Source of the DNA: Branchiostoma floridae
Taxonomy: Eukaryota > Chordata > Leptocardii > Amphioxiformes > Branchiostomatidae
Direction of reading: 5' to 3'
DNA: 64,000 nt
Assembly (NCBI RefSeq): GCF_000003815.2
Contig: NC_049991.1
Coordinates: 10,424,821 to 10,488,820 of the forward strand
Shown here: positions 1 through 64,000 of the stretch, piece by piece
How the letters are laid out: the number at the start of each line of letters is the position of its first letter
Position numbering within the stretch: position 1 is the first letter of the stretch
Notes under the pieces: model-generated
Told to the model about the DNA's origin: nothing
Seen by the model: the letters and a program-made list of their open reading frames with translations, nothing else
Database searches by the model: none
Translations under genes and position numbers: made by a program

Positions 1-1179
1 GGGGGGGGGGGGCTAGCAAAAAAAGTTTGACTTGGAGGAAGGGCCTAGGAAAAATATTTGATCTCACTAGATTCCGTACGGTCCCCAAAATACCAGATGT
101 ACTCGTCTACATTATACCGGATATGTGTTATATAGGCTGTTTAGATACTTATAAACTAAGATTGTGACCTGCGACTTCGGTCATACGGAACGCCTTAGAC
201 TCGACTGTCTTTGTGACACAGATGAAAATCTTTGCGTTTTGGTACCTTTATTCGTGGAGTTGGTATAATCGGCTAGCGGTAGCTTTGCTCACTTTTTGTT
301 TTAATGCGGCAGTATACTCCAGAAGCGGGTATTGTAATTCCTCAGAATATAGATAGCTATGCTTGAATCAAGTTTGTTTGGTCAAATTTACCATAAGTTA
401 AAGCCTGAACGCAGGGTGAACATTGTAGCGAACGAGTTCTTTAATTCCCCTGAGAACCCTTCCTATTGTGCACTTCGACCATGGGAACAGGTACCGGTTT
501 GTAATGGTAAAATTTTCGATACTATGATATTTCAGGATTACTAACTCTGCGTGCAGAAACATCCCTTTTAGATAGCACAACATGGTCCATAAAAAGAGGC
601 CAAATCTCAGCATTCCAATCAAGGGTCGCTAGTCTTCAAAGTTTTTGTGTACCATCCTAAATGTCTCATAGTCACTGTCGATAGCTTTGCGACTCTATCA
701 ACCTTATACCCGACCTAGGTCACAAGTAGTTTTGGCGCCGCCATTTCACGCTGACCTAATTTCAACTACTTATACTTAAATGTCCAAATCTCTACATCAA
801 ACCATTTTTTTTTATCTCCCTAAATGTGTGATAGTCAATAGACGGCCTTTTCAATCTTATCCCGACTACGGTTAGCAAGAAAGTGTGACGGAAGTCGGCT
901 ATGCTGGAAAATCGTACACAGCACAGTACATTAGAAGCGGGACCGTATGTAGGTACTTTGATTTAGAAAATTATCATTGTTGAAATGACAAATGACAAAA
1001 GTCGGGTGTATTTTTGGAAAAAAGAGTAAACTGACAAGAATGATACCCACGTGTTTACTATCAACATCACTGAAACACCTGGCCTTCACAAATCTCATTT
1101 GTAATGGCTAATTAGCTTCCTTACTTGTTGCCTCATTCTCTTACAAAGTGTCATCACCAAACGTTTAGGGGGTCGGCGA
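1..1179. other. Non-coding stretch upstream of the first visible exon of gene A
   Basis: I see no supported gene here. The window opens with a run of 12 G. Open frames are short and overlap on both strands (for example 359-544 and 398-622) without recognisable motifs. Two imperfect copies of a segment containing CCTAAATGTSTSATAGTCA-like sequence occur near 657 and 820, so part of this is old repeat. It is probably the intron before the first visible exon of gene A, because that exon starts in the middle of an SRCR domain. Confidence 0.5.
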
Positions 1180-4100
1180 GACCTAGGGGTGGTATGTGAG
1201 GGAATCAGTCCAGTCAGCTCCACCTATTGGAACGGAATCCGACTGGTGCCGTCCTCTGCTGGGACGGTCTCCAGACTCGAACATGTCGACGTTCTCCATG
1301 CGGGACAAGACGATGGAACAGGAACAACAGCGGCCATCAACATAGAAACATATCCACCTGTGCTCAGAGATGTCAACGTCAAGTACAGTCCAGGTGCAGG
1401 GGTCAAGGTTCAGGGAGCAACTACGGAGGTCAACACCGTGGGCTGCAGCATAGAGGAAAACCAAGGCCCAGGCATCATCATAGAAGACCAAGCTGCAGAT
1501 GTCAACATACAAAACACCAGGGTCTCTAAGAACTTCCCATACGGTGCTCACATCACCCGCGGCAGTGCTGGACAAAAAATTACGTTTACTGATTCTGCTT
1601 TCACTGAGAACTTTGGAACAGGTCTTCTCCTTGATACAGTCGGAAGTGATGTTGTAGTATCAAACAGTAACTTCAGTTCCAACACTCACTTTGGCTTAGA
1701 CTCCATCAACAGTAAAACGCTACAGATTCAGAGCTGTACCCTGAACTCAAATGGACTGGACGGCGTGTGGATACAAGACGAAGTATACACCCTGCCTCAA
1801 ACCGAGAAGAGCTTTTCTATCGATCAGTCTAGCATATCAGAGAACCTTCGAAGAGGAGTGACAGTTTCAATCACCTACCCATCATACAACTGCCGTAACC
1901 ATCAAACCGCCTTCAACATCGCAGGCAGCGAAGTTAGCGCGAATCCAGAAGGAGCCATAGACATCAGCGTAGAAAGATCAACCCGGACATGTTATCCACG
2001 CGTTCTCCTGGACAACACCGATTTCAAGACAAATGGCGGTGACGTTGTTAGCATTTCAGGAAGCCGGTCCGATGTTGAAGTGAGGAACAATACCTTCCAA
2101 GAGAACACATGCGGGCCTAACAAGGTACTCTTTATCACTGGACAGGAAAAGAATGTCAGCTGTATGTCCAACACATTTCAGCAGAATTCTTGCAAGCGTT
2201 TGGGTCTCTTCGATGTGATGGAGTTCGCGAATGTTGATGACATCCAGCAAACGTTTACGGCAAATGTCTTCATCAATAACGACTACGACCCACCGTACCT
2301 CTACAGGTCCGACCCGCTCCGTGACTACTGCACGTTGGAGTTCTCAGGAGAATGGAGACCCATCAGCATCACTCACAATTCCTTCCAGCAGGACGCTTCC
2401 CGTTTGGACCTCTGCAGCACCGTTCGGACAGACTCCTGGGATGGACCCACCATAGGCGCCACTCACAACTGGTGGGGCACGGACGATGAAGAAGTCATAC
2501 GGGATAAGATATTTGACTACATCGACTGGAACAGCGGAGCACAAGTCACATACTCGCCGTTCTTGGACTGTGCAGGTGGAAATCTTGTTTTCATGACGAA
2601 TCATTCTCCATCAGCCGACTCTTTCGGCGGTGTGTTGAAGAGCGATCTACACATATCAAAAGGAAGCAGCCCTGTACTGTTGAAGAGTGACCTAACCATT
2701 CTCCCCGGCGCCACTCTCACACTGGATCCCGGAGTCGAAGTGAAGGCAGCGCCAGGAGCCGGTATTCTCAATCATGGACACATCAACATGGTCGGGTCAG
2801 ATACAGAACCTGTTATCCTGGGTGCACAAAATAATGACAACTTAGCCTCCAAGATCAACTATCTACGACTGTCAGGTGGTAGTGGATTAGAGGTGTTTCA
2901 TGCTGGAACCTGGAAATCTGTATGCTACAATGACTGGGATCATGAGAAGAAAGTGCTCGCCTGTCGACAGCTCGGCCTGGGTCCCCCACGAGACGTCTAT
3001 GGAACCTCAGGCTTTGGTCTGCCACAGAAGGTAGTGGTAAGATGTGCCGGAGGGGAGGAATCTTTCCAACAATGTAACTTTTACGACGTGGCATCAGACA
3101 ACTTCAGGTGCAGTCGCCAATCCCGTCTCACCTGCGAACCTACCCCTGGATGGGGAGGCATAAAATCCCACGGCCAAGATAAGACCAAGGTCGAACACAT
3201 TCTGTTCAAAGACATTGGTCAGCTGCACAACAGCAGATCGTCAGCTTTGTCTATTGAGAGTATCGACAGCGCCATAACCCTGCAGAATGTGGAGATAAAC
3301 GGGTGCTACCAGTCACGAGCTGGTGTGGAGATCATCAGTCCCCCTTCCAATGTAACAGTCCAACATCTCACAGCGTCTGCGTGTGAAGCAGAGTCTGTTC
3401 TATCTATCAACAATGCTACAGATTCTCTCACAATCAACAACGTTGTTATCACGGCTTCAGGCAGCAGGATATTGAGTAACACAGCTGGCATACGGGTGGA
3501 ATCGCGTATGACCAATTCGGGTCCAACCGTAGCCATTTTAAATACTCTGACAACAGGCAACTATTACGGCATGAAGTTAACCGGGGGCCACGGGGACATC
3601 ACTATGGAAAGCAGTGAATCACGTAGCAATAGCCGCGGATTAAACATACAGCAATGGACGGGAGATGTGAAGATTACCCGAGTAAACGCAACGCAAAATT
3701 CCAATGGTGTGAAGATCTCTCACGCAACGGGAAATGTGATAATTAACCAAGTAAACGCAACGCAAAATTCCAATGGCTATGGTGTGGAGATCGCTCAGGT
3801 GACGGGAAATGTGACAATTAACCAAGTAAACGCAGCTCAAAATTCACATGGTGTGGGCTTCTCTCACGCAACGGGAGATGTATGGATTATCGCATCGCAA
3901 AATTACTATGGTGTGGGCATCTCTCACTTGAGGGGGGATGTGATGATTAGCCAAGTAAACGCAGATCAAAATTCCTATGCAGGGCAAAATTCCTACGGTG
4001 TGGGCATCTCTCATTCGACAGGAAATGTGATGATTAACCAAGTAAACGCAGAGCGAAATTCCTATGGTGTGGACATCTCTTACTCAACGGGAAATGCGAT

Positions 4101-6361
4101 GATTAGTCATGTAGACACAGGTCACTCTGGTTATGGTGTGAGCATGAGCTCTTGGTCGGGAAATATAACGATTAGCAACGTAACAACGGGAGGGATTTAT
4201 CTGTCTTCAGTAAATGGAAAAGCCACACTTATGGACATTGAGGCTTCGGGCAGTAGTGACGGTGCCATCTTTATCAGCACAGCTGGTGGCCATTACTCTG
4301 TTACAAATACAACTGTAAGTAGCAGCATGGACGCCAGATTAACAGGAGACAGTAAACTCTATGTAGATGATGTGAACTTTCTGGGAAGCGAACGAGGAGG
4401 TGCTCGCATAAGAACCCAGACCAACGGTGCACAGGAACCTGAAGTGACCATCACAAACAGTATCTTCAACACGAACAAACGATTCGCGCTCCACATGTCA
4501 GGAATAGCATCGAAAGTTGAAATCATACGAAATTCATTCGAAGAAAATGCTTGTCCTCACGAGAGCATGGTAGTACTAGATGCTGTTGCGGAGATGCAAA
4601 ATGTCAGTTTCAACAGATTTATCCAAAACAATGCGAAACGCACAGTCCATTCAAGTATTTTGGAATGGTCGAACAACATTCGTGAGTCAGATTGTCTGAT
4701 CAGTGATAACGTCTTCATCGACAATTACCACTCCCATGGAAGCATCAGGAGCCCTTCCTGTACCCTCCAGTTGGATGGGTATCGACGTAACGTCCGTTTC
4801 CATCGTAACGTGTTTGAGAACCCCCTGGTCGATTATCAAGTGTGCAGCAACATACCGGCACGTAGTGCGCAAGGCTTCGTGGATGGGAGATTCAACTGGT
4901 GGGGAACAAACATAGAAAACGACATCAGGGACGCCATCTTTGACTTTGACGACCGCAACAACCACGCTGTGGTGGTATATCTACCGTACTTCACCAGCGG
5001 TGACGTAACCGTGACACCACCGACCAATCAGGTGAGCAGCACCGACATGCCATTACCGTTGCTAGGTGGGCGGCTGTACAAGGACCTTCACTTAACTCTT
5101 GACAACAGTACATACACTCTGACCTCCGACTTGACCATTCTACCAAACGTGACGCTTACCATAGACCCAGGTGTTGAAGTGCAGGCCTATCCGTGCGTCG
5201 GGCTGCTCAATCTGGGAACATTGATCGCAAACGGAACAAAGCAGCAGCCGATAATCTTCGGTCCGGCCTCAAGTGTCCCAGCCAAATCTAGTTTGTATAG
5301 GCTGACTGATGGGCTGTACCCATGGGAGGGGAAAGTTGAGGTGCTTTTCGAAGAACGTTGGTGCAAAGTCTGCTCTTGGAATTTCCACAAAACGGATATC
5401 CTATGTCGAGAACTAGGATACGGCCCATCAACTCACAGTTCAAATTATGTAATAGATCTCGGCGAAGAATCAGTCAGGCTTGATTCTGATCATGTCATAG
5501 ACTGTCAGGGAGACGAGGAAAAGCTGGTCCATTGTTACCAACGCGACACTGTCTTTACCCGGACACAGTGCTCAGGCAGAAATGCACTCTTTGTGAGATG
5601 CACACCGATATCCACACATTCAAGAGTTCCAGACACAACATGCACATCACAAACATGGGGCGGGCTAAGGATGGCAAGTGACGAATCGTTTCTTCTGAAC
5701 CATGTTCATATAACAAGCAGTGGAACTTTGCATTCCAAACCCGCGTCAGGACTGTCTATTGAAAAGTCAGGTGGACATATCTCTAACGTGCTGATTAAGA
5801 ACTGTACAGGGTCAGGTCTGGAGATCTTTGGTCCGGGTTCGGACATCACAATTACTGACTCCGAGATTCATCATTGCCAGGCAGATACTGGCATCGCGAT
5901 CTACGGGTCTCAGAGCGAAGTCCATGTCAGTAGAGTAACGCTCACCAACAACAGCTTTGTCAAAGGAGGTATCTCTGTCAACTCATGGGACGCGTATGTC
6001 AACAGGGAAAACTTTGAAAACGTCATCGGGATTTGCGACTCAGAGGAAGACGTATTCCTTACAGCGGGCGCTTACTTCGTGTATGAGACCAAAAGCTGTC
6101 GGTGTGTGAAGCACATCCACGCGGGGAAGGGAAAGGAGATACAGCTGCGGGTTATCGCAGCAAGGTTCAGCGGGTATTCATCTAAGCTGCTTGTGTATTC
6201 CGATGTAAGCCAACAGAATCTGCTTGGGGAAGTGGACAGCTGGAATCAAGGCAACAGCAGAGTCTTCCGTTCACCTGAGGTCATGAGCCTGAACGCCTTC
6301 CTGATGAATGGCGGCAGTGTTGATTATGTGTACTTGGAGGTTCAAATTACCGGATCGTCAG
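1180..6361 (+). CDS. Gene A exon 1 (visible): parallel beta-helix plus two SRCR domains and a CUB-like piece
   Basis: One 5.2-kb exon is open to the donor at 6362 (GTGAGT). Its 5' edge is uncertain. The frame is open from about 1144, and VVCEGISPVSSTYWNGIR aligns with the ends of the two later SRCR domains, so an upstream SRCR is cut off. Asn/Gly/Ser-rich beta-helix coils run 1200-2470 and end in a HNWWGT block near 2467. A linker (LTLDPGVEVKAAPGAG) and SRCR 1 follow at about 2853-3140, with cysteines in SVCYND, LACRQLG, VVRCAGG, QQCNF and LTCEP. More beta-helix runs to an FNWWGT block near 4892. SRCR 2 lies at about 5290-5610. A CUB-like piece starts near 6008 (IGICDSEEDV). The repeating unit of SRCR, beta-helix and NxWWG matches the organisation of Bark beetle. 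GTG at 1189 is not a start. Confidence 0.85.
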
Positions 6362-9300
6362 GTGAGTAAAATATCATACATATTTACAACATTTTTCTTC
6401 AATATTTCTAATGCCAGAGGTGGGTCTGAGAGAAGTTAGAAAATAATTGTTATGGGTTCATTTTGTCTAAGCTGTTATGTTCCTGCATTTTCCAGGTCCC
6501 TCAAGACGCACGGTTACAGACAGCGTACTAAGTAACAACTATGGCACTGCAGTCAATATCAAAACCATAAGTGAGTCTGAGATAACAATTTCGCGAAGCA
6601 CACTTATTGAGAACACACCGTTGACACCAGACAGTTATGACCGGCAAGCCGTAATCGTTTTGGACAGCATGAACACCCACTTCGCGATCCAGAACAATTA
6701 CTTTTTTAACAATTCAATGAAGGGACTGAAATTCAAAAGTTCTGGAAACAGCGAACTTTTCCTTGGACACAATATGTTTGATACCAATCAGGGCAACGGA
6801 ACCGTCCACCTTATTGATGGGGGCCAAGGCACTTCTCAGGCTCTTATCTTCGGGAACGACTTTGTCTCTAACGACGCCCCAGGCGAATTTAGCATCATGA
6901 CCCTGGGGAACACAGCAGGAAGCGTCAAGAAAAATCATTTTTATCGCAACATTGGCCTGTACATTGTTGATTGGCAAGTCCGTGGCCAAAGCCAGATGTT
7001 TACTCACAACCGTCTGGAGCACAACAGCGGGCAGAGGCCGGGGTACAAGCACACCGTGGCCGTGTCGGGGCCTGACGTACATCTCCATCAGAACGTCCTC
7101 ATCAATCCCGCGAACGATGCGGAACTCATCGCCCTGAGCACCAGATCACACGCCGATGTAGATGCCACAAACAATTGGTGGGGCTTTAATGAGTCAACTG
7201 TAATCACTGGTAGAATCAGAGACAGCAGAGACCTACCGGAGCTCCCAGATGTCCTGTTCGAGCCATTCCTAGAAGAGGAACCCGAAAAGGGTAAGGGAGT
7301 GGCAATACTCTTGACTGTGGGCATGTAATAAGCCTGGAACTGATTTCAGTATTTACTCGCAATCATGTATACCACTTATCGTCGAGATAATTGTTACATC
7401 TTTTCTTCCTAAGGAATCTGTCGTTATCCGTGGTTCCTCGAAGAACAGCTTGGATACTGCTTTCTGTACAAAAGTGCGGCTCGAACATTGAATGACGCCT
7501 GGGACTCATGCAAGGTATCGCAATATTCCGCCAATAACATTGCTTATTGTGCACAGTAGGAGATGATTGGGTTCTATCTAAATGGATTAACGTATGCATG
7601 TTCTATTGAATTCAAGTCATTGCTTGTTGGTACTCTGTACTATTACTGAATGTAAGTTGGTAGGTTTCGAAATACACCAATACTACGCTCAGGAATTCAA
7701 TGTGATATCATTTTTAATTATGCTGTTGTCTTTCAGGAACAATATGCACAGGTAGTAATGAAGGCCTCAGATAAGGAGTTGCAATTTTTAGGTGCTGCAC
7801 TACAAAGAGAAATAGATGACGTCAACTTCGCACTAGAGCCGGAACCATTTTGGATGGATCAGGAGGTGAGCAGATTTCAAGATGGATCTCAATATCGAAA
7901 TTTTGGTTGTCGTCAATGAATGTTACAAAACAGAAGGCACCTTCATAACAGCTTGTTTTCCTTCAGCTCTCCAGTGCCGAACAAGCATGCCGGGTGTATC
8001 AACAAAACGCAGGTGCTAGCGATGTCCTGACGGCACAGTGTGATTCCCGCTATCCGTTCTTCTGCAAACTGCCTGTCGGTGAGTACAGCAAGCAGTGGAT
8101 TGGATAGTGAATACATTCTGATCATATGGTCAAGGTAGATACGGACATATTTGTCTGCATGTGACACAACTAGTATTTATATTTCAGCCATACCATAGGT
8201 ATGGTGAAATATATTGTATTCGTAATGTTTCTTTCTTTCTTTCTTTCTTTCTCCTGTCAAATCTTCAGAACACGGTATCTCCCTTGTTCCTCAACCGAAT
8301 GACTTGAAATTTGGCACAAGGGTAGAGTGGGCTAATACCCTCGGAGGTTTTTTTCTTTTTTTCCATATCTGTCTCTTAAATGATTTTATTAAGGTTTTTT
8401 GGTCATCTTAAGACCAAAACTGTATATTTGGGCCCCCTGTACCCTGGTATTATAACCGAATGAGCTGAAATTTGGTACAGATGTGCCTTGATAAGTCCCC
8501 CATATAGCTTCAATATCAGTTTTGGTGTACAGTATAACGAAATACTTATTTTTGCGATTTTTTGGTCATTTTTTTACCAAAAAAGGACACTTTTGGCTCC
8601 TGTACCTTGGTTTTAGAACCGGATGACCTGAAATTTAGTATAGGAGTGCCCTAGACATATGCGCACATGGATTCAATAACACTTGAAGCATACGGTACAA
8701 TAAAATGCTCAATTTTGCGATTATTTGGCCATTTTAGGACCAAAAAGTACACTTTTGGCTCTTGTGCTCTGGTTTTAAAACCAAATGACCTAAATTTTGG
8801 TAAAAGGGTGCACTAGATATTTATTCAAATGACACATGTATAATTTTTGTCATAGACTACGTCAAAATGATATATTTGGGGATTTTTTTGTCATTTTCCA
8901 ATAGCCAGAGGGGTCAATGACCTTAAGGTCGTTGACCCCCAACTGCAGATTGCACCTACTGGCATATATGTCTATTTAATCTAATAATATAATTAGATAG
9001 GTAACCAATCACTTAGCCTGAATCTATATCCTAAAGAGGGGGGGGGGGGGGGGGTGGAAGCCAATCAGCGAGCCCGGTGTTATCTGGAAGAGTCCATTCT
9101 TACACGGAGGGGTTCATTTTTTTTTTAATTCATCATTGGACTGGTGAAGTCTTTCGGTGGATGCATTTTTGGACAGGTCTGTTTTGCAATTTTACAGAAT
9201 GTGTGCTGGAAGAGTCTATTCTTGCACGGAGGGGGGATTTTTCAAAATTCACATTTTTGACTTTGGTGACTTCTAGTTTGTCAAAGTCTTTCAGTAGGGT

Positions 9301-12300
9301 TATTTTTGGACTGGTCTAATTTGCAATTTTACATGGGTGTTCTGGAAGAGTCCATTCTTGCATAGAGGGGGCTTTTTTTAAAAATCCATTTTTTGGACTT
9401 TAGTGATTATGTCAAAGTCCTATTTTAGCGGATGTATTTTTGGACTGCTCTACTTTACATGGAAGAGTCCATTTTTTGCACACGGAAGGGGGATTTTTTC
9501 AAATTCAGTTTTGAACGGGTGATGATTCAAAATTCAATTTTAGTGGAAGTGTTTTTAGACTGGTCTATTATACCTTTTTATGCACTGGGACCTTTTTTGC
9601 TAAATTCAATTTTGGATTTGGTTTCTTATTCAAAAGGCCAAGGTTTCAGTGGGAGTATTTCTGGACTGGTCTATTGTGCAAATTCACATAGGGTGCACTC
9701 GGAGTCCATTCTTGAACGGGGAAATTTTGTAAGACTCATTTTTGGGTTAAACCGTCATTAGTAAAAGTGATTTTTCAAATGGGTGATTTTGAAATAGCCT
9801 ATTGTTGCATGGGGAGGGAGATGGCTGAAATATGCTGTATTTGCTCTCAAGCAAATGTCGGCCTTTCTAGTGTTAGATATATGTCTGGAATAGCAACTTA
9901 AATTGGTGCATTTAATGGAGTGAAAAGAGTTATTCATAGTTTGCAATTAATTTGTTGCCCCATGAAGCATTGCATGTATTCCAATGTCCCCCAGCGCGCG
10001 GCTGTCCCAACGATTGTTCCCACAACGGTGCCTGCCTTGAGACGACCTGTTACTGTGACAGGGGCTGGAGTGGGTCAGACTGCTCCCGACCAAACTGCCA
10101 GGATCTCGACGATTGTGGAGAATTTGGCGTGTGTGTCGGGCCCAATGTCTGCAGGTGTAGGAACGGGTGGCAGGTAAAAATCAATTACTAGTATACATGT
10201 ACATGCGTAACATGTTGGCACAACCTTTATGTCTAGAACTTTACCAATGAATTTTACTCTTAGTAGATACATAGATCTTTGTTGTCTGACTATCATGAAT
10301 ATTTATCATTGTACAGCGTTTGGGCTATGTTCACGTTGGTAACACTAAAGCCAGGTGAGGTAAATGCATATTGGGACAACCTGGTCACTTCGAAGCAATT
10401 GTAGTATAATTGTGTCGGACCTATTAATGACTTTTAATTTTGCTTCATCAGTTCTAGTAACTTCCAACAGCATCTTTTGTAAAAAATATATTTTTGTAAA
10501 ATACATTTGTATCTTCTCACATTCTAACCTTTTCTCATGTTTCGTAACTTATGGTTAATTCTTTCTTCCGCAGGGACGTGGCTGTACTGTAAGTTACTGC
10601 AGCCGGTTCAGCACGTGTAAGTCCTGTGTTCAGTCCGTGGGCTGTGGATGGTGTGACCAGACTCAGTCCTGTGAATCAGGCCTGTACGGCGGAGCTGACG
10701 TCATACCGTGTCCTACATGGTTCTACCACAACTGTTTTACCGTCGGCAACAAGGGGCTCTGTTCGGGCCACATAGAGGTAGATCTAGCAATATGTTTTTC
10801 GATCTCATTGGTATTTATCAGAATAGAATAATCACATCAACTTCTTCCAACAGCACATTACTAAATCATACTAAGATATTGACCTCCATGAAATGTCATG
10901 GAATGGAGGTTATATTTTCTGTTATGTGTCTCTGTCTGTGTAGATGATTACTCAAGAACGGCTGGATGGATTGGTTTCATACTTGTTGTGTTGGTGGGGT
11001 GTGATAAAAGCTCGAATCGATGAGATTTTGGGCGCCGTATCTGTCGTTATAATTGATGTAATAATATCAGAAATCACCCCTATATCTGCGATATATTGGA
11101 ACAGGCATCATGCTTTAAGCCTTTGTTAATGGGCTTAGCTCATCTCAGATAGTGAGGTGATTTCTACGACAGCTGTTTGGATCTGTGTACAAGATTACTC
11201 AAGAATGGCTGAATGGATTGGTTTCATACTTGTTGTGTTGGTGGGGTATGATGAAAGCTCAAATCGATGAGATTTTGAGGGCCGTATCTGTCGTTATAAT
11301 TGATGTAATAATATCAGAAATCACCCCTATATCTGCGATTTATTGGAACAGGCATCGTGCTTTAAGCCTTTGTTAATGGGCTTAGCTTCAAGCAGATAGT
11401 GAGGTGTATGACAGCTGGTTGGGGAACCCCGAGCTTTTTGACCTGGTGTGTTATACTTCGTTTGCGCTGTTAGATTTTGTGCTCCGCGTGGCGTTATGAC
11501 TCTATGCGTGGCTATAATATATATCTGGCATCAACTTGTCCCCGTATCCTACATGTAGGTATTGGTTGAAGGATATTTCAAGAACACCACGCTACCATAT
11601 GGCGTCGATCTATTAAACTCACATTATACTTCAAGTGTCACATATTTATATTTCCTAATCAGATGGACATTGTTTTTGTCTTTGAATGAAAAACCAGTTC
11701 TCTCCCATAACAGTAATATCCATTACTCTCAAATACAACCGACCATCAACATACATAACATCCACAAAAAGCAATAAATATTTCATGGAGGTATGAGGTC
11801 CCCGAACTCTAGTTAAAACTGCGTTTTGCTACACATATCATTGACTGATGCTGAATCGGTGTAGTAAAGAGTTTTATTTGATCTCGTTGTTTTGTCCAAG
11901 GTTGTCGACTGTGACTTTCGACAATGTAACTCGTCCCTGTCTACCACTACTGTTGAATCCTGCCTTAGGTGCCAAGACGTGGAAGGGTGTTTCAAGGATA
12001 CGGTAAGTTGCTCGATGCTAGGACTCACCTACGAGGTCTAATTATCTACAAGATCCGAAAAAAAACCGTCTGATTAACACGTGTTTAACCTGTATATACT
12101 GTTGAAAGCGTTACCTACTGAATGAAAGGTTATCTTGAATAGAATTTGAAGTACTTACATGCCTCTGTTTCCAGGAGGGCGGTTACTGTAAAGTCTGGGA
12201 CCAGAGCCGATGTCCAAAAGGTTTTGTCTATCCCCTCTACAACGACACGACGCGCATTGAACAGGTCCTGACAGGTCACAACGTGAAGTACGTGCCGGCA

Positions 12301-15300
12301 GATGGCGGCCCTCTGTACCACTGTCAGGTCCGCTTCTCGTCCTGGGGAGCTACCCTGTTCATCCAGGAGGGAGAACTGGACGTGCAGCTCGGCCAGGTGC
12401 TGTCCAGTCCTCAGGCGGGCGGCGTGCTGCACAAGGTCGAACAGGTTGTGACTGAAGGTACGTAGTATGATGTGACACACGCTCTGCACATTTGGCAACG
12501 GTTAGTATTAGTCTCTTTTATCTTCCGCTGATCACTTTTCTGTCGCTTCTGTTTTCACCAGGTGCCTACACTCTAGTGGCTGCGCATCCTGCCAGGCTGG
12601 AGGACATGTTTAACTACGCGGACTTCAGCCAGAGGGTCCGACTGGAGCCAGTCGTGGACTTCAGCATCATGGAACAAGAACCGCCACTTTCTGTCGTGCA
12701 GAGCGTGATTCGAGGGAACGGGACGTTTCACGGAGACAACACACACGTGATAAATCCTGGTGAGTTGGCCAAATAAAAAGTAAACGTTGCTTTGACGTCT
12801 CTTGTTTACGTTAGGACATATTTTCACTTGTAGACACAATCTTTTACCTCTTACTAGAGAATTAAGGTGATAGAAGGGTGCTATCACATTTTTCACTAAT
12901 AGACACATTCTTTTTCTCTTACTATTGAATTAATATGATAGAGGATGCTATCACATTTTTCACTAATAGACACAATTTTGACCTCTAGCTATTGAATTAA
13001 TGTGATAGAGGGGTGCTATCACATTTTTTCACTAGTAGACACAATATGTAACAATTTCCCCTTACTGGTGAATTACTGTGATAGAGGGGTGCTATCACAT
13101 TTTTTTTACTAATAGACACAATCTGTTCCTCTTACTAGTGAATTATTGAAATAACAGTTCGGAAACAAGTTTTAACAACTTTTCACGTTTTCTGTCCTGA
13201 AATACTATTCAGGGCTAAATAAATGTGACAAATAAGCAAGTCTCAATGCATAGGATGTACTTAACCATTACTATGATACTTTTGTCAACAATCCAACAAA
13301 CCATGAGGTATTTGAGACGTGGACAAAGTTCTATTTAACTTAAGTGGACTGATTAACTTTGTTATTTCAATCCTAGTCTTTCTTTTTTCGGTCATTTCAG
13401 CCGTGGTGGTTTACAAATGTGTGGGACCCAGCGGCAGCCTACGCCTCGTTTTCCATGAGAGTGACCCTAACCTGCCGGACATCACGGTCGGTGACGTCAT
13501 CGTGGGGAACCATAGTAACGGGATGCTGGAGATTTTAACCAAGCCGCTGTACATCACAGCCTTCGGGACCGTCATCCACACACACCTGGCGGATTGCTCT
13601 GGAAGAATATATAGGTAGCTTATTATATTATTATTATTATTGTTATTGTATCAGCTATTAGCTGAAATGTTTTACTTAAAGCAAGGACGTCTGATATAAC
13701 GTCCTTGCTTAAAGCCATATCATTTCCTTTCATCAAGATATCTACGAGTTTACGTATTCAACCTTCTTTTCTATATAGTATTCTCGAGCAGTTCCCGACC
13801 GTAAGTGGACACGCCGTGCCGCCTCCCCTGTCGTGTTCGGGCGGCCCCACGGGTGAGACCGGGCTGCTGATTACCGAGGCTCAGGACCTCGTGGTGCTGC
13901 TCGGGACCCATATGGTGGTGGGCAGGAAAACGGGCAGGTTCGCCGTTAAGGTACGCAGAATATTTCTGTGATGGAATTATCGAGGCCATTACGGCTTAAT
14001 GCAATATGGAGCTTCTAATATACCACAGAATATATATTTTTAAATGGTCGTCTGTATCATCATTTCGATGTAGTATTGGGACCTAGATACTTCTGTTGGA
14101 AGGGTTACATACACCAATCTATCTCTTTGCTGAAGACGTTAGTCCAAAGGCTCAACAACAACAGGACATCCTAAAAGTGTCCTTCAATCTATCTGCCATT
14201 CTAGGTTCTGTCTAAACGCGTGGAATCTGGCTTCATTGTCATGGAAGCAGAGTCCATAGGCATAGACACTTCGAAGATGTCCAAATCTCCTGGCAGTGTC
14301 GGAAATAGTGAACTGAGATGGCACATAGCAGCTGCAGGTGAAGTCGCCATGGTAAGTAAAGAACAGATGTAGCATTACACAAATGTAGGTACAAGATTTA
14401 AAGAGTGGCACATATCGTCAAACGTCACGTATCACATGTGTAACATGGACATATTGTGTCTTGTCGAAACCATTTCGTGTATTATCATCAAAGATATAAG
14501 ATGCATATTTTTAATGCTATTTTACCTTCCTATGATTGATGTGAGCTTATAACAGTTATAACAACAGATATACAGTATTTAGGTAGTGTCACATTTCGGT
14601 CGCAAAGAGAACTAGAACACATACCTTCGCCAAATAAACGTTTGTTATGTAGAATGATGTCCGTAGACATAAATGTGTAACTCATTACATTTTATTTTCT
14701 ATGTTATTTGATAAAGTCACACAAACACTTATCAACTAGAGTTCGGCGACCTCATACCTCTATGAAAGTTTAAGAGCTTTTGTAAATGTTATGCAAATGT
14801 TATGACCAAGACTAATGATTTTGGTGCGGACAAAACCAACCAGTTTCTGACGTAATATCATAAATATCAAAGATCTCTGTCAAGAACCAGTCTCCTGAGA
14901 CTTGAGAATGTGTCAGAGTAACCCTACAGAGGTGGAGTAGAGATGTATTTTTTTGTAATGTGAGAATCTCATACTCTTTATTTATATGCCTCTCAGAAAC
15001 TTTAACTACTTTTCACATTTTTACCTCTCCCTCCCTCACTCCCACTTTGTGCGTCTTCCCTTTTTGTCTTTGACTTTTTCATTTCTCACCTTCTTTGTTT
15101 CCGTGTTTACCTTAATTCCATTTTTGTCCTTCCATAGTGCACTTGTATATATATAATCTATTTCCTTTCATACATTCCAGTCATTCTAATCATATATTTT
15201 TCTATTAATTATGCAAATGAGGTCATCGTTTGCATAATTAATCTGTGTTGGCATTTCTTTCTTTCTCAGCTACATATGTGACATGTTTGAAAGTGCTATC

Positions 15301-18300
15301 ATGGAATCCAGTGGATTATAAACTTCCCTCATTAATTCTGCAAATTAGCTTTTGATTTACATAATTAGTATTCCATCATGTAAGTCTTTACTTAGGCCAT
15401 CGACATACCAAAAATCATGATGATCCATCAACATGTTCACATTTCGTGATAGATTATGCAAATTAGGTCGTCTTCTGCATAATTAATATCTATTGACATT
15501 TCTCTCTTTCTCAGCTATGTGACAAGATTCAAAGTTATGGAACGCAGTGTTTTTATAAAGTTTCCTAATCAATTATGCAAATTAGCTGTTGATTTGCATA
15601 TTTAGCATTGCATTATGTAAGTCATCACTTATTGATCTTCGTTTTCACGACCCCTACCCACCTACCAAATATTATCAGGATCCATCCAAGGCTTCTCGAG
15701 TTATGCTGTTAACAGACACACACGCCTAAAACATCCTTCCCATTCTGGCAAAGGTAAAAATGCAGCTAGAAATTCGAATCCTATTCATCACTCAGTCAAT
15801 TGTCTTACTTGATAATGATGGTGACACGGTCCATAATAGCTTGATACCCCATTCCCAATACATGTCTTCTTACATGACATTAGGCCGGAGAATTCCAACT
15901 CAAGGCGAGTGTCAACGCCAGCTTCACTGCAGACATCGGCCTGTCTAACACCCTGTCTACGGTAGGGTATCGTCGGAGGACGCTTGAGAAAGCTGAAGTC
16001 CAGTTTATAGGAGGAAAAGTGGAGATAGAACTGGCAGGGGAAGCAGAGACATTCCGAGGGTGAGAAAAATGAAGTAGTTATCATCTAACTTGATTTTTGG
16101 ATGGATGTAAGGAGGATGTATTCTTTAATATGATCTGATTGTAACTCTATAATGCTTTATGCATTTTATTTCCCTATAGGTCTGCTTACCCTTACCGTGA
16201 TAGCCTGACGTTACAAACGTATAAAGAGAAAGTGCGAGTCTGTATCATGGACGGCATCTGCATCCCAGGGGAAAAGTGGGCATCGGTCAACCTGGAATAT
16301 GCTCTATATGCATCGGTAAGATCTTTTATTTATCACACTTTCCCACCTCACTTTCTATAAATTCCAAGTTTTGAATTTACTTCGTTATCATATTGATGCA
16401 TTCCGGAGATTCGACGTGCATTTGGTGATCATCCATGTACTGATTGTAAGACTTTATATGTGTAAATTTGATCTACAGTCGGCTGGAACCATGAAGATGA
16501 CCGGGAAAGTGACAAAACCAGACATAAACGCTTTTGCAGGATGGGCTCCACAAGATGGCAGCCAGTGGTTCCAGTTTAACCAGAATGAAGAGACGGTTGG
16601 TTATCTATTACCTTGTTTGGATAGTAACTTGATTACGATATAACCACACATGTCACATGAGTCTACGCCATGCGCATACTCAAAACGCAGACTTTTCAAT
16701 AATATAGGGAAAGATAGATAGCTTAGCTTTTGTTTTGTCCATGTAATGTATGAACAATATTGAGGACGACTACGATGACTATTGGCATGTGGATCAGTGA
16801 TAGTTTGTCCTGACATGTATTTTTAACATGTACACGACAGTCTTCATCAAACATCAGCATAACATCGTACGAAGGTGAGGCGCTCGAAAGTGATAAGTTT
16901 GTTGTCATGGAGATGGGGGCAACGCCCACGTTTTACCTGGACTTGCCTGCTTGGGACGAATATGCGATGGACACAGCTACTGAGGGACTTCAGCAGTTGT
17001 TTGGTGAGTGATCTCATTTGTATCGATAACACCTGCATCATCTTGGAACTTATACATTATACATTGACACAACAGGACTCCGTACCATCACTATCATATA
17101 ACTCCATATCTCAAAGCATAACATATCATAAATGAAATATTTTTTCAACAGGAAATCACATTGAGGACATCTTCCCTTACCGCATGACGGCGTCTGTTGA
17201 GGCTAAGGCTCTCATGAGGACCTCCACAGAGTCATGTTCTCAGGAATGTCCACATGCTGATCGTCCCCAGCGGGTCGGGGTGACGTCACTGTTAGACTAC
17301 CTGAAGGGACGGCTTGATGTCGATCAAGTCATTGCGGTCCACTCAGAAGAAAAGGTCTGGAGAGATGGAACATGGATTGAATCAGACGTGTAAGTTGTCA
17401 AAAATGGACGAATAGTGGTTGCTGAATTACTAGCACGTTTTGGAAATGGTATCGTCCAATTCCTTGAGATATAAACCAGGAAGGTGTTTAAGCTTGACTT
17501 TTGTTGAAGTAAATGTCATGTTTTCTTCTACCACCAGACGTTGTGCAGCCCAGGCTACTAACATCACCACCTGTGACAAAGCTTGTTCTTGTCCCGGTGG
17601 TGAGGATTCCCTGTCACATCCTGCCAACACCAGCGTCTGTCAATGTCCCTGTAACTGCCCAGATGGCGTCGTCCATTTCACGGTGAGTATACACTCACAC
17701 TCTCTCCGTCTGTAAAAGTACCCCGAACAAGTGTTGCATCAAAGTACATTATGTACTTTATTGCGTCCTATAGATTGTAAATTTTGGATATACGTCTCCT
17801 GGTTAGCAAGATATTGGTTTATCAACTTGATATGTGCTTACTTGTCTTACATTTCCCAACGCATCCCAACACACGTATGAAGAACTCTGCCACAATATGT
17901 ACACCGTTGCATTCTGTACAGCATCCCGACATCCCCGGCGGTGGATGTAACTGTGAGCCGTGTCCTGACGGCTCTATGAAGGTCCCGGATGAGGAAGGCC
18001 GGCTCCACTGCCCGTGTCTGTGTGCCCACAACAGGACCAGCGAGATGATACCGGGTGGTGGGGGCAAATGTGACGTAAGAAACTTTATTCGTCAGTTCAA
18101 TAGCGTATTACTAGGACTTAACAATTCTACCAATTCTGTCCATTTGGTGTTTTCTTCATTCACACAGCAATGTTGATATTTCTCTTATTTTCTCTTAAGT
18201 TCATTTATTATTTCATGAAGACAGGTGCATGTTTGTCAACTGAGTAACTCTGCCTTTCTCGTGCTTCAGTGTTCCTGTCCATGTGATGACGGCAGCAGTG

Positions 18301-19363
18301 ACGTCATCGCGGCAGATGGCAGCTGCCCGTGCAGGTGCACCTGTAGAAACTGTCAGGAGTCCGTCCTGGGTCCGCACGGCTGTCTCTGTTCGGACAGGTC
18401 AGGAATATCTTACTTGTGGATCAAAAGAGTTTGTCCGAATGATTCACTGGTTTTATCGTATGACTGTGACACTAAGTTATAACCTTTGTTGGCCATTGTG
18501 TTTCTGGTTCATATGACTCCAATTTTCCCCGCCAGCTGCCCTGACTGTGAGAATGGAGAGGAGCCGGTGTGGGTAGAATGTAGCTGCAGGTGTCCACAGA
18601 AGACTAAGTGTGGAGTTCCGCCCACATGTGTGGTGGGTAGGATGGGCGTGGACTGTAGGCAGCCGGACTGTAGACCTTGTCAAGGTACGATTACAACTAT
18701 GAGGTTAAAGTGGGGAAATCACTGAGACACATGTACTCTATAATCCATAATGATATATTAAAATCTTTTCTTAGAAATACATTCATTGACTCTTATATAT
18801 TTCTCCAAAGGCTGTTCTGGCAACGGCCATTGCAGGACCTGGACTGACAGCTGTCAATCATCCTGTGTGTGTGGCAGTCAGTGGTTTGGTGACTGTTGTC
18901 ACCTGAGGAGGCCGAGACCTGTCGGAGGAGATCCGCATCTTCAGACGCTCGATGGTACTGATCAGTAATTTCCTTCCAATTATAAGTCCTTCCTGTAATG
19001 ATATATTCAATTTGATGAAATATTAGATATCGTTTAGTTTGACATTAATGCAAATTGGGGTTTACCATACCAAAGCTAAGGAAACTACTCATTTTCCCAG
19101 GTCGTGCATTCGACTATCACGGCATCGGAGAGTTTTGGGATTGCAAAAGTCCAGAAAACGACTTCGGCGTGCAGACCCGCATGTTCGGATTCAGGGGTGC
19201 CTCTCTGGTCGGAGCTGCGGCAGTGAAGACAGGGCACAGCGTCGTTACCATAACAACACCGGAAAACGCTACTGAGAAGAGCTTGTCGATTTTAAGGTAT
19301 GTTCCAGTGGCAATGGTTTTCTTATTATCTACCAACATGTCTGGAAAAGGTCAGCTATTGATT

Positions 19364-19427
<64 letters not shown>

Positions 19428-22400
19428 CACATTTCTTAGGCCGTGGGCCCTATGCTACAATATCTACAGACCGTGCTTTCAATATATACATAAAGTCAGT
19501 TTATCTTGTTAACTTTGGCGTTCCACATTTGCCTATTTCTGGCTTGCCTAGCTACCAGTTCGAAAGGTAAGTCACAGTCCATTAGGAGGGAACCTTCAGG
19601 CGGGTTTTCTCCTCCGCACACGTAGGCCTTCAGGGTGCGCCTGACCAGTCTGGAGGGGTCCATGCGAAGAACGTGGCCCAGGTACCGGAGTCGTCTCCGG
19701 CGGATGGCTGCCACCAGGTTGAAGTCTGGGTGTGTTGCTGTGTCTCGGAAGTGTTTCTTTGTAATCACCTGTAGGCATCTGCTGTTAAAGCCATTTATCA
19801 TTCTCGTAACGTCCTGCGTTAAGTCCCATGCTTCACAGCCATGTGTGAGGGTTGAACAAACAGAGGATTTGTACAGTCGGAGTTTCATTCTATGAGGCAG
19901 TCTGTGATCTCTCCATATGTGGTGCATGGAGCTGAAGCGGGATTGTGCGATGTCCATTCTGTGTTTAACATCCGCTTTCTGGTCACCGTCACACTGCATG
20001 CGGCTTCCTAGGTAGTCGAATGTATGGACGTTCTCCAGTTGTTGGTCCAGTAGGACAACGTTATCACGCTCCTCCTCCTTGGCAAGTCTCTTTCGTCGCT
20101 GTACTTCTTTGTCTGCCAAGCTACCTGCACGTGAACGGATGTTGGCGGTGGAGGGGTGGTGTAGGCACCAGCGGCTCCGATGGATGGCTAGGCCTCTCTT
20201 GGTGGAGAAGTCTCTAGTGCACTCTGGGCATCTGTGCTTGAGGTTCAAGGCTGCTATCTCAGCATCAGTCGTCTTTGATACACGGTCTTTCTTGTGTATG
20301 TGCATAGCTTTTGTTTTCGGGGCTGATATCTCCATGGCTGCATCGTTCCTGGAACCAATGGCTATTGCAGAGATGCGTTCGGAGGCGTCTTGGACACTTT
20401 CATCCAGCAGCCCCGCGTCGTCAGCGTACTCCAGGCAACTGATGGTTACCTGGTGAGGAGGACTGCCTACTGTTACCCCTGAGTTGGGATTGTCATGCAG
20501 TGCAAATATGCGCATGAGGCCTGCGATAAAGGCGACTGGAGAAAAGATGTCTCCTTGCAGAACCCCTTGCGAGATCTTAAACGGCTCTGAGAGTTCTTGG
20601 TTCCCGTTGGGGCTTGTAACACAGACACACCCACTGGCGACTCTGAATACAGCTTGGATGATTCTGCGCACCTTGAGGGAAGCTCCAACAGAACTAAGCG
20701 CTTCATCGAGAAAGACTTGACTTTCAGTGTCAAAAGCAGCTGCATAATCAATGAATGTAACGACTGCTGGTTTCGACTCACGCAGCAACATGTTTATTGT
20801 CCACTTCAGGATGCAGACGTTGTCGCGGGTGCCCCTTGCAGGTCTGAACCCTGCCTGACTGTCTGGAAGGAGCGGCTCCAACTGGGCATGTAGGCGACGG
20901 GCAATCACAGCAGAGAGGAGTTTATAAGCATGGCTTAGAAGACAGGTTGCCCTGTAGTTGCTGTAGTTGTTCCGGTCATTTTTCTTGTAGAGCATGATAA
21001 ATATGCCTTTCACAAGTTCTGGGGGTATGATCTCAGAGTCCCAGATCAGGTTTACCACTCTAAACAGTTCTTGTTTTGCTGTGGGTGAGTGATGATAGGC
21101 CTCTATTGGGATCTTGTCATATCCTGATGCTTTGCCGCTTTTAAGGGCTTTCAGACACTCTTCAAGTTCACTTTCACTCAGGTGGTCTTCTTGGCTGACC
21201 GTGGTCTCACGCTGGCGGTGAGAGTCTGTGGGAGGTGCAGCAAACTTTTGGGCGAGGAAAGTGTTCCATGCTGACAGAAGTTGCTCAGAGGACATGATCG
21301 GTTGTCCAGCCAAGTCTTGAGATGGCATTTTGACAGCGCTGTCTGACTTGCCGCTAAGGATCTTGGTTAATCGAGTTAATCGAGTTAGTTGAGTTCAACA
21401 AACATAGCTTTGTATCTCAGCAGTTCGGTGGTGCCTTTGGTCTCAAGGAGGCACATTTGACTGTTGATATTCCTTTCACGTTTTGTTATGATGAGATATA
21501 GTCTTCTTATACCATCTATCATCTAGGATCGACGGCCAACTCCAGTCCATCAGTTCAGGACAGACGTACGTCCTGAATAACGGCACGGTTCATCTTGTGG
21601 CGGAGATTCCAAGTACCACCGAGTCCGGGGAGGTTATACTGTTTTCATTCACCTTTGAATCAGGTAAGGTCATTTGACTATAGCTTTTCAGCCGGAAGGT
21701 TAAGACAAGAATACACATGATCGCGTTTAGTTAGTCATTATCTTCGCCAGCGAAGATTATAAGATTGCTTACTTGGGTCTGTATGTAGGTCAACAGCATA
21801 TAAGTCGAGAAATTGTGGATGGAACTTTTTGATTTTTTGTAGGTGTGTAGCGGTTGTCGAAAGGCATGCCTAGTTTGAAAATGGCTTACCTGGCGTTTTC
21901 CTACGGTACAGCAGCGAGCTTTGTATTTTTTCGAGGTTTGTTTCGAGAAGCATAACTCAAAATGCAGCTGGGCGATTTCTACGATATTTGGCAGGTGTGT
22001 AGCGGTTGTGTAAAGGATTGTCATGTGCGAGAATGGTTTAGCTAGCTTTTACCTATGGTGCTGTAGCTGGCTTTGTATGTAATTGCGTTTGTCTGTTAAC
22101 ACGATAACTCGAGATGTTCTACATGGATGCTAATGATATTTTGTTGATAGGTAGGGGACACAGAAAGGAAGGTCAAGTTCGATAATGGGCCTCCTAGCGA
22201 CTTGTTTTGGTACTGCAAGTGAGCATCAAAGCTTGCGCCTAAATTTTCCAGAAGTGCCATGTTCATGATTTTTAAGTGGTGGATAGCTGTTGGGACTAGG
22301 AGTGAATGGTGTAANNNNNNNNNNNNNNNNNNNNNNNNNNNNNNNNNNNNNNNNNNNNNNNNNNNNNNNNNNNNNNNNNNNNNNNNNNNNNNNNNNNNNN

Positions 22401-25400
22401 NNNNNNNNNNNNNNNNNNNNNNNNNNNNNNNNNNNNNNNNNNNNNNNNNNNNNNNNNNNNNNNNNNNNNNNNNNNNNNNNNNNNNNNNNNNNNNNNNNNN
22501 NNNNNNNNNNNNNNNNNNNNNNNNNNNNNNNNNNNNNNNNNNNNNNNNNNNNNNNNNNNNNNNNNNNNNNNNNNNNNNNNNNNNNNNNNNNNNNNNNNNN
22601 NNNNNNNNNNNNNNNNNNNNNNNNNNNNNNNNNNNNNNNNNNNNNNNNNNNNNNNNNNNNNNNNNNNNNNNNNNNNNNNNNNNNNNNNNNNNNNNNNNNN
22701 NNNNNNNNNNNNNNNNNNNNNNNNNNNNNNNNNNNNNNNNNNNNNNNNNNNNNNNNNNNNNNNNNNNNNNNNNNNNNNNNNNNNNNNNNNNNNNNNNNNN
22801 NNNNNNNNNNNNNNTATGGTGCTGTAGCTGGCTTTGTATGAATTGCGTTTGTCTGTTAACACGATAACTCGAGATGTTCTACATGGATGCTAATGATATT
22901 TTGTTGATAGGTAGGGGACACAGAAAGGAAGGTCAAGTTCGATAATGGGCCTCCTAGCGACTTGTTTTGGTACTGCAAGTGAGCATCAAAGCTTGCGCCT
23001 AAATTTTCCAGAAGTGCCATGTTCATGATTTTTAAGTGGTGGATAGCTGTTGGGACTAGGAGTGAATGGTGTAATTTTGGGCCCCCTAGCAGCTTGTTTG
23101 GAACTGCAGTGGGTCTTATAGTTTGTAACTTTTAAAAAGGATAACTGCAGAGGGGATTGATGGATATTCTTTGCTTTTGGTAGGTAGGTACTTAGGGTAA
23201 TTATCAACATAATGAGATGCTAATTATGTAAATTGCGATCTACTTAATATAATTACTTTGGGATTCTTATCATGGAGAGAACCACATCCCTTACAAAAGT
23301 GGTGTGCAGTGCAACATGACACTGGCACCATTGTCACCCTAGTCCAGCACTAATGTGTGGACCATTAATCTTCATTTATCATTCAAGCCCTTCAGACAGA
23401 AGCAGAAGCCTGATCTCCTTTCCCTGACAAGGGCCAGTCACACCAAATTAACCCCCTGCCCTCAGTCTCCGGGTCTTAGCACAGACAAATCAAAGGTGGA
23501 GCAGAACTAATCGTCATGCCATGGCAGGGTGTTACACGCCCGCCCGTTTGAGGCATAAGACATGGTCACGTAAAAAAAGATTAAAACATCGCGGTGGGCC
23601 AAATCAGGCTGTCAAAGGTGCCAACGTAATCCTCATGAGTTGTTCGATCGCATACAGTACGCTTAATGATTCAAATACTATTTCAGGATGAGATTTGAAG
23701 AGTCAAAGTTGGCCTTCAAACTGGCTCACCCGATACATACAGGATTCATGTTACTTAACTATGAATCCTGGCATAGGATTCATGCTAGGTAGCAGTGTAA
23801 AGGATTCCTTTAGTCCTTCAAAGGATTCCTTTGACTAGATTCGAGCTTGAATCCTCAATCCTTCACGCACAGACTGACGGGAAGGTTTCCAGAAGGCAAT
23901 CCCACAAAATGGCGGCGCCCCTAATTTACGTGGGTCCAGAGGATCGAAAGTAAAATAAGGTCTTCGATGGAAATTTCGATGGAAAGTTTTTGTTGGCAGT
24001 TCTCATCATTGCGTGAGGGCAAGGATACATCAAAAGGTAAGCATGGGAATCAAATCCCTGCTATGTTTTGGCATGATAATGTTTCACAATTAACCTTCCG
24101 ATATTAACGAAGAGCCTCAGGTTTTGAAGAGATCAGTTGCTGAACTGAACTGTAAGTTGTTATATGGTATTGGATGAATTTAGTATGGCTGAGATTTAAT
24201 CATACGGTCTGTGAGTGCCTGTGTCTGTCAAAGTCGTTAACGTTCTTCGCCGGTGTATTAATTACAAACATGTTTGTATCCTCGCGGAAAACGTTTCATG
24301 TCAAGGGTTTCCGGAAAATCTGGACTAGGTCAATACTAAGCTACAAAGCAGGCGGGCTACTTCCTCGGCAGGGCACAAACTTTTTAATAGGACCCTGTCA
24401 CAAAGATCAAGACTTGGCTAGACTAATAAGTATCCCCCAGCTACATGCCATTAGTATTACCCTCTAAGACAAAACAGAATTGGATAGCTCATAAAATATA
24501 ACAGTTATATATATATATACATTATGTATATATATATATATATAACGTTATATATGTATTATAAAAATTCTATTCCATCATGCCTCAGCAGCCATGGGCA
24601 CCAGTTAAGCCATGATATGCACCAATTTAGATGTGGTGACTCTTAGATGGCATATTTTGCATGTATATTATATACAGTGGGGTTCAAGCGCTGCCAAACT
24701 GACCACGCCAACAGCTCAGAGCTTTTGGCATGGTCAGTTTGGCAGCGCTTGAACCCCACTGTTACACATGTAATGGACCGACCCTGATCAAACACCATAG
24801 CAAATAGGACCTGGTAGAACCCCCTATTCTATTTTGAACACGTCAAAAATAGAGTGACAGAGTGGCGAAAGAAAAATGCTATGCTTTTCTTTGTTGACGG
24901 CTACACCTGCCGAGTATTGTTTTGGGAGGGAGAGCTGCTGCATAGCGTTGTAATGTTGGTAGACAGGATGCACGTGTAGAGATGGGTATGTATATTAGAC
25001 ACGGGACTTTGTAGAATGGCCCTATTAGTTGGCGTGAAATACAAGCTCCCTCTTCATGGGAGCCAGAGCTGCTTTCTTCTTAATTTAGTTTTTGTCTCGA
25101 GCATGCATACAGTTAAGCATGCAACCAATGCAGCAGGAGACCCTATCACACTGACAGATATTATGTACCCTGGTTTTCACGTGCATTGACCGCATGTCAG
25201 AAACTGGGCACTCCTGCCCATCAAAAAGGTAATTGTTATGCAGTACCTCCTGCCTCCGCTTTGACTGAAATTATAACACCATAACCGCAATTATATCTGC
25301 CCCCTCCTCAATGACTGCAGAGTGGATGAAGTCCATTGCACATTCCATTCTACTGTAATACTAGTAGCGCTATACTCAAATACTAGATACTACGGCTGGG

Positions 25401-28400
25401 TACCAGGACGGTGTACCGGTACAAAACCGTTTTTTTTCTCATCAGACCGATCTGGAAAAAACGGACCTGAACAAAAATTGGTGGATCGGATGTTGGACCT
25501 ATTGGAAAATGAACAGATTTTATGATCAGGCATTCACATGTTTTAGGGCTTACCTGTCAAAGAAAATAACAAGGGCGAAGCAGAGTAGAGTCTATAGTCA
25601 TTTCTACCAAGTTCTAACTTCTATGTAGTCAATCGTACAGAGGCAGTTAGCCTTGTAGGATTTTAAAATGCCAGTGAGTGTAGAATACTCCACAAAGCAT
25701 TTCTTTGTAGCGAAATGGTCCATTCACAAGTTTTCACATACTGAATCAGGTCCAGGTTCAGGTCTGGACCTGATTCTCTGGACCTGAACCATACCTGGAC
25801 CTGAATTTTCTGTACCGGTTACTGGAAAACAAATGGCCTGTAGGCCTGCTGACATTTCCTGTTGGCTTTGCGCTGATCCATTTTAGCTCCAGTTTCTGGG
25901 TGTCACTGGCTTAAATTTCTGCACTGTTCTTTCACCGTTGGATCTTGAAATCCCCCCAAATACTATTTTCTCTGTCTTCAAAGTTGTTCAATAAAGACAT
26001 GCAATCAGATTTTGTGGTTGTGATGGATAACTCTTCCATGAAATATTTGTTCTACTAGCTAGTATGTTCTTGTATTCACAGGTGCCAGGGTTCACCTAAC
26101 CTGTGATGGACTCATGACTGATGAACAAAGGATCCAGGCAGAGAAGTTTACAACAGCTTACATAATGTATTGTAAACAGTAAAGGCAGACTTTTAACTAG
26201 TAGACAACTACATGTATATACTGTATATACAAGTTAAAACTTTATACTCTTTTGAAATCCTTCATTTTACTCTTTATTTTCATATTTAGAGCCATGTCAT
26301 CATTAAGAATAAGATTTATTATCAATATAGTAGTACTATTATGCTATGTATTGTGTGAAATACTACCTGTTAATGCAGCAAATATTATAGGTATGTCCTT
26401 CATTTAATAACATTGTTTCCAGATGTAACTGGTTATTGTCACTGCAGAGTATTATATCAAATGATTCAAAGCGCAGATTGTCATTGATGTACGGGAATCT
26501 AAGTGTAAATGAATTACTAGTAGTCACATCTAATGACGCCATCTAAATTCATGTTGCATACACGTTGAACAAAATAAACACCATTGTCTTTTTCAGAATA
26601 TGAAATTTCTGTTTATTTCTTTTTAAATCATCACATTTTGCTGTCTGCTAACATTCATCAACTAGACATTGTGTTTGTTTTTGACTAGCCAGGTTACTAC
26701 GTAATAGTAAGTAATAAAAATGAGGTGTTTTGTTGTAGGTCACAGTAAATGTGCATATAGGCTATTGCAGCCCTCTCATGCATACTAGTACAGCCATCTC
26801 GTTCTTCCTAGGACATCAGTTCAGTAAGAGGGATGTAATCATCTGAATCAAACTGATTTGGGGGCACATTCTTCTTTCCCTTTTTCTTTGTCCTTCCTGC
26901 TCCTTTTCCCCTTCCCTACTGGTCCACACCACAGCACTGTCTAAGGTGACTCCATCCCTCTCCTGAGCTGCCTGTTGCAGATCTTCTGAAACTCCTAAAA
27001 GGAGTTGTACAGCTGTTGAGAGAGAAAATCATGATTTAATCCATAATGACCACTGTAATTGTTATTACAATTTATTTTCCTACTTCCCAACTGGGTTCTG
27101 GTCTTGCTCTGATAAGGAAAAGTTGGCATTCCCAATATAACATGCTGATAACATGGAACAACAGGCCATAGCTGTACACAAAACTGTACTATCAGAGAAG
27201 ATGTAGTTCAAAATTTGTATTTCATACATGTGAGACAGTGTTGTGGTGTGCCTAAATCAATTATGCAGTCCGTCTACACTACAAATACAAAATCCTGTCA
27301 CAGTTACAATAGAAAAGTAATAATAGAAACTGAAATGCATGAAGTGTTTTCCTGCTGATTCAACTCTTGGCTCAAGTGCCTAAAATGTGTTACTTTTATC
27401 ATAATGGTATTGGCACTGGTGGTCTCTATCATTGCTGCTTTTGGGCCTAGGGAAAAAAAATGTTGTGTTTCCTGTTTCCCTTAGGTAACCCTAGAAAAAC
27501 CTGCCAACCCTAGACTTTTTTGGGTGGGTGGCGGAGTCACATGGTTTCCAGTTAGAATTTTTATTCAGCTTGTCCTAACTGCTAAATGTATGTATTATGC
27601 ACAACATTCAATTTTGACACTGAAAGATCTCATGAATTTCAGTTTACTTTGTTTAACTGTATTCATTTGTAATATGTCACACTAGAAGTATGGCCAGCTT
27701 ACTAAAAAAATTAAAGAAAAAAAGAAAATCCCTACCTACCGACCCTATTCTTTTCAGGACTGAAACAGGGAACACAACATTTTCTTTCCTAGGAATTACA
27801 ATTAAAAGCAAGTAAATGATGTTACACTATCAAACACTCCATTACCATTTTAGACAACCATTAACACACTGTACATGTATAAGAAAGTCTTTCAACAGAG
27901 GGAATGAATGGATGCTGTCACCAGGCACATATTGTGTCCTGTACAAAGCCATTTAGCTTAGATCAAGGATACACACCTTTGAGTCAGTTTGACAACTAGA
28001 TCATCCTGGTCTGTTGGACCAATATTAGTTCTTTTTAGCTTATTATATCCCTCAGGGACCTATGATTGTGTGTGTGTATATATGTTGAATTTGAAAAACA
28101 ACTATTTTTCTCTTCAAATACTCCAGTGTTTGACACTCTGTTTATTGTTATCACCACAACCCAAGCTTACTATTACCACAACCCAAGCCGGCTGTCTGGC
28201 ATGACAGGTAAAAGGTGTGACAAGCTTGGAATTTTCCATTGTTCTCCTAAGGTAGTCTGCTACCCTGCTGTAGGACTAAGTCAACAAATTGATTGGCCAT
28301 TATATTGTTCCTCTGTCCAGGAGAAAATATTTCATCGTGGGAATGGCAGTCCAATTTCCACCACCCTGTCAGGCTGCCATATGAATGTTTTATATATGCC

Positions 28401-31400
28401 ATTTTGGGGGACATATTGAAGAAATCTCTTCATATCAGAGACTGCTGCAAACATAGTATTACAAATTAAACACAAAAAAATCAAATGCAATTCAATCTAG
28501 CTCTAGAACTGTGGATAAAATTGATATTTACCACCCAGATCCTAAACTAAAAGAATCAGACAGTATTTCAAGCTTTTAGGCACCCAAAATTTCTGACCAA
28601 TAAAGAATTATTGGTGTGATGTATGTAACTTGTACAAATTTTTTTTATTCCAACAGGCAAAGAGGCATCAGCTTTTTCTGGTGATACTAAAGACTCACAT
28701 AGTTTGATGAACCTGTCCATCTATTCACTCACCTTGCGCTTCCACAAAGGAATGGAAAAAAGTCTGGATCCCAATCATGCTCATCTCTGCAAGCTCAGGT
28801 TAATCTCCAAGCAGGTCCTACAGTAGCATAAAATACAGTTGTAGTATCAAAAGCTGCCAGAGGAGTGAAGCCGGCATAGGATCCGGAGTTTGTTTGGGTC
28901 CGGTAGCCAAACACACTCCTAGGAGATTGCTTGGAGATTACAGTTTGGTTTAGTTTTGAGCTTTTTGTTTGTTTTTTTCAAGAGCTCAATATTTGGCATT
29001 GAACCTATACTAAAACAAACTCTAATTGGACTTCTCCAGTGCTCTCTGTCAGAGTCTGAATCTTGGAGTGTGACAGAGTGAGCTAACTTCTACAATTTCA
29101 CTGTGCTGTTATAGACCTCCATTCCATGCTTTCACTGTTTACAAACGTGCTATGTATCAAGTTTGAACACGCTTTTGGAGAGGTGTTGATTTTGAATATT
29201 AAGTGTTGAGTAATATATTGTTCAGTCTTGTAAATGTTAATAAATATATCTCAATAATGTAATATGAGCATCAAATTCAAATGTACAGAATATGCACATG
29301 TCTGCATGGGTAAATATGGTAGCAAATTTGAAGGGATTATTCCTCTATGCGAGAACATTAGGTGTGCTACCATTTTCTACCCAGTAAATGCAGTTTCACT
29401 GCTTGGAAACATGACTTCAAATCCATGCATATTATTAATAAATCTGCATAACTTTAAGATGGCTGTCTGACTGTCGTCTGACTATGGACTTAAACTCCAG
29501 CAACAGATGTTACTCTCTATGACCAGTTACAAAATTCTAGAGTTAATTTCATGGTGACTCCAGCAAAATAAAGCTTGACAAAATGAATACTATATCACAA
29601 TCTGTCTTCATTTCTATGTAAGACTTAGTGCTGATCATTTGTGTCCCTAATTGCTTTGTGTCTTATCCTATTGCTCTACTTTATATACATGACATTGTAC
29701 ACATACATGTAAAGATGATAGAAATATTTTTAAAATAACAAAAAGATAAGGAAATATTTATCAATCTAGTGTTTAACAGTCTGCTTTGAGTTTGAATCAT
29801 GCAGGTACTAGAAGTTACTAGTACTGCATCATGGTCAGACCTTTCAGATAGAATCCATGAGCACTATCATTTGTCAGTGACAGGGAACAGATCATTACAC
29901 ACCTGCATCATCATACACTTTAAGGCTAGGGCTCTGGGTGATGATCCAGTTGTACATCTATAGTCGTCATGGCGCCGCAGACAGGCTTTAGGATCCATGT
30001 GGGTTGGAAACGTACTAGTATTCTGAAAAGATATAAAAAAAGAATGAATATATGATGATATCTTGGGGACAACATAGAAAACTTCACATAACTATTACAA
30101 TATTAATTTACATTAGAATTTCCTTTGGGTATAGATTAAGATCTTCTTTGCCCATATCAACCAAGGATTTTCAAGACCTCAATGAAAGAAGTTTGTGTGA
30201 GGGAGATTGAATGTGATAAACAGTCATGAGAAGGGCTGCATAGCTAAACGTTACATCAGGTACAGGTATAAAAGTTTACCAGTCCAGCTCTGGATCTGTT
30301 TGGAACCTGAACAAAAGTTTAACCTCCTGCCTGAAAGATCTGTTGCGTGCTAGTTACACGGTTCCTGGGTATCACTTTGAACTTGAAGTGACACCAAATC
30401 AAATGTGACCAAAGTTAGTTGGCTCTGATTTCAAGCTTCAGGGCAGCATGACTTCTCTTCCAACTTGCTAAATTTTAATCTTTGTGGTACGTAGGATTTA
30501 CACATTTTCATGCTATCAAATCAATTTTACCATACGGGTATGCAGACCTGTCAAGTTAAGAGGAGTACTATATACTACTAAGTCTTGTAGTACAGTACTG
30601 TAGTACTTGTATAAGTAGTTACTCTACTATTCCAGTACATGTACTTAATTGCAGTGTTGCAGGGGTCCCTGACACAGAAGTGGGCAGTAGTCTTGAAAAT
30701 GAAGCATGGTATATTTACATTTAGCAGCACAAACCCTAGAAGTCAATGACCTCATTGACCTGTGACAAATTTGTGAGAAAACGCAACCTAACATACCATC
30801 CATACTTCTGGGAGGTGGAGTGAATTCTCATGGTTGAGTTCCAAGCAGCTGAAACAGAATGTTGCTGTTGTCCCAACAACTATAGATGTCCACGGGCTGT
30901 TCCTGCTTACAAATCATACCAAAGAAGGATGTTGGAGCACTGACTGAGAGCTCTGTGCCAGTTGCGAGAAGTTTGTCGTAAATGTCTCTCCACCCAGTCA
31001 CTTCGAGTTGTTCTGTGCGCAGCATATGTTCTGTGGGTCTGTGTTTGGTCCTGAGAACTGTTCTCTGGTGGCGGCGACAGTGGAGGATGAACAAGAGGAT
31101 TGTCATATTATATATAATGACTCATCCATGGGCTCATGTGCCATTGCTAGTAAACTCGTCGTGTAATAAGCTCGTTGACTTTTTGCCAGTCGCTACGTTG
31201 GTGAACGTACTCTTTAATTTGAACTAGAATTAATGGCATGCTAAAATTTGAGAAAGTATAAGAAAAAGAGCAATGAGGATACCAGCAAAACAGTATTTGA
31301 AAGAGAACAAGACTTAGAGAAGGGGATACAATAATACATGCTTTTTTCAGTTATTCACTTTTCAGGGTTTTTTTTCAGTAGGAACATCAAAAGCAACAGT

Positions 31401-33129
31401 TCACAGTCATATTCAATTCATATTACATGTGCATGTGGCACATTGGCCGTTGATAAGAATAACTGCCCTAACTTTTATATAAGAAACAAAATTATCTAAC
31501 GGGATCGATCCGTTACCATGTGACTACTACTCAAGGTCGCCCCCCTCCCCAGGTAGGAGACACATCTCAAAATTGCACGTTTGCAGAAGTAGAAGTAGTT
31601 GAACCTGCGATACTAGTAATTTGCGAAGACGTAACATTGCATAACGTTACCTTCAGGCAATCCCAGAGCCAGAGAGACAGTCAAAATCAATCCGTAAGTT
31701 CGATGCAAAAAAACCACAACAAACGCAGACGAGCGCCTGCAGACGAATTTTAACCGAACCGCGGGCCTCGCTTTGGGCAGCTTCCCAACATGCCTACCAG
31801 CAGCTTGAAACCTTCCCTCGATGAGAAATAAGTTGCAACCGCCAATATAACTTCTCCGGAAATTTCTATGACCTTATTTCACTTTCGATCCTCTGGACCC
31901 ACGTAAATTAGGGGCGCCGCCATTTTCTGGGGTTGCCTTATGTGAAACCTTCCCGTCAGTCTGTGCGTGAAGGATTGAGGATTCAAGCTCGAATCTAGTC
32001 AAAGGAATCCTTTGAAGGACTAAAGGATTCCTTTACACTGCTACCTAGCATGAATCCTATGCCAGGATTCATAGTTAAGTAACATGAATCCTGTATGTAT
32101 CGGGTGACTGGCTCTTTTTGCCTGATTTTGGCCTCGATTTCACACTGCATGGGGGTTTCCGTGCAACCGATTACGACAATATCATATACTTCCGGGTTGT
32201 ACGAGTGCGGTCATAGAACGCGGGTGGTATCGTATCTTGTCTCGGTTTGTGCTAGGTTGTAGAGGAGGATCTAAGTAAGGCTTATGAATATACTAATACT
32301 TGGAGATTAGCAATTACTATGCCTGTCAATCAGCTATTTTGTCTTTGCGGGGCTATGAATGGGGGGATCTGAGTAGCCTGACGTGATAGCCAGGCCAGGT
32401 AGACTGTGTAAAATACCTCTGACTTAACTCGCGATTGCAAAACTTTACTTACTATTTTCATGAGATGGACACAAACATTCACCAAGGCGGGGCCGTAACA
32501 ATCCTTACGTATGACCCTTAGGTAACCCTTAGATGACCTATTATCTAATATATAGGCCAGTCACTCAAAGTTTGTTTATCATTTCTTTTTTTACGAAAAG
32601 ACTGCAATGTACATTTTGTAGAGTGAAATCTTATATAAAACTAAAGACCTAGCCTAACCTAGCCTAACTAAAGACCTTACATCCAGCTTTGCTATATTAA
32701 CATCTCGTATTAAGCTGTATTTGGTGCTTATCCGGTCCAATATAGCCATAATTACATACATTAATCATTCAAAAACAACGACCTTCGATAAAGAATGTTT
32801 ATTTGGCGAAGATGTGTGTTCGAGGAACTCTAGTTGATAATGACAATGCGATAAATGAACGATATCGTATATGATGTCTCTTATTTCTGGAAATCCTTCT
32901 GTACTTTTCATTGTCCAGGTGCATCGGTTGCATTTGACATCCGGTTCTCGCCCAAGATGGGTCGTCAGTACCTGAACACCATCTTCAGTCCGACAGCAGA
33001 CTTTAAGGAGAAGACTCAGGGACTGTGTGGGTTTATGGACGATGCTGAGGACAACGACTTCACAGGACCGGACGGAGCTCTGCATGGGGATGCTAACTCA
33101 TTCGCTGAGTCATGTACTGGTCTCCTTGT

Positions 33130-33175
<46 letters not shown>

Positions 33176-36100
33176 GTCTCTCTCTCTCTCTCTTTCTGTT
33201 ATTGTTGCTCTATTTGAAAAAAAAAAAGCTGCAAAATCATCACCATATTCGAAAAATGCCAATTCTATGTAGGGCGCATCAACACCACTCATCACGGGTC
33301 CGGCCTGCTGGGTTCCTGGTCCTGGAACTCTTCAAACTTCCACCCCGATGACGTCATGGATGAAGCTTATACCGACCAAAGTCACAAACCAACACTTGGA
33401 TTGGACGGACTCACACCGGAGCAACGCAAGGTGAGACTTTTATAGCCGAATGACCCTTTCTTTCAGCTTCAATGGTACGTCACTTAGGCCAATCTTATTA
33501 TAGATCAGGGTACTTATATTGTGGTAATGTTTTTGTCCACAGGTAGCAGAAGAGACCTGCACGCAGCTCGGTTTGTCAGGTGTTCTTCTGGAAGAATGCA
33601 TTTTTGATGTCGTCATTACAAACGACACGACCTTCTCACAGCAGGAAGTCTTCAAACTCGGTACGTAGATATATAGGCTAGTGCTCTACATTACATGTGT
33701 ATGAATTGGGTGTTACATATTGCCAACATAAATGCTAGTTACAAACTGATATCAACAATTTGACGAAACGCCTCCCAACCAATGATGGTTATCGCCTGTT
33801 ACAGGATGCCCTTCTCAGTGCTCCGGTAGAGGGCGCTGTGTGAACAACACCTGTGAGTGCATGCCGGGCTGGTCAGGTCCGGACTGTGACGTAGGCAACT
33901 GTACGGACTGTTCCGGAGAACACGGGAAGTGCGTGCTTGGGTTCTGCCAGTGCGAGCCAGGATGGGAGGGAACAAGCTGCTCCCAGCGTGGTACTGGCAT
34001 ATTCTCTGACGAATTTCATAATCAGTTTTTTAATACTGCTTTTTCTTTGAACACACAACGTAAAACTCACGAGTAGCAGAAAAAGGCAAGGCATTATCTT
34101 CGTTTGACACCTAACTCCCTTTTTCCCCTCCATGTACACTGTAGCAACTTGCCATGCAGTTAACAACTGTACCGACGAGCAGCATGGCCTGTGTGTGAAA
34201 ACAAACGTATGCGCGTGCGTCCCCGGATATATAGGTAATTGCATTACTTATACATACACGTTTATGAGCCATAATTTTATACTATCGATTTCAATTTGTA
34301 CACATTACAAGAGAGCACTACCAGTTATCAGCCCAGAATACTCAAAATGATTCTTGACTAGTGTTATGAATGATATTTTCCAGGTACGGACTGCAGTGAG
34401 ATCCCGACCTGTTACAAGACCGACAACTGTACCTCCCGTGGTGTCTGTGTGGATCACGACAGGTGTCTGTGTGAGCGGAACTGGACGGGAGACAAATGTG
34501 ACAAGTTTTCCTGCAAGAACCTGGACAACTGCACAGGTAACTAGCAGACACTGAAAAAAGCTCGACATAAGGGCGAAATACCATCATAAGGGAAGGAAAC
34601 CTATGGTCAATTACAACGCCATGCATACTTTATGTACATATAAACATGCATATTTTGGACTGTAACTTTTGGAACAGATATTCGCTTCATCCAAAGTCAG
34701 CTTCTCTGTTTGATATCTAGCTTGTATTTGTTTATTCATAATCAGTTTTAGTTCGCTTTTTAGAAGGACACTTTATACCGTCTGAGGGGGTGAACCTGAT
34801 TGCTTGTTTTCATTGTAACGATATATAATAAAACATCTGGCGAAATCAGGATCCTAATTGTGTATCGCTTTACAGGACATGGGCTCTGCGTGGACATTGA
34901 CGTCTGTGCTTGTGATTGGGGCTGGACCGGAAGTTCGTGTGCCATACCTGATTGCCCATTGGTCAACCACTGTTCCCGCCATGGAGACTGTGTCGCACCC
35001 GACCTGTGCCGCTGTTACCCGGGGTATGACGGGAAGGACTGTAGTCTCGTACAGACCTGTCCTGAGCTGAACAACTGCAGCAGTAACGGCATTTGTGTGA
35101 GAAACGAGTCGTCAGGGACTGACATGTGCAGGTACATGGCAATGTCAAGTCTCCTTATACAATTTAAACATTACAAAACGTAAGATTGTCGGGAGTCAAG
35201 GTTAAAACTTGATACATTCTAACCTATAATAGATAATTGATATGGCTTTATAGCTTTATGTTTATTTGTTTATTGAACTTTCCATATCACCTGGAGGGCG
35301 AGACAAAACAAGTGACAGGTCACCTCTGCACGTAGTCTCCCCGAATAACAATTTATGATTGATATGGCTACATAGACATCAAGAACGTAATTGAAATGAA
35401 TGGTCGAAAATGCAGTTGTACGGATAGAATTGGCCAGAAATATATTTTTTTTAAAGCGAAGGCCTTTTCTGTTCCAAAATAAATAGATGACATAAAAGCA
35501 GCTTCAAAATGAATTCTACAGGCCCAAGCTAGCCCCTAAATAAAAGCGTCGCCAGAATGATATTAGTCTTCATCTGCTGTCTGTTGACGATGCATTGGCT
35601 TTGCATTTAAACACAGGTGCTTCCAGGGTTATAACGGGGATAACTGCAGCAGACCTGACTGCTCAGGCCGGAATGACTGTTCAGGCCACGGTGTGTGTGT
35701 GGAGCCCATGCTGTGTGAGTGTGACAAGGGGTACGGCGGCGTCAACTGTAGCGACTTCTCCTGTCAGAAGAACAACTACTGCTCAGGTACGTGTAAAACT
35801 CATTTATGTAGAAATAAATTTAGATCAAGCTAATGTACGAGGGGTGATCAGTAAGTTCTCGGCCTCACCCAGCAATAACAAGCACAACTCAGATTTTGGA
35901 GTCATTACTTTCCCGGCATTCATTTTTTCTAAATTACGAAGGTAAGGGGCGAGAAAAAGAAGGGTGAAGTGTGATCAGACAATTTGACCCGCACACCTCA
36001 GGCTGAAGATCAATTGTCCACTTTTTTTTCGTTATCCCTTACCGAACGTTACTGTGTGTCGCCTGCAACGTAATGATCACAATAATTTGAATTTTGGTAC

Positions 36101-38886
36101 ACATTTATATAAGACTTTATACATGTACGTGGGGTTATCAATAAGTCCTCAGCTTTACCGAGAAATAACAAGCACAGCTCAGATTTCGAAGCATAGATGT
36201 CAAGTATAAGGTCTTATATAAATATGTACCAAAATTCAAATTATTGTGATCATTACTTTCCAGGCGACACCCAGTAATGTTAGTTAAGGGAGAAGGAAAA
36301 GAATGTGGACAATTGACCTGGCCTGAGGTGTGTCAACTTGCGCTGCTGGAAGCCAGACACCCAGTTCTTTTTGCTTGAAACAGGAAAAGAATCATTATCA
36401 AACATTTTGACAATGTCTTTTGTTAATTTACGGCATGGGGAACTCAACCCGCACATGTCTAATCACAATTCACACCACTTTTTTCTCGCCACTTACCTTC
36501 TGATTTGCAAAAAAAAAGCGAATGTCTGTAAAGTAATGACTCCAATGATTTGAAATTTGGCGGATATTGATAAAAGGCCCCATACTATGAAGTTGTGCCT
36601 CAAAATTTGAGTTGTGCTTATTATTTCTGAGTGAGGCCGAGAACTTATTGATCACCCCTCGTATGATTGTGGTCTAAACCTTAGCCATAGCGTTCCGGTA
36701 TAATTGTTCATAAAGGACGCGTTGCTGTCATAATTCTATGTTCAATTTTGAGACCATTCAATATAAGATGAAATAATTATGTACCGGGGTTTACTTTTGT
36801 TTCAGAGCACGGAGAGTGTACTGACTATGACGTCTGCACATGTAACACGTCATGGTCGGGAGAGGCGTGTAACATCCCAGACTGCTCTGCGGTGAGCAAC
36901 TGTTCCAGCCGGGGAACGTGTCTCGCACCTGACACCTGCGACTGCTACCCTGGGTACGAAGGTGACGGTTGTGAGTTAGAAACCCCGCCAAACCTGCATC
37001 GTCCCAACTTTACCCAAGACATCTACAGGATCCAAGTCGTAGAGAACACCCCAGTTGGAACGGTAGTGGCAACAGTACGAGCGACTGACAACGACACGGG
37101 TATAAAGGGAGAGATGAAGTACAGGGCGGTTGAGCTCAGCAACACTACAGCACTTACCTTAGTTCCCGGGACGGCAGATATTGCCACAACCATGGAGCTG
37201 GACTTTGAAGCCATCGGAGAAAAAGAGTTCCAGTTGATCGTTGAAGCCATAGACGGGGGTGCGCCGACACTAACAGGAACAGCCACGGTTGTCATGACGA
37301 TCACAGATGACAATGATAACATCCCTGCACTGAACATAGCTGAGGAGTCCGAAGTGCATGTTGTATTGAGTGCTCCTATTGGCTACGAAGTTATCGCCAT
37401 TAATGCAAGCGACCATGACGTGTCTGCGTCATTCTCTAACGTGACGTTTAGTCTTGCGTCAGCGAATGATTTCTTCGTGATTGACGAAATCAACGGACGT
37501 ATTCAGGTACAACGCGCCTTGCAAATAGGCACATATCCATTGGAAGTTGTGGCGAGTGATGGCGGTTATCCACCAAAAGCGCGAAGGGCGACAGTTCGAG
37601 CCGTTGTTGCACAGGTAAGCGCAAACAAACCTCCTGTCTGTCAGCAACAAGACGGTCCTGTTCATCTCTACGTGGACATCAGCAAACCAGGTGACGTCAT
37701 CACAACTGTGTCTGCACTAGACCGCGACATCGGAACAGCTGGCGATCTTCGGTACAGCATCAGTGATAGAAAGGGCAACCTGTCAAGTGAGTTTCAGGTG
37801 AATCCAACAACAGGAAACATCTACTTGACAACCGCACTAGACCAGCCTTCTATCAATATTTCCTTCGTGTCGCTGACTGCACGAGCTACAGACCTCGGCA
37901 CGCCGCCATTGCACTGCGACCTCCGGGTGAACATTGTTATCACAATCAACCAATCACTGCCCGTCAACGTCACGTTCCCGCCAGATTGGTTCACCACGGA
38001 AATTGACCACAGTCTGCTTACAACAACCGCCCTAGGTCTCAATACAACAACCCAAGGTTTGAATACAACCGTCCAAGGTCTCAATAATATAACAGCTCAA
38101 GGTCTCAATACAACCGTCCAAGGTCTTCATACATCCTCCCATGGCCTTGATACAGCCATTCAGGTTCCCATGACAACCACCCAAGACCAGGCAGGCACTT
38201 CAAACGAGGAAGTTACGTCACCTACCAATATTGGTACGCTATTTGTAAATGCTATACGATCATATATTGTGTGAGATATATATATGACATATATCATACA
38301 TCGTATCATTTGCGCGTTTTATGTTTCCTTCTATGTGTCATAGGCAAATCCGTTTGTTTCAAACTCCATCGGCTACTGGGATAAATATAGTTACATGCAT
38401 TATATTGTGTCTTTGACGTTTGCGATTGTTAAAATGCCTTTGTCGTTAACAGTCAAACTATTTCACGTCAAAAATCGTAGCGACATAGTGTTTCTGATGT
38501 TCTTTACATAACAGACCGAATCTATATTTGCAGGAGCAGTGCCAGCCCAGCTAACCTGGTACCAGCAACCGGAGTACATCGGCGCCATAGCTGGAGGCAT
38601 CATGGGTGTGGTACTTTCGATCTCTGTCCTCATCTACGTCATCAAGCGCAGGAATCCCGGAGCTAAAGTCCTACCGGGGAAAAAAGAAGTAGAACCCTGG
38701 ACACGGATTAACACACCAAACTTTGACTGTCCGGCCGCCCCAAGATTGGAGACCCCAAGTGCGCCCCCCTCTCTCACAGTTTATAAGAACACACCAAACT
38801 TTGAATGTCCGGCCGCCCCAAGACTGGAGACCCCACGTGGGCCTCCCTCTCTCACACTTTATAAGAACCGTGCCTTCCAGGCATAA
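1180..38886 (+). CDS. Gene A: giant Bark-beetle-like SRCR/beta-helix, vWD, EGF, cadherin membrane protein (5' partial, 35 exons)
   Basis: This gene encodes a very large type I membrane protein. Exons that share one consistent reading phase are 1180?-6361, 6496-7290, 7414-7514, 7737-7865, 7967-8078, 9995-10173, 10574-10777, 11901-12002, 12175-12457, 12562-12759, 13401-13614, 13779-13950, 14205-14351, 15884-16059, 16180-16315, 16479-16595, 16841-17003, 17152-17389, 17538-17682, 17922-18074, 18270-18397, 18536-18684, 18811-18954, 19101-19296, 21527-21663, 32919-33113, 33273-33430, 33543-33660, 33804-33990, 34145-34234, 34384-34536, 34876-35131, 35617-35786, 36806-38233 and 38534-38886. Each boundary has AG and GT and is confirmed by the paralog B. 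The N-terminal units resemble Drosophila Bark beetle/Anakonda, a tricellular-junction protein (family knowledge). The fusion to vWD, EGF and cadherin modules differs from what I know of that protein. The start codon and signal peptide lie outside the window. Confidence 0.85.
3655..4165 (+). repeat. Coding tandem repeat: about 23-residue beta-helix rungs
   Basis: Inside the large exon of gene A, seven to eight near-identical units of about 69 bp follow each other. Each carries the pattern TGNVxINQVNAxQNSYGVxI (variable at several sites). Unit lengths vary (about 20 to 29 residues) but only by whole codons, so the frame stays open. About 23 residues is close to one turn of a right-handed parallel beta-helix, so each DNA unit probably encodes one rung. 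One unit contains a smaller internal duplication (QNSYAGQNSYGVG). Confidence 0.85.
6496..7290 (+). CDS. Gene A exon 2: third beta-helix block ending in NNWWGF
   Basis: The acceptor is TTTTCCAG at 6488-6495 and the donor is at 7291 (GTAAGG). The phase joins exon 1 (G|GT). Translation begins GPSRRTVTDSVLSNN and continues with beta-helix coils rich in Asn and Ser. It ends in ATNNWWGF and VLFEPFLEEEPEKG. This NxWWG-to-EPFL end is typical of Bark-type units and is the third such block in gene A. The partial first exon of gene B (44085-44618) is its direct counterpart. Confidence 0.88.
7414..8078 (+). CDS. Gene A exons 3-5: C-type-lectin-like domain
   Basis: Three exons (7414-7514, 7737-7865, 7967-8078) encode about 114 residues. 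Lectin-like landmarks are GICRYPWF at the start, GYCFLYK, ARTLNDAWDSC (helix with W..SC), EPEPFWMDQE (the FW strand), and SAEQACRVYQQN leading to CDSRYPFFCKLP at the end, which is the classic CD..xPFxCK finish. The Ca-binding EPN/QPD and WND motifs are not evident, so carbohydrate binding is doubtful. A C-type-lectin-like domain after the beta-helix units is also known in Bark beetle. Confidence 0.8.
8079..9994 (+). repeat. Gene A intron 5, filled by repeats
   Basis: This intron contains a copy of a dispersed repeat (about 8178-8930) whose start is almost identical to 39547 onward. It opens with a palindrome (CATACCATAGGTATGG) and a TTTC microsatellite (about 8229-8252). Internal units of about 160 bp follow, each with GAATGACCTGAAATTTGGTA-like sequence. 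A run of about 17 G lies near 9038-9055. From about 9060 to 9760 there are degenerate tandem units of about 130 bp marked by GGAAGAGTCCATTCTTGCA. The segment around 9820-9870 recurs at 42800-42860 upstream of gene B. Open frames here (9077-9319, 9432-9761) follow the repeats and are not genes. Confidence 0.75.
9995..10173 (+). CDS. Gene A exon 6: two EGF-like repeats
   Basis: The exon encodes RGCPNDCSHNGACLETTCYC and a second repeat with CQDLDDCGEFGVCVG. Both follow the short tenascin-type EGF pattern with C-x3-C-x5-C spacing and a closing CxCxxGW. The phase joins the lectin-like exon (V|ARGC). Only about three bases differ from the gene B exon 45488-45666, although the following introns do not align. 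Confidence 0.88.
10574..12002 (+). CDS. Gene A exons 7-8: PSI-like cysteine-rich module
   Basis: Exons 10574-10777 and 11901-12002 encode a PSI-like fold. FSTCKSCVQSVGCGWC followed by SCESG is the plexin-semaphorin-integrin signature (CxxCx5-7GCxWC). A second partial module is in the next exon (ESCLRCQDVEGCFKDT). PSI modules usually act as rigid spacers in cell-surface receptors. The counterparts in gene B are 45945-46148 and 46518-46619. Confidence 0.8.
10900..11420 (+). repeat. Two tandem copies of a roughly 240-bp repeat in gene A intron 7
   Basis: The segments starting near 10944 and 11185 are about 95 percent identical. Both contain GATTGGTTTCATACTTGTTG and TATCAGAAATCACCCCTATA. The open frames across them (63 and 61 codons) end identically because the DNA is duplicated, so I do not call a gene. 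The matching intron of gene B (46149-46517) lacks the repeat. Confidence 0.75.
12175..17389 (+). CDS. Gene A exons 9-18: long extracellular region of unknown fold
   Basis: Ten exons (12175-12457, 12562-12759, 13401-13614, 13779-13950, 14205-14351, 15884-16059, 16180-16315, 16479-16595, 16841-17003, 17152-17389) encode roughly 610 residues that I cannot place in a known family. Visible landmarks are EGGYCKVWDQSRCPKGF, a hydrophobic beta-rich stretch (ATLFIQEGELDVQLGQVL), VYKCVGPSGSLRLVFHE, TGETGLLITEAQDLVV, KEKVRVCIMDGICIPGEKW, and ESCSQECPHADRPQRVG near the end. Alternating strands and few cysteines suggest beta-sandwich modules. Exons 11, 12, 13 and 18 differ in length from gene B by exactly one codon each. 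Exon 13 is the most divergent exon of the pair. Confidence 0.82.
12820..13150 (+). repeat. Four to five tandem units of about 75 bp in gene A intron 10
   Basis: Each unit has a small palindrome (GTGATAGAGGGGTGCTATCAC-like) followed by CACTAATAGACACAAT and a CTCTTACT segment. The stem GTGATAG..CTATCAC is kept in most copies. The same intron in gene B (47927-48158) does not have it. Confidence 0.8.
14352..15883 (+). repeat. Gene A intron 13 with a duplicated ATGCAAAT-rich repeat
   Basis: Two related segments of about 240 bp (about 15195-15420 and 15440-15640) each pair an ATTATGCAAAT motif with an inverted TTTGCATAATT nearby. They also share TTTCTCAGCTA(CATA)TGTGAC-like sequence. The block ends in GGCTTCTCGAGTTATGCTG, a phrase common in old lancelet-type retroposon tails (impression only). 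I see no exon in 14352-15883. The gene B intron at this place is 325 bp. Confidence 0.6.
17538..18684 (+). CDS. Gene A exons 19-22: cysteine-rich CPC modules
   Basis: Four exons (17538-17682, 17922-18074, 18270-18397, 18536-18684) encode dense cysteine repeats. Examples are CDKACSCPGG, CQCPCNCPDG, GGGCNCEPCPDGS, HCPCLCAHN, CSCPCDDGSSD, CPCRCTCRNCQ, CPDCENGEEPVW and CSCRCPQKTKC. Each module is about 25 residues with a CxCPDG or CPCxC core. I do not recognise a named family. The position just before the vWD module suggests a rigid disulphide-bonded neck. Gene B exons have the same lengths (145, 153, 128, 149 bp). Confidence 0.82.
18811..33660 (+). CDS. Gene A exons 23-28: EGF plus vWD module of the MUC4/SUSD2 kind
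   Basis: Exons are 18811-18954, 19101-19296, 21527-21663, 32919-33113, 33273-33430 and 33543-33660. The first has an EGF (CSGNGHCRTW) and begins the vWD domain with GGDPHLQTLDG. It continues RAFDYHGIGEFWDC, then QGLCGFMDDAEDNDFTGPDG, which are the canonical start and centre of a vWD domain. I place the donor of exon 26 after TCAT (33113), giving FAESWRI followed by GSGLLGSWSWNSSNF. That matches the end of MUC4 and SUSD2 vWD domains. The next exon has EETCTQLGLSGVLLEEC and ITNDTTF, again as after MUC4-type vWD. Introns 24 and 25 are hugely enlarged by insertions. Confidence 0.85.
19366..19426 (+). repeat. (TA)n microsatellite
   Basis: About 30 uninterrupted TA units form the 3' tail of the minus-strand LINE. 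The same intron of gene B has none, so the tract arrived or grew with the element. Confidence 0.9.
19496..21328 (-). CDS. Reverse transcriptase of the LINE (N-terminus missing)
   Basis: The 610-residue frame is an RNA-directed DNA polymerase used for target-primed integration. Landmarks in order are GKASGYDKIPIE near residue 70, FIDYAAAFD (catalytic motif A), SQGVLQGDIFSP (motif B) and EYADDAGLL (catalytic YADD, motif C). A C2HC zinc finger follows (CPECTRDFSTKRGLAIH then RWC). The C-terminal region has FDYLGSRM and RRRRLRYLGHVLRM, as in many LINE polymerases. The frame is intact from the first Met to the TGA at 19496, which suggests a fairly recent copy. I did not assign a clade. The open frames on the plus strand here are shadows. 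Confidence 0.88.
   Translation of the reverse strand: MPSQDLAGQPIMSSEQLLSAWNTFLAQKFAAPPTDSHRQRETTVSQEDHLSESELEECLKALKSGKASGYDKIPIEAYHHSPTAKQELFRVVNLIWDSEIIPPELVKGIFIMLYKKNDRNNYSNYRATCLLSHAYKLLSAVIARRLHAQLEPLLPDSQAGFRPARGTRDNVCILKWTINMLLRESKPAVVTFIDYAAAFDTESQVFLDEALSSVGASLKVRRIIQAVFRVASGCVCVTSPNGNQELSEPFKISQGVLQGDIFSPVAFIAGLMRIFALHDNPNSGVTVGSPPHQVTISCLEYADDAGLLDESVQDASERISAIAIGSRNDAAMEISAPKTKAMHIHKKDRVSKTTDAEIAALNLKHRCPECTRDFSTKRGLAIHRSRWCLHHPSTANIRSRAGSLADKEVQRRKRLAKEEERDNVVLLDQQLENVHTFDYLGSRMQCDGDQKADVKHRMDIAQSRFSSMHHIWRDHRLPHRMKLRLYKSSVCSTLTHGCEAWDLTQDVTRMINGFNSRCLQVITKKHFRDTATHPDFNLVAAIRRRRLRYLGHVLRMDPSRLVRRTLKAYVCGGENPPEGSLLMDCDLPFELVARQARNRQMWNAKVNKIN
21664..23726 (+). repeat. Tandem repeats and flanking DNA in gene A intron 25
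   Basis: From about 21729 (ATTATCTTCGCCAGCGAAGA, a palindromic start) degenerate units of about 190 bp repeat. Each has GTAGCGGTTGT or a similar core, then a CTGTAGCTGGCTTTGTATG-like segment and a CATAACTC/GATAACTC segment. From 23230 to 23719 I see no gene and no clear repeat. The gene B intron at this place is only 136 bp, so all of this was inserted in gene A. Confidence 0.7.
22315..22814. other. Assembly gap, 500 N, with duplicated flanks
   Basis: Exactly 500 N. The 259 bases left of the gap (22056-22314) recur almost base for base right of it (22815-23073). The only difference I see is one missing base near 22842. The duplication is therefore probably two unmerged contig ends covering the same sequence. 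Open frames that run through the N are meaningless. Confidence 0.9.
23727..23966 (+). repeat. Left terminal inverted repeat of the 8.4-kb element
   Basis: The segment is about 95 percent identical to the reverse complement of 31867-32106. It includes a GCGGCGCCCCTAATTTACG core and, inside, GGATCGAAAGTAAAATAAGG. A good splice donor (AAAAG|GTAAGC) lies just inside at about 24036, so the TIR may carry the promoter and first untranslated exon of a gene in the element (inference). Confidence 0.88.
24675..24761. repeat. Near-perfect hairpin, 36-bp arms
   Basis: The left arm 24675-24710 begins CAGTGGGGTTCAAGCGCTGC. The right arm 24726-24761 is its reverse complement with one mismatch, and the loop is about 15 bases. 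The outer end CAGTG..CACTG is like the ends of pogo-type elements, so this may be a minimal MITE. It could equally be transcribed into a long hairpin RNA. It lies inside the 8.4-kb element. Confidence 0.85.
26290..28840 (+). other. Possible small spliced plus-strand gene inside the 8.4-kb element
   Basis: Three segments can be joined in one phase. Segment 26290-26391 follows TTTTCATATTTAG. It starts MSSLRIRFIINIVVLL and looks like a signal peptide or anchor ending in PVNAANII, with donor GTATGT. Segment 28127-28207 (VFDTLFIVITTTQAYYYHN) follows CTCCAG and has donor GTAAAA. Segment 28657 onward (GKEASAFSGDTKDSH) reaches a stop near 28829. I do not recognise the product. The third segment overlaps a competing minus-strand reading, so the model may be chance. 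Confidence 0.25.
26812..31106 (-). other. Possible degenerate minus-strand gene of the 8.4-kb element
   Basis: Several minus-strand segments look protein-like. 31106 down to about 30890 reads MTILLFILHCRRHQRTVLRT with a donor option after SFFG. About 30025 down to 29905 reads DPKACLRRHDDYRCTTG after an acceptor CTTTTCAG. About 28790 down to 28735 reads DEHDWDPDFFPFLCGSA, flanked by TTGCAG and GTGAGT. About 26930 down to 26812 reads KKNVPPNQFDSDDYIPLTEL with a stop two codons later. Reading GVSEDLQQAAQERDGVTLD just before the last part needs a one-base frame change. Together they may be the remains of the transposase, but no catalytic DDE core was identified. Confidence 0.3.
31867..32106 (-). 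repeat. Right terminal inverted repeat of the 8.4-kb element
   Basis: Reverse complement of the left TIR, ending in CGGGTG at 32106 and followed by ACTGGCT. Mismatches are scattered single bases and a few short changes around CCCCAGAAAA, which suggests moderate age or an active homogenising process. Confidence 0.88.
32107..32918 (+). other. Rest of gene A intron 25
   Basis: No gene seen. A GGCTCTTTTTGCCTGATTTT stretch follows the target duplication, and CTAGCCTAACCTAGCCTAAC marks a short direct repeat near 32650. The last 100 bases (ATATCGTATATGATGT and the polypyrimidine tract before 32919) resemble the end of the short gene B intron, so they are original intron. Confidence 0.6.
33129..33193 (+). 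repeat. (CT)n microsatellite just after exon 26 of gene A
   Basis: About 30 CT units with a few GT interruptions start 16 bases after the donor of exon 26. The gene B intron has no such tract. The open frames on both strands here (Leu-Ser or Arg-Glu repeats) come from the microsatellite. Confidence 0.92.
33804..35786 (+). CDS. Gene A exons 29-33: tandem tenascin-type EGF repeats
   Basis: Exons 33804-33990, 34145-34234, 34384-34536, 34876-35131 and 35617-35786 encode nine EGF repeats; a tenth is at the start of exon 34. Each is about 30 residues with a CSGHGxC-like core and a CxCxxGYxGxxC end. Examples are CSGRGRCVNNTCECMPGW, CTDCSGEHGKCVLGFCQC, CPLVNHCSRHGDCVAPDLC and CSGRNDCSGHGVCVEPMLC. 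Most exon borders cut inside a repeat and are in phase 1, which allows clean exon gain. Such tandem EGFs normally form an extended rod. Exon lengths are identical in gene B. Confidence 0.9.
35838..36661. mobile_element. Fold-back mariner-like element (824 bp) in gene A intron 33
   Basis: The ends are CGAGGGGTGATCAGTAAGTT and its reverse complement, flanked by TA on both sides (35836-35837, 36662-36663). The unoccupied site survives in gene B as CTAATGTATAATTGCAG. The whole element folds on itself. The arms pair from the ends inward, including a strong inner inverted repeat at about 36056-36120 and 36204-36270 around TAATGATCACAATAATTTGA. Near 36127 a second end-like sequence (CGTGGGGTTATCAATAAG) suggests nesting. 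No transposase frame remains. The ends are related to the element at 62881-63448. Confidence 0.9.
36806..38233 (+). CDS. Gene A exon 34: last EGF, three cadherin repeats, Thr/Asn-rich stalk
   Basis: The exon starts with EGF repeats (EHGECTDYDVCTC and CSSRGTCLAPDTCDC). Cadherin repeat 1 runs about 36990-37330 with VVENTPVGTVVATVRATDND and DDNDNIPALN. The DxNDN-type linker binds calcium in classical cadherins. Repeat 2 runs about 37331-37630 (NGRIQVQRAL, VVASDGGYPP). Repeat 3 runs about 37650-37970 (VSALDRDIGTAGDLRYSI, TARATDLGTPPL). The full LDRE motif is absent, and repeat 1 has LDFE in its place. A stalk follows with repeated TTxQGLN units and many NTT or NIT glycosylation sites. Donor GTACGC. 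Confidence 0.92.
38040..38170 (+). repeat. Coding 7-10-residue repeats in the juxtamembrane stalk
   Basis: About six copies of a short unit reading TTxQGLN are present. Copy number and exact units differ between gene A, gene B (58640-58760) and gene C (about 63570-63650). This is a typical slippage-prone, O- or N-glycosylated mucin-like stalk. Confidence 0.8.
38534..38886 (+). CDS. Gene A last exon: membrane helix and cytoplasmic tail with a duplicated 26-residue unit
   Basis: Residues after the acceptor read AVPAQLTWYQQPEYIGAIA, then a hydrophobic helix (AIAGGIMGVVLSISVLIYVI) stopped by KRR. The tail contains two tandem 78-bp units (38710-38787 and 38788-38865), each with TPNFxCPAAPRLETP and SLTxYK, then NRAFQA and TAA. 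The tyrosines in LTVYK and LTLYK and the proline-rich stretches are possible docking sites (inference). It is a type I orientation by the positive-inside rule. Confidence 0.92.
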
Positions 38887-39546
38887 TCTGCCGAAGCGGT
38901 TTTGACATAATGAAGTGTTTGTTATTGTCTCGTGTGAAAACATGTTAGTGCATTTTGCTTCGCCAGCAGCTGTTCTAGTACAGTGTGATATATGTATTAT
39001 TTGTTTGTTTTGTTTGTATTTGTCATTAAGCTGTGTTAAGTAAACAACGGAGCTCCTGACCGGGGCTTGATGTGTGTGCCATAGAAAAGTACACAGTAGA
39101 TATGGTGCATAACAACACAAATGTTTTCTTTGCTAACGTTAACATTCATGTATATAATACGCATGATCATCCGGATATTTAATTTTGTTGAGAAAATACA
39201 TCATTGTCACAATGTGTTTAAGTGTGTGGGACATTCGAAATACAAATGTCAATAAGATCCTCATTAACAAAACAGTTAAATTAGAGCAGTGTTCAATAAG
39301 CATGATGGGTCAATTTTGTGCGTTCAAACCCAATATTGATTTTAATACGACGATGATAAGATACGAGACATATCAATTTTGTAAACGCATAACGTTTATG
39401 TTGGGTTTGTGTGGAATGTTAAATGTTCAGTAATAAAATGTCTATTGATGACCTTTTTCTTCTTTGATATGAACGTTTGTGGAGATCAGCACAAAGGACA
39501 AATACCTAGCGATATGTGGCTTGAAATAAGAAAGGACAGCCCTGTT
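38887..39546 (+). other. 3' untranslated region of gene A
   Basis: Sequence similarity with gene B continues for about 650 bases past the stop (compare 59537-60176) and ends at GAAAGGACAGCCCTGTTTT. AATAAA at 39432-39437 is a possible polyadenylation signal, but gene B lacks it at the matching place, so the true site is unclear. In gene A a dispersed repeat begins exactly where the similarity ends. Confidence 0.5.
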
Positions 39547-40500
39547 TTTATATTTCAGCCATACCATAGGTATGGTGAAATATATTGTATTCGTAATGTT
39601 TCTTTCTCCTGTCAAATCTTCAGAACACGGTATCTCCGTTGTTCCTCAACCGAATGACTTGAAATTTGGCACAAGGGTAGAGTGGGCCAATACCCTCGGG
39701 CGTTTTTTTTCATTTTTTTCCATATCTGTCTCTTAAATGATTTTATTAAGGTTTTTGGTCATCTTAAGACCAAAACTGTATATTTGGGCCCCCTGTACCC
39801 TGGTATTATAACCGAATGAGCTGAAATTTGGCACAGATGTGCCTTGATAAGTCCCCCATATAGATTCAATATCAGTTTTGGTGTACAGTACAACAAAATG
39901 CTTATTTTTGCGATTTTTTGACCAATTTTTGACCAAAAAAGGACACTTTTGGCCCCTGTACCCTGGTATTACAACCAAATGAGCTGAAATTTGACAGAGA
40001 TGTGCCTTGATAATGCCCCCATATAAATTTAAGAACACTTTTGGTGTACAGTACAACAAAATGCTTATTTTTGCGATTTTTTGACCAATTTTTGACCAAA
40101 AAAGGACACTTTTGGCTCCTGTACCTCGGTATTGCAACCGAATGAGCTGAAATTTGACACAGATGTGCCTTGATAATCCCTTCATATAAATTCAATAACA
40201 CTTTTGGTGTACAGTGCAACAAAATGCTTATTTTTGCGATTTTTGGCCAATTTTTGACCAAAAAAGGACACTTTTGGCTCCTGTACCCTGGTATTACAAT
40301 TAAATGACCTGAAATTTGGTATAGATAGGCATTATATACTTGGTAACAAGATTCAAGTAAAATTTTTGACATAAACAACTTTAAAATGATTAATTTTGGC
40401 ACTTTTCTGAGGGGAAATTTGTTTTCTTTTGGCCTCCTGACGTGACCTTCCGTGACCCCGCACAGAGCCACACCTGTGCGCGTCAGCCGGAGAGTTAATT
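39547..40500 (+). repeat. Dispersed repeat, second copy, with about 162-bp internal units
   Basis: The start (CATACCATAGGTATGGTGAA) and the next 250 bases match 8178 onward. At least four internal units of about 162 bp repeat (39795, 39957, 40119, 40281). Each contains CCTGTACCCTGGTATTA and GAGCTGAAATTTG, then TGACCAAAAAAGGACACTTT. Long minus-strand open frames here (39733-40185, 39902-40519) follow the period (162 is divisible by 3) and are not genes. Confidence 0.85.
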
Positions 40501-41640
40501 GAATCAAAGACCTAGCCAATCAGCGAAGAGGAGGCCAAAGGCTAATTAATATTCATAAGCGGGGCCTCATGATCCCGTATATAGCAGTGTTCCCGCCAGG
40601 GGGAGCAAAGCCCGCCTAAGGCTCTCGCATTTTAGACTATTCAGAAGGCTTTATATTGTATCAGTTCTTAGGGGCATATCTATGATAATCGCAGCAGTCA
40701 CTTAACTTCTCTTCAGGAGTTTAGCGTAACACTGTTTCAGGTCAAACCGTCAAAGGCAACTAAAAACAAACTTTAACGTTACTGAGTTCAACAGTACTTA
40801 TAACTTGTTATCCGAAGTTGAAACGCTAGCGATGGTATTTTCGCTGCGCTGTTAGCTCCGTGCGACTGTTGTTGACGGTCTTATAACGGTATATTTTGCA
40901 CCCCTGTACCCTGGTATGAGTAACATTTGGTATAGATAGGCATAATATAGTTGGTAAAATGATCCAAGTAAAATTTTTGGCATAAAGTACTGTAAAAGGC
41001 TTAATTACAGCACTTTTTTTAGGGGAAATTGGTTTTCTTTCGTTCTCCATGCCGTGACCTTTCGGACGTTCACCCCACAGAGCCGACATCTGCACCTGCG
41101 TCTAGCCGGCAGGAAGAGTTAATTCAATTAATGGTTCAGCCAATCAGCGAAGAGGAAAGCGAAGGCTAATTAATATTCATAAGCGGGACCACACAATACG
41201 TTAACTTGAAGACTCAGGCCGTACAGACTTCTCGCCAGGATTTTTTCAAAACATCGGACAGGGGTCCGGGGGCCGCCGAATGTCCCTGGCGGGGTCCAGG
41301 GGCAGGGCCACTGTGGGGGGGACCCAGGTGGGCAAAGCCCCCCCGGAAGCTCTTGCATTTTAGGCTATTGAGAAGGCTTCTTTTATCAGTTTTTTTAGGG
41401 CCATATCTACGATAATCGTAGCAGTCACTTACTTCTCTTCAGCAGTTTGACTTTAAAATATTTCGGGTCAAAGCTTCAAAGACAACTAAAACCTCATAAA
41501 CAACAAACTTTACATAGCTCAACAGTATACAAAAATATTGTACGGGTTGCCATCCTTAGTTGAAGCGCTTATTTATAGCGCTAGTATCTTCGCTGCGCCG
41601 TTAGCCGCCGTGCGACTTTTGTTGACGGTCTGATATCCCT
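40310..41640 (+). repeat. Two tandem diverged copies of a roughly 600-740-bp unit
   Basis: Copy 1 (about 40310-40870) and copy 2 (about 40895-41640) share in order GTATAGATAGGCAT, AGTAAAATTTTTGRCATAAA, CCAATCAGCGAAGAGGA and GGCTAATTAATATTCATAAG. They also share GAAGGCTT and TGTTGACGGTCT near the end. Copy 2 carries an extra GC-rich insertion (about 41250-41350). No gene is supported. Confidence 0.75.
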
Positions 41641-43984
41641 ACGTCGCCGCCTCGCTGATATTCCCACGGACATGTTTAAAAAAAAATACCCAGCAAAAAA
41701 CGCTGCTCTGCGTCAAATTCTATTCTATAAAACTCAGTGTTACAGTCTAAATATTTTGTAGAAGCACCGCTGTAGGAAAGAAGGTCCAAGCAATGTAAAA
41801 CATCACGTAGCATGAAGTTCGCTGTCAACTGGCACACAGCACATGACTGTTTGAAACTCTAAGTCTAATCAACAGCCGTGTTTGATTGATAGCCGGCGGT
41901 CCTATGATGAAGTCGGCGAAAGGTGCGTTAGTTAGAAAATCTGCGTTTAGTTTTGATACGTAATTATAAGTTAGACAGTGGCGAGAATGATTATTTTCTC
42001 ATCAATATTTCTCTTCAGAATCATTTGAACTTAATTGTACATCTAAACAATTGGCTTACCTGTGCAATGTTTATATGATTAATGATCAGTGTACTGAAAT
42101 CATGTGTAACGTATGGCTCCTAGTCAATAGATCAGCATTTTCTCTATAGTGACCACCTGTCTATAGTGGCCACATTTCCTAGTGCTGTTATTGTTTGACA
42201 TAAACTTTGAACATTTAAATTGTAAGTAATTTTAAACTGCCAGAGTTTCAGCTCAATAAAACACTCTCAGCGCCAGGGTATGACCAGACTGACCAGACAG
42301 ACGAAAATAAATCCTCGAACAAGGTTCAATCGTATCTTCCGGGTCTGGCAGGAAGTTGTTAAACTAAAATAAGAATAGGCTCGATGGTTGATTGCATACA
42401 AAGTAAAACAGTTTAACAGTTTTACAGCTTGAAGAAAACAAACGCTCCTACAGTACCTGCACCTGCTTGATAATTATTAAATCGTATGCCCTACTTGAAT
42501 AAAAAAAGTTCATTGCAATAATAAATGTACCCACATCACAAGGAGCTTATACTTTTTTAAACTTACACCACGGCTGTTACAGTGTAGTCACTTAGTTCGA
42601 ACGTGGGTTCTACGAGGCATAGAACACGATCCCCCGCCCGCCGCCGATCCACGTGAGCCGGCTGATTGCGCAATAGTGCACGCTGACTTTGACTCCCGTG
42701 CAGGCATGCATATCCGGGTCACAGGCGCTTCATGTACTGTTAAGAGGATGTTCCATTTTTGCGCAGGGGTGATTTGGAACAGTCCAATGTTGCGTGGGAA
42801 GGGGTATGGCTGAAATATGCTGTATTTGCTCTTAAGCAAATGTCGGCCTTTCTAGTTTGCTTCTTGTTTTAATGTATGTCCCCTTACCGAAACGAAGATG
42901 TCTCAAATTTTTAAAAGAATTTTACTGCCCCGTCGTTTCATATCCAAGGACCAACAACTTAACTTTTTGTGGCTTTATCTGCAATCAGCCATCGGGCCTA
43001 ATCTTGCAACAGAGTTATTTTTAGTGCAACAACTTCGCAGTTTCTCAAAGTATAGGGCATTCTCTCAAAGTAACAGCTAATGCTTGTGCGGGGCATTGAC
43101 CTTGTTTGAGGGTTTCTTTTCGAAGGTCAGTGGTCATACCCTGGCACTGAGAGCATTTTCCTGGGTTGAAAACTCAGTTTAAAGTTACTTAGAATTTGAA
43201 AGTTCAAACAACAACAACACTACTAGTAGAAACACCTACATTTGGTAAGGAAAAAATACAGCACTTTTGCTCCTAGTGCAGTGAGATACATGTAGAGTAG
43301 TACAGTCAAACCTGTCTATAGTGACTGGAGAAATGTGGCCACTATAGACAGGTGGCCCCTAGGTGATCACTAGCGTTTTCGCCCCCCTTAGCGTTTTCGA
43401 CCCCAACCTCCACCCCCACCCCCATACCCGCCAGTGTTTTCGTCCCCCCTAAGGCCACACCAATTTAATTTCTTGGTTCACGGATTTTTTCATGAAAAAT
43501 ATGGAGCGAAAGGTCGAAATGAAAATAAAAATTGTAAAATGGTTGGGGTAAAGGTAACGGCTAATCCGAAACATAAAGAAAAAAAAGTTTTCAGCTTGAC
43601 AAAAGTACAAAAACACTATTATTGTACAACTTAACAGCACCTGTACCCACACTTAAAGGAGCTTATGATATAAAGGCCAATTTGCTACACCAGAAAGTTG
43701 ATGAATGGTTTCATTAATGGTGAAAACTTGCTGAGTGGTAATTTTTATTTTTATTTGTTTTTAAAAAAAATAGGAGCGAGCGAATCCGTGAACCAAGAAA
43801 TTAAATTGATGTGGCCTAAGAACATTGCTTCTCGGAGGGTTCTCAAGAGCAACTGGTTACTACATACTGTAAATGCATTTAAGTTCGCGGGGATTTAATT
43901 TTGCGGTAGCGGGGAAAAGGATTTTCGCGGTGGTTTTAATTTTGCGGTGAAGTGGTCACTGCGAAAACCGCGAACATTAATCCA
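41641..43984 (+). repeat. Repeat-filled intergenic region before gene B
   Basis: No gene is seen. An inverted pair, ACCACCTGTCTATAGTGG at 42153-42170 and its reverse complement at about 43338-43355, may bound a 1.2-kb element. A segment at 42780-42860 repeats part of gene A intron 5 (GGCTGAAATATGCTGTATTT). From 43870 to the gap, TTTAATTTTGCGGT and TTCGCGG segments alternate, another repeat. The promoter and first exons of gene B should lie in or near the following gap. Confidence 0.6.
43453..43816. mobile_element. 364-bp MITE with 34-bp inverted ends and TAA target duplication
   Basis: The left end is GGCCACACCAATTTAATTTC and the right end is the reverse complement with one mismatch over 34 bp. 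TAA lies on both sides (43450-43452, 43817-43819). A three-base TAA/TTA duplication is typical of PIF/Harbinger-type MITEs (family knowledge). There is no coding frame of its own. Confidence 0.85.
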
Positions 43985-44084
43985 NNNNNNNNNNNNNNNN
44001 NNNNNNNNNNNNNNNNNNNNNNNNNNNNNNNNNNNNNNNNNNNNNNNNNNNNNNNNNNNNNNNNNNNNNNNNNNNNNNNNNNNN
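43985..44084. other. Assembly gap, 100 N
   Basis: Exactly 100 N, the customary size for a gap of unknown length. Left of it is repeat DNA. Right of it the sequence is already deep inside the third beta-helix block of gene B. Everything equivalent to the first 5.5 kb of gene A is missing, so the real gap is likely several kilobases or the region is misjoined. Confidence 0.9.
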
Positions 44085-45311
44085 TTCACAACGCTTTTGA
44101 CGCCACCACGGGTCATGGATCAGTCGACCTCACCAATGATGGCACAGGAGACTGCCAAGCACTAATTTCAGGAAACGAATTTGTCTCCAACGATGCTTCG
44201 TCTGACTTTAGCATCATGGCGCTTGGGAACACAACGGGAACTGTCAAGAGAAACAGCTTTCAACGCAACTTGGCGCTGTACGTTGTGGACTGGCAAGTTC
44301 GTGAAAATATTCGTCAAAGCCAGACCTTTACTCAAAATCGTCTTGATCACAACAGTGGACAGAGGCCGGGCTACAAACATACCGTCGCCGTGTCGGGTCC
44401 TGACGTACATCTCAATCAGAACGTCCTCAATAATCCTGCAAATGACGCAGAACTCATCGCTCTTAACACTAGCTCATTCACCGACGTAGATGCCACAAAC
44501 AATTGGTGGGGCCTTGATAGATCCACGGCAATCGCCGAGAGAATCAGAGACAGCAGAGACCGACCGGAGCTTCCAAATGTCCTGTTCGAGCCATTCCTAG
44601 CAGAGGATCCCGAAAATGGTAAGAAATTTGCATCTGCTTTTGAATATGGCCATGTAAAAAGGCTGGACTTGATTTTAGTATGTATCCTCATTCAGGTATT
44701 TATCATATCTTTGTGATAATTGTTACATCTTCCTGGCTGTCTGCTTATATCTAGGAATCTGTCGCTATCCGTGGTTCCATGAAGAACAGCTTGGATACTG
44801 CTATCTGTACAAGGGTGCGGCTCGGACATTGAGCGACGCCTGGGACTCGTGCAAGGTATTGTCAGAACATCATGATTGCTAGCCCATCATTGGTGAATTG
44901 ATGTTGGTAGGTTTACAGCTGCATTCAGGACTTTAATGTGACATTATGATGTTTTCTTCCAGGAACAATCTGCACAAGTGGTAATGAAGGCCTCAGATAA
45001 GGAGTTGATCCTCTTAGATGCTGCACTACAAAGAGAAGTAGAAGATGTCAACTTCGCGCTAGAACCGGAACCATTTTGGATAGATCAGGAGGTGAGAAAA
45101 TCTTTTCAAGACGGACTTCAAACTTTGGTGAGATTTTGGTTGTCGTCAATGAATGTTAGACAGCAGAAGACACATTACTAACAAGTCGATTTCTTTCAGT
45201 TCTCCAACGCCGAACAAGCATGTTGGGTACATCGGCAAAACGCAGGTGTTGGCGATGTCCTGACGGCATATTGCGATTCCCGCTATCCGTTCTTCTGCAA
45301 ACTGCCTGTCG
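44085..45311 (+). CDS. Gene B: end of beta-helix block and C-type-lectin-like domain
   Basis: The first partial exon reads HNAFDATTGHGSVDLTNDG and ends in ATNNWWGLD and VLFEPFLAEDPENG. Three lectin-like exons follow with GICRYPWF, GYCYLYKGAARTLSDAWDSC, EPEPFWIDQE and CDSRYPFFCKLP. Compared with gene A the beta-helix part is only moderately similar. An insertion of three residues precedes QSQTFTQNRL, and several NxS/T sites differ. The following EGF exon is almost identical to its gene A counterpart. Confidence 0.87.
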
Positions 45312-48300
45312 GTGAGTACAGCTTGCAATGGGTTGGCATAGTAGATTTCTGATGACCTTATTATATATCATGCGTGCGTGTGTGTGTGTTTATATGATTA
45401 TAAACTGATCTGGTTTGAAAAAGAATCATTCGATTTCAATTGATGTGCTGATGCAAGAAGTATTGCATGTATTCCAATGTCCCCCAGCTCGCGGCTGTCC
45501 CAACGATTGTTCCCACAACGGTGCCTGCCTTGAGACGACCTGTTACTGTGACAGGGGCTGGAGTGGGTCAGACTGCTCCCGACCAAACTGCCAGGATCTC
45601 GACGATTGTGGAGAATTTGGTGTGTGTGTCGGGCCCAATGTTTGCAGGTGTAGGAACGGGTGGCAGGTAAAAATGTTATGTTTTTACTAATTACCGATAG
45701 TTCTAGTCACCTTCTACAGTAATACTAAGTTAAACACGTATTTAGCATATGGATGTTTTCCCCTCAGGAATTCGCTACTATCCAACATCATATTGAGAGC
45801 ACCATGTTGGCAAACAAAGTCAAAGACACGTGAACTTTTGGCACGACTCTGTAGTAAAGAAATTGTCGAAGATGAGTTTGATTTTATCTAACTTGAATGA
45901 TTTGTGACTCGTCAACTGACTGCTCTTCTTTTTTTCTCCCGTAGGGACGTGGCTGCACCGTAAGTTACTGCAGCCGGTTCAGTACGTGTAAGTCCTGTGT
46001 TCAGTCCGTGGGCTGTGGATGGTGTGACCAGACTCAGTCCTGTGAATCAGGCCTGTACGGCGGACCTGACGTCATGCCCTGTCCGACATGGTTCTACCAC
46101 AACTGTTTCACCGTCGGCAACAAAGGGCTCTGTTCGGACGACATAGAGGTATGCCAATCGTTATCAGCAATAACGATTAAAATATAAAAATCACAACATA
46201 ATCTATTATGTCCCAATCAATCAATAAATCCATCTATCAATCAATCGCTTGCATCATGTGCTGGTGCATGACGGCTACAGACAGTTCACGTTACGTTGTT
46301 CTACACTGTCCAGTCGGATCTGGAGACCCAGCCCTTTGAGTGTGTTGAAGATCTCGGTTGGCTATAATTCAATAGATCACAACAAATGATTCGATGTACA
46401 GGTTACTGACTCATAGTCATGGTATCAAACTGCCGTTTTACCACTCGTCATTGAAATCGGAGCATGAAAGTGTTTTAATGTCTTCATTCGTTTAATTATC
46501 TCGTTGCTTTTGCCCAGCTTGTTGACTGTGACTATCGACAGTGTAACTCGTCCCTGTCTACCACTACTGTGGAGTCATGCCTGAGGTGCCAGGACGTGGA
46601 AGGGTGTTTCAAGGATACGGTGGGTTGTTATAGTTGATACCAAGTCTTTACTATAACTATGATGTCTTCTCTTAGTACGTATGTCTGATGATTAAACTAT
46701 TTTTGATGTGTGATAATACCCCAGCTGATTACATGTATGTAAACTGATCTATATGTGGTCTACAATTTTGAGTAAACCACTGAACAAAAGGTGAACATTG
46801 GATTGCACGTAAAGCACTATTATTATGATTTTGTTTCCAGGAGGGCGGTTACTGTAAAGTCTGGGACCAGAGCCGATGTCCAAAAGGTTTTGTCTACCCT
46901 CTCTACAACGACACGACGCGCATTGAAAAGGTCCTGACAGGTCACAACGTGAAGTACGTGCCGGCAGATGGCGACCCTCTGTATCACTGCCAGGTCCGCT
47001 TCTCGTCCTGGGGAGCTACCCTGTTCATCCAGGAGGGAGAACTGGACGTGCAGCTCGGCCAGGTGCTGTCCAGTCCTCAGGCGGGCGGCGTGCTGCACAA
47101 AGTCGAACAGATGGTGACTGAAGGTACGTTTCAGAATCTGTATTCTTTTACTAGGATGAGGTTAAACTCCCATCAGTGACTACCACTGCTTTTCAGGGAG
47201 GGCCTGGATACACAAGGGTTGGAGGTCAGAGGTCACACAATTCCCTTGTACAGTGTTTTAAATATTTGTGTGGATGAAGCAGTTTTCACATCTAGTGGGA
47301 GTACATTCCAGCTTTCTGCGCCTATACATGCAAATGTCCTTTTCCCAGACTCAAGTCTAACTTTTGGCATTCACAAAGACAGATTCAAGCTGTGCCGCGG
47401 GTAGTACGAGATTCTGATGTTCTGCTAAATAGGTTTAGGTACTCACACAGACAGGTAGCAGGTTAATTATACATTGACTTGCATTGTATACAGCTTGTAG
47501 AAGGTGTAATTTGCTACGTGAAACCGTAGTTCTGTCCAGGCAAGAGCATGCAGATTTTCGTTGTTGACATGTGGCCTATATGACAAACCAAGTATGATTC
47601 TCGCTGTACGGTTTTGTAACTTCTGCAGTATGAAGTGGCACATGTTCTGCACATTTCCCTAAGGTTAGTGTATGGACTTCTGTTTTATCTTCCAATTTTT
47701 ACTTTTCTGTTACTTCTGTCTTCTCCAGGTGCCTACACTCTAGTGGCTGCACACCCTGCCAGGCTGGAGGACATGTTCGACTACGTGGACTTCAGCCAGA
47801 GGGTCCGACTGGAGCCAGTCGTGGACTTCAGCATCATGGAACATGAACCGCCACTTTCTGTCGTGCAGAGCGTCATTCGAGGGAACGGGACTTTCCGAGG
47901 AGACAACACACACGTTATAAATCCTGGTAAGCCATACAAAAATAAAAATTGATCGAACAAGCGCTTTTTAAAATGTTCTAAAGCATTGTAATGTATGTAA
48001 ATATTGATTACTTCGTCCAAAGCAGTACAATTAGATATAAAACAAAACAGGACCAATATATTTCTGAGAAGTGGTGAAAACCACAGACAGGCTGATATAT
48101 TTATATTTCAAATCCCAGTTTACCAATAATCTTGTTAATGTTTTTTAAATCTCTTCAGATGTAAAGGTTTATAAATGTGTGGGACACAGCGGCAGCCTGC
48201 GCTTGGTTTTCCATGAGAGTGACCCTAACCTGCCGGACATCAACCCCGATGACGTCATCGTGGGTAACCATAGTAACGGGATGCTGGAGTTCGTTACCAG

Positions 48301-51300
48301 GCTGTACAGCACAGCTTTCGGTACCGTCATCCACACAAACCTTGCGGATTGCTCTGGAGGAGTATATAGGTAAGCTAACTTACATATAACTTACGTATTT
48401 TTCAAACTATTCTGTTTCATTTCTAAGCCCCCTTCACACGAGAGCACGAATGAGCCGGAATGCCATCGGAATAAAAATTATTTTTCTATTCCTGGCAATT
48501 CCTGGCAATTCGTACTGTATTCTAAACATTCTTACTGCATTCCAGATATTCGTCTCCGTTCTTTTGGCTGGCTCGAAAGTTTTTGACATGTCAAAAACTG
48601 TCGAGGTGCATTCGAAGTGGAGAAATATCGAATGGCATTCCAAGTGGATTCTAAGTGGATTCTGACTATTCTAATTGCAGTCTGACCGCATTCTACGGCA
48701 TTCCAATATTATTCGAAACATTCTTATCTCAATCGATGGAGAACCGAAACGGCAAGCAACTTCGAATCCTGCCCGAATGTGGCCAAAAGAATATCTGGAA
48801 TGCAGTAGGAATGTTTAGAATACACTACGAATTCTCAGGAATAGAAAATAATGCAAATACTTCATTTCGACTGGTTCTGCTTGATTCCTGCTAATTCGGT
48901 TTCAGTGTGAAGGCCCTATTATATATTAGCTACCGGCTTACATGATTTACTAAAACCCAAACGGTCGTTCAGTGTAACATGGTGTTGCCGCGCGCGTGCC
49001 TGCAAAGCTGGAGTACATTTGTTACAGCGAAGCGCGGGCATGCTGGCTATACAGGTGCAGGTCCACTTACAGTCCCTTTTATCGAGATAATTTCGAACGT
49101 AACATTTATTGTCCTGAACAGTATTCTTGAACAGTTCCCGACCGTGAGTGGACACGCCGTTCCGCCTCCCCTGTCGTGTTCGGGCGGCTCCACAGGTGAG
49201 ACCGGGCTGCTGATTACCGAGGCTCGGGACCTCGTGGTGCAGCTGGGCAGTGTGGTGGTGGGCAGGAAAACGGGCAGGTTCGCCGCTAAGGTACGCAGAA
49301 TAATTCTATGATGAAGCTAATATAGTTTTGTAACGTTATATCATACAAATTCACCAAAATGGCAATTTGGTTCTATTTAATTTGCATTTTTTGGGGAAGG
49401 GGTTAATGCTACTGCTAAATGTAAGCGTTCATATCCATAAATTGTCAATGGTCCCAAACTACCAATGCTTTACAGAAAATAGAAATACAGCTGGTAGATG
49501 GTAAATACACTGCACATAGTGAAAGCGCCATTCAATCAATCCACTGTTATAGGTTCTGTCTAAACGGGTGGCCACGGGCTCTGGGTTCATTGTGATGGAG
49601 GTGGAGCCCATAACCACAACCACAGGCGCTTCGAAAAGATCCTCTGATGTCGAAAGCAGCGCAATGAGATGGGATATTGCTGGTGAAGATCTCGTCGTTA
49701 TGGTAAGTAAAGAAAAGAAAAGAAAACCTTCAAGGTGAAGATCATTAACATGTTGTGTCCCTCTGATATGAAATACACCGTATATCAGCTTCCTACAATG
49801 GAATGTATCTTCTAACAACATATGCATTTCAAAACTTAAACATTACAGTCTTGTCACGTCATGTTTTTGTCACGAAAAGAAACAATGTAACTACGCTATA
49901 CAGATAAAACTCAGAAGCTTTTTCTTACTGATCAGACAACACATCTACGTATTTGTGGTGACACAGTCGATAGTAATTTGATACTTCATTTCCCGATCTT
50001 TGATGATATGTTTCTTGATAATACCAGACCAGATCATTCCAACTCACGGCGAGCGTCAACGCCAGCTTCACCGCAGACATCGGCCTGTCTAACACCCTGT
50101 CTACGGTAGGGTATCGTCGGAGGACACTTGAGAAAGCTGAAGTCCAGTTTATAGGAGGAAAGGTGGAGATAGAACTGGCAGGGGAAGCAGAGACATTCCG
50201 ACCGTGAGAAAAATTTATGTCTCATACTCAATTTTCCAATGATTTTACAGATGAATGTGCAAAGGTATTGTTTGGTGCGCTTGGGACTCAAAGCGGTTAA
50301 GAACAATTCATTGTATTGTTGTTAATCTTATCTGATTCTGTAGACTCTGGACTGCTTACCGTGATAACTTATCACTGCAAACAAATAAAGAGAAAGTGCG
50401 GGTCTGTATCATGGACGACATTTGCATCCCTGGAGAAAAGTGGGCATCGGTCAACCTGGAATATGCCCTGTATGCATCGGTAAGACCTTTTAATTAAGTT
50501 AGCCATTATTTCAATAATACGTTTCGCTCCCTATTAATTCCAACACTATTCTACGTTTGAAACTGGTTAGTGATTCTACAAGCGATGTCGAGAAAGCAAA
50601 TGATCTGAAAGAATTAGAATATCTAAAAGCACCCCAATGTGACCCCATGTATATGTATTTGATTCTGCACTTCTATGCTTTGATATACAGTCGGCTGGAA
50701 CCATGAAGGTGACCAGTACTGTGACGAAACCAGACATCGATGCATTTGCAGGAAGGAGTCCACAAGATGGCAGCCAGTGGTTTCAGTTTGACCAGGATGA
50801 GGAGGCGGTGGGTTATTTTATTGTTAGAATACATTGTCAATTGCAAATACATGTGTCTCATGTTTTACCTCATACCGATACCCATGTGCTTACCCGGAAT
50901 ACAGACCTTTAGTTTGATGATGAATGGAAATATATGTAATTTTAGCTTAGTTTCTGTTTTTGACATTTTTGTTTAGTATGAACCATATTGAGGCGACCCT
51001 GATCACTATTGGTTTGTAGATTGGATCAGTGGCAGTTTGACCTGACATGTAAACAATGTCTTTAACACGCACACAACAGTCTTCAACAAGAATCGCCATA
51101 GCATCATACGAAGGTGAGGCGCTCGATAGTGATAAGTTTGTTGTCATGGAGATAGTGGCCACGCCTACGTTTTACCTGCACCTGCCTGCGCGGGACGAGT
51201 ATGAGGAGGACACGGCAACGACTGGACTCCAGCAGCTGTTCGGTGAGTGGTCATATTTGCCACATATGCGTTATTGGGAAAATTATCAATTACCAATTCA

Positions 51301-54300
51301 TCGTACACAATGATGCATTAATGATCATATGACATAAAAGAATCCCACTAGAAATGAAGAAGAGTGTGCCGGTAAGCTGATTTGCAAAATCCCAAAAAAT
51401 AATCCCACTTAACTAGAAATGAAGAATAGTACTGAATTGCAAAATAACAGAAATGTGTATCTACAACAGGTAACCACGTTGAGGAGGACATCTTCCCTTA
51501 CCGCATGACGGCGTCTGTTGAGGCTAAGGCTCTCCTGAGGACCTCCACAGAGTCATGTTCTCAGGAATGTCCACATGCGGATCGTCCACAGCGGGTGGGG
51601 GTGACGTCACTGTTAGACTACCTGAAGGGACGGCTTGATGTCGACCAGGTCACGGCGGTCCACTCAGAAGAAAAGGTCTGGCGAGATGGAACATGGATGG
51701 AGTCAGACTTGTACGTTTCCAAAGATAGACGACTAGTGGTTGCTGAATTTCTAGCCCGTCTTGGAAATGTTATCGTCCAATTCCTAGAGATATAAACCCA
51801 CGAAGGCGTAAAAGCTTGATCTTTGTTGAAGAACATGTCATGTTTTCTTCTATCACCAGATATTGTGCAGCCCAGGCAACAGACATCACCACCTGTGACA
51901 AAGCTTGTTCTTGTCCTGGCGGTGAGGTTTCCCTGTCACATCCTGCCAACACCAGCGTCTGTCAATGTCCCTGTAACTGCCCAGATGGCGTCGTCCATTT
52001 CACGGTGAGTATGAAATCATCCCTTTTTGCGTTTGTACACGTACTCTGAACAACATGCGTCAAAGTATATCGTGTGTTTTAGACATCATCTCATCTTATA
52101 GTTAGCAAAGTTTGGTCTATTGGTTAATAATGGTTTATCAACTTAGCAATTGATTAGCTGTCTCTAACATAACCTAACGTAAACAGAAGTATCACAACAC
52201 AAGTATGAAGTACTCTGCCACATTGTATTTTACCTTTGTATTTTGTACAGCATCCCGGCATCCCCGGCGGTGGATGTAACTGTGAGCGGTGTCCTGACGG
52301 GTCTATGAAGGTCCCGGATGAGGAAGGCCGGCTACACTGCCCGTGTCTGTGTGCCGACAATAGGACCAGCGAGATGGTACCGGGCGGTGGGGGCAAATGT
52401 GACGTAAGCACCTTCATTCATCAGTTCAACACCCTATTACTGGGACTTAACAATTCTACCAACTCTGTCCATTTAGTGTTTTCTTCATTCACATTTGAAT
52501 ATTGATATTTCTCACAGTTGATTTTAACTTCATTTATGATTCATGAAGACAGGTGCATGTTTGTCAACTGCGTAACTCTGCCTCTCCGCTGCTTCAGTGC
52601 TCCTGTCCATGTGGTGACGGCAACAGTGACGTCATCGCGGCAGATGGCAGCTGCCCGTGCAGGTGCACCTGTAGAAACTGTCAGGAGTCCGTCCTGGGTC
52701 CGCACGGCTGTCTCTGTTCAGACAGGTTAGGAATATCTTACTTGTAGATCAAAAGATATCATTACTTGACGTAATGTAAGCAGTATTTAGGACATTTATA
52801 AGGGTAGTTACTATAATTATACTAATGTTTATCTCTTGACTTTTGGAGTTCGTCCGAATGATTCACTGATTTAATCGTATTACTGTGACACTAAGTTATA
52901 ACCTTTGTTGGTCAACGTGTTTCTTGTTCATATGACTCCAATTTTCCCCGCTAGCTGCCCTGACTGTGAGAATGGAGAGGAGCCGGTGTGGGTAGACTGT
53001 AGCTGCAGGTGTCCACAGAAGACTGAGTGTGGAGCTCCGCCCACATGTGTGGTGGGTAGGATGGGTGTGGACTGTAGGCAGCCGGACTGTAGACCTTGTC
53101 AAGGTAGGATTACAACTAAGTGAGGACATGACTGAGAGACGCATATTCTACAATGACATCCATCATGATATATTATCCTTGAAATCTTTTCTCAGCAATA
53201 CCATTCATTGATTATTATACATTTCTACAAAGGCTGTTCTGGCAACGGCCAGTGCAGGACTTCGGCTGACAGCTGTCAATCATCCTGTGTGTGCGGCAGT
53301 CAGTGGTTTGGTGACTGTTGTCACCTGAGGAGGCCGAGACCTGTCGGAGGAGATCCGCATCTTCAGACGCTCGATGGTACTGATCAGTACATTCCTTCCA
53401 ATTATGTCGTAATATATTCAATTCCTGTAATGATGTATTCAACTTTATGAAATATTAGAATATAGTTTAGTTCGACATTTATACAAACTGGGGTTTACCA
53501 AGGAAACTAACAATTTTCCCAGGTCGCGCATTCGACTATCACGGCATCGGAGAGTTCTGGGATTGCAAAAGTCCAGAAAACGACTTCGGCGTGCAGACCC
53601 GCATGTTCGGATTCAGGGGTGCCTCTCTGGTCGGAGCTGCGGCAGTGAAGACAGGGCACAGCGTCGTTACCATAACAACACCACAAAACGCTACGGAGAA
53701 GAGCTTGCCGATTTTAAGGTATGTTCCAGTGGCAATGGTTTTCTTATTATCCACCAATATGTCTGGAAAAGATCAGCTTTTAATTTCAACAAACATAGCT
53801 GTGTATCTCAGCAGTTCGGTGGTACCTTTGGTCTCTGGAAGGCACATTTTTTTTCTTTATTCAGAAACACATAACATGGACAATGTGGCGCTGCACTCAA
53901 GTTTAACAACTTATTTTAACAGCGAGCGCCACATAACAAAATACAAATGAATTAATGAACTTAGGTAACTTAGGTCAACATAACTGTGCGCCATTTCCCA
54001 CCACCCCAAGACAAGTAGTATCAATTAGCCTAATTGAGTACATATGAAAAAGAGAATTAACAAACGTAGAGTTGGGACTTCTATATCTACTTGACTGATA
54101 TAGGCACATTTGAGTGTTGATATTCCTTCCACGTTTTGTTTATAGTGATATATCGTCTTTTTATATCATCTACCATCTAGGATGGACGGCCAACTCCAGT
54201 CCATCAATACAGGACAGACGTACGTCCTGAATAACGGCACGGTTCATCTTGTGGCGGAGATTCCAAGTACCACCGAGTCCGGGGAGGTTGTACTGTTTTC

Positions 54301-57300
54301 ATTCACCTTTGAATCAGGTAAGGTCATTTCATTGTAAATCTGGAACTTACAAGCTTTTAAAATGCATATTGAGCATGTGTTTAATTCTGACTATAGCGCC
54401 AAAATGGTATCGTATATGGTGTAACTCATTTCCGTCTACATTTACTTGTTCAGGAGCCTCGGTTGCATTTGACATCCGGTTCTCGCCCAAGATGGGTCGT
54501 CAGTACCTGAACACCATCTTTAGTCCGACAGCAGACTTTAAGGAGAAGACTCAGGGACTGTGTGGGTTTATGGACGATGCTGAGGACAACGACTTCACAG
54601 GACCGGACGGAGCTCTGCATGGGGATGCAACCTCATTCGCTGAGTCATGTACTGGTCTCCTTGTACTTGTATTTCCATCCTTCCTTCTCGCTGTCTCTGT
54701 CATTGTACATCTGATTTGCACATTCAGAGAAGAACAAGCATATTGGCGTTCTCGATTTATTTGACAAAACTTCATAATATTATCATATTCTGAAAATGCT
54801 ATTTCCATACAGGGCGCATCATCACCACTCATCACGGGTCCGGCCTGCTGGGTTCCTGGTCCTGGGAATCTTCCAACTTCCACCCCGATGACGTCATGGG
54901 TGAAGCATATACTGACCAAAGTCACAAACCAACACTTGGATTGGATGCATTCACACCGGAGCAACGAAAGGTAAAGCATCTAGAGATTTATTTCATTTGT
55001 TCCTTTCTGTTCAATGATACGTGATTTAAGGCAGCTTAAATCACGAAGAAGAGAAGAAGGCAGCTTTATCTTGGTGGGACACTTACACTGTGGTTATGTA
55101 TTTGTCCACAGGTAGCTGAAGAGACCTGCGCGCAGCTCGGTTTGTCAGGTGTCCTTCTGGAAGAATGCATTTTTGATGTCGTCATTACAAACGACACGAC
55201 CTTCTCACAACAGGAAGTCTTCAAACTCGGTACGTAGTAGGCTAGTGTTGCGCATGACGTGGTAACATTGAGATTCGACACATTGCTAGCATCGGTGCTG
55301 CTTCCAAACTGTTACAAACGATTCGAAGAAATGCCTACCAATCAATGCTTGCCATCTATTACAGGATGCCCTTCTCAGTGCTCCGGTAGAGGGCGCTGTG
55401 TGAACAGCACCTGTGAGTGCATGTCGGGCTGGACAGGTCCGGACTGTGACGTAGGCAACTGTACGGACTGTTCCGGAGAACACGGGAAGTGCGTGCTTGG
55501 GTTCTGCCAGTGCGAGCCGGGATGGGAGGGAACAAGCTGCTCCCAGCGCGGTACTGGCATATTCTCTAACAAATGCCGTCATTAATGTAATGCTAGCTGT
55601 AGATTTGAACACATAACGTAAACCTGATGAGCAGCAGAAAAAGACTTAGCGTTATCTTTGTAATCCTTCTGACTCAATTTTTTCTCCCTCCATGTATGTT
55701 GTAGCAACGTGCCATGCAGTTAACAACTGTACCGATGAGCAGCATGGCCTGTGTGTGAAAACAAACCAATGCGTGTGCGTCCCCGGATATATAGGTAATT
55801 ACATTATCAGTGCTTATATGTACATTTGTTTAGCCATAGCTTTATAATATATTGATTTCAATTTGTAAACATCACCAAAACTAAAGTGGACTACCAGAAT
55901 ATTGAAAATGAAGCTGTGTGATTCTTGTCTAGTGTTATGAAATGATATGTTACAGGTGTGGACTGCAGTGAGATCCCGACCTGTTACAAGACCGACAACT
56001 GTACCTCCCGTGGTGTCTGTGTGGATCACGACAGGTGTCTGTGTGAGCGGGACTGGACGGGAGACAAATGTGACAAGTTTTCCTGCAAGAACCTGGACAA
56101 CTGCACAGGTAACTAGAAGACACTTTGATTAATCAACTCGATATAGTAAAGCACTAATTTAAGGAAGGGAAACCTTTTATAGTAACCGTATAGTGTTACA
56201 GGTCAATTGAAACTCCTTGCATGCTTGATGTAAGACACGTTAAGGATCTACTACAGGCATGTATATATGAGTAGTAGCTACTCGTTTTGGAACAGATACT
56301 CGATTCATCCAAAGAGTGTGTTTCTATATCTCTGGATTGTATACGTGTTTTATGCAGGGCAATTTCGGTCTATCTTTTGAACGGACACTTTCTGTCAGAG
56401 GAGGGTTGGTTAAATCTGCCATCTCTGATTACTTCTTTTCATTGTATTGTTATGTTAAAGTAACGATATGTTTATTAACAAGATCTGGCCAACTTAGGAT
56501 TTTAATTGCAATGCTTTACAGGACATGGGCTCTGTGTGGACATTGACGTGTGTGCTTGTGATTGGGGCTGGACCGGAAGTTCGTGCGCCATACCTGACTG
56601 CCCATTGGTCAACCACTGTTCCCGCCATGGAGACTGTGTGGCACCCGACCTGTGCCACTGTTACCCAGGGTATGACGGGAAGGACTGTAGTCTCGTACAG
56701 ACCTGTCCTGAGCTGAACAACTGCAGCAGTAACGGGATTTGTGTGAGAAACGAGTCGTCAGGGACTGACATCTGCAGGTATATGTCACTATTCAGTCTTC
56801 TTACACAATCTAGACATTGCACAACGTAACATTGACGGGAGCTGTGACATATCGTACATTTCGATTATGAATAAGGACATCAAAATTGTAAGGCCTTCTT
56901 TCGCTCAAATGAAATCAAACGGTACGTGGCATTATAAACGTTTAGATAAAATGGACTAGACATTTACTAGAAGAAAGATAAAAGACTTAGTGTTTGATAA
57001 ATTGGATGGTTAAACTACGGGAAAGACAGATAAAGTAAAATTTTTGATCGACTTTTTCTTAAAACACAGGTGCTTCCAGGGCTATGACAAGGATGACTGC
57101 AGCAGACCAGACTGCTCAGGCCGGAATGACTGTTCAGGCCACGGTGTGTGTGTGGAGCCCATGCTGTGTGAGTGTGACAAGGGGTACGGCGGCGTCAACT
57201 GTAGCGACTTCTCCTGTCAGAAGAACAACTACTGCTCAGGTAAAACTGTACTATGCAATAATAGATCAAGCTAATGTATAATTGCAGTCTGAACCTTAGC

Positions 57301-59536
57301 CATAGCGTTCCGGTATAATTGGCCATAAAGGACGCATTGCTGTCATAATTCTATGTTCAATTTCGAAACCTTTCAATGTAAGATAAAGTAAGTTTTACGG
57401 GATTTACTTTGTTTCAGAACACGGGGAGTGTACTGACTATGACGTCTGCACATGTAACACGTCATGGTCGGGAGAGGCGTGTAACATCCCAGACTGCACT
57501 GCGGTGAGCAGCTGTTCCAGCCGGGGAACGTGTCTCGCACCCGACACCTGCGACTGCTACCCTGGGTACGAGGGTGACGGTTGTGAGTTAGAAACCCCGC
57601 CAAACCTGAACCGTCCCAACTTTACCCAAGACGTCTACAGGATCCAAGTCGTAGAGAACCCCACTGTTGGAACGGTAGTGGCAACAGTACGAGCGACTGA
57701 CAACGACACTGGTATAAACGGAGAAGTGAAGTACAGGGCGGTTGAACTCAACAACACTACAGCACTTACCTTAGTTCCTGGGACTGCAGACATTGCCACA
57801 ACCATGGAGCTGGACTTTGAAGCCATCGGAGACAAAGAGTTCGAGTTGATTGTTGAAGCCATAGACGGGGGTGCGCCGACACTAACAGGAACAGCCACGG
57901 TTATCATGACCGTTACAGACGACAATGATAACATCCCTGCGCTGAACATAGCTGATGAGTCCGAAGTGCATGTTGTGTTGAGCGCCCCTATTGGCTACGA
58001 CGTTATCGCCGTAAACGCAAGCGACCATGATGCGTCTGCTTCATTTTCTAACGTGACGTTTAGTCTAACGTCAGCCAATGATTTCTTCGGAATTGATGAA
58101 ATAAACGGACGCATTCAGGTACAACGCGCCTTGCAAATAGGTACATATCCATTGGAAGTTGTGGCGAGTGATGGCGGTTATCCACCAAAAGCGCGCAGGG
58201 CGACAGTTCGAGCAGTTGTGACACAGATAAGCGCGAACACACCTCCTGTCTGTCAGCCACAAGACGGTCCTGCTCATCTCTATGTGGACATCAGCAAACC
58301 AGGTGACGTCATCACAACTGTGTCTGCACTGGACCGTGACATCGGAACAGCTGGCGATCTTCGGTACAGCATCAGTGATAGAAAGGGCAACTTGTCAAGT
58401 GAGTTTCAGGTGAATCCTGCCTCAGGTGACATCTACTTGACAACCACACTAGACCAGTCTTCTAGCAATATCTCCTTCGTGTCGCTGACTGCACAAGCTA
58501 CGGACCTCGGCACGCCGCCATTGCAATGCGACCTCCGGGTGAACATTGTTATCACGAACGACCCATCACAGCCCGCCAACGTCACGTTCCCGCCAGATTG
58601 GTTCACCACGGAGATTGACCACAGTCTGGTTATACCAACCGCCCTAGGTCTCAATACAACAGCCCAAGGTTTGAATACAACCGCCCCAGGTCTCAATACA
58701 ACAGCCCAAGGTCTCAATATAACAGCCCAAGGTCCCCATACATTCTCCCATGGCCTTGACACAACCATTCAGGTTCCCAAGACAACTGTACAAGACCAGA
58801 CAGGCACTGCAAACGAGGAAGTGACTTCACCTACCAATATTGGTACGCTATGTATAAATGCGATACGGACATATATCATACGTCGTATCATTTGCGCGTT
58901 TTACGTTTGCTTCTATGTGCCATAGGCAATCCGTTTGTTTTAAACTCCAGCGATTACTGGGATAAATTTGATACATGTACTAATTGTATCTTTGACGTTT
59001 CACTCACTCACTCACTCACTCACTCACTCACTCACTCACTCACTCACTCACTCACTCACTCACTCAGTTTACCGATTGTTAAATTGCCTTTGTCGTTAAA
59101 AGTCAAGCTATTTCACGTCAAAAATAGTAGCGACATAGTGTTTCTGATGTTCTTTACATAACAGACTGAATCTATATTTGCAGGAGCAGTGCCAGCCCAG
59201 CTAACCTGGTACCAGCAACCGGAGTACATCGGCGCCATAGCTGGAGGCATTATGGGTGTGGTGCTTTCGATCTCTGTCCTCATCTACGTCATCAAGCGTA
59301 GGAATCCAGGAGCTAAAGTCCTACCGGGGAAAAAAGAAATAGAACCCTGGACACGGATTAACACACCAAACTTTGACTGCCCGGCCGCCCCAAGATTGGA
59401 GACCCCAAGTGCGCCTCCCTCTCTCACAGTTTATAAGAACACACCAAACTTTGAATGTCCGGCCGCCCCAAGACTGGAGACCCCACGTGGGCCTCCCTCT
59501 CTCACACTTTATAAGAACCGTGCCTTCCAGGCATAA
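44085..59536 (+). CDS. Gene B: tandem paralog of gene A (5' end in gap, 34 exons)
   Basis: Product and domain order are as in gene A from the third beta-helix block to the tail. Exons are 44085-44618 (partial), 44755-44855, 44963-45091, 45200-45311, 45488-45666, 45945-46148, 46518-46619, 46841-47123, 47729-47926, 48159-48369, 49122-49290, 49553-49702, 50028-50203, 50344-50479, 50691-50807, 51080-51242, 51470-51710, 51860-52004, 52251-52403, 52598-52725, 52955-53103, 53233-53376, 53523-53718, 54181-54317, 54454-54648, 54813-54970, 55112-55229, 55364-55550, 55705-55794, 55956-56108, 56522-56777, 57070-57239, 57418-58842 and 59184-59536. Only five exons differ in length from gene A, each by three bases. 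No stop or frameshift is seen. It lies in the same orientation, with about 5 kb of repeats between the genes. Confidence 0.87.
45488..53103 (+). CDS. Gene B: EGF, PSI-like, unknown region and CPC modules
   Basis: Exons from 45488-45666 to 52955-53103 correspond one to one with gene A exons 6-22. EGF exon: CSHNGACLETTCYC. PSI-like exon: SCVQSVGCGWCDQTQSC. The unknown region keeps all landmarks (EGGYCKVWDQSRCPKGF, KEKVRVCIMDDICIPGEKW, ESCSQECPHADRPQRVG). Exon 49553-49702 is much more divergent than its neighbours (EPITTTTGASKRSSDVESS against an unrelated-looking stretch in A). The CPC exons are nearly identical. Introns are mostly short and do not align with those of A beyond the first bases. 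Confidence 0.86.
47200..47652 (-). mobile_element. LINE fragment in a gene B intron
   Basis: The intron 47124-47728 is about 500 bp longer than in gene A (104 bp), and the extra sequence lies between shared ends. On the minus strand 47652-47467 reads QKLQNRTARIILGLSY and ALAWTELRFHVANYTFYKLY. This is the LQNRAARII-type motif found near the C-terminus of many LINE polymerases. The copy is short and without a polymerase core. Confidence 0.6.
48428..48916. mobile_element. Fold-back element of about 490 bp in a gene B intron
   Basis: The ends are CCCCTTCACAC and GTGTGAAGGCCC. The interior pairs imperfectly along its length: ATTCTTACTGCATTCCAGAT on the left against ATCTGGAATGCAGTAGGAAT on the right. 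It has many ATTCCG/GAATTC-like words and no coding content. Gene A lacks it at this position. Confidence 0.75.
53233..58842 (+). CDS. Gene B: vWD module, ten EGFs, cadherin repeats
   Basis: The exons correspond to gene A exons 23-34. The vWD part has GGDPHLQTLDG, RAFDYHGIGEFWDC, QGLCGFMDDAEDNDFTGPDG and, with the donor after 54648, FAESWRI and GSGLLGSWSW. The intron between 54317 and 54454 is 136 bp, against 11.3 kb in gene A, and shows the state before insertion. The cadherin exon 57418-58842 is one codon shorter than in A and has DDNDNIPALN and VSALDRDIGTAGDLRYSI. The stalk has five TAxGLN-type units. Confidence 0.88.
53850..54102 (-). mobile_element. 253-bp retroposed insert with 9-bp target duplication
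   Basis: GGCACATTT stands on both sides (53841-53849 and 54103-54111). Gene A has the empty site once, at 21450-21458. On the minus strand the insert ends AATAAAGAAAAAAAA, that is a polyadenylation signal and poly-A tail. So it was copied from RNA in the minus sense. It may be a SINE or the 3' end of a LINE. I do not recognise a tRNA-like head. Confidence 0.88.
59001..59066 (+). repeat. (CTCA)n microsatellite in the last intron of gene B
   Basis: About 16 perfect tetranucleotide units. Gene A has only TTTGACGTTTGCG at the same place, so the tract expanded after duplication. The THSL repeat in the open frame 58850-59161 is a by-product. Confidence 0.95.
59184..59536 (+). CDS. Gene B last exon: membrane helix and tail with duplicated unit
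   Basis: The exon is nearly identical to gene A 38534-38886, with the same helix (AIAGGIMGVVLSISVLIYVI), the same two 78-bp tail units (59360-59437, 59438-59515) and the same NRAFQA end. The few changes include one residue near the start of the tail (KKEIEPW against KKEVEPW). Confidence 0.92.
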
Positions 59537-61525
59537 TCTGCCGAAGCGGTTTTGACATAATCAAGTGTTTGTTATTGTCTCGTGTGAAAACATGTTAGTG
59601 CGTTTTTGCTTCGCCAGTAGCTGTTCTAGTAAAGTGTGATGTATGTATCGTTTGTTTGTTTTCTTTGTATTTGTCATTAAGCTGTGTTAAGTAAACAACG
59701 GAGCTCCTGACCGGGGCTTGATGTGTGTGCCATAGAAAATTACACAGTAGATATGGTGCATAACAACACAAATGTTTTCTTTACTAACGTTAACATCCAT
59801 GTATATGACACGCCTGATCATTCGGGTATTTCATTTTGTTGAGAAAATGCATCATTGTCACAATGTGTTCAAGTGTGTGGGCCATTCGAAATACAAATAT
59901 CAATAAGAGCCTCAGTAACAAAACAATTAAACCAGAGGTATGTTGCATGATGGATCAATTTCGTGCGTTTAAACCCAATGTTAATTTTGATACGACGATG
60001 ACATATCAATTGTGTGAACGCACAGCGTTTATGTTGGGTTTGTGTGGAATGTTGTGTGGAATGTTAAATGTCTATTATCGGCCTTTTTCTTCTTTGATAT
60101 GAACGTTGGTGAAGATTAGCAAAAAGGACAATTAACTAGCGATATGTGGCTTGAAGTAAGAAAGGACAGCCCTGTTTTATTTGTATACCTTCATGTAGGT
60201 GGAGGACTGTTTGTTTTTATTTGAATGGAGTTGAACACCAAGCACATGTCTGTCTTGTTGTCTTTTCTTTAAAAAAAATTAGATAATTTTTTAGTGCAGG
60301 AGGGGAAAAATAAGCCTAAAAGGCTTATACGATGCCCTCCTCCATTTAAGTCAACAAACATTAGTCACAGTATAAATGTGGTAAATATAGATTACAAGTT
60401 CAGTATAAACAGTTGACAATTAGCGGTGATTAAGGATTACAAGACAAGAAAATGCATATGATAATAGCATACAATCAATGCAACAGGTATTAAGAATGTA
60501 ACGAACAAAGATACAACAAAAATGAAAACACATCAGTAAATTGCAAATTAAGCGTAAGCCATTAATCGTTAGTGGCGAAATATTACATTAAAGTTCAATA
60601 TGACGATGACATACGCAAATTAAAACCATTGAGACATTTCACAGATGACAATTCGAACTCAAATACAGAATGAAGGAACGACTGATGATGCACAAGCAAT
60701 CATAGATATCAATAACAGAAAATGAATAAAACATAAGATACACTTTAATATCGCTACTATAAATCACGTACAAACAACAATATATGATTCAGAAGAGAAG
60801 AGGAAGAATAAGGAGTGGTTGGTTTCGGCCAGTAGATGGTTTCTAAGATTATAGTTTTGAAGGGTATCACATAACTTCCTCAGGAAGAGGGAAGATCATT
60901 CATTCATCATGTTGATGCAATTGTATTTTACAGTTATTTGGGCAAATGAATTTTTGAAAAGGGGATTTGTAATTTTGTGCTTTGACGACGGTGATATTTC
61001 TACAACTATGAGCGAATGTTAAAAAAGAATCTGGGAGATTGTGGTTGTGAAAAGACCTAGTTGAAATCTGGTAACCTGGTTGTATGTGTGTGTAGAAACT
61101 GGAACCAGTGACAATGCGTAAATGTCTTGGAACAATATTCACCTGTCCATGAGACAGGGTCACCGGCGGTCCTTATCTCCACGAAACGTTCAAGGATCGA
61201 ATTGCGGTTTCCGCATGTGCTAGGTGCTGAACGTTATCCACATACAGACCTGCCCTTGCCACTGATCGCCACCACATAGACAAATAGACTAACCATGCAA
61301 TGAAATAATTGATTGCTCTTTTTAGCAACGGTAGAAGTTCAACACACAGAGTTGCTGATCGACCTCTACAAAAAACAGACCTGTCCTTGGTGCTGATCTC
61401 CATTCACACACAAACAGACCTGTCCTTGGTGCTGATCTCTATTCACACACAACCATACCTGTCCCTGGTGCTGATCTCTATTCACACACAAACAGACCTG
61501 TCATTGGTGATGATCTCTATTCACA

Positions 61526-61570
<45 letters not shown>

Positions 61571-62432
61571 ACGGACCTGGCCTTAGTGCTAATCTCTATC
61601 AACACACAACCGTACCTGTCCTTGGTACTGATCTATATTCACACAACCAGACCCGTCCTGGGTGCTGATCTCTACTCACACACAACCATACTTGTCCTTG
61701 ATGCTGATCTCTATTTACACACAAACAGACCTGTCCTTGGTGCTGATCTCTATTCACACACACGCACAAAAGACCTGGCCTTGAAGCTGATCTCTATTCA
61801 CACACAAAAAAAAAGACTTGTCCTTTGTGCTGACGTCATCCACATGTAACGCTCAACAAACATATAGATCTGTCTTTGGTGCTGCTCTCAATTGCTCGGT
61901 AAAATTCATGCACCTTTTGCTGAGTCCTTACACACATTCATGTCAAGGGAGGCGCACTGGAAATTGTCCATGGACATTTCATTGCCGCACACTTAACACT
62001 CCACACCAACACAATGAAAAGCTACTTTTATATGTTGATCTTTGTATCATATGTTTATCATAATATTGGTATAGTTAAAACACACAAACTGCCTTGAACA
62101 CTGCTCTGATTTAACTGCTTTGCTAATGAGGATCTTATTGGCATTGACACACTTGAACACACGTGATAACAATCATCTAAGACAAAATCACACCATGCAC
62201 ATGCATACGAGGTACCTGAATGAGGATTTATGTGATATAAATCTATTGATCATTGTAAATGCTATGCTTTTATGAGCGCACACTTCAATCTCCATATTCG
62301 TAGATCCGTTGTTATACTTCAAATGGCTAAATAATACACACAACACGCTACAGTAAAAGACGATATTGACGTCTGACTAAGCAAAACCAAAGCGTTAACA
62401 TTTAACTACTCTCAACAATAGCAAACAGTCGA
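59537..62432. other. Intergenic region between the convergent genes B and C
   Basis: The first 640 bases are the gene B 3' region, homologous to that of gene A. About 60240-61160 looks like an old retroelement end read on the minus strand. It has a small hairpin GCCTAAAAGGC and a T/A-rich edge near 60270, and a weak protein-like frame (60900-61163, minus) that I cannot identify. 61370-61850 is a minisatellite. From 61850 to 62432 I see nothing recognisable. The space is tail-to-tail, so no promoter is expected. Confidence 0.55.
61370..61830 (+). repeat. Minisatellite, about 39-bp units, with an embedded (CA)n tract
   Basis: About ten to eleven units with the core ACCTGTCCTTGGTGCTGATC followed by TCTATTCACACACAAACAG are present. 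A (CA)n run lies at about 61524-61570 inside. Because 39 is divisible by three, one frame stays open (LSLVLISIHTQTD repeated) and makes an apparent protein that I reject. Confidence 0.9.
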
Positions 62433-62728
62433 TTATGTCAGGACTGCTTCTGCGGGATATGCCCGGAAGGCACGGTTGTTATAGACCGTGCTGGTGGGAG
62501 CGGGAGTCACCCAAGCTTGGGGCGGGCGTTCGTCAACATTTGGTGTTTTCGGTCGTGGTTCTTCTTCTTCTTCTTCCTCCTCCGGTAAGACTTTAGCTCT
62601 GGCGTTTCTCCTGTACTTCATGACGTAGATGAGGACAGACGTCAGAAGTGCCACGCCCACGACGCCTCCCGCTATGGCGCCGATGTACTCCGGTTTCTGG
62701 TACCAGTTCACAGGAGCTGGTACGGCAC
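62433..62728 (-). CDS. Gene C last exon: membrane helix and acidic tail
   Basis: The acceptor on the minus strand is AATTGCAG before 62728. The exon reads AVPAPVNWYQKPEYIGAIAG, then a helix (AIAGGVVGVALLTSVLIYVM) and KYRR. The tail has eight consecutive Glu and a single TPNVDERPP-to-TSTVYNNRAF unit, and ends YPAEAVLT with TAA. The helix start is close to genes A and B, but the tail is clearly different. It has one unit where A and B have two, an acidic insert and a longer end. Confidence 0.9.
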
Positions 62729-64000
62729 CTGCAATTACAAATTACTCTGAACATAAGAAACACAACGTTACAACTATTGCCGTTAGCAAAAAATGCAGGG
62801 GAATCGCACACCCCCATACAACATTTTCTCCTCGATAGGTGACTGAGTTTCTCACAAAAAGGAAACCTTGGAAACTGATACGAGGGGCTAATTACTCTGA
62901 CTCATTTCCCATAGCAGGAGATTAATGAAACTTGGCACAGATATTAGTCTTTCTCTTTAAAGGAACCACCCAGAGTTATGCATTTCTTCCATTGTTTGAT
63001 GCAGCTCTGGACACCGTTTTCGTAAGACACCCCAGGTTGGTCCTCCAACAGATGCCTCATCAATGGCAGAAGAGGAACGACCAAGTCTGGGAGCTGTTTC
63101 CACATACTTCCGGCCATGTTTGTATTCAGGATGCCAGCGTTTTACAAGGTCATATGATGGGGCATCATCACCATAAGTTTCTTTCATTTCATCAAAAGTC
63201 TCCTTTGGTGTGCGTCCTTTCAAATACAAAAACCGGATCACTGCGCGACACTCAACTGGCTCCATTTCACACCTGGTCCATTTCACACCTAACTCAGTTC
63301 AAACACCAGTAAATCAGAAAGCACAATTAGTCCAAAGCTTTGTTTTGCAACATAAACTATAGACAGATGAATCATTACACATGCAAAATTTTATTTAGAT
63401 CAGACAACTGGAAGTGGGTCAGAGTTATTACTTATTGAACGCCCCTCGTAAAGGAGAACTTTAGAAACATAAATCATGACAAGACGTTTTACATGAGTGC
63501 TCCTGTCCACAATGTGGCCATGTTACATAAATAACTCACCAATAGTTGTAGGTGCAGTTGTGCCGATCTGGTCTTCGTCGGTTGCATTCAATCCTTGGGC
63601 TGTTATATTGATACCTTGGATGGTTGTATTGAGACTTGGGGTGGTTGTTATAAGCAGACTGTGGTCAATCTCAGTGGTGAACCAATCTGGCGGGAACGTG
63701 ACGTTGACGGGCAGTGATGGGTCGTTCGTGGTAACAATGTTCACCCGGAGGTCGCAGTGCAATGGCGGCGTGCCAAGGTCCGTAACTCGTGCAGTCAGCG
63801 ACACGAAGGAGATATTGATAGAAGACTGGTCTAGTGTGGTTGTCAAGTAGATGTTTCCTGTTGTAGGATTCACCTGAAACTCACTTGACAGGTTGCCCTT
63901 CCTATCACTGATGCTGTACCGAAGATCGCCAGCTGTTCCGATGTCGCGGTCCAGTGCAGACACAGTTGTGATGACGTCACCAGGTTTGCTGATGTCCACA
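62433..64000 (-). CDS. Gene C: third paralog, inverted (only last two exons in window)
   Basis: Two exons are visible: 63540-64000 (cadherin repeat 3 and stalk, continuing past the window) and 62433-62728. The cadherin part reads VDISKPGDVITTVSALDRD and on to TARVTDLGTPPL, almost the same as genes A and B at both protein and DNA level. The stalk is shorter (TPSLNTTIQGINITAQGLN). Donor GTGAGT at 63539 on the minus strand. The gene is convergent with gene B. The intron holds a mariner remnant. Confidence 0.88.
62881..63448 (-). mobile_element. Mariner transposon, internally deleted (568 bp), in the last intron of gene C
   Basis: The ends are CGAGGGGC and GCCCCTCG with TA on both sides (62879-62880, 63449-63450). 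The inner part of the inverted repeat (TTACTCTGAC against GTCAGAGTTA) also matches with a small shift. The ends are related to those of the fold-back element in gene A. The element carries a fused remnant of a mariner transposase on the minus strand. Confidence 0.9.
62957..63286 (-). pseudogene. Remnant mariner transposase, N-terminal HTH joined to the C-terminus
   Basis: The 109-codon frame begins MKWTRCEMEPVECRAVIRFL and has YLKGRTPKETFDEMKETYGD and SYDLVKRWHPEYKHGR, the helix-turn-helix of mariner/SETMAR-type transposases. ETAPRLGRSSSAIDEASVGG follows. It then jumps to a short basic end, GVLRKRCPELHQTMEEMHN. The whole DDD catalytic domain (about 200 residues) is gone, so the product cannot cut DNA, though it could still bind the ends. 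Confidence 0.88.

Follow-up and report, generated by a model that had tools for sequence, protein, structure and literature searches.

Drosophila Anakonda/Bark (Aka) is the closest described counterpart of the proteins analysed here, and one account (PMC11698045) gives its plan as a signal peptide, SRCR, CUB, beta-helices, a C-type lectin and a membrane helix. According to the same source, the triple-repeat ectodomain of Aka mediates homophilic adhesion, a fly fragment consisting of the lectin and the membrane helix still binds M6, and the protein sets described for tricellular junctions differ between vertebrates and invertebrates (PMC11698045). An earlier note on the DNA examined here had credited Drosophila Bark/Anakonda with an SRCR, beta-helix and lectin-like part, in agreement with that plan. 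Other parts of the lancelet proteins recall different families. Teneurins carry EGFs together with NHL and YD-repeat parts, and MUC4-type mucins have NIDO and AMOP domains beside VWD; we take MUC4 to be one of the VWD relatives.

The window is a stretch of 64,000 nucleotides of Branchiostoma floridae (C13:10424821-10488820, equivalent to NC_049991.1 of assembly GCF_000003815.2; C-numbers denote contigs of the same genome). Negative positions lie ahead of the window start and are counted in window numbering. Like Aka/Bark as described (PMC11698045), the product of its gene A combines SRCR, CUB, right-handed beta-helices, a C-type-lectin-like domain, a threefold repeat and a single membrane helix, a likeness to the published plan rather than to the fly sequence itself. 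Unlike Aka, in which the lectin directly precedes the membrane helix, the lancelet protein has ∼ 2000 aa of EGF, PSI, VWD, EGF and cadherin modules between the two, and the lancelet genome has ten such loci. Because of these ∼ 2000 aa we name the proteins carriers of a Bark-type ectodomain and not Aka members. The Bark ectodomain itself is known; what is new is its fusion to a multi-module stalk, which is old and has been multiplied. No description of a Bark–VWD–cadherin fusion was found among the titles and abstract openings of the open literature searched.

Results and discussion

Exon structure of gene A

Gene models A, B and C were predicted by chaining exons with a script whose score combines codon usage, splice sites and agreement between the copies at the codon level; stretches of a LINE, an N gap and two long introns were masked from the exon search. 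The raw chain for gene A had 38 exons, with its 5′ end outside the window. After correction by hand the model comprises 37 exons encoding 4474 residues; it opens with an ATG at -9665 and its stop is at 38886 (Table 1). Four exon ends were moved to agree with copies B and C (9968 to 9995, 18225 to 18270, 38268 to 38233 and 38515 to 38534). A 21-nt exon at -8978..-8958 was dropped as it interrupts SRCR1, as were three raw-chain exons that fell within the antisense LINE (19626-20889), a series of tiny exons placed in an upstream repeat and four exons ahead of the ATG. The VWD exon 32919-33113 was missed in the first chains because of its weak donor and was recovered at a lowered threshold. The corrected model places 35 of the 37 exons inside the window, in line with the continuous reading phase over 35 exons reported in the earlier note. 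Of the span 1180-38886 given there the stop stands, whereas the start moves to 1169 for the giant exon and to -9665 for the gene; since exons 1 and 2 precede the window, the start of gene A is missing from it. Exon 1 encodes a hydrophobic N-terminus that by eye resembles a signal peptide. All introns are GT-AG (36 of 36 in A, 33 of 33 in B and 36 of 36 in C), which means that intact sites exist, as the script admits GT/AG sites only.

Table 1. Features of genes A, B and C in window coordinates.
Feature	Position	Strand	Remarks
Gene A exon 1, signal-peptide-like	-9665..-9216	+	outside window
Gene A exon 2, SRCR1 (most of its remainder)	-8634..-8478	+	outside window
Gene A exon 3, giant: SRCR1 end, beta-helix 1, SRCR2, beta-helix 2, SRCR3, beta-helix 3, CUB	1169..6361	+	
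SRCR3 of gene A	5308..5604	+	best Pfam SRCR stretch, 905-1003 of piece 2596-6360
CUB-fold domain of gene A	6022..6360	+	
Gene A exon 4: beta-helix end, third NxWWG	6496..7290	+	
Gene A exons 5-7, C-type-lectin-like domain	7414..8078	+	7414-7514, 7737-7865, 7967-8078
Joint intron lectin/EGF, phase 1	8079..9994	+	minisatellite 8436-8802
Gene A exon 8: first two EGFs	9995..10173	+	
Gene A exon 9: PSI domain	10574..10777	+	Pfam
Gene A exons 10-20: ∼ 650 aa middle region without Pfam/PDB match	11901..17389	+	
Gene A exons 21-24: Cys-rich 'CPC' block	17538..18684	+	
Gene A exons 25-29: EGF-like start and VWD	18811..33430	+	large introns 2230 and 11255 bp
Gene A exons 30-35 and exon 36 start: short spacer, then EGF array	33543..36997	+	
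Gene A exon 36: last two EGFs, three cadherin domains, Thr/Asn-rich stalk	36806..38233	+	Pfam
Gene A exon 37: membrane helix, cytoplasmic tail, stop	38534..38886	+	helix ∼ 38575-38643, by eye; stop 38886
Assembly gap of 100 N cutting gene B	43985..44084	.	
Gene B, 34 visible exons, inside exon 4 to stop	44087..59536	+	exon chaining
Gene C, last exon (62728-62433) and part of EGF-cadherin exon (64865-63540)	62433..64000 in window	-	

Domain assignments

Gene A was scanned against Pfam in seven pieces, with matches reported at E ≤ 0.1; NCBIfam matched none of four proteins. The outermost 2300 predicted residues follow the Aka/Bark plan. The SRCR/beta-helix units of the earlier note are borne out by both Pfam models, SRCR at 78.2 and 85.1 bits (cut-off 26.1; one and two stretches) and Beta_helix at 70.4, 73.7 and 28.1 bits in the three Bark pieces (cut-off 25.9), and its three NxWWG ends are found at residues 635, 1444 and 2159. 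The Bark part also holds a CUB domain, as Bark/Anakonda does; five predicted models of the CUB piece had mean pLDDT values from 78.4 down to 54.3. The lectin-like unit of the earlier note is supported by a profile built from A, B and C, which matches CD209 (E = 5.4e-7); Pfam Lectin_C gave no match in gene A, and in a relative on C11 it reached 14.2 bits, below the cut-off of 22.6.

The modules that follow were largely named correctly beforehand. The PSI-like module scores 25.5 bits with Pfam PSI (cut-off 23.1), PF00028 finds the expected three cadherin modules in three stretches (147.8 bits), and the one membrane helix is seen by eye in exon 37. Two labels changed. The EGF array is present and matches EGF_TEN at 175.8 bits (cut-off 65), with 2 + 10 EGF_Teneurin stretches, so ∼ twelve EGFs take the place of the ten counted before. 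The domain called a MUC4-type vWD is a VWD domain, related to solved VWF (phmmer, E = 4.9e-8); Pfam VWD gave no match in the gene A pieces and 31.9 bits in the C11 relative (cut-off 22.9). The MUC4 type fell away, as neither NIDO nor AMOP was reported in the seven pieces at E ≤ 0.1.

These likenesses to known families are partial. Gene A shares the VWD domain with VWF and the gel-forming mucins, but has a single one, set in a membrane protein that also carries Bark and cadherin parts. Its EGF array is teneurin-like, whereas no NHL, RHS/YD or other teneurin domain appeared in the seven pieces and the membrane helix is C-terminal. The three Pfam cadherin domains near the membrane recall cadherins, yet there are only three repeats, on a Bark/VWD/EGF protein whose cytoplasmic tail had no Pfam match. 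The middle region (11901-17389) had no PDB or Pfam match at E ≤ 1; its conserved ∼ 650 aa hold recurring GDVIVG..SG.LE-like stretches. In the tails of A (38710-38868) and B (59360-59518) a 26-aa unit with VYKNT or LYKNR at its end occurs twice, and the gene C tail has one VYNNR.

The lectin–EGF joint

That a single gene runs across 8078-9995, as the earlier note held, agrees with the relatives. The joint intron is 1916 bp in A, compared with 176 bp in B, 228 bp in C and ∼ 120 bp (by eye) in the C11 relative. These three short introns contain neither AATAAA nor ATTAAA and leave little room for a terminator, a promoter and a signal-peptide exon. A Bark gene ending after the lectin, adjoined by an EGF-PSI-VWD-cadherin gene beginning at 9995, could give a false appearance of one gene, and both the length of the joint intron in gene A alone and a PSI-middle gene without Bark on C12 (see below) would suit such a pair. 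We nevertheless regard two genes as extremely improbable, given the short joint introns of the relatives, blocks that remain together at ten loci, and a search for a membrane exon after the lectin exons that found none. The introns on either side of the lectin module are both of phase 1, which suits exon shuffling. By parsimony, the single gene arose by one fusion at a phase-1 intron, and only afterwards did the family come to occupy four contigs.

Genes B and C

The 'cluster' of the earlier note consists of two forward copies, A and B, and one inverted copy, C, a minus-strand gene that reaches into the window from 64000. Gene C runs from 92306, at another 100-N gap at 92311-92410 that cuts its exon 1, to 62433 and has the whole plan minus the first codons. 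Its exon lengths equal those of A or differ by multiples of three, except for exons 12 and 13, where the model of C is off and gives 143 and 203 nt versus 198 and 214 in A; the differences of 55 and 11 total 66, and exon 13 of this model starts in phase 0 versus phase 1 in A. Gene B is open at its 5′ end, directly after the N gap, and shows only the end of its Bark part. The stretch from the end of A to the gap yielded no Bark exon, and the distance from the end of the giant exon to exon 4 is 134 bp in A and 165 bp in C. The Bark part of B is either hidden in the gap or lost. Multiplication of the fused gene thus describes the family correctly, whereas in B itself the Bark part is mostly unseen.

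A family at ten loci

The genome (431 contigs, 513,431,437 bases) was searched with four queries taken from individual blocks, which agree on one set of loci. Since these searches score the best candidates only (37 of 248 for the giant Bark exon), absence of a match is not proof. The CPC-VWD block was found at all ten loci, plus one weak VWD piece on C6, and the EGF-PSI block of the lectin-to-middle query likewise at ten of ten. The giant Bark exon was present at nine among the best candidates (37 of 248); the locus without it is gene B, which is cut by the N gap. No full Bark exon away from the ten loci was among the matches listed, and the remaining Bark matches are eight short pieces elsewhere, mostly SRCR-sized, and a further three near family members. 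These counts accord with a Bark module that was fused and then multiplied. The EGF-cadherin exon is clear at nine loci (three on C13, four on C11 and two on C4, where the match spans EGFs and two cadherins); at the C1 locus the match takes in the EGFs but stops within the first residues of cadherin 1, and many further matches of this query are cadherin repeats alone. The membrane/tail exon query matched the three C13 copies only, and no convincing membrane exon emerged from a hydropathy scan of six cadherin loci, one of which, L032, was read in the wrong orientation.

At C12:17.28 Mb a PSI-middle block with 34–44% identity was found, and the 18 kb read there gave no Bark, CPC, VWD or cadherin match. 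This gene may be kin of the gene that donated the stalk. The block lies at locus L045 (C12:17280000-17289999, minus strand), and a possible signal peptide, which is speculative, is located near C12:17289238. In the genome-wide VWD search the window's own VWD exons were absent among the matches listed. Near-identical VWD matches spaced ∼ 1,942 bp apart occur at C6:15469235-15504898; they may belong to a single large VWD-repeat gene or form a tandem cluster.

Conservation, age and selection

The C11 relative extends from C11:4541429 to 4517023 on the minus strand. Its matched exons are collinear with gene A, and at least 30 of the 37 exon queries matched (identity > 38% or E < 1e-15); the seven unlisted are exon 1, three lectin exons, which were found by eye, two middle exons and the membrane exon. 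Identity to A is 32–35% in collinear Bark pieces, 50% in the SRCR1 exon, 40% in the cadherin exon and 65% in the exons for the first EGFs and PSI. A tree of cadherin-exon sequences used seven of nine extracted candidates, both C4 loci having failed the filter and C1 not being among the nine. It separates the three genes on C13 from the four on C11, the two groups being ∼ 40% identical; the fusion is thus older than their split.

Between C13 and C11 the CPC/VWD exons are the best conserved (43–84%), as might be expected of a matrix or mucus component in which the VWD/CPC core forms networks like the gel-forming mucins, with the cadherins and helix as a tether until shedding. The relationship of the VWD to VWF and mucins points the same way. 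Such a role is quite improbable, because there is one VWD only and because the three C13 copies retain a membrane helix and tail.

The three C13 genes are under purifying selection, beyond chance, with whole-pair dN/dS values of 0.27 (A-B), 0.32 (A-C) and 0.26 (B-C). The membrane-proximal stalk gives the highest values (0.70–0.75). For B versus A, dS is uneven, 0.84 in exon 4 (44087-44618) and 0.07 in the tail exon (59184-59536), which suggests that gene conversion may have occurred between A and B.

Possible functions

On balance, these genes probably encode giant single-pass proteins in which a Bark-type adhesive tip is carried on a VWD/EGF/cadherin stalk, gene A being accompanied by tandem and inverted copies. 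The Bark part would be the binding tip, making homophilic contacts with neighbouring cells; the VWD/CPC core would build or crosslink the stalk, and the EGF-cadherin rod would raise the Bark tip off the epithelial cell membrane. The proteins would be sited at junctions. Their anatomy, the intact frames, purifying selection and the ten-locus family are established, while homophilic binding, a junctional site and the roles of the stalk parts are inferred. Against this reading stand gene B, which has no visible Bark N-terminus, and the membrane exon, matched in the three C13 copies only.

Few large parts differ as much between the C13 and C11 groups as the Bark exon, a finding that counts against adhesion and would also fit a receptor for foreign ligands. 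SRCR, CUB and lectin domains could bind microbes or glycans at a gut or gill surface, with a stalk reaching into the lumen and the copies forming a repertoire. The co-occurrence of SRCR, CTLD and CUB modules is compatible with such an innate-immune or mucosal receptor, as is the YxN of the tail repeats, which we take to be a Grb2-type site. SRCR expansions, those of amphioxus included, are discussed as immune (PMC10855680). We consider this role, the main rival, less likely than adhesion: the A-C dN/dS values of the Bark domains (0.20–0.46) indicate no positive selection on average, although averages hide single sites, and the threefold Bark plan belongs to a junction protein, Aka (PMC11698045).

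If adhesion is indeed their function, an M6-type partner may be available, as the genome contains at least one gene of the M6/PLP family (on C7), the family that includes the fly Aka partner. However, the lectin–membrane neighbourhood where M6 binds Aka is broken here, so the fly mode of anchoring may not carry over. A rather improbable extension of the adhesion reading is a chordate cell-recognition code, in which ∼ ten proteins with a common stalk would each have their own fast-changing Bark tip binding nothing but its like, and combinations of paralogues would mark the cells that may meet at vertices. A Bark-type ectodomain on an EGF-cadherin stalk at ten lancelet loci offers a link, open to testing, from invertebrate vertex proteins to chordate adhesion, and may help to explain how chordate cells recognize and hold their neighbours. 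The Bark part serves as a movable module, and the analysis brings to view a conserved middle region without Pfam or PDB relatives.

Other elements in the window

A tRNA search of the window found none. An antisense reverse-transcriptase ORF of 632 aa lies in a gene A intron (19496-21394, minus strand; Pfam RVT_1, 2.2e-19), and a mariner-like transposase piece in a gene C intron (62957-63298, minus strand; Pfam HTH_48, 5.8e-9). The minisatellite in the joint intron of A is related to one at 39790-40318, downstream of A, both with a 163-bp unit. A gene A intron also contains a 500-N gap at 22054-23074, the flanks of which repeat 261 bp at 99.6% identity; it is probably an unresolved assembly overlap.
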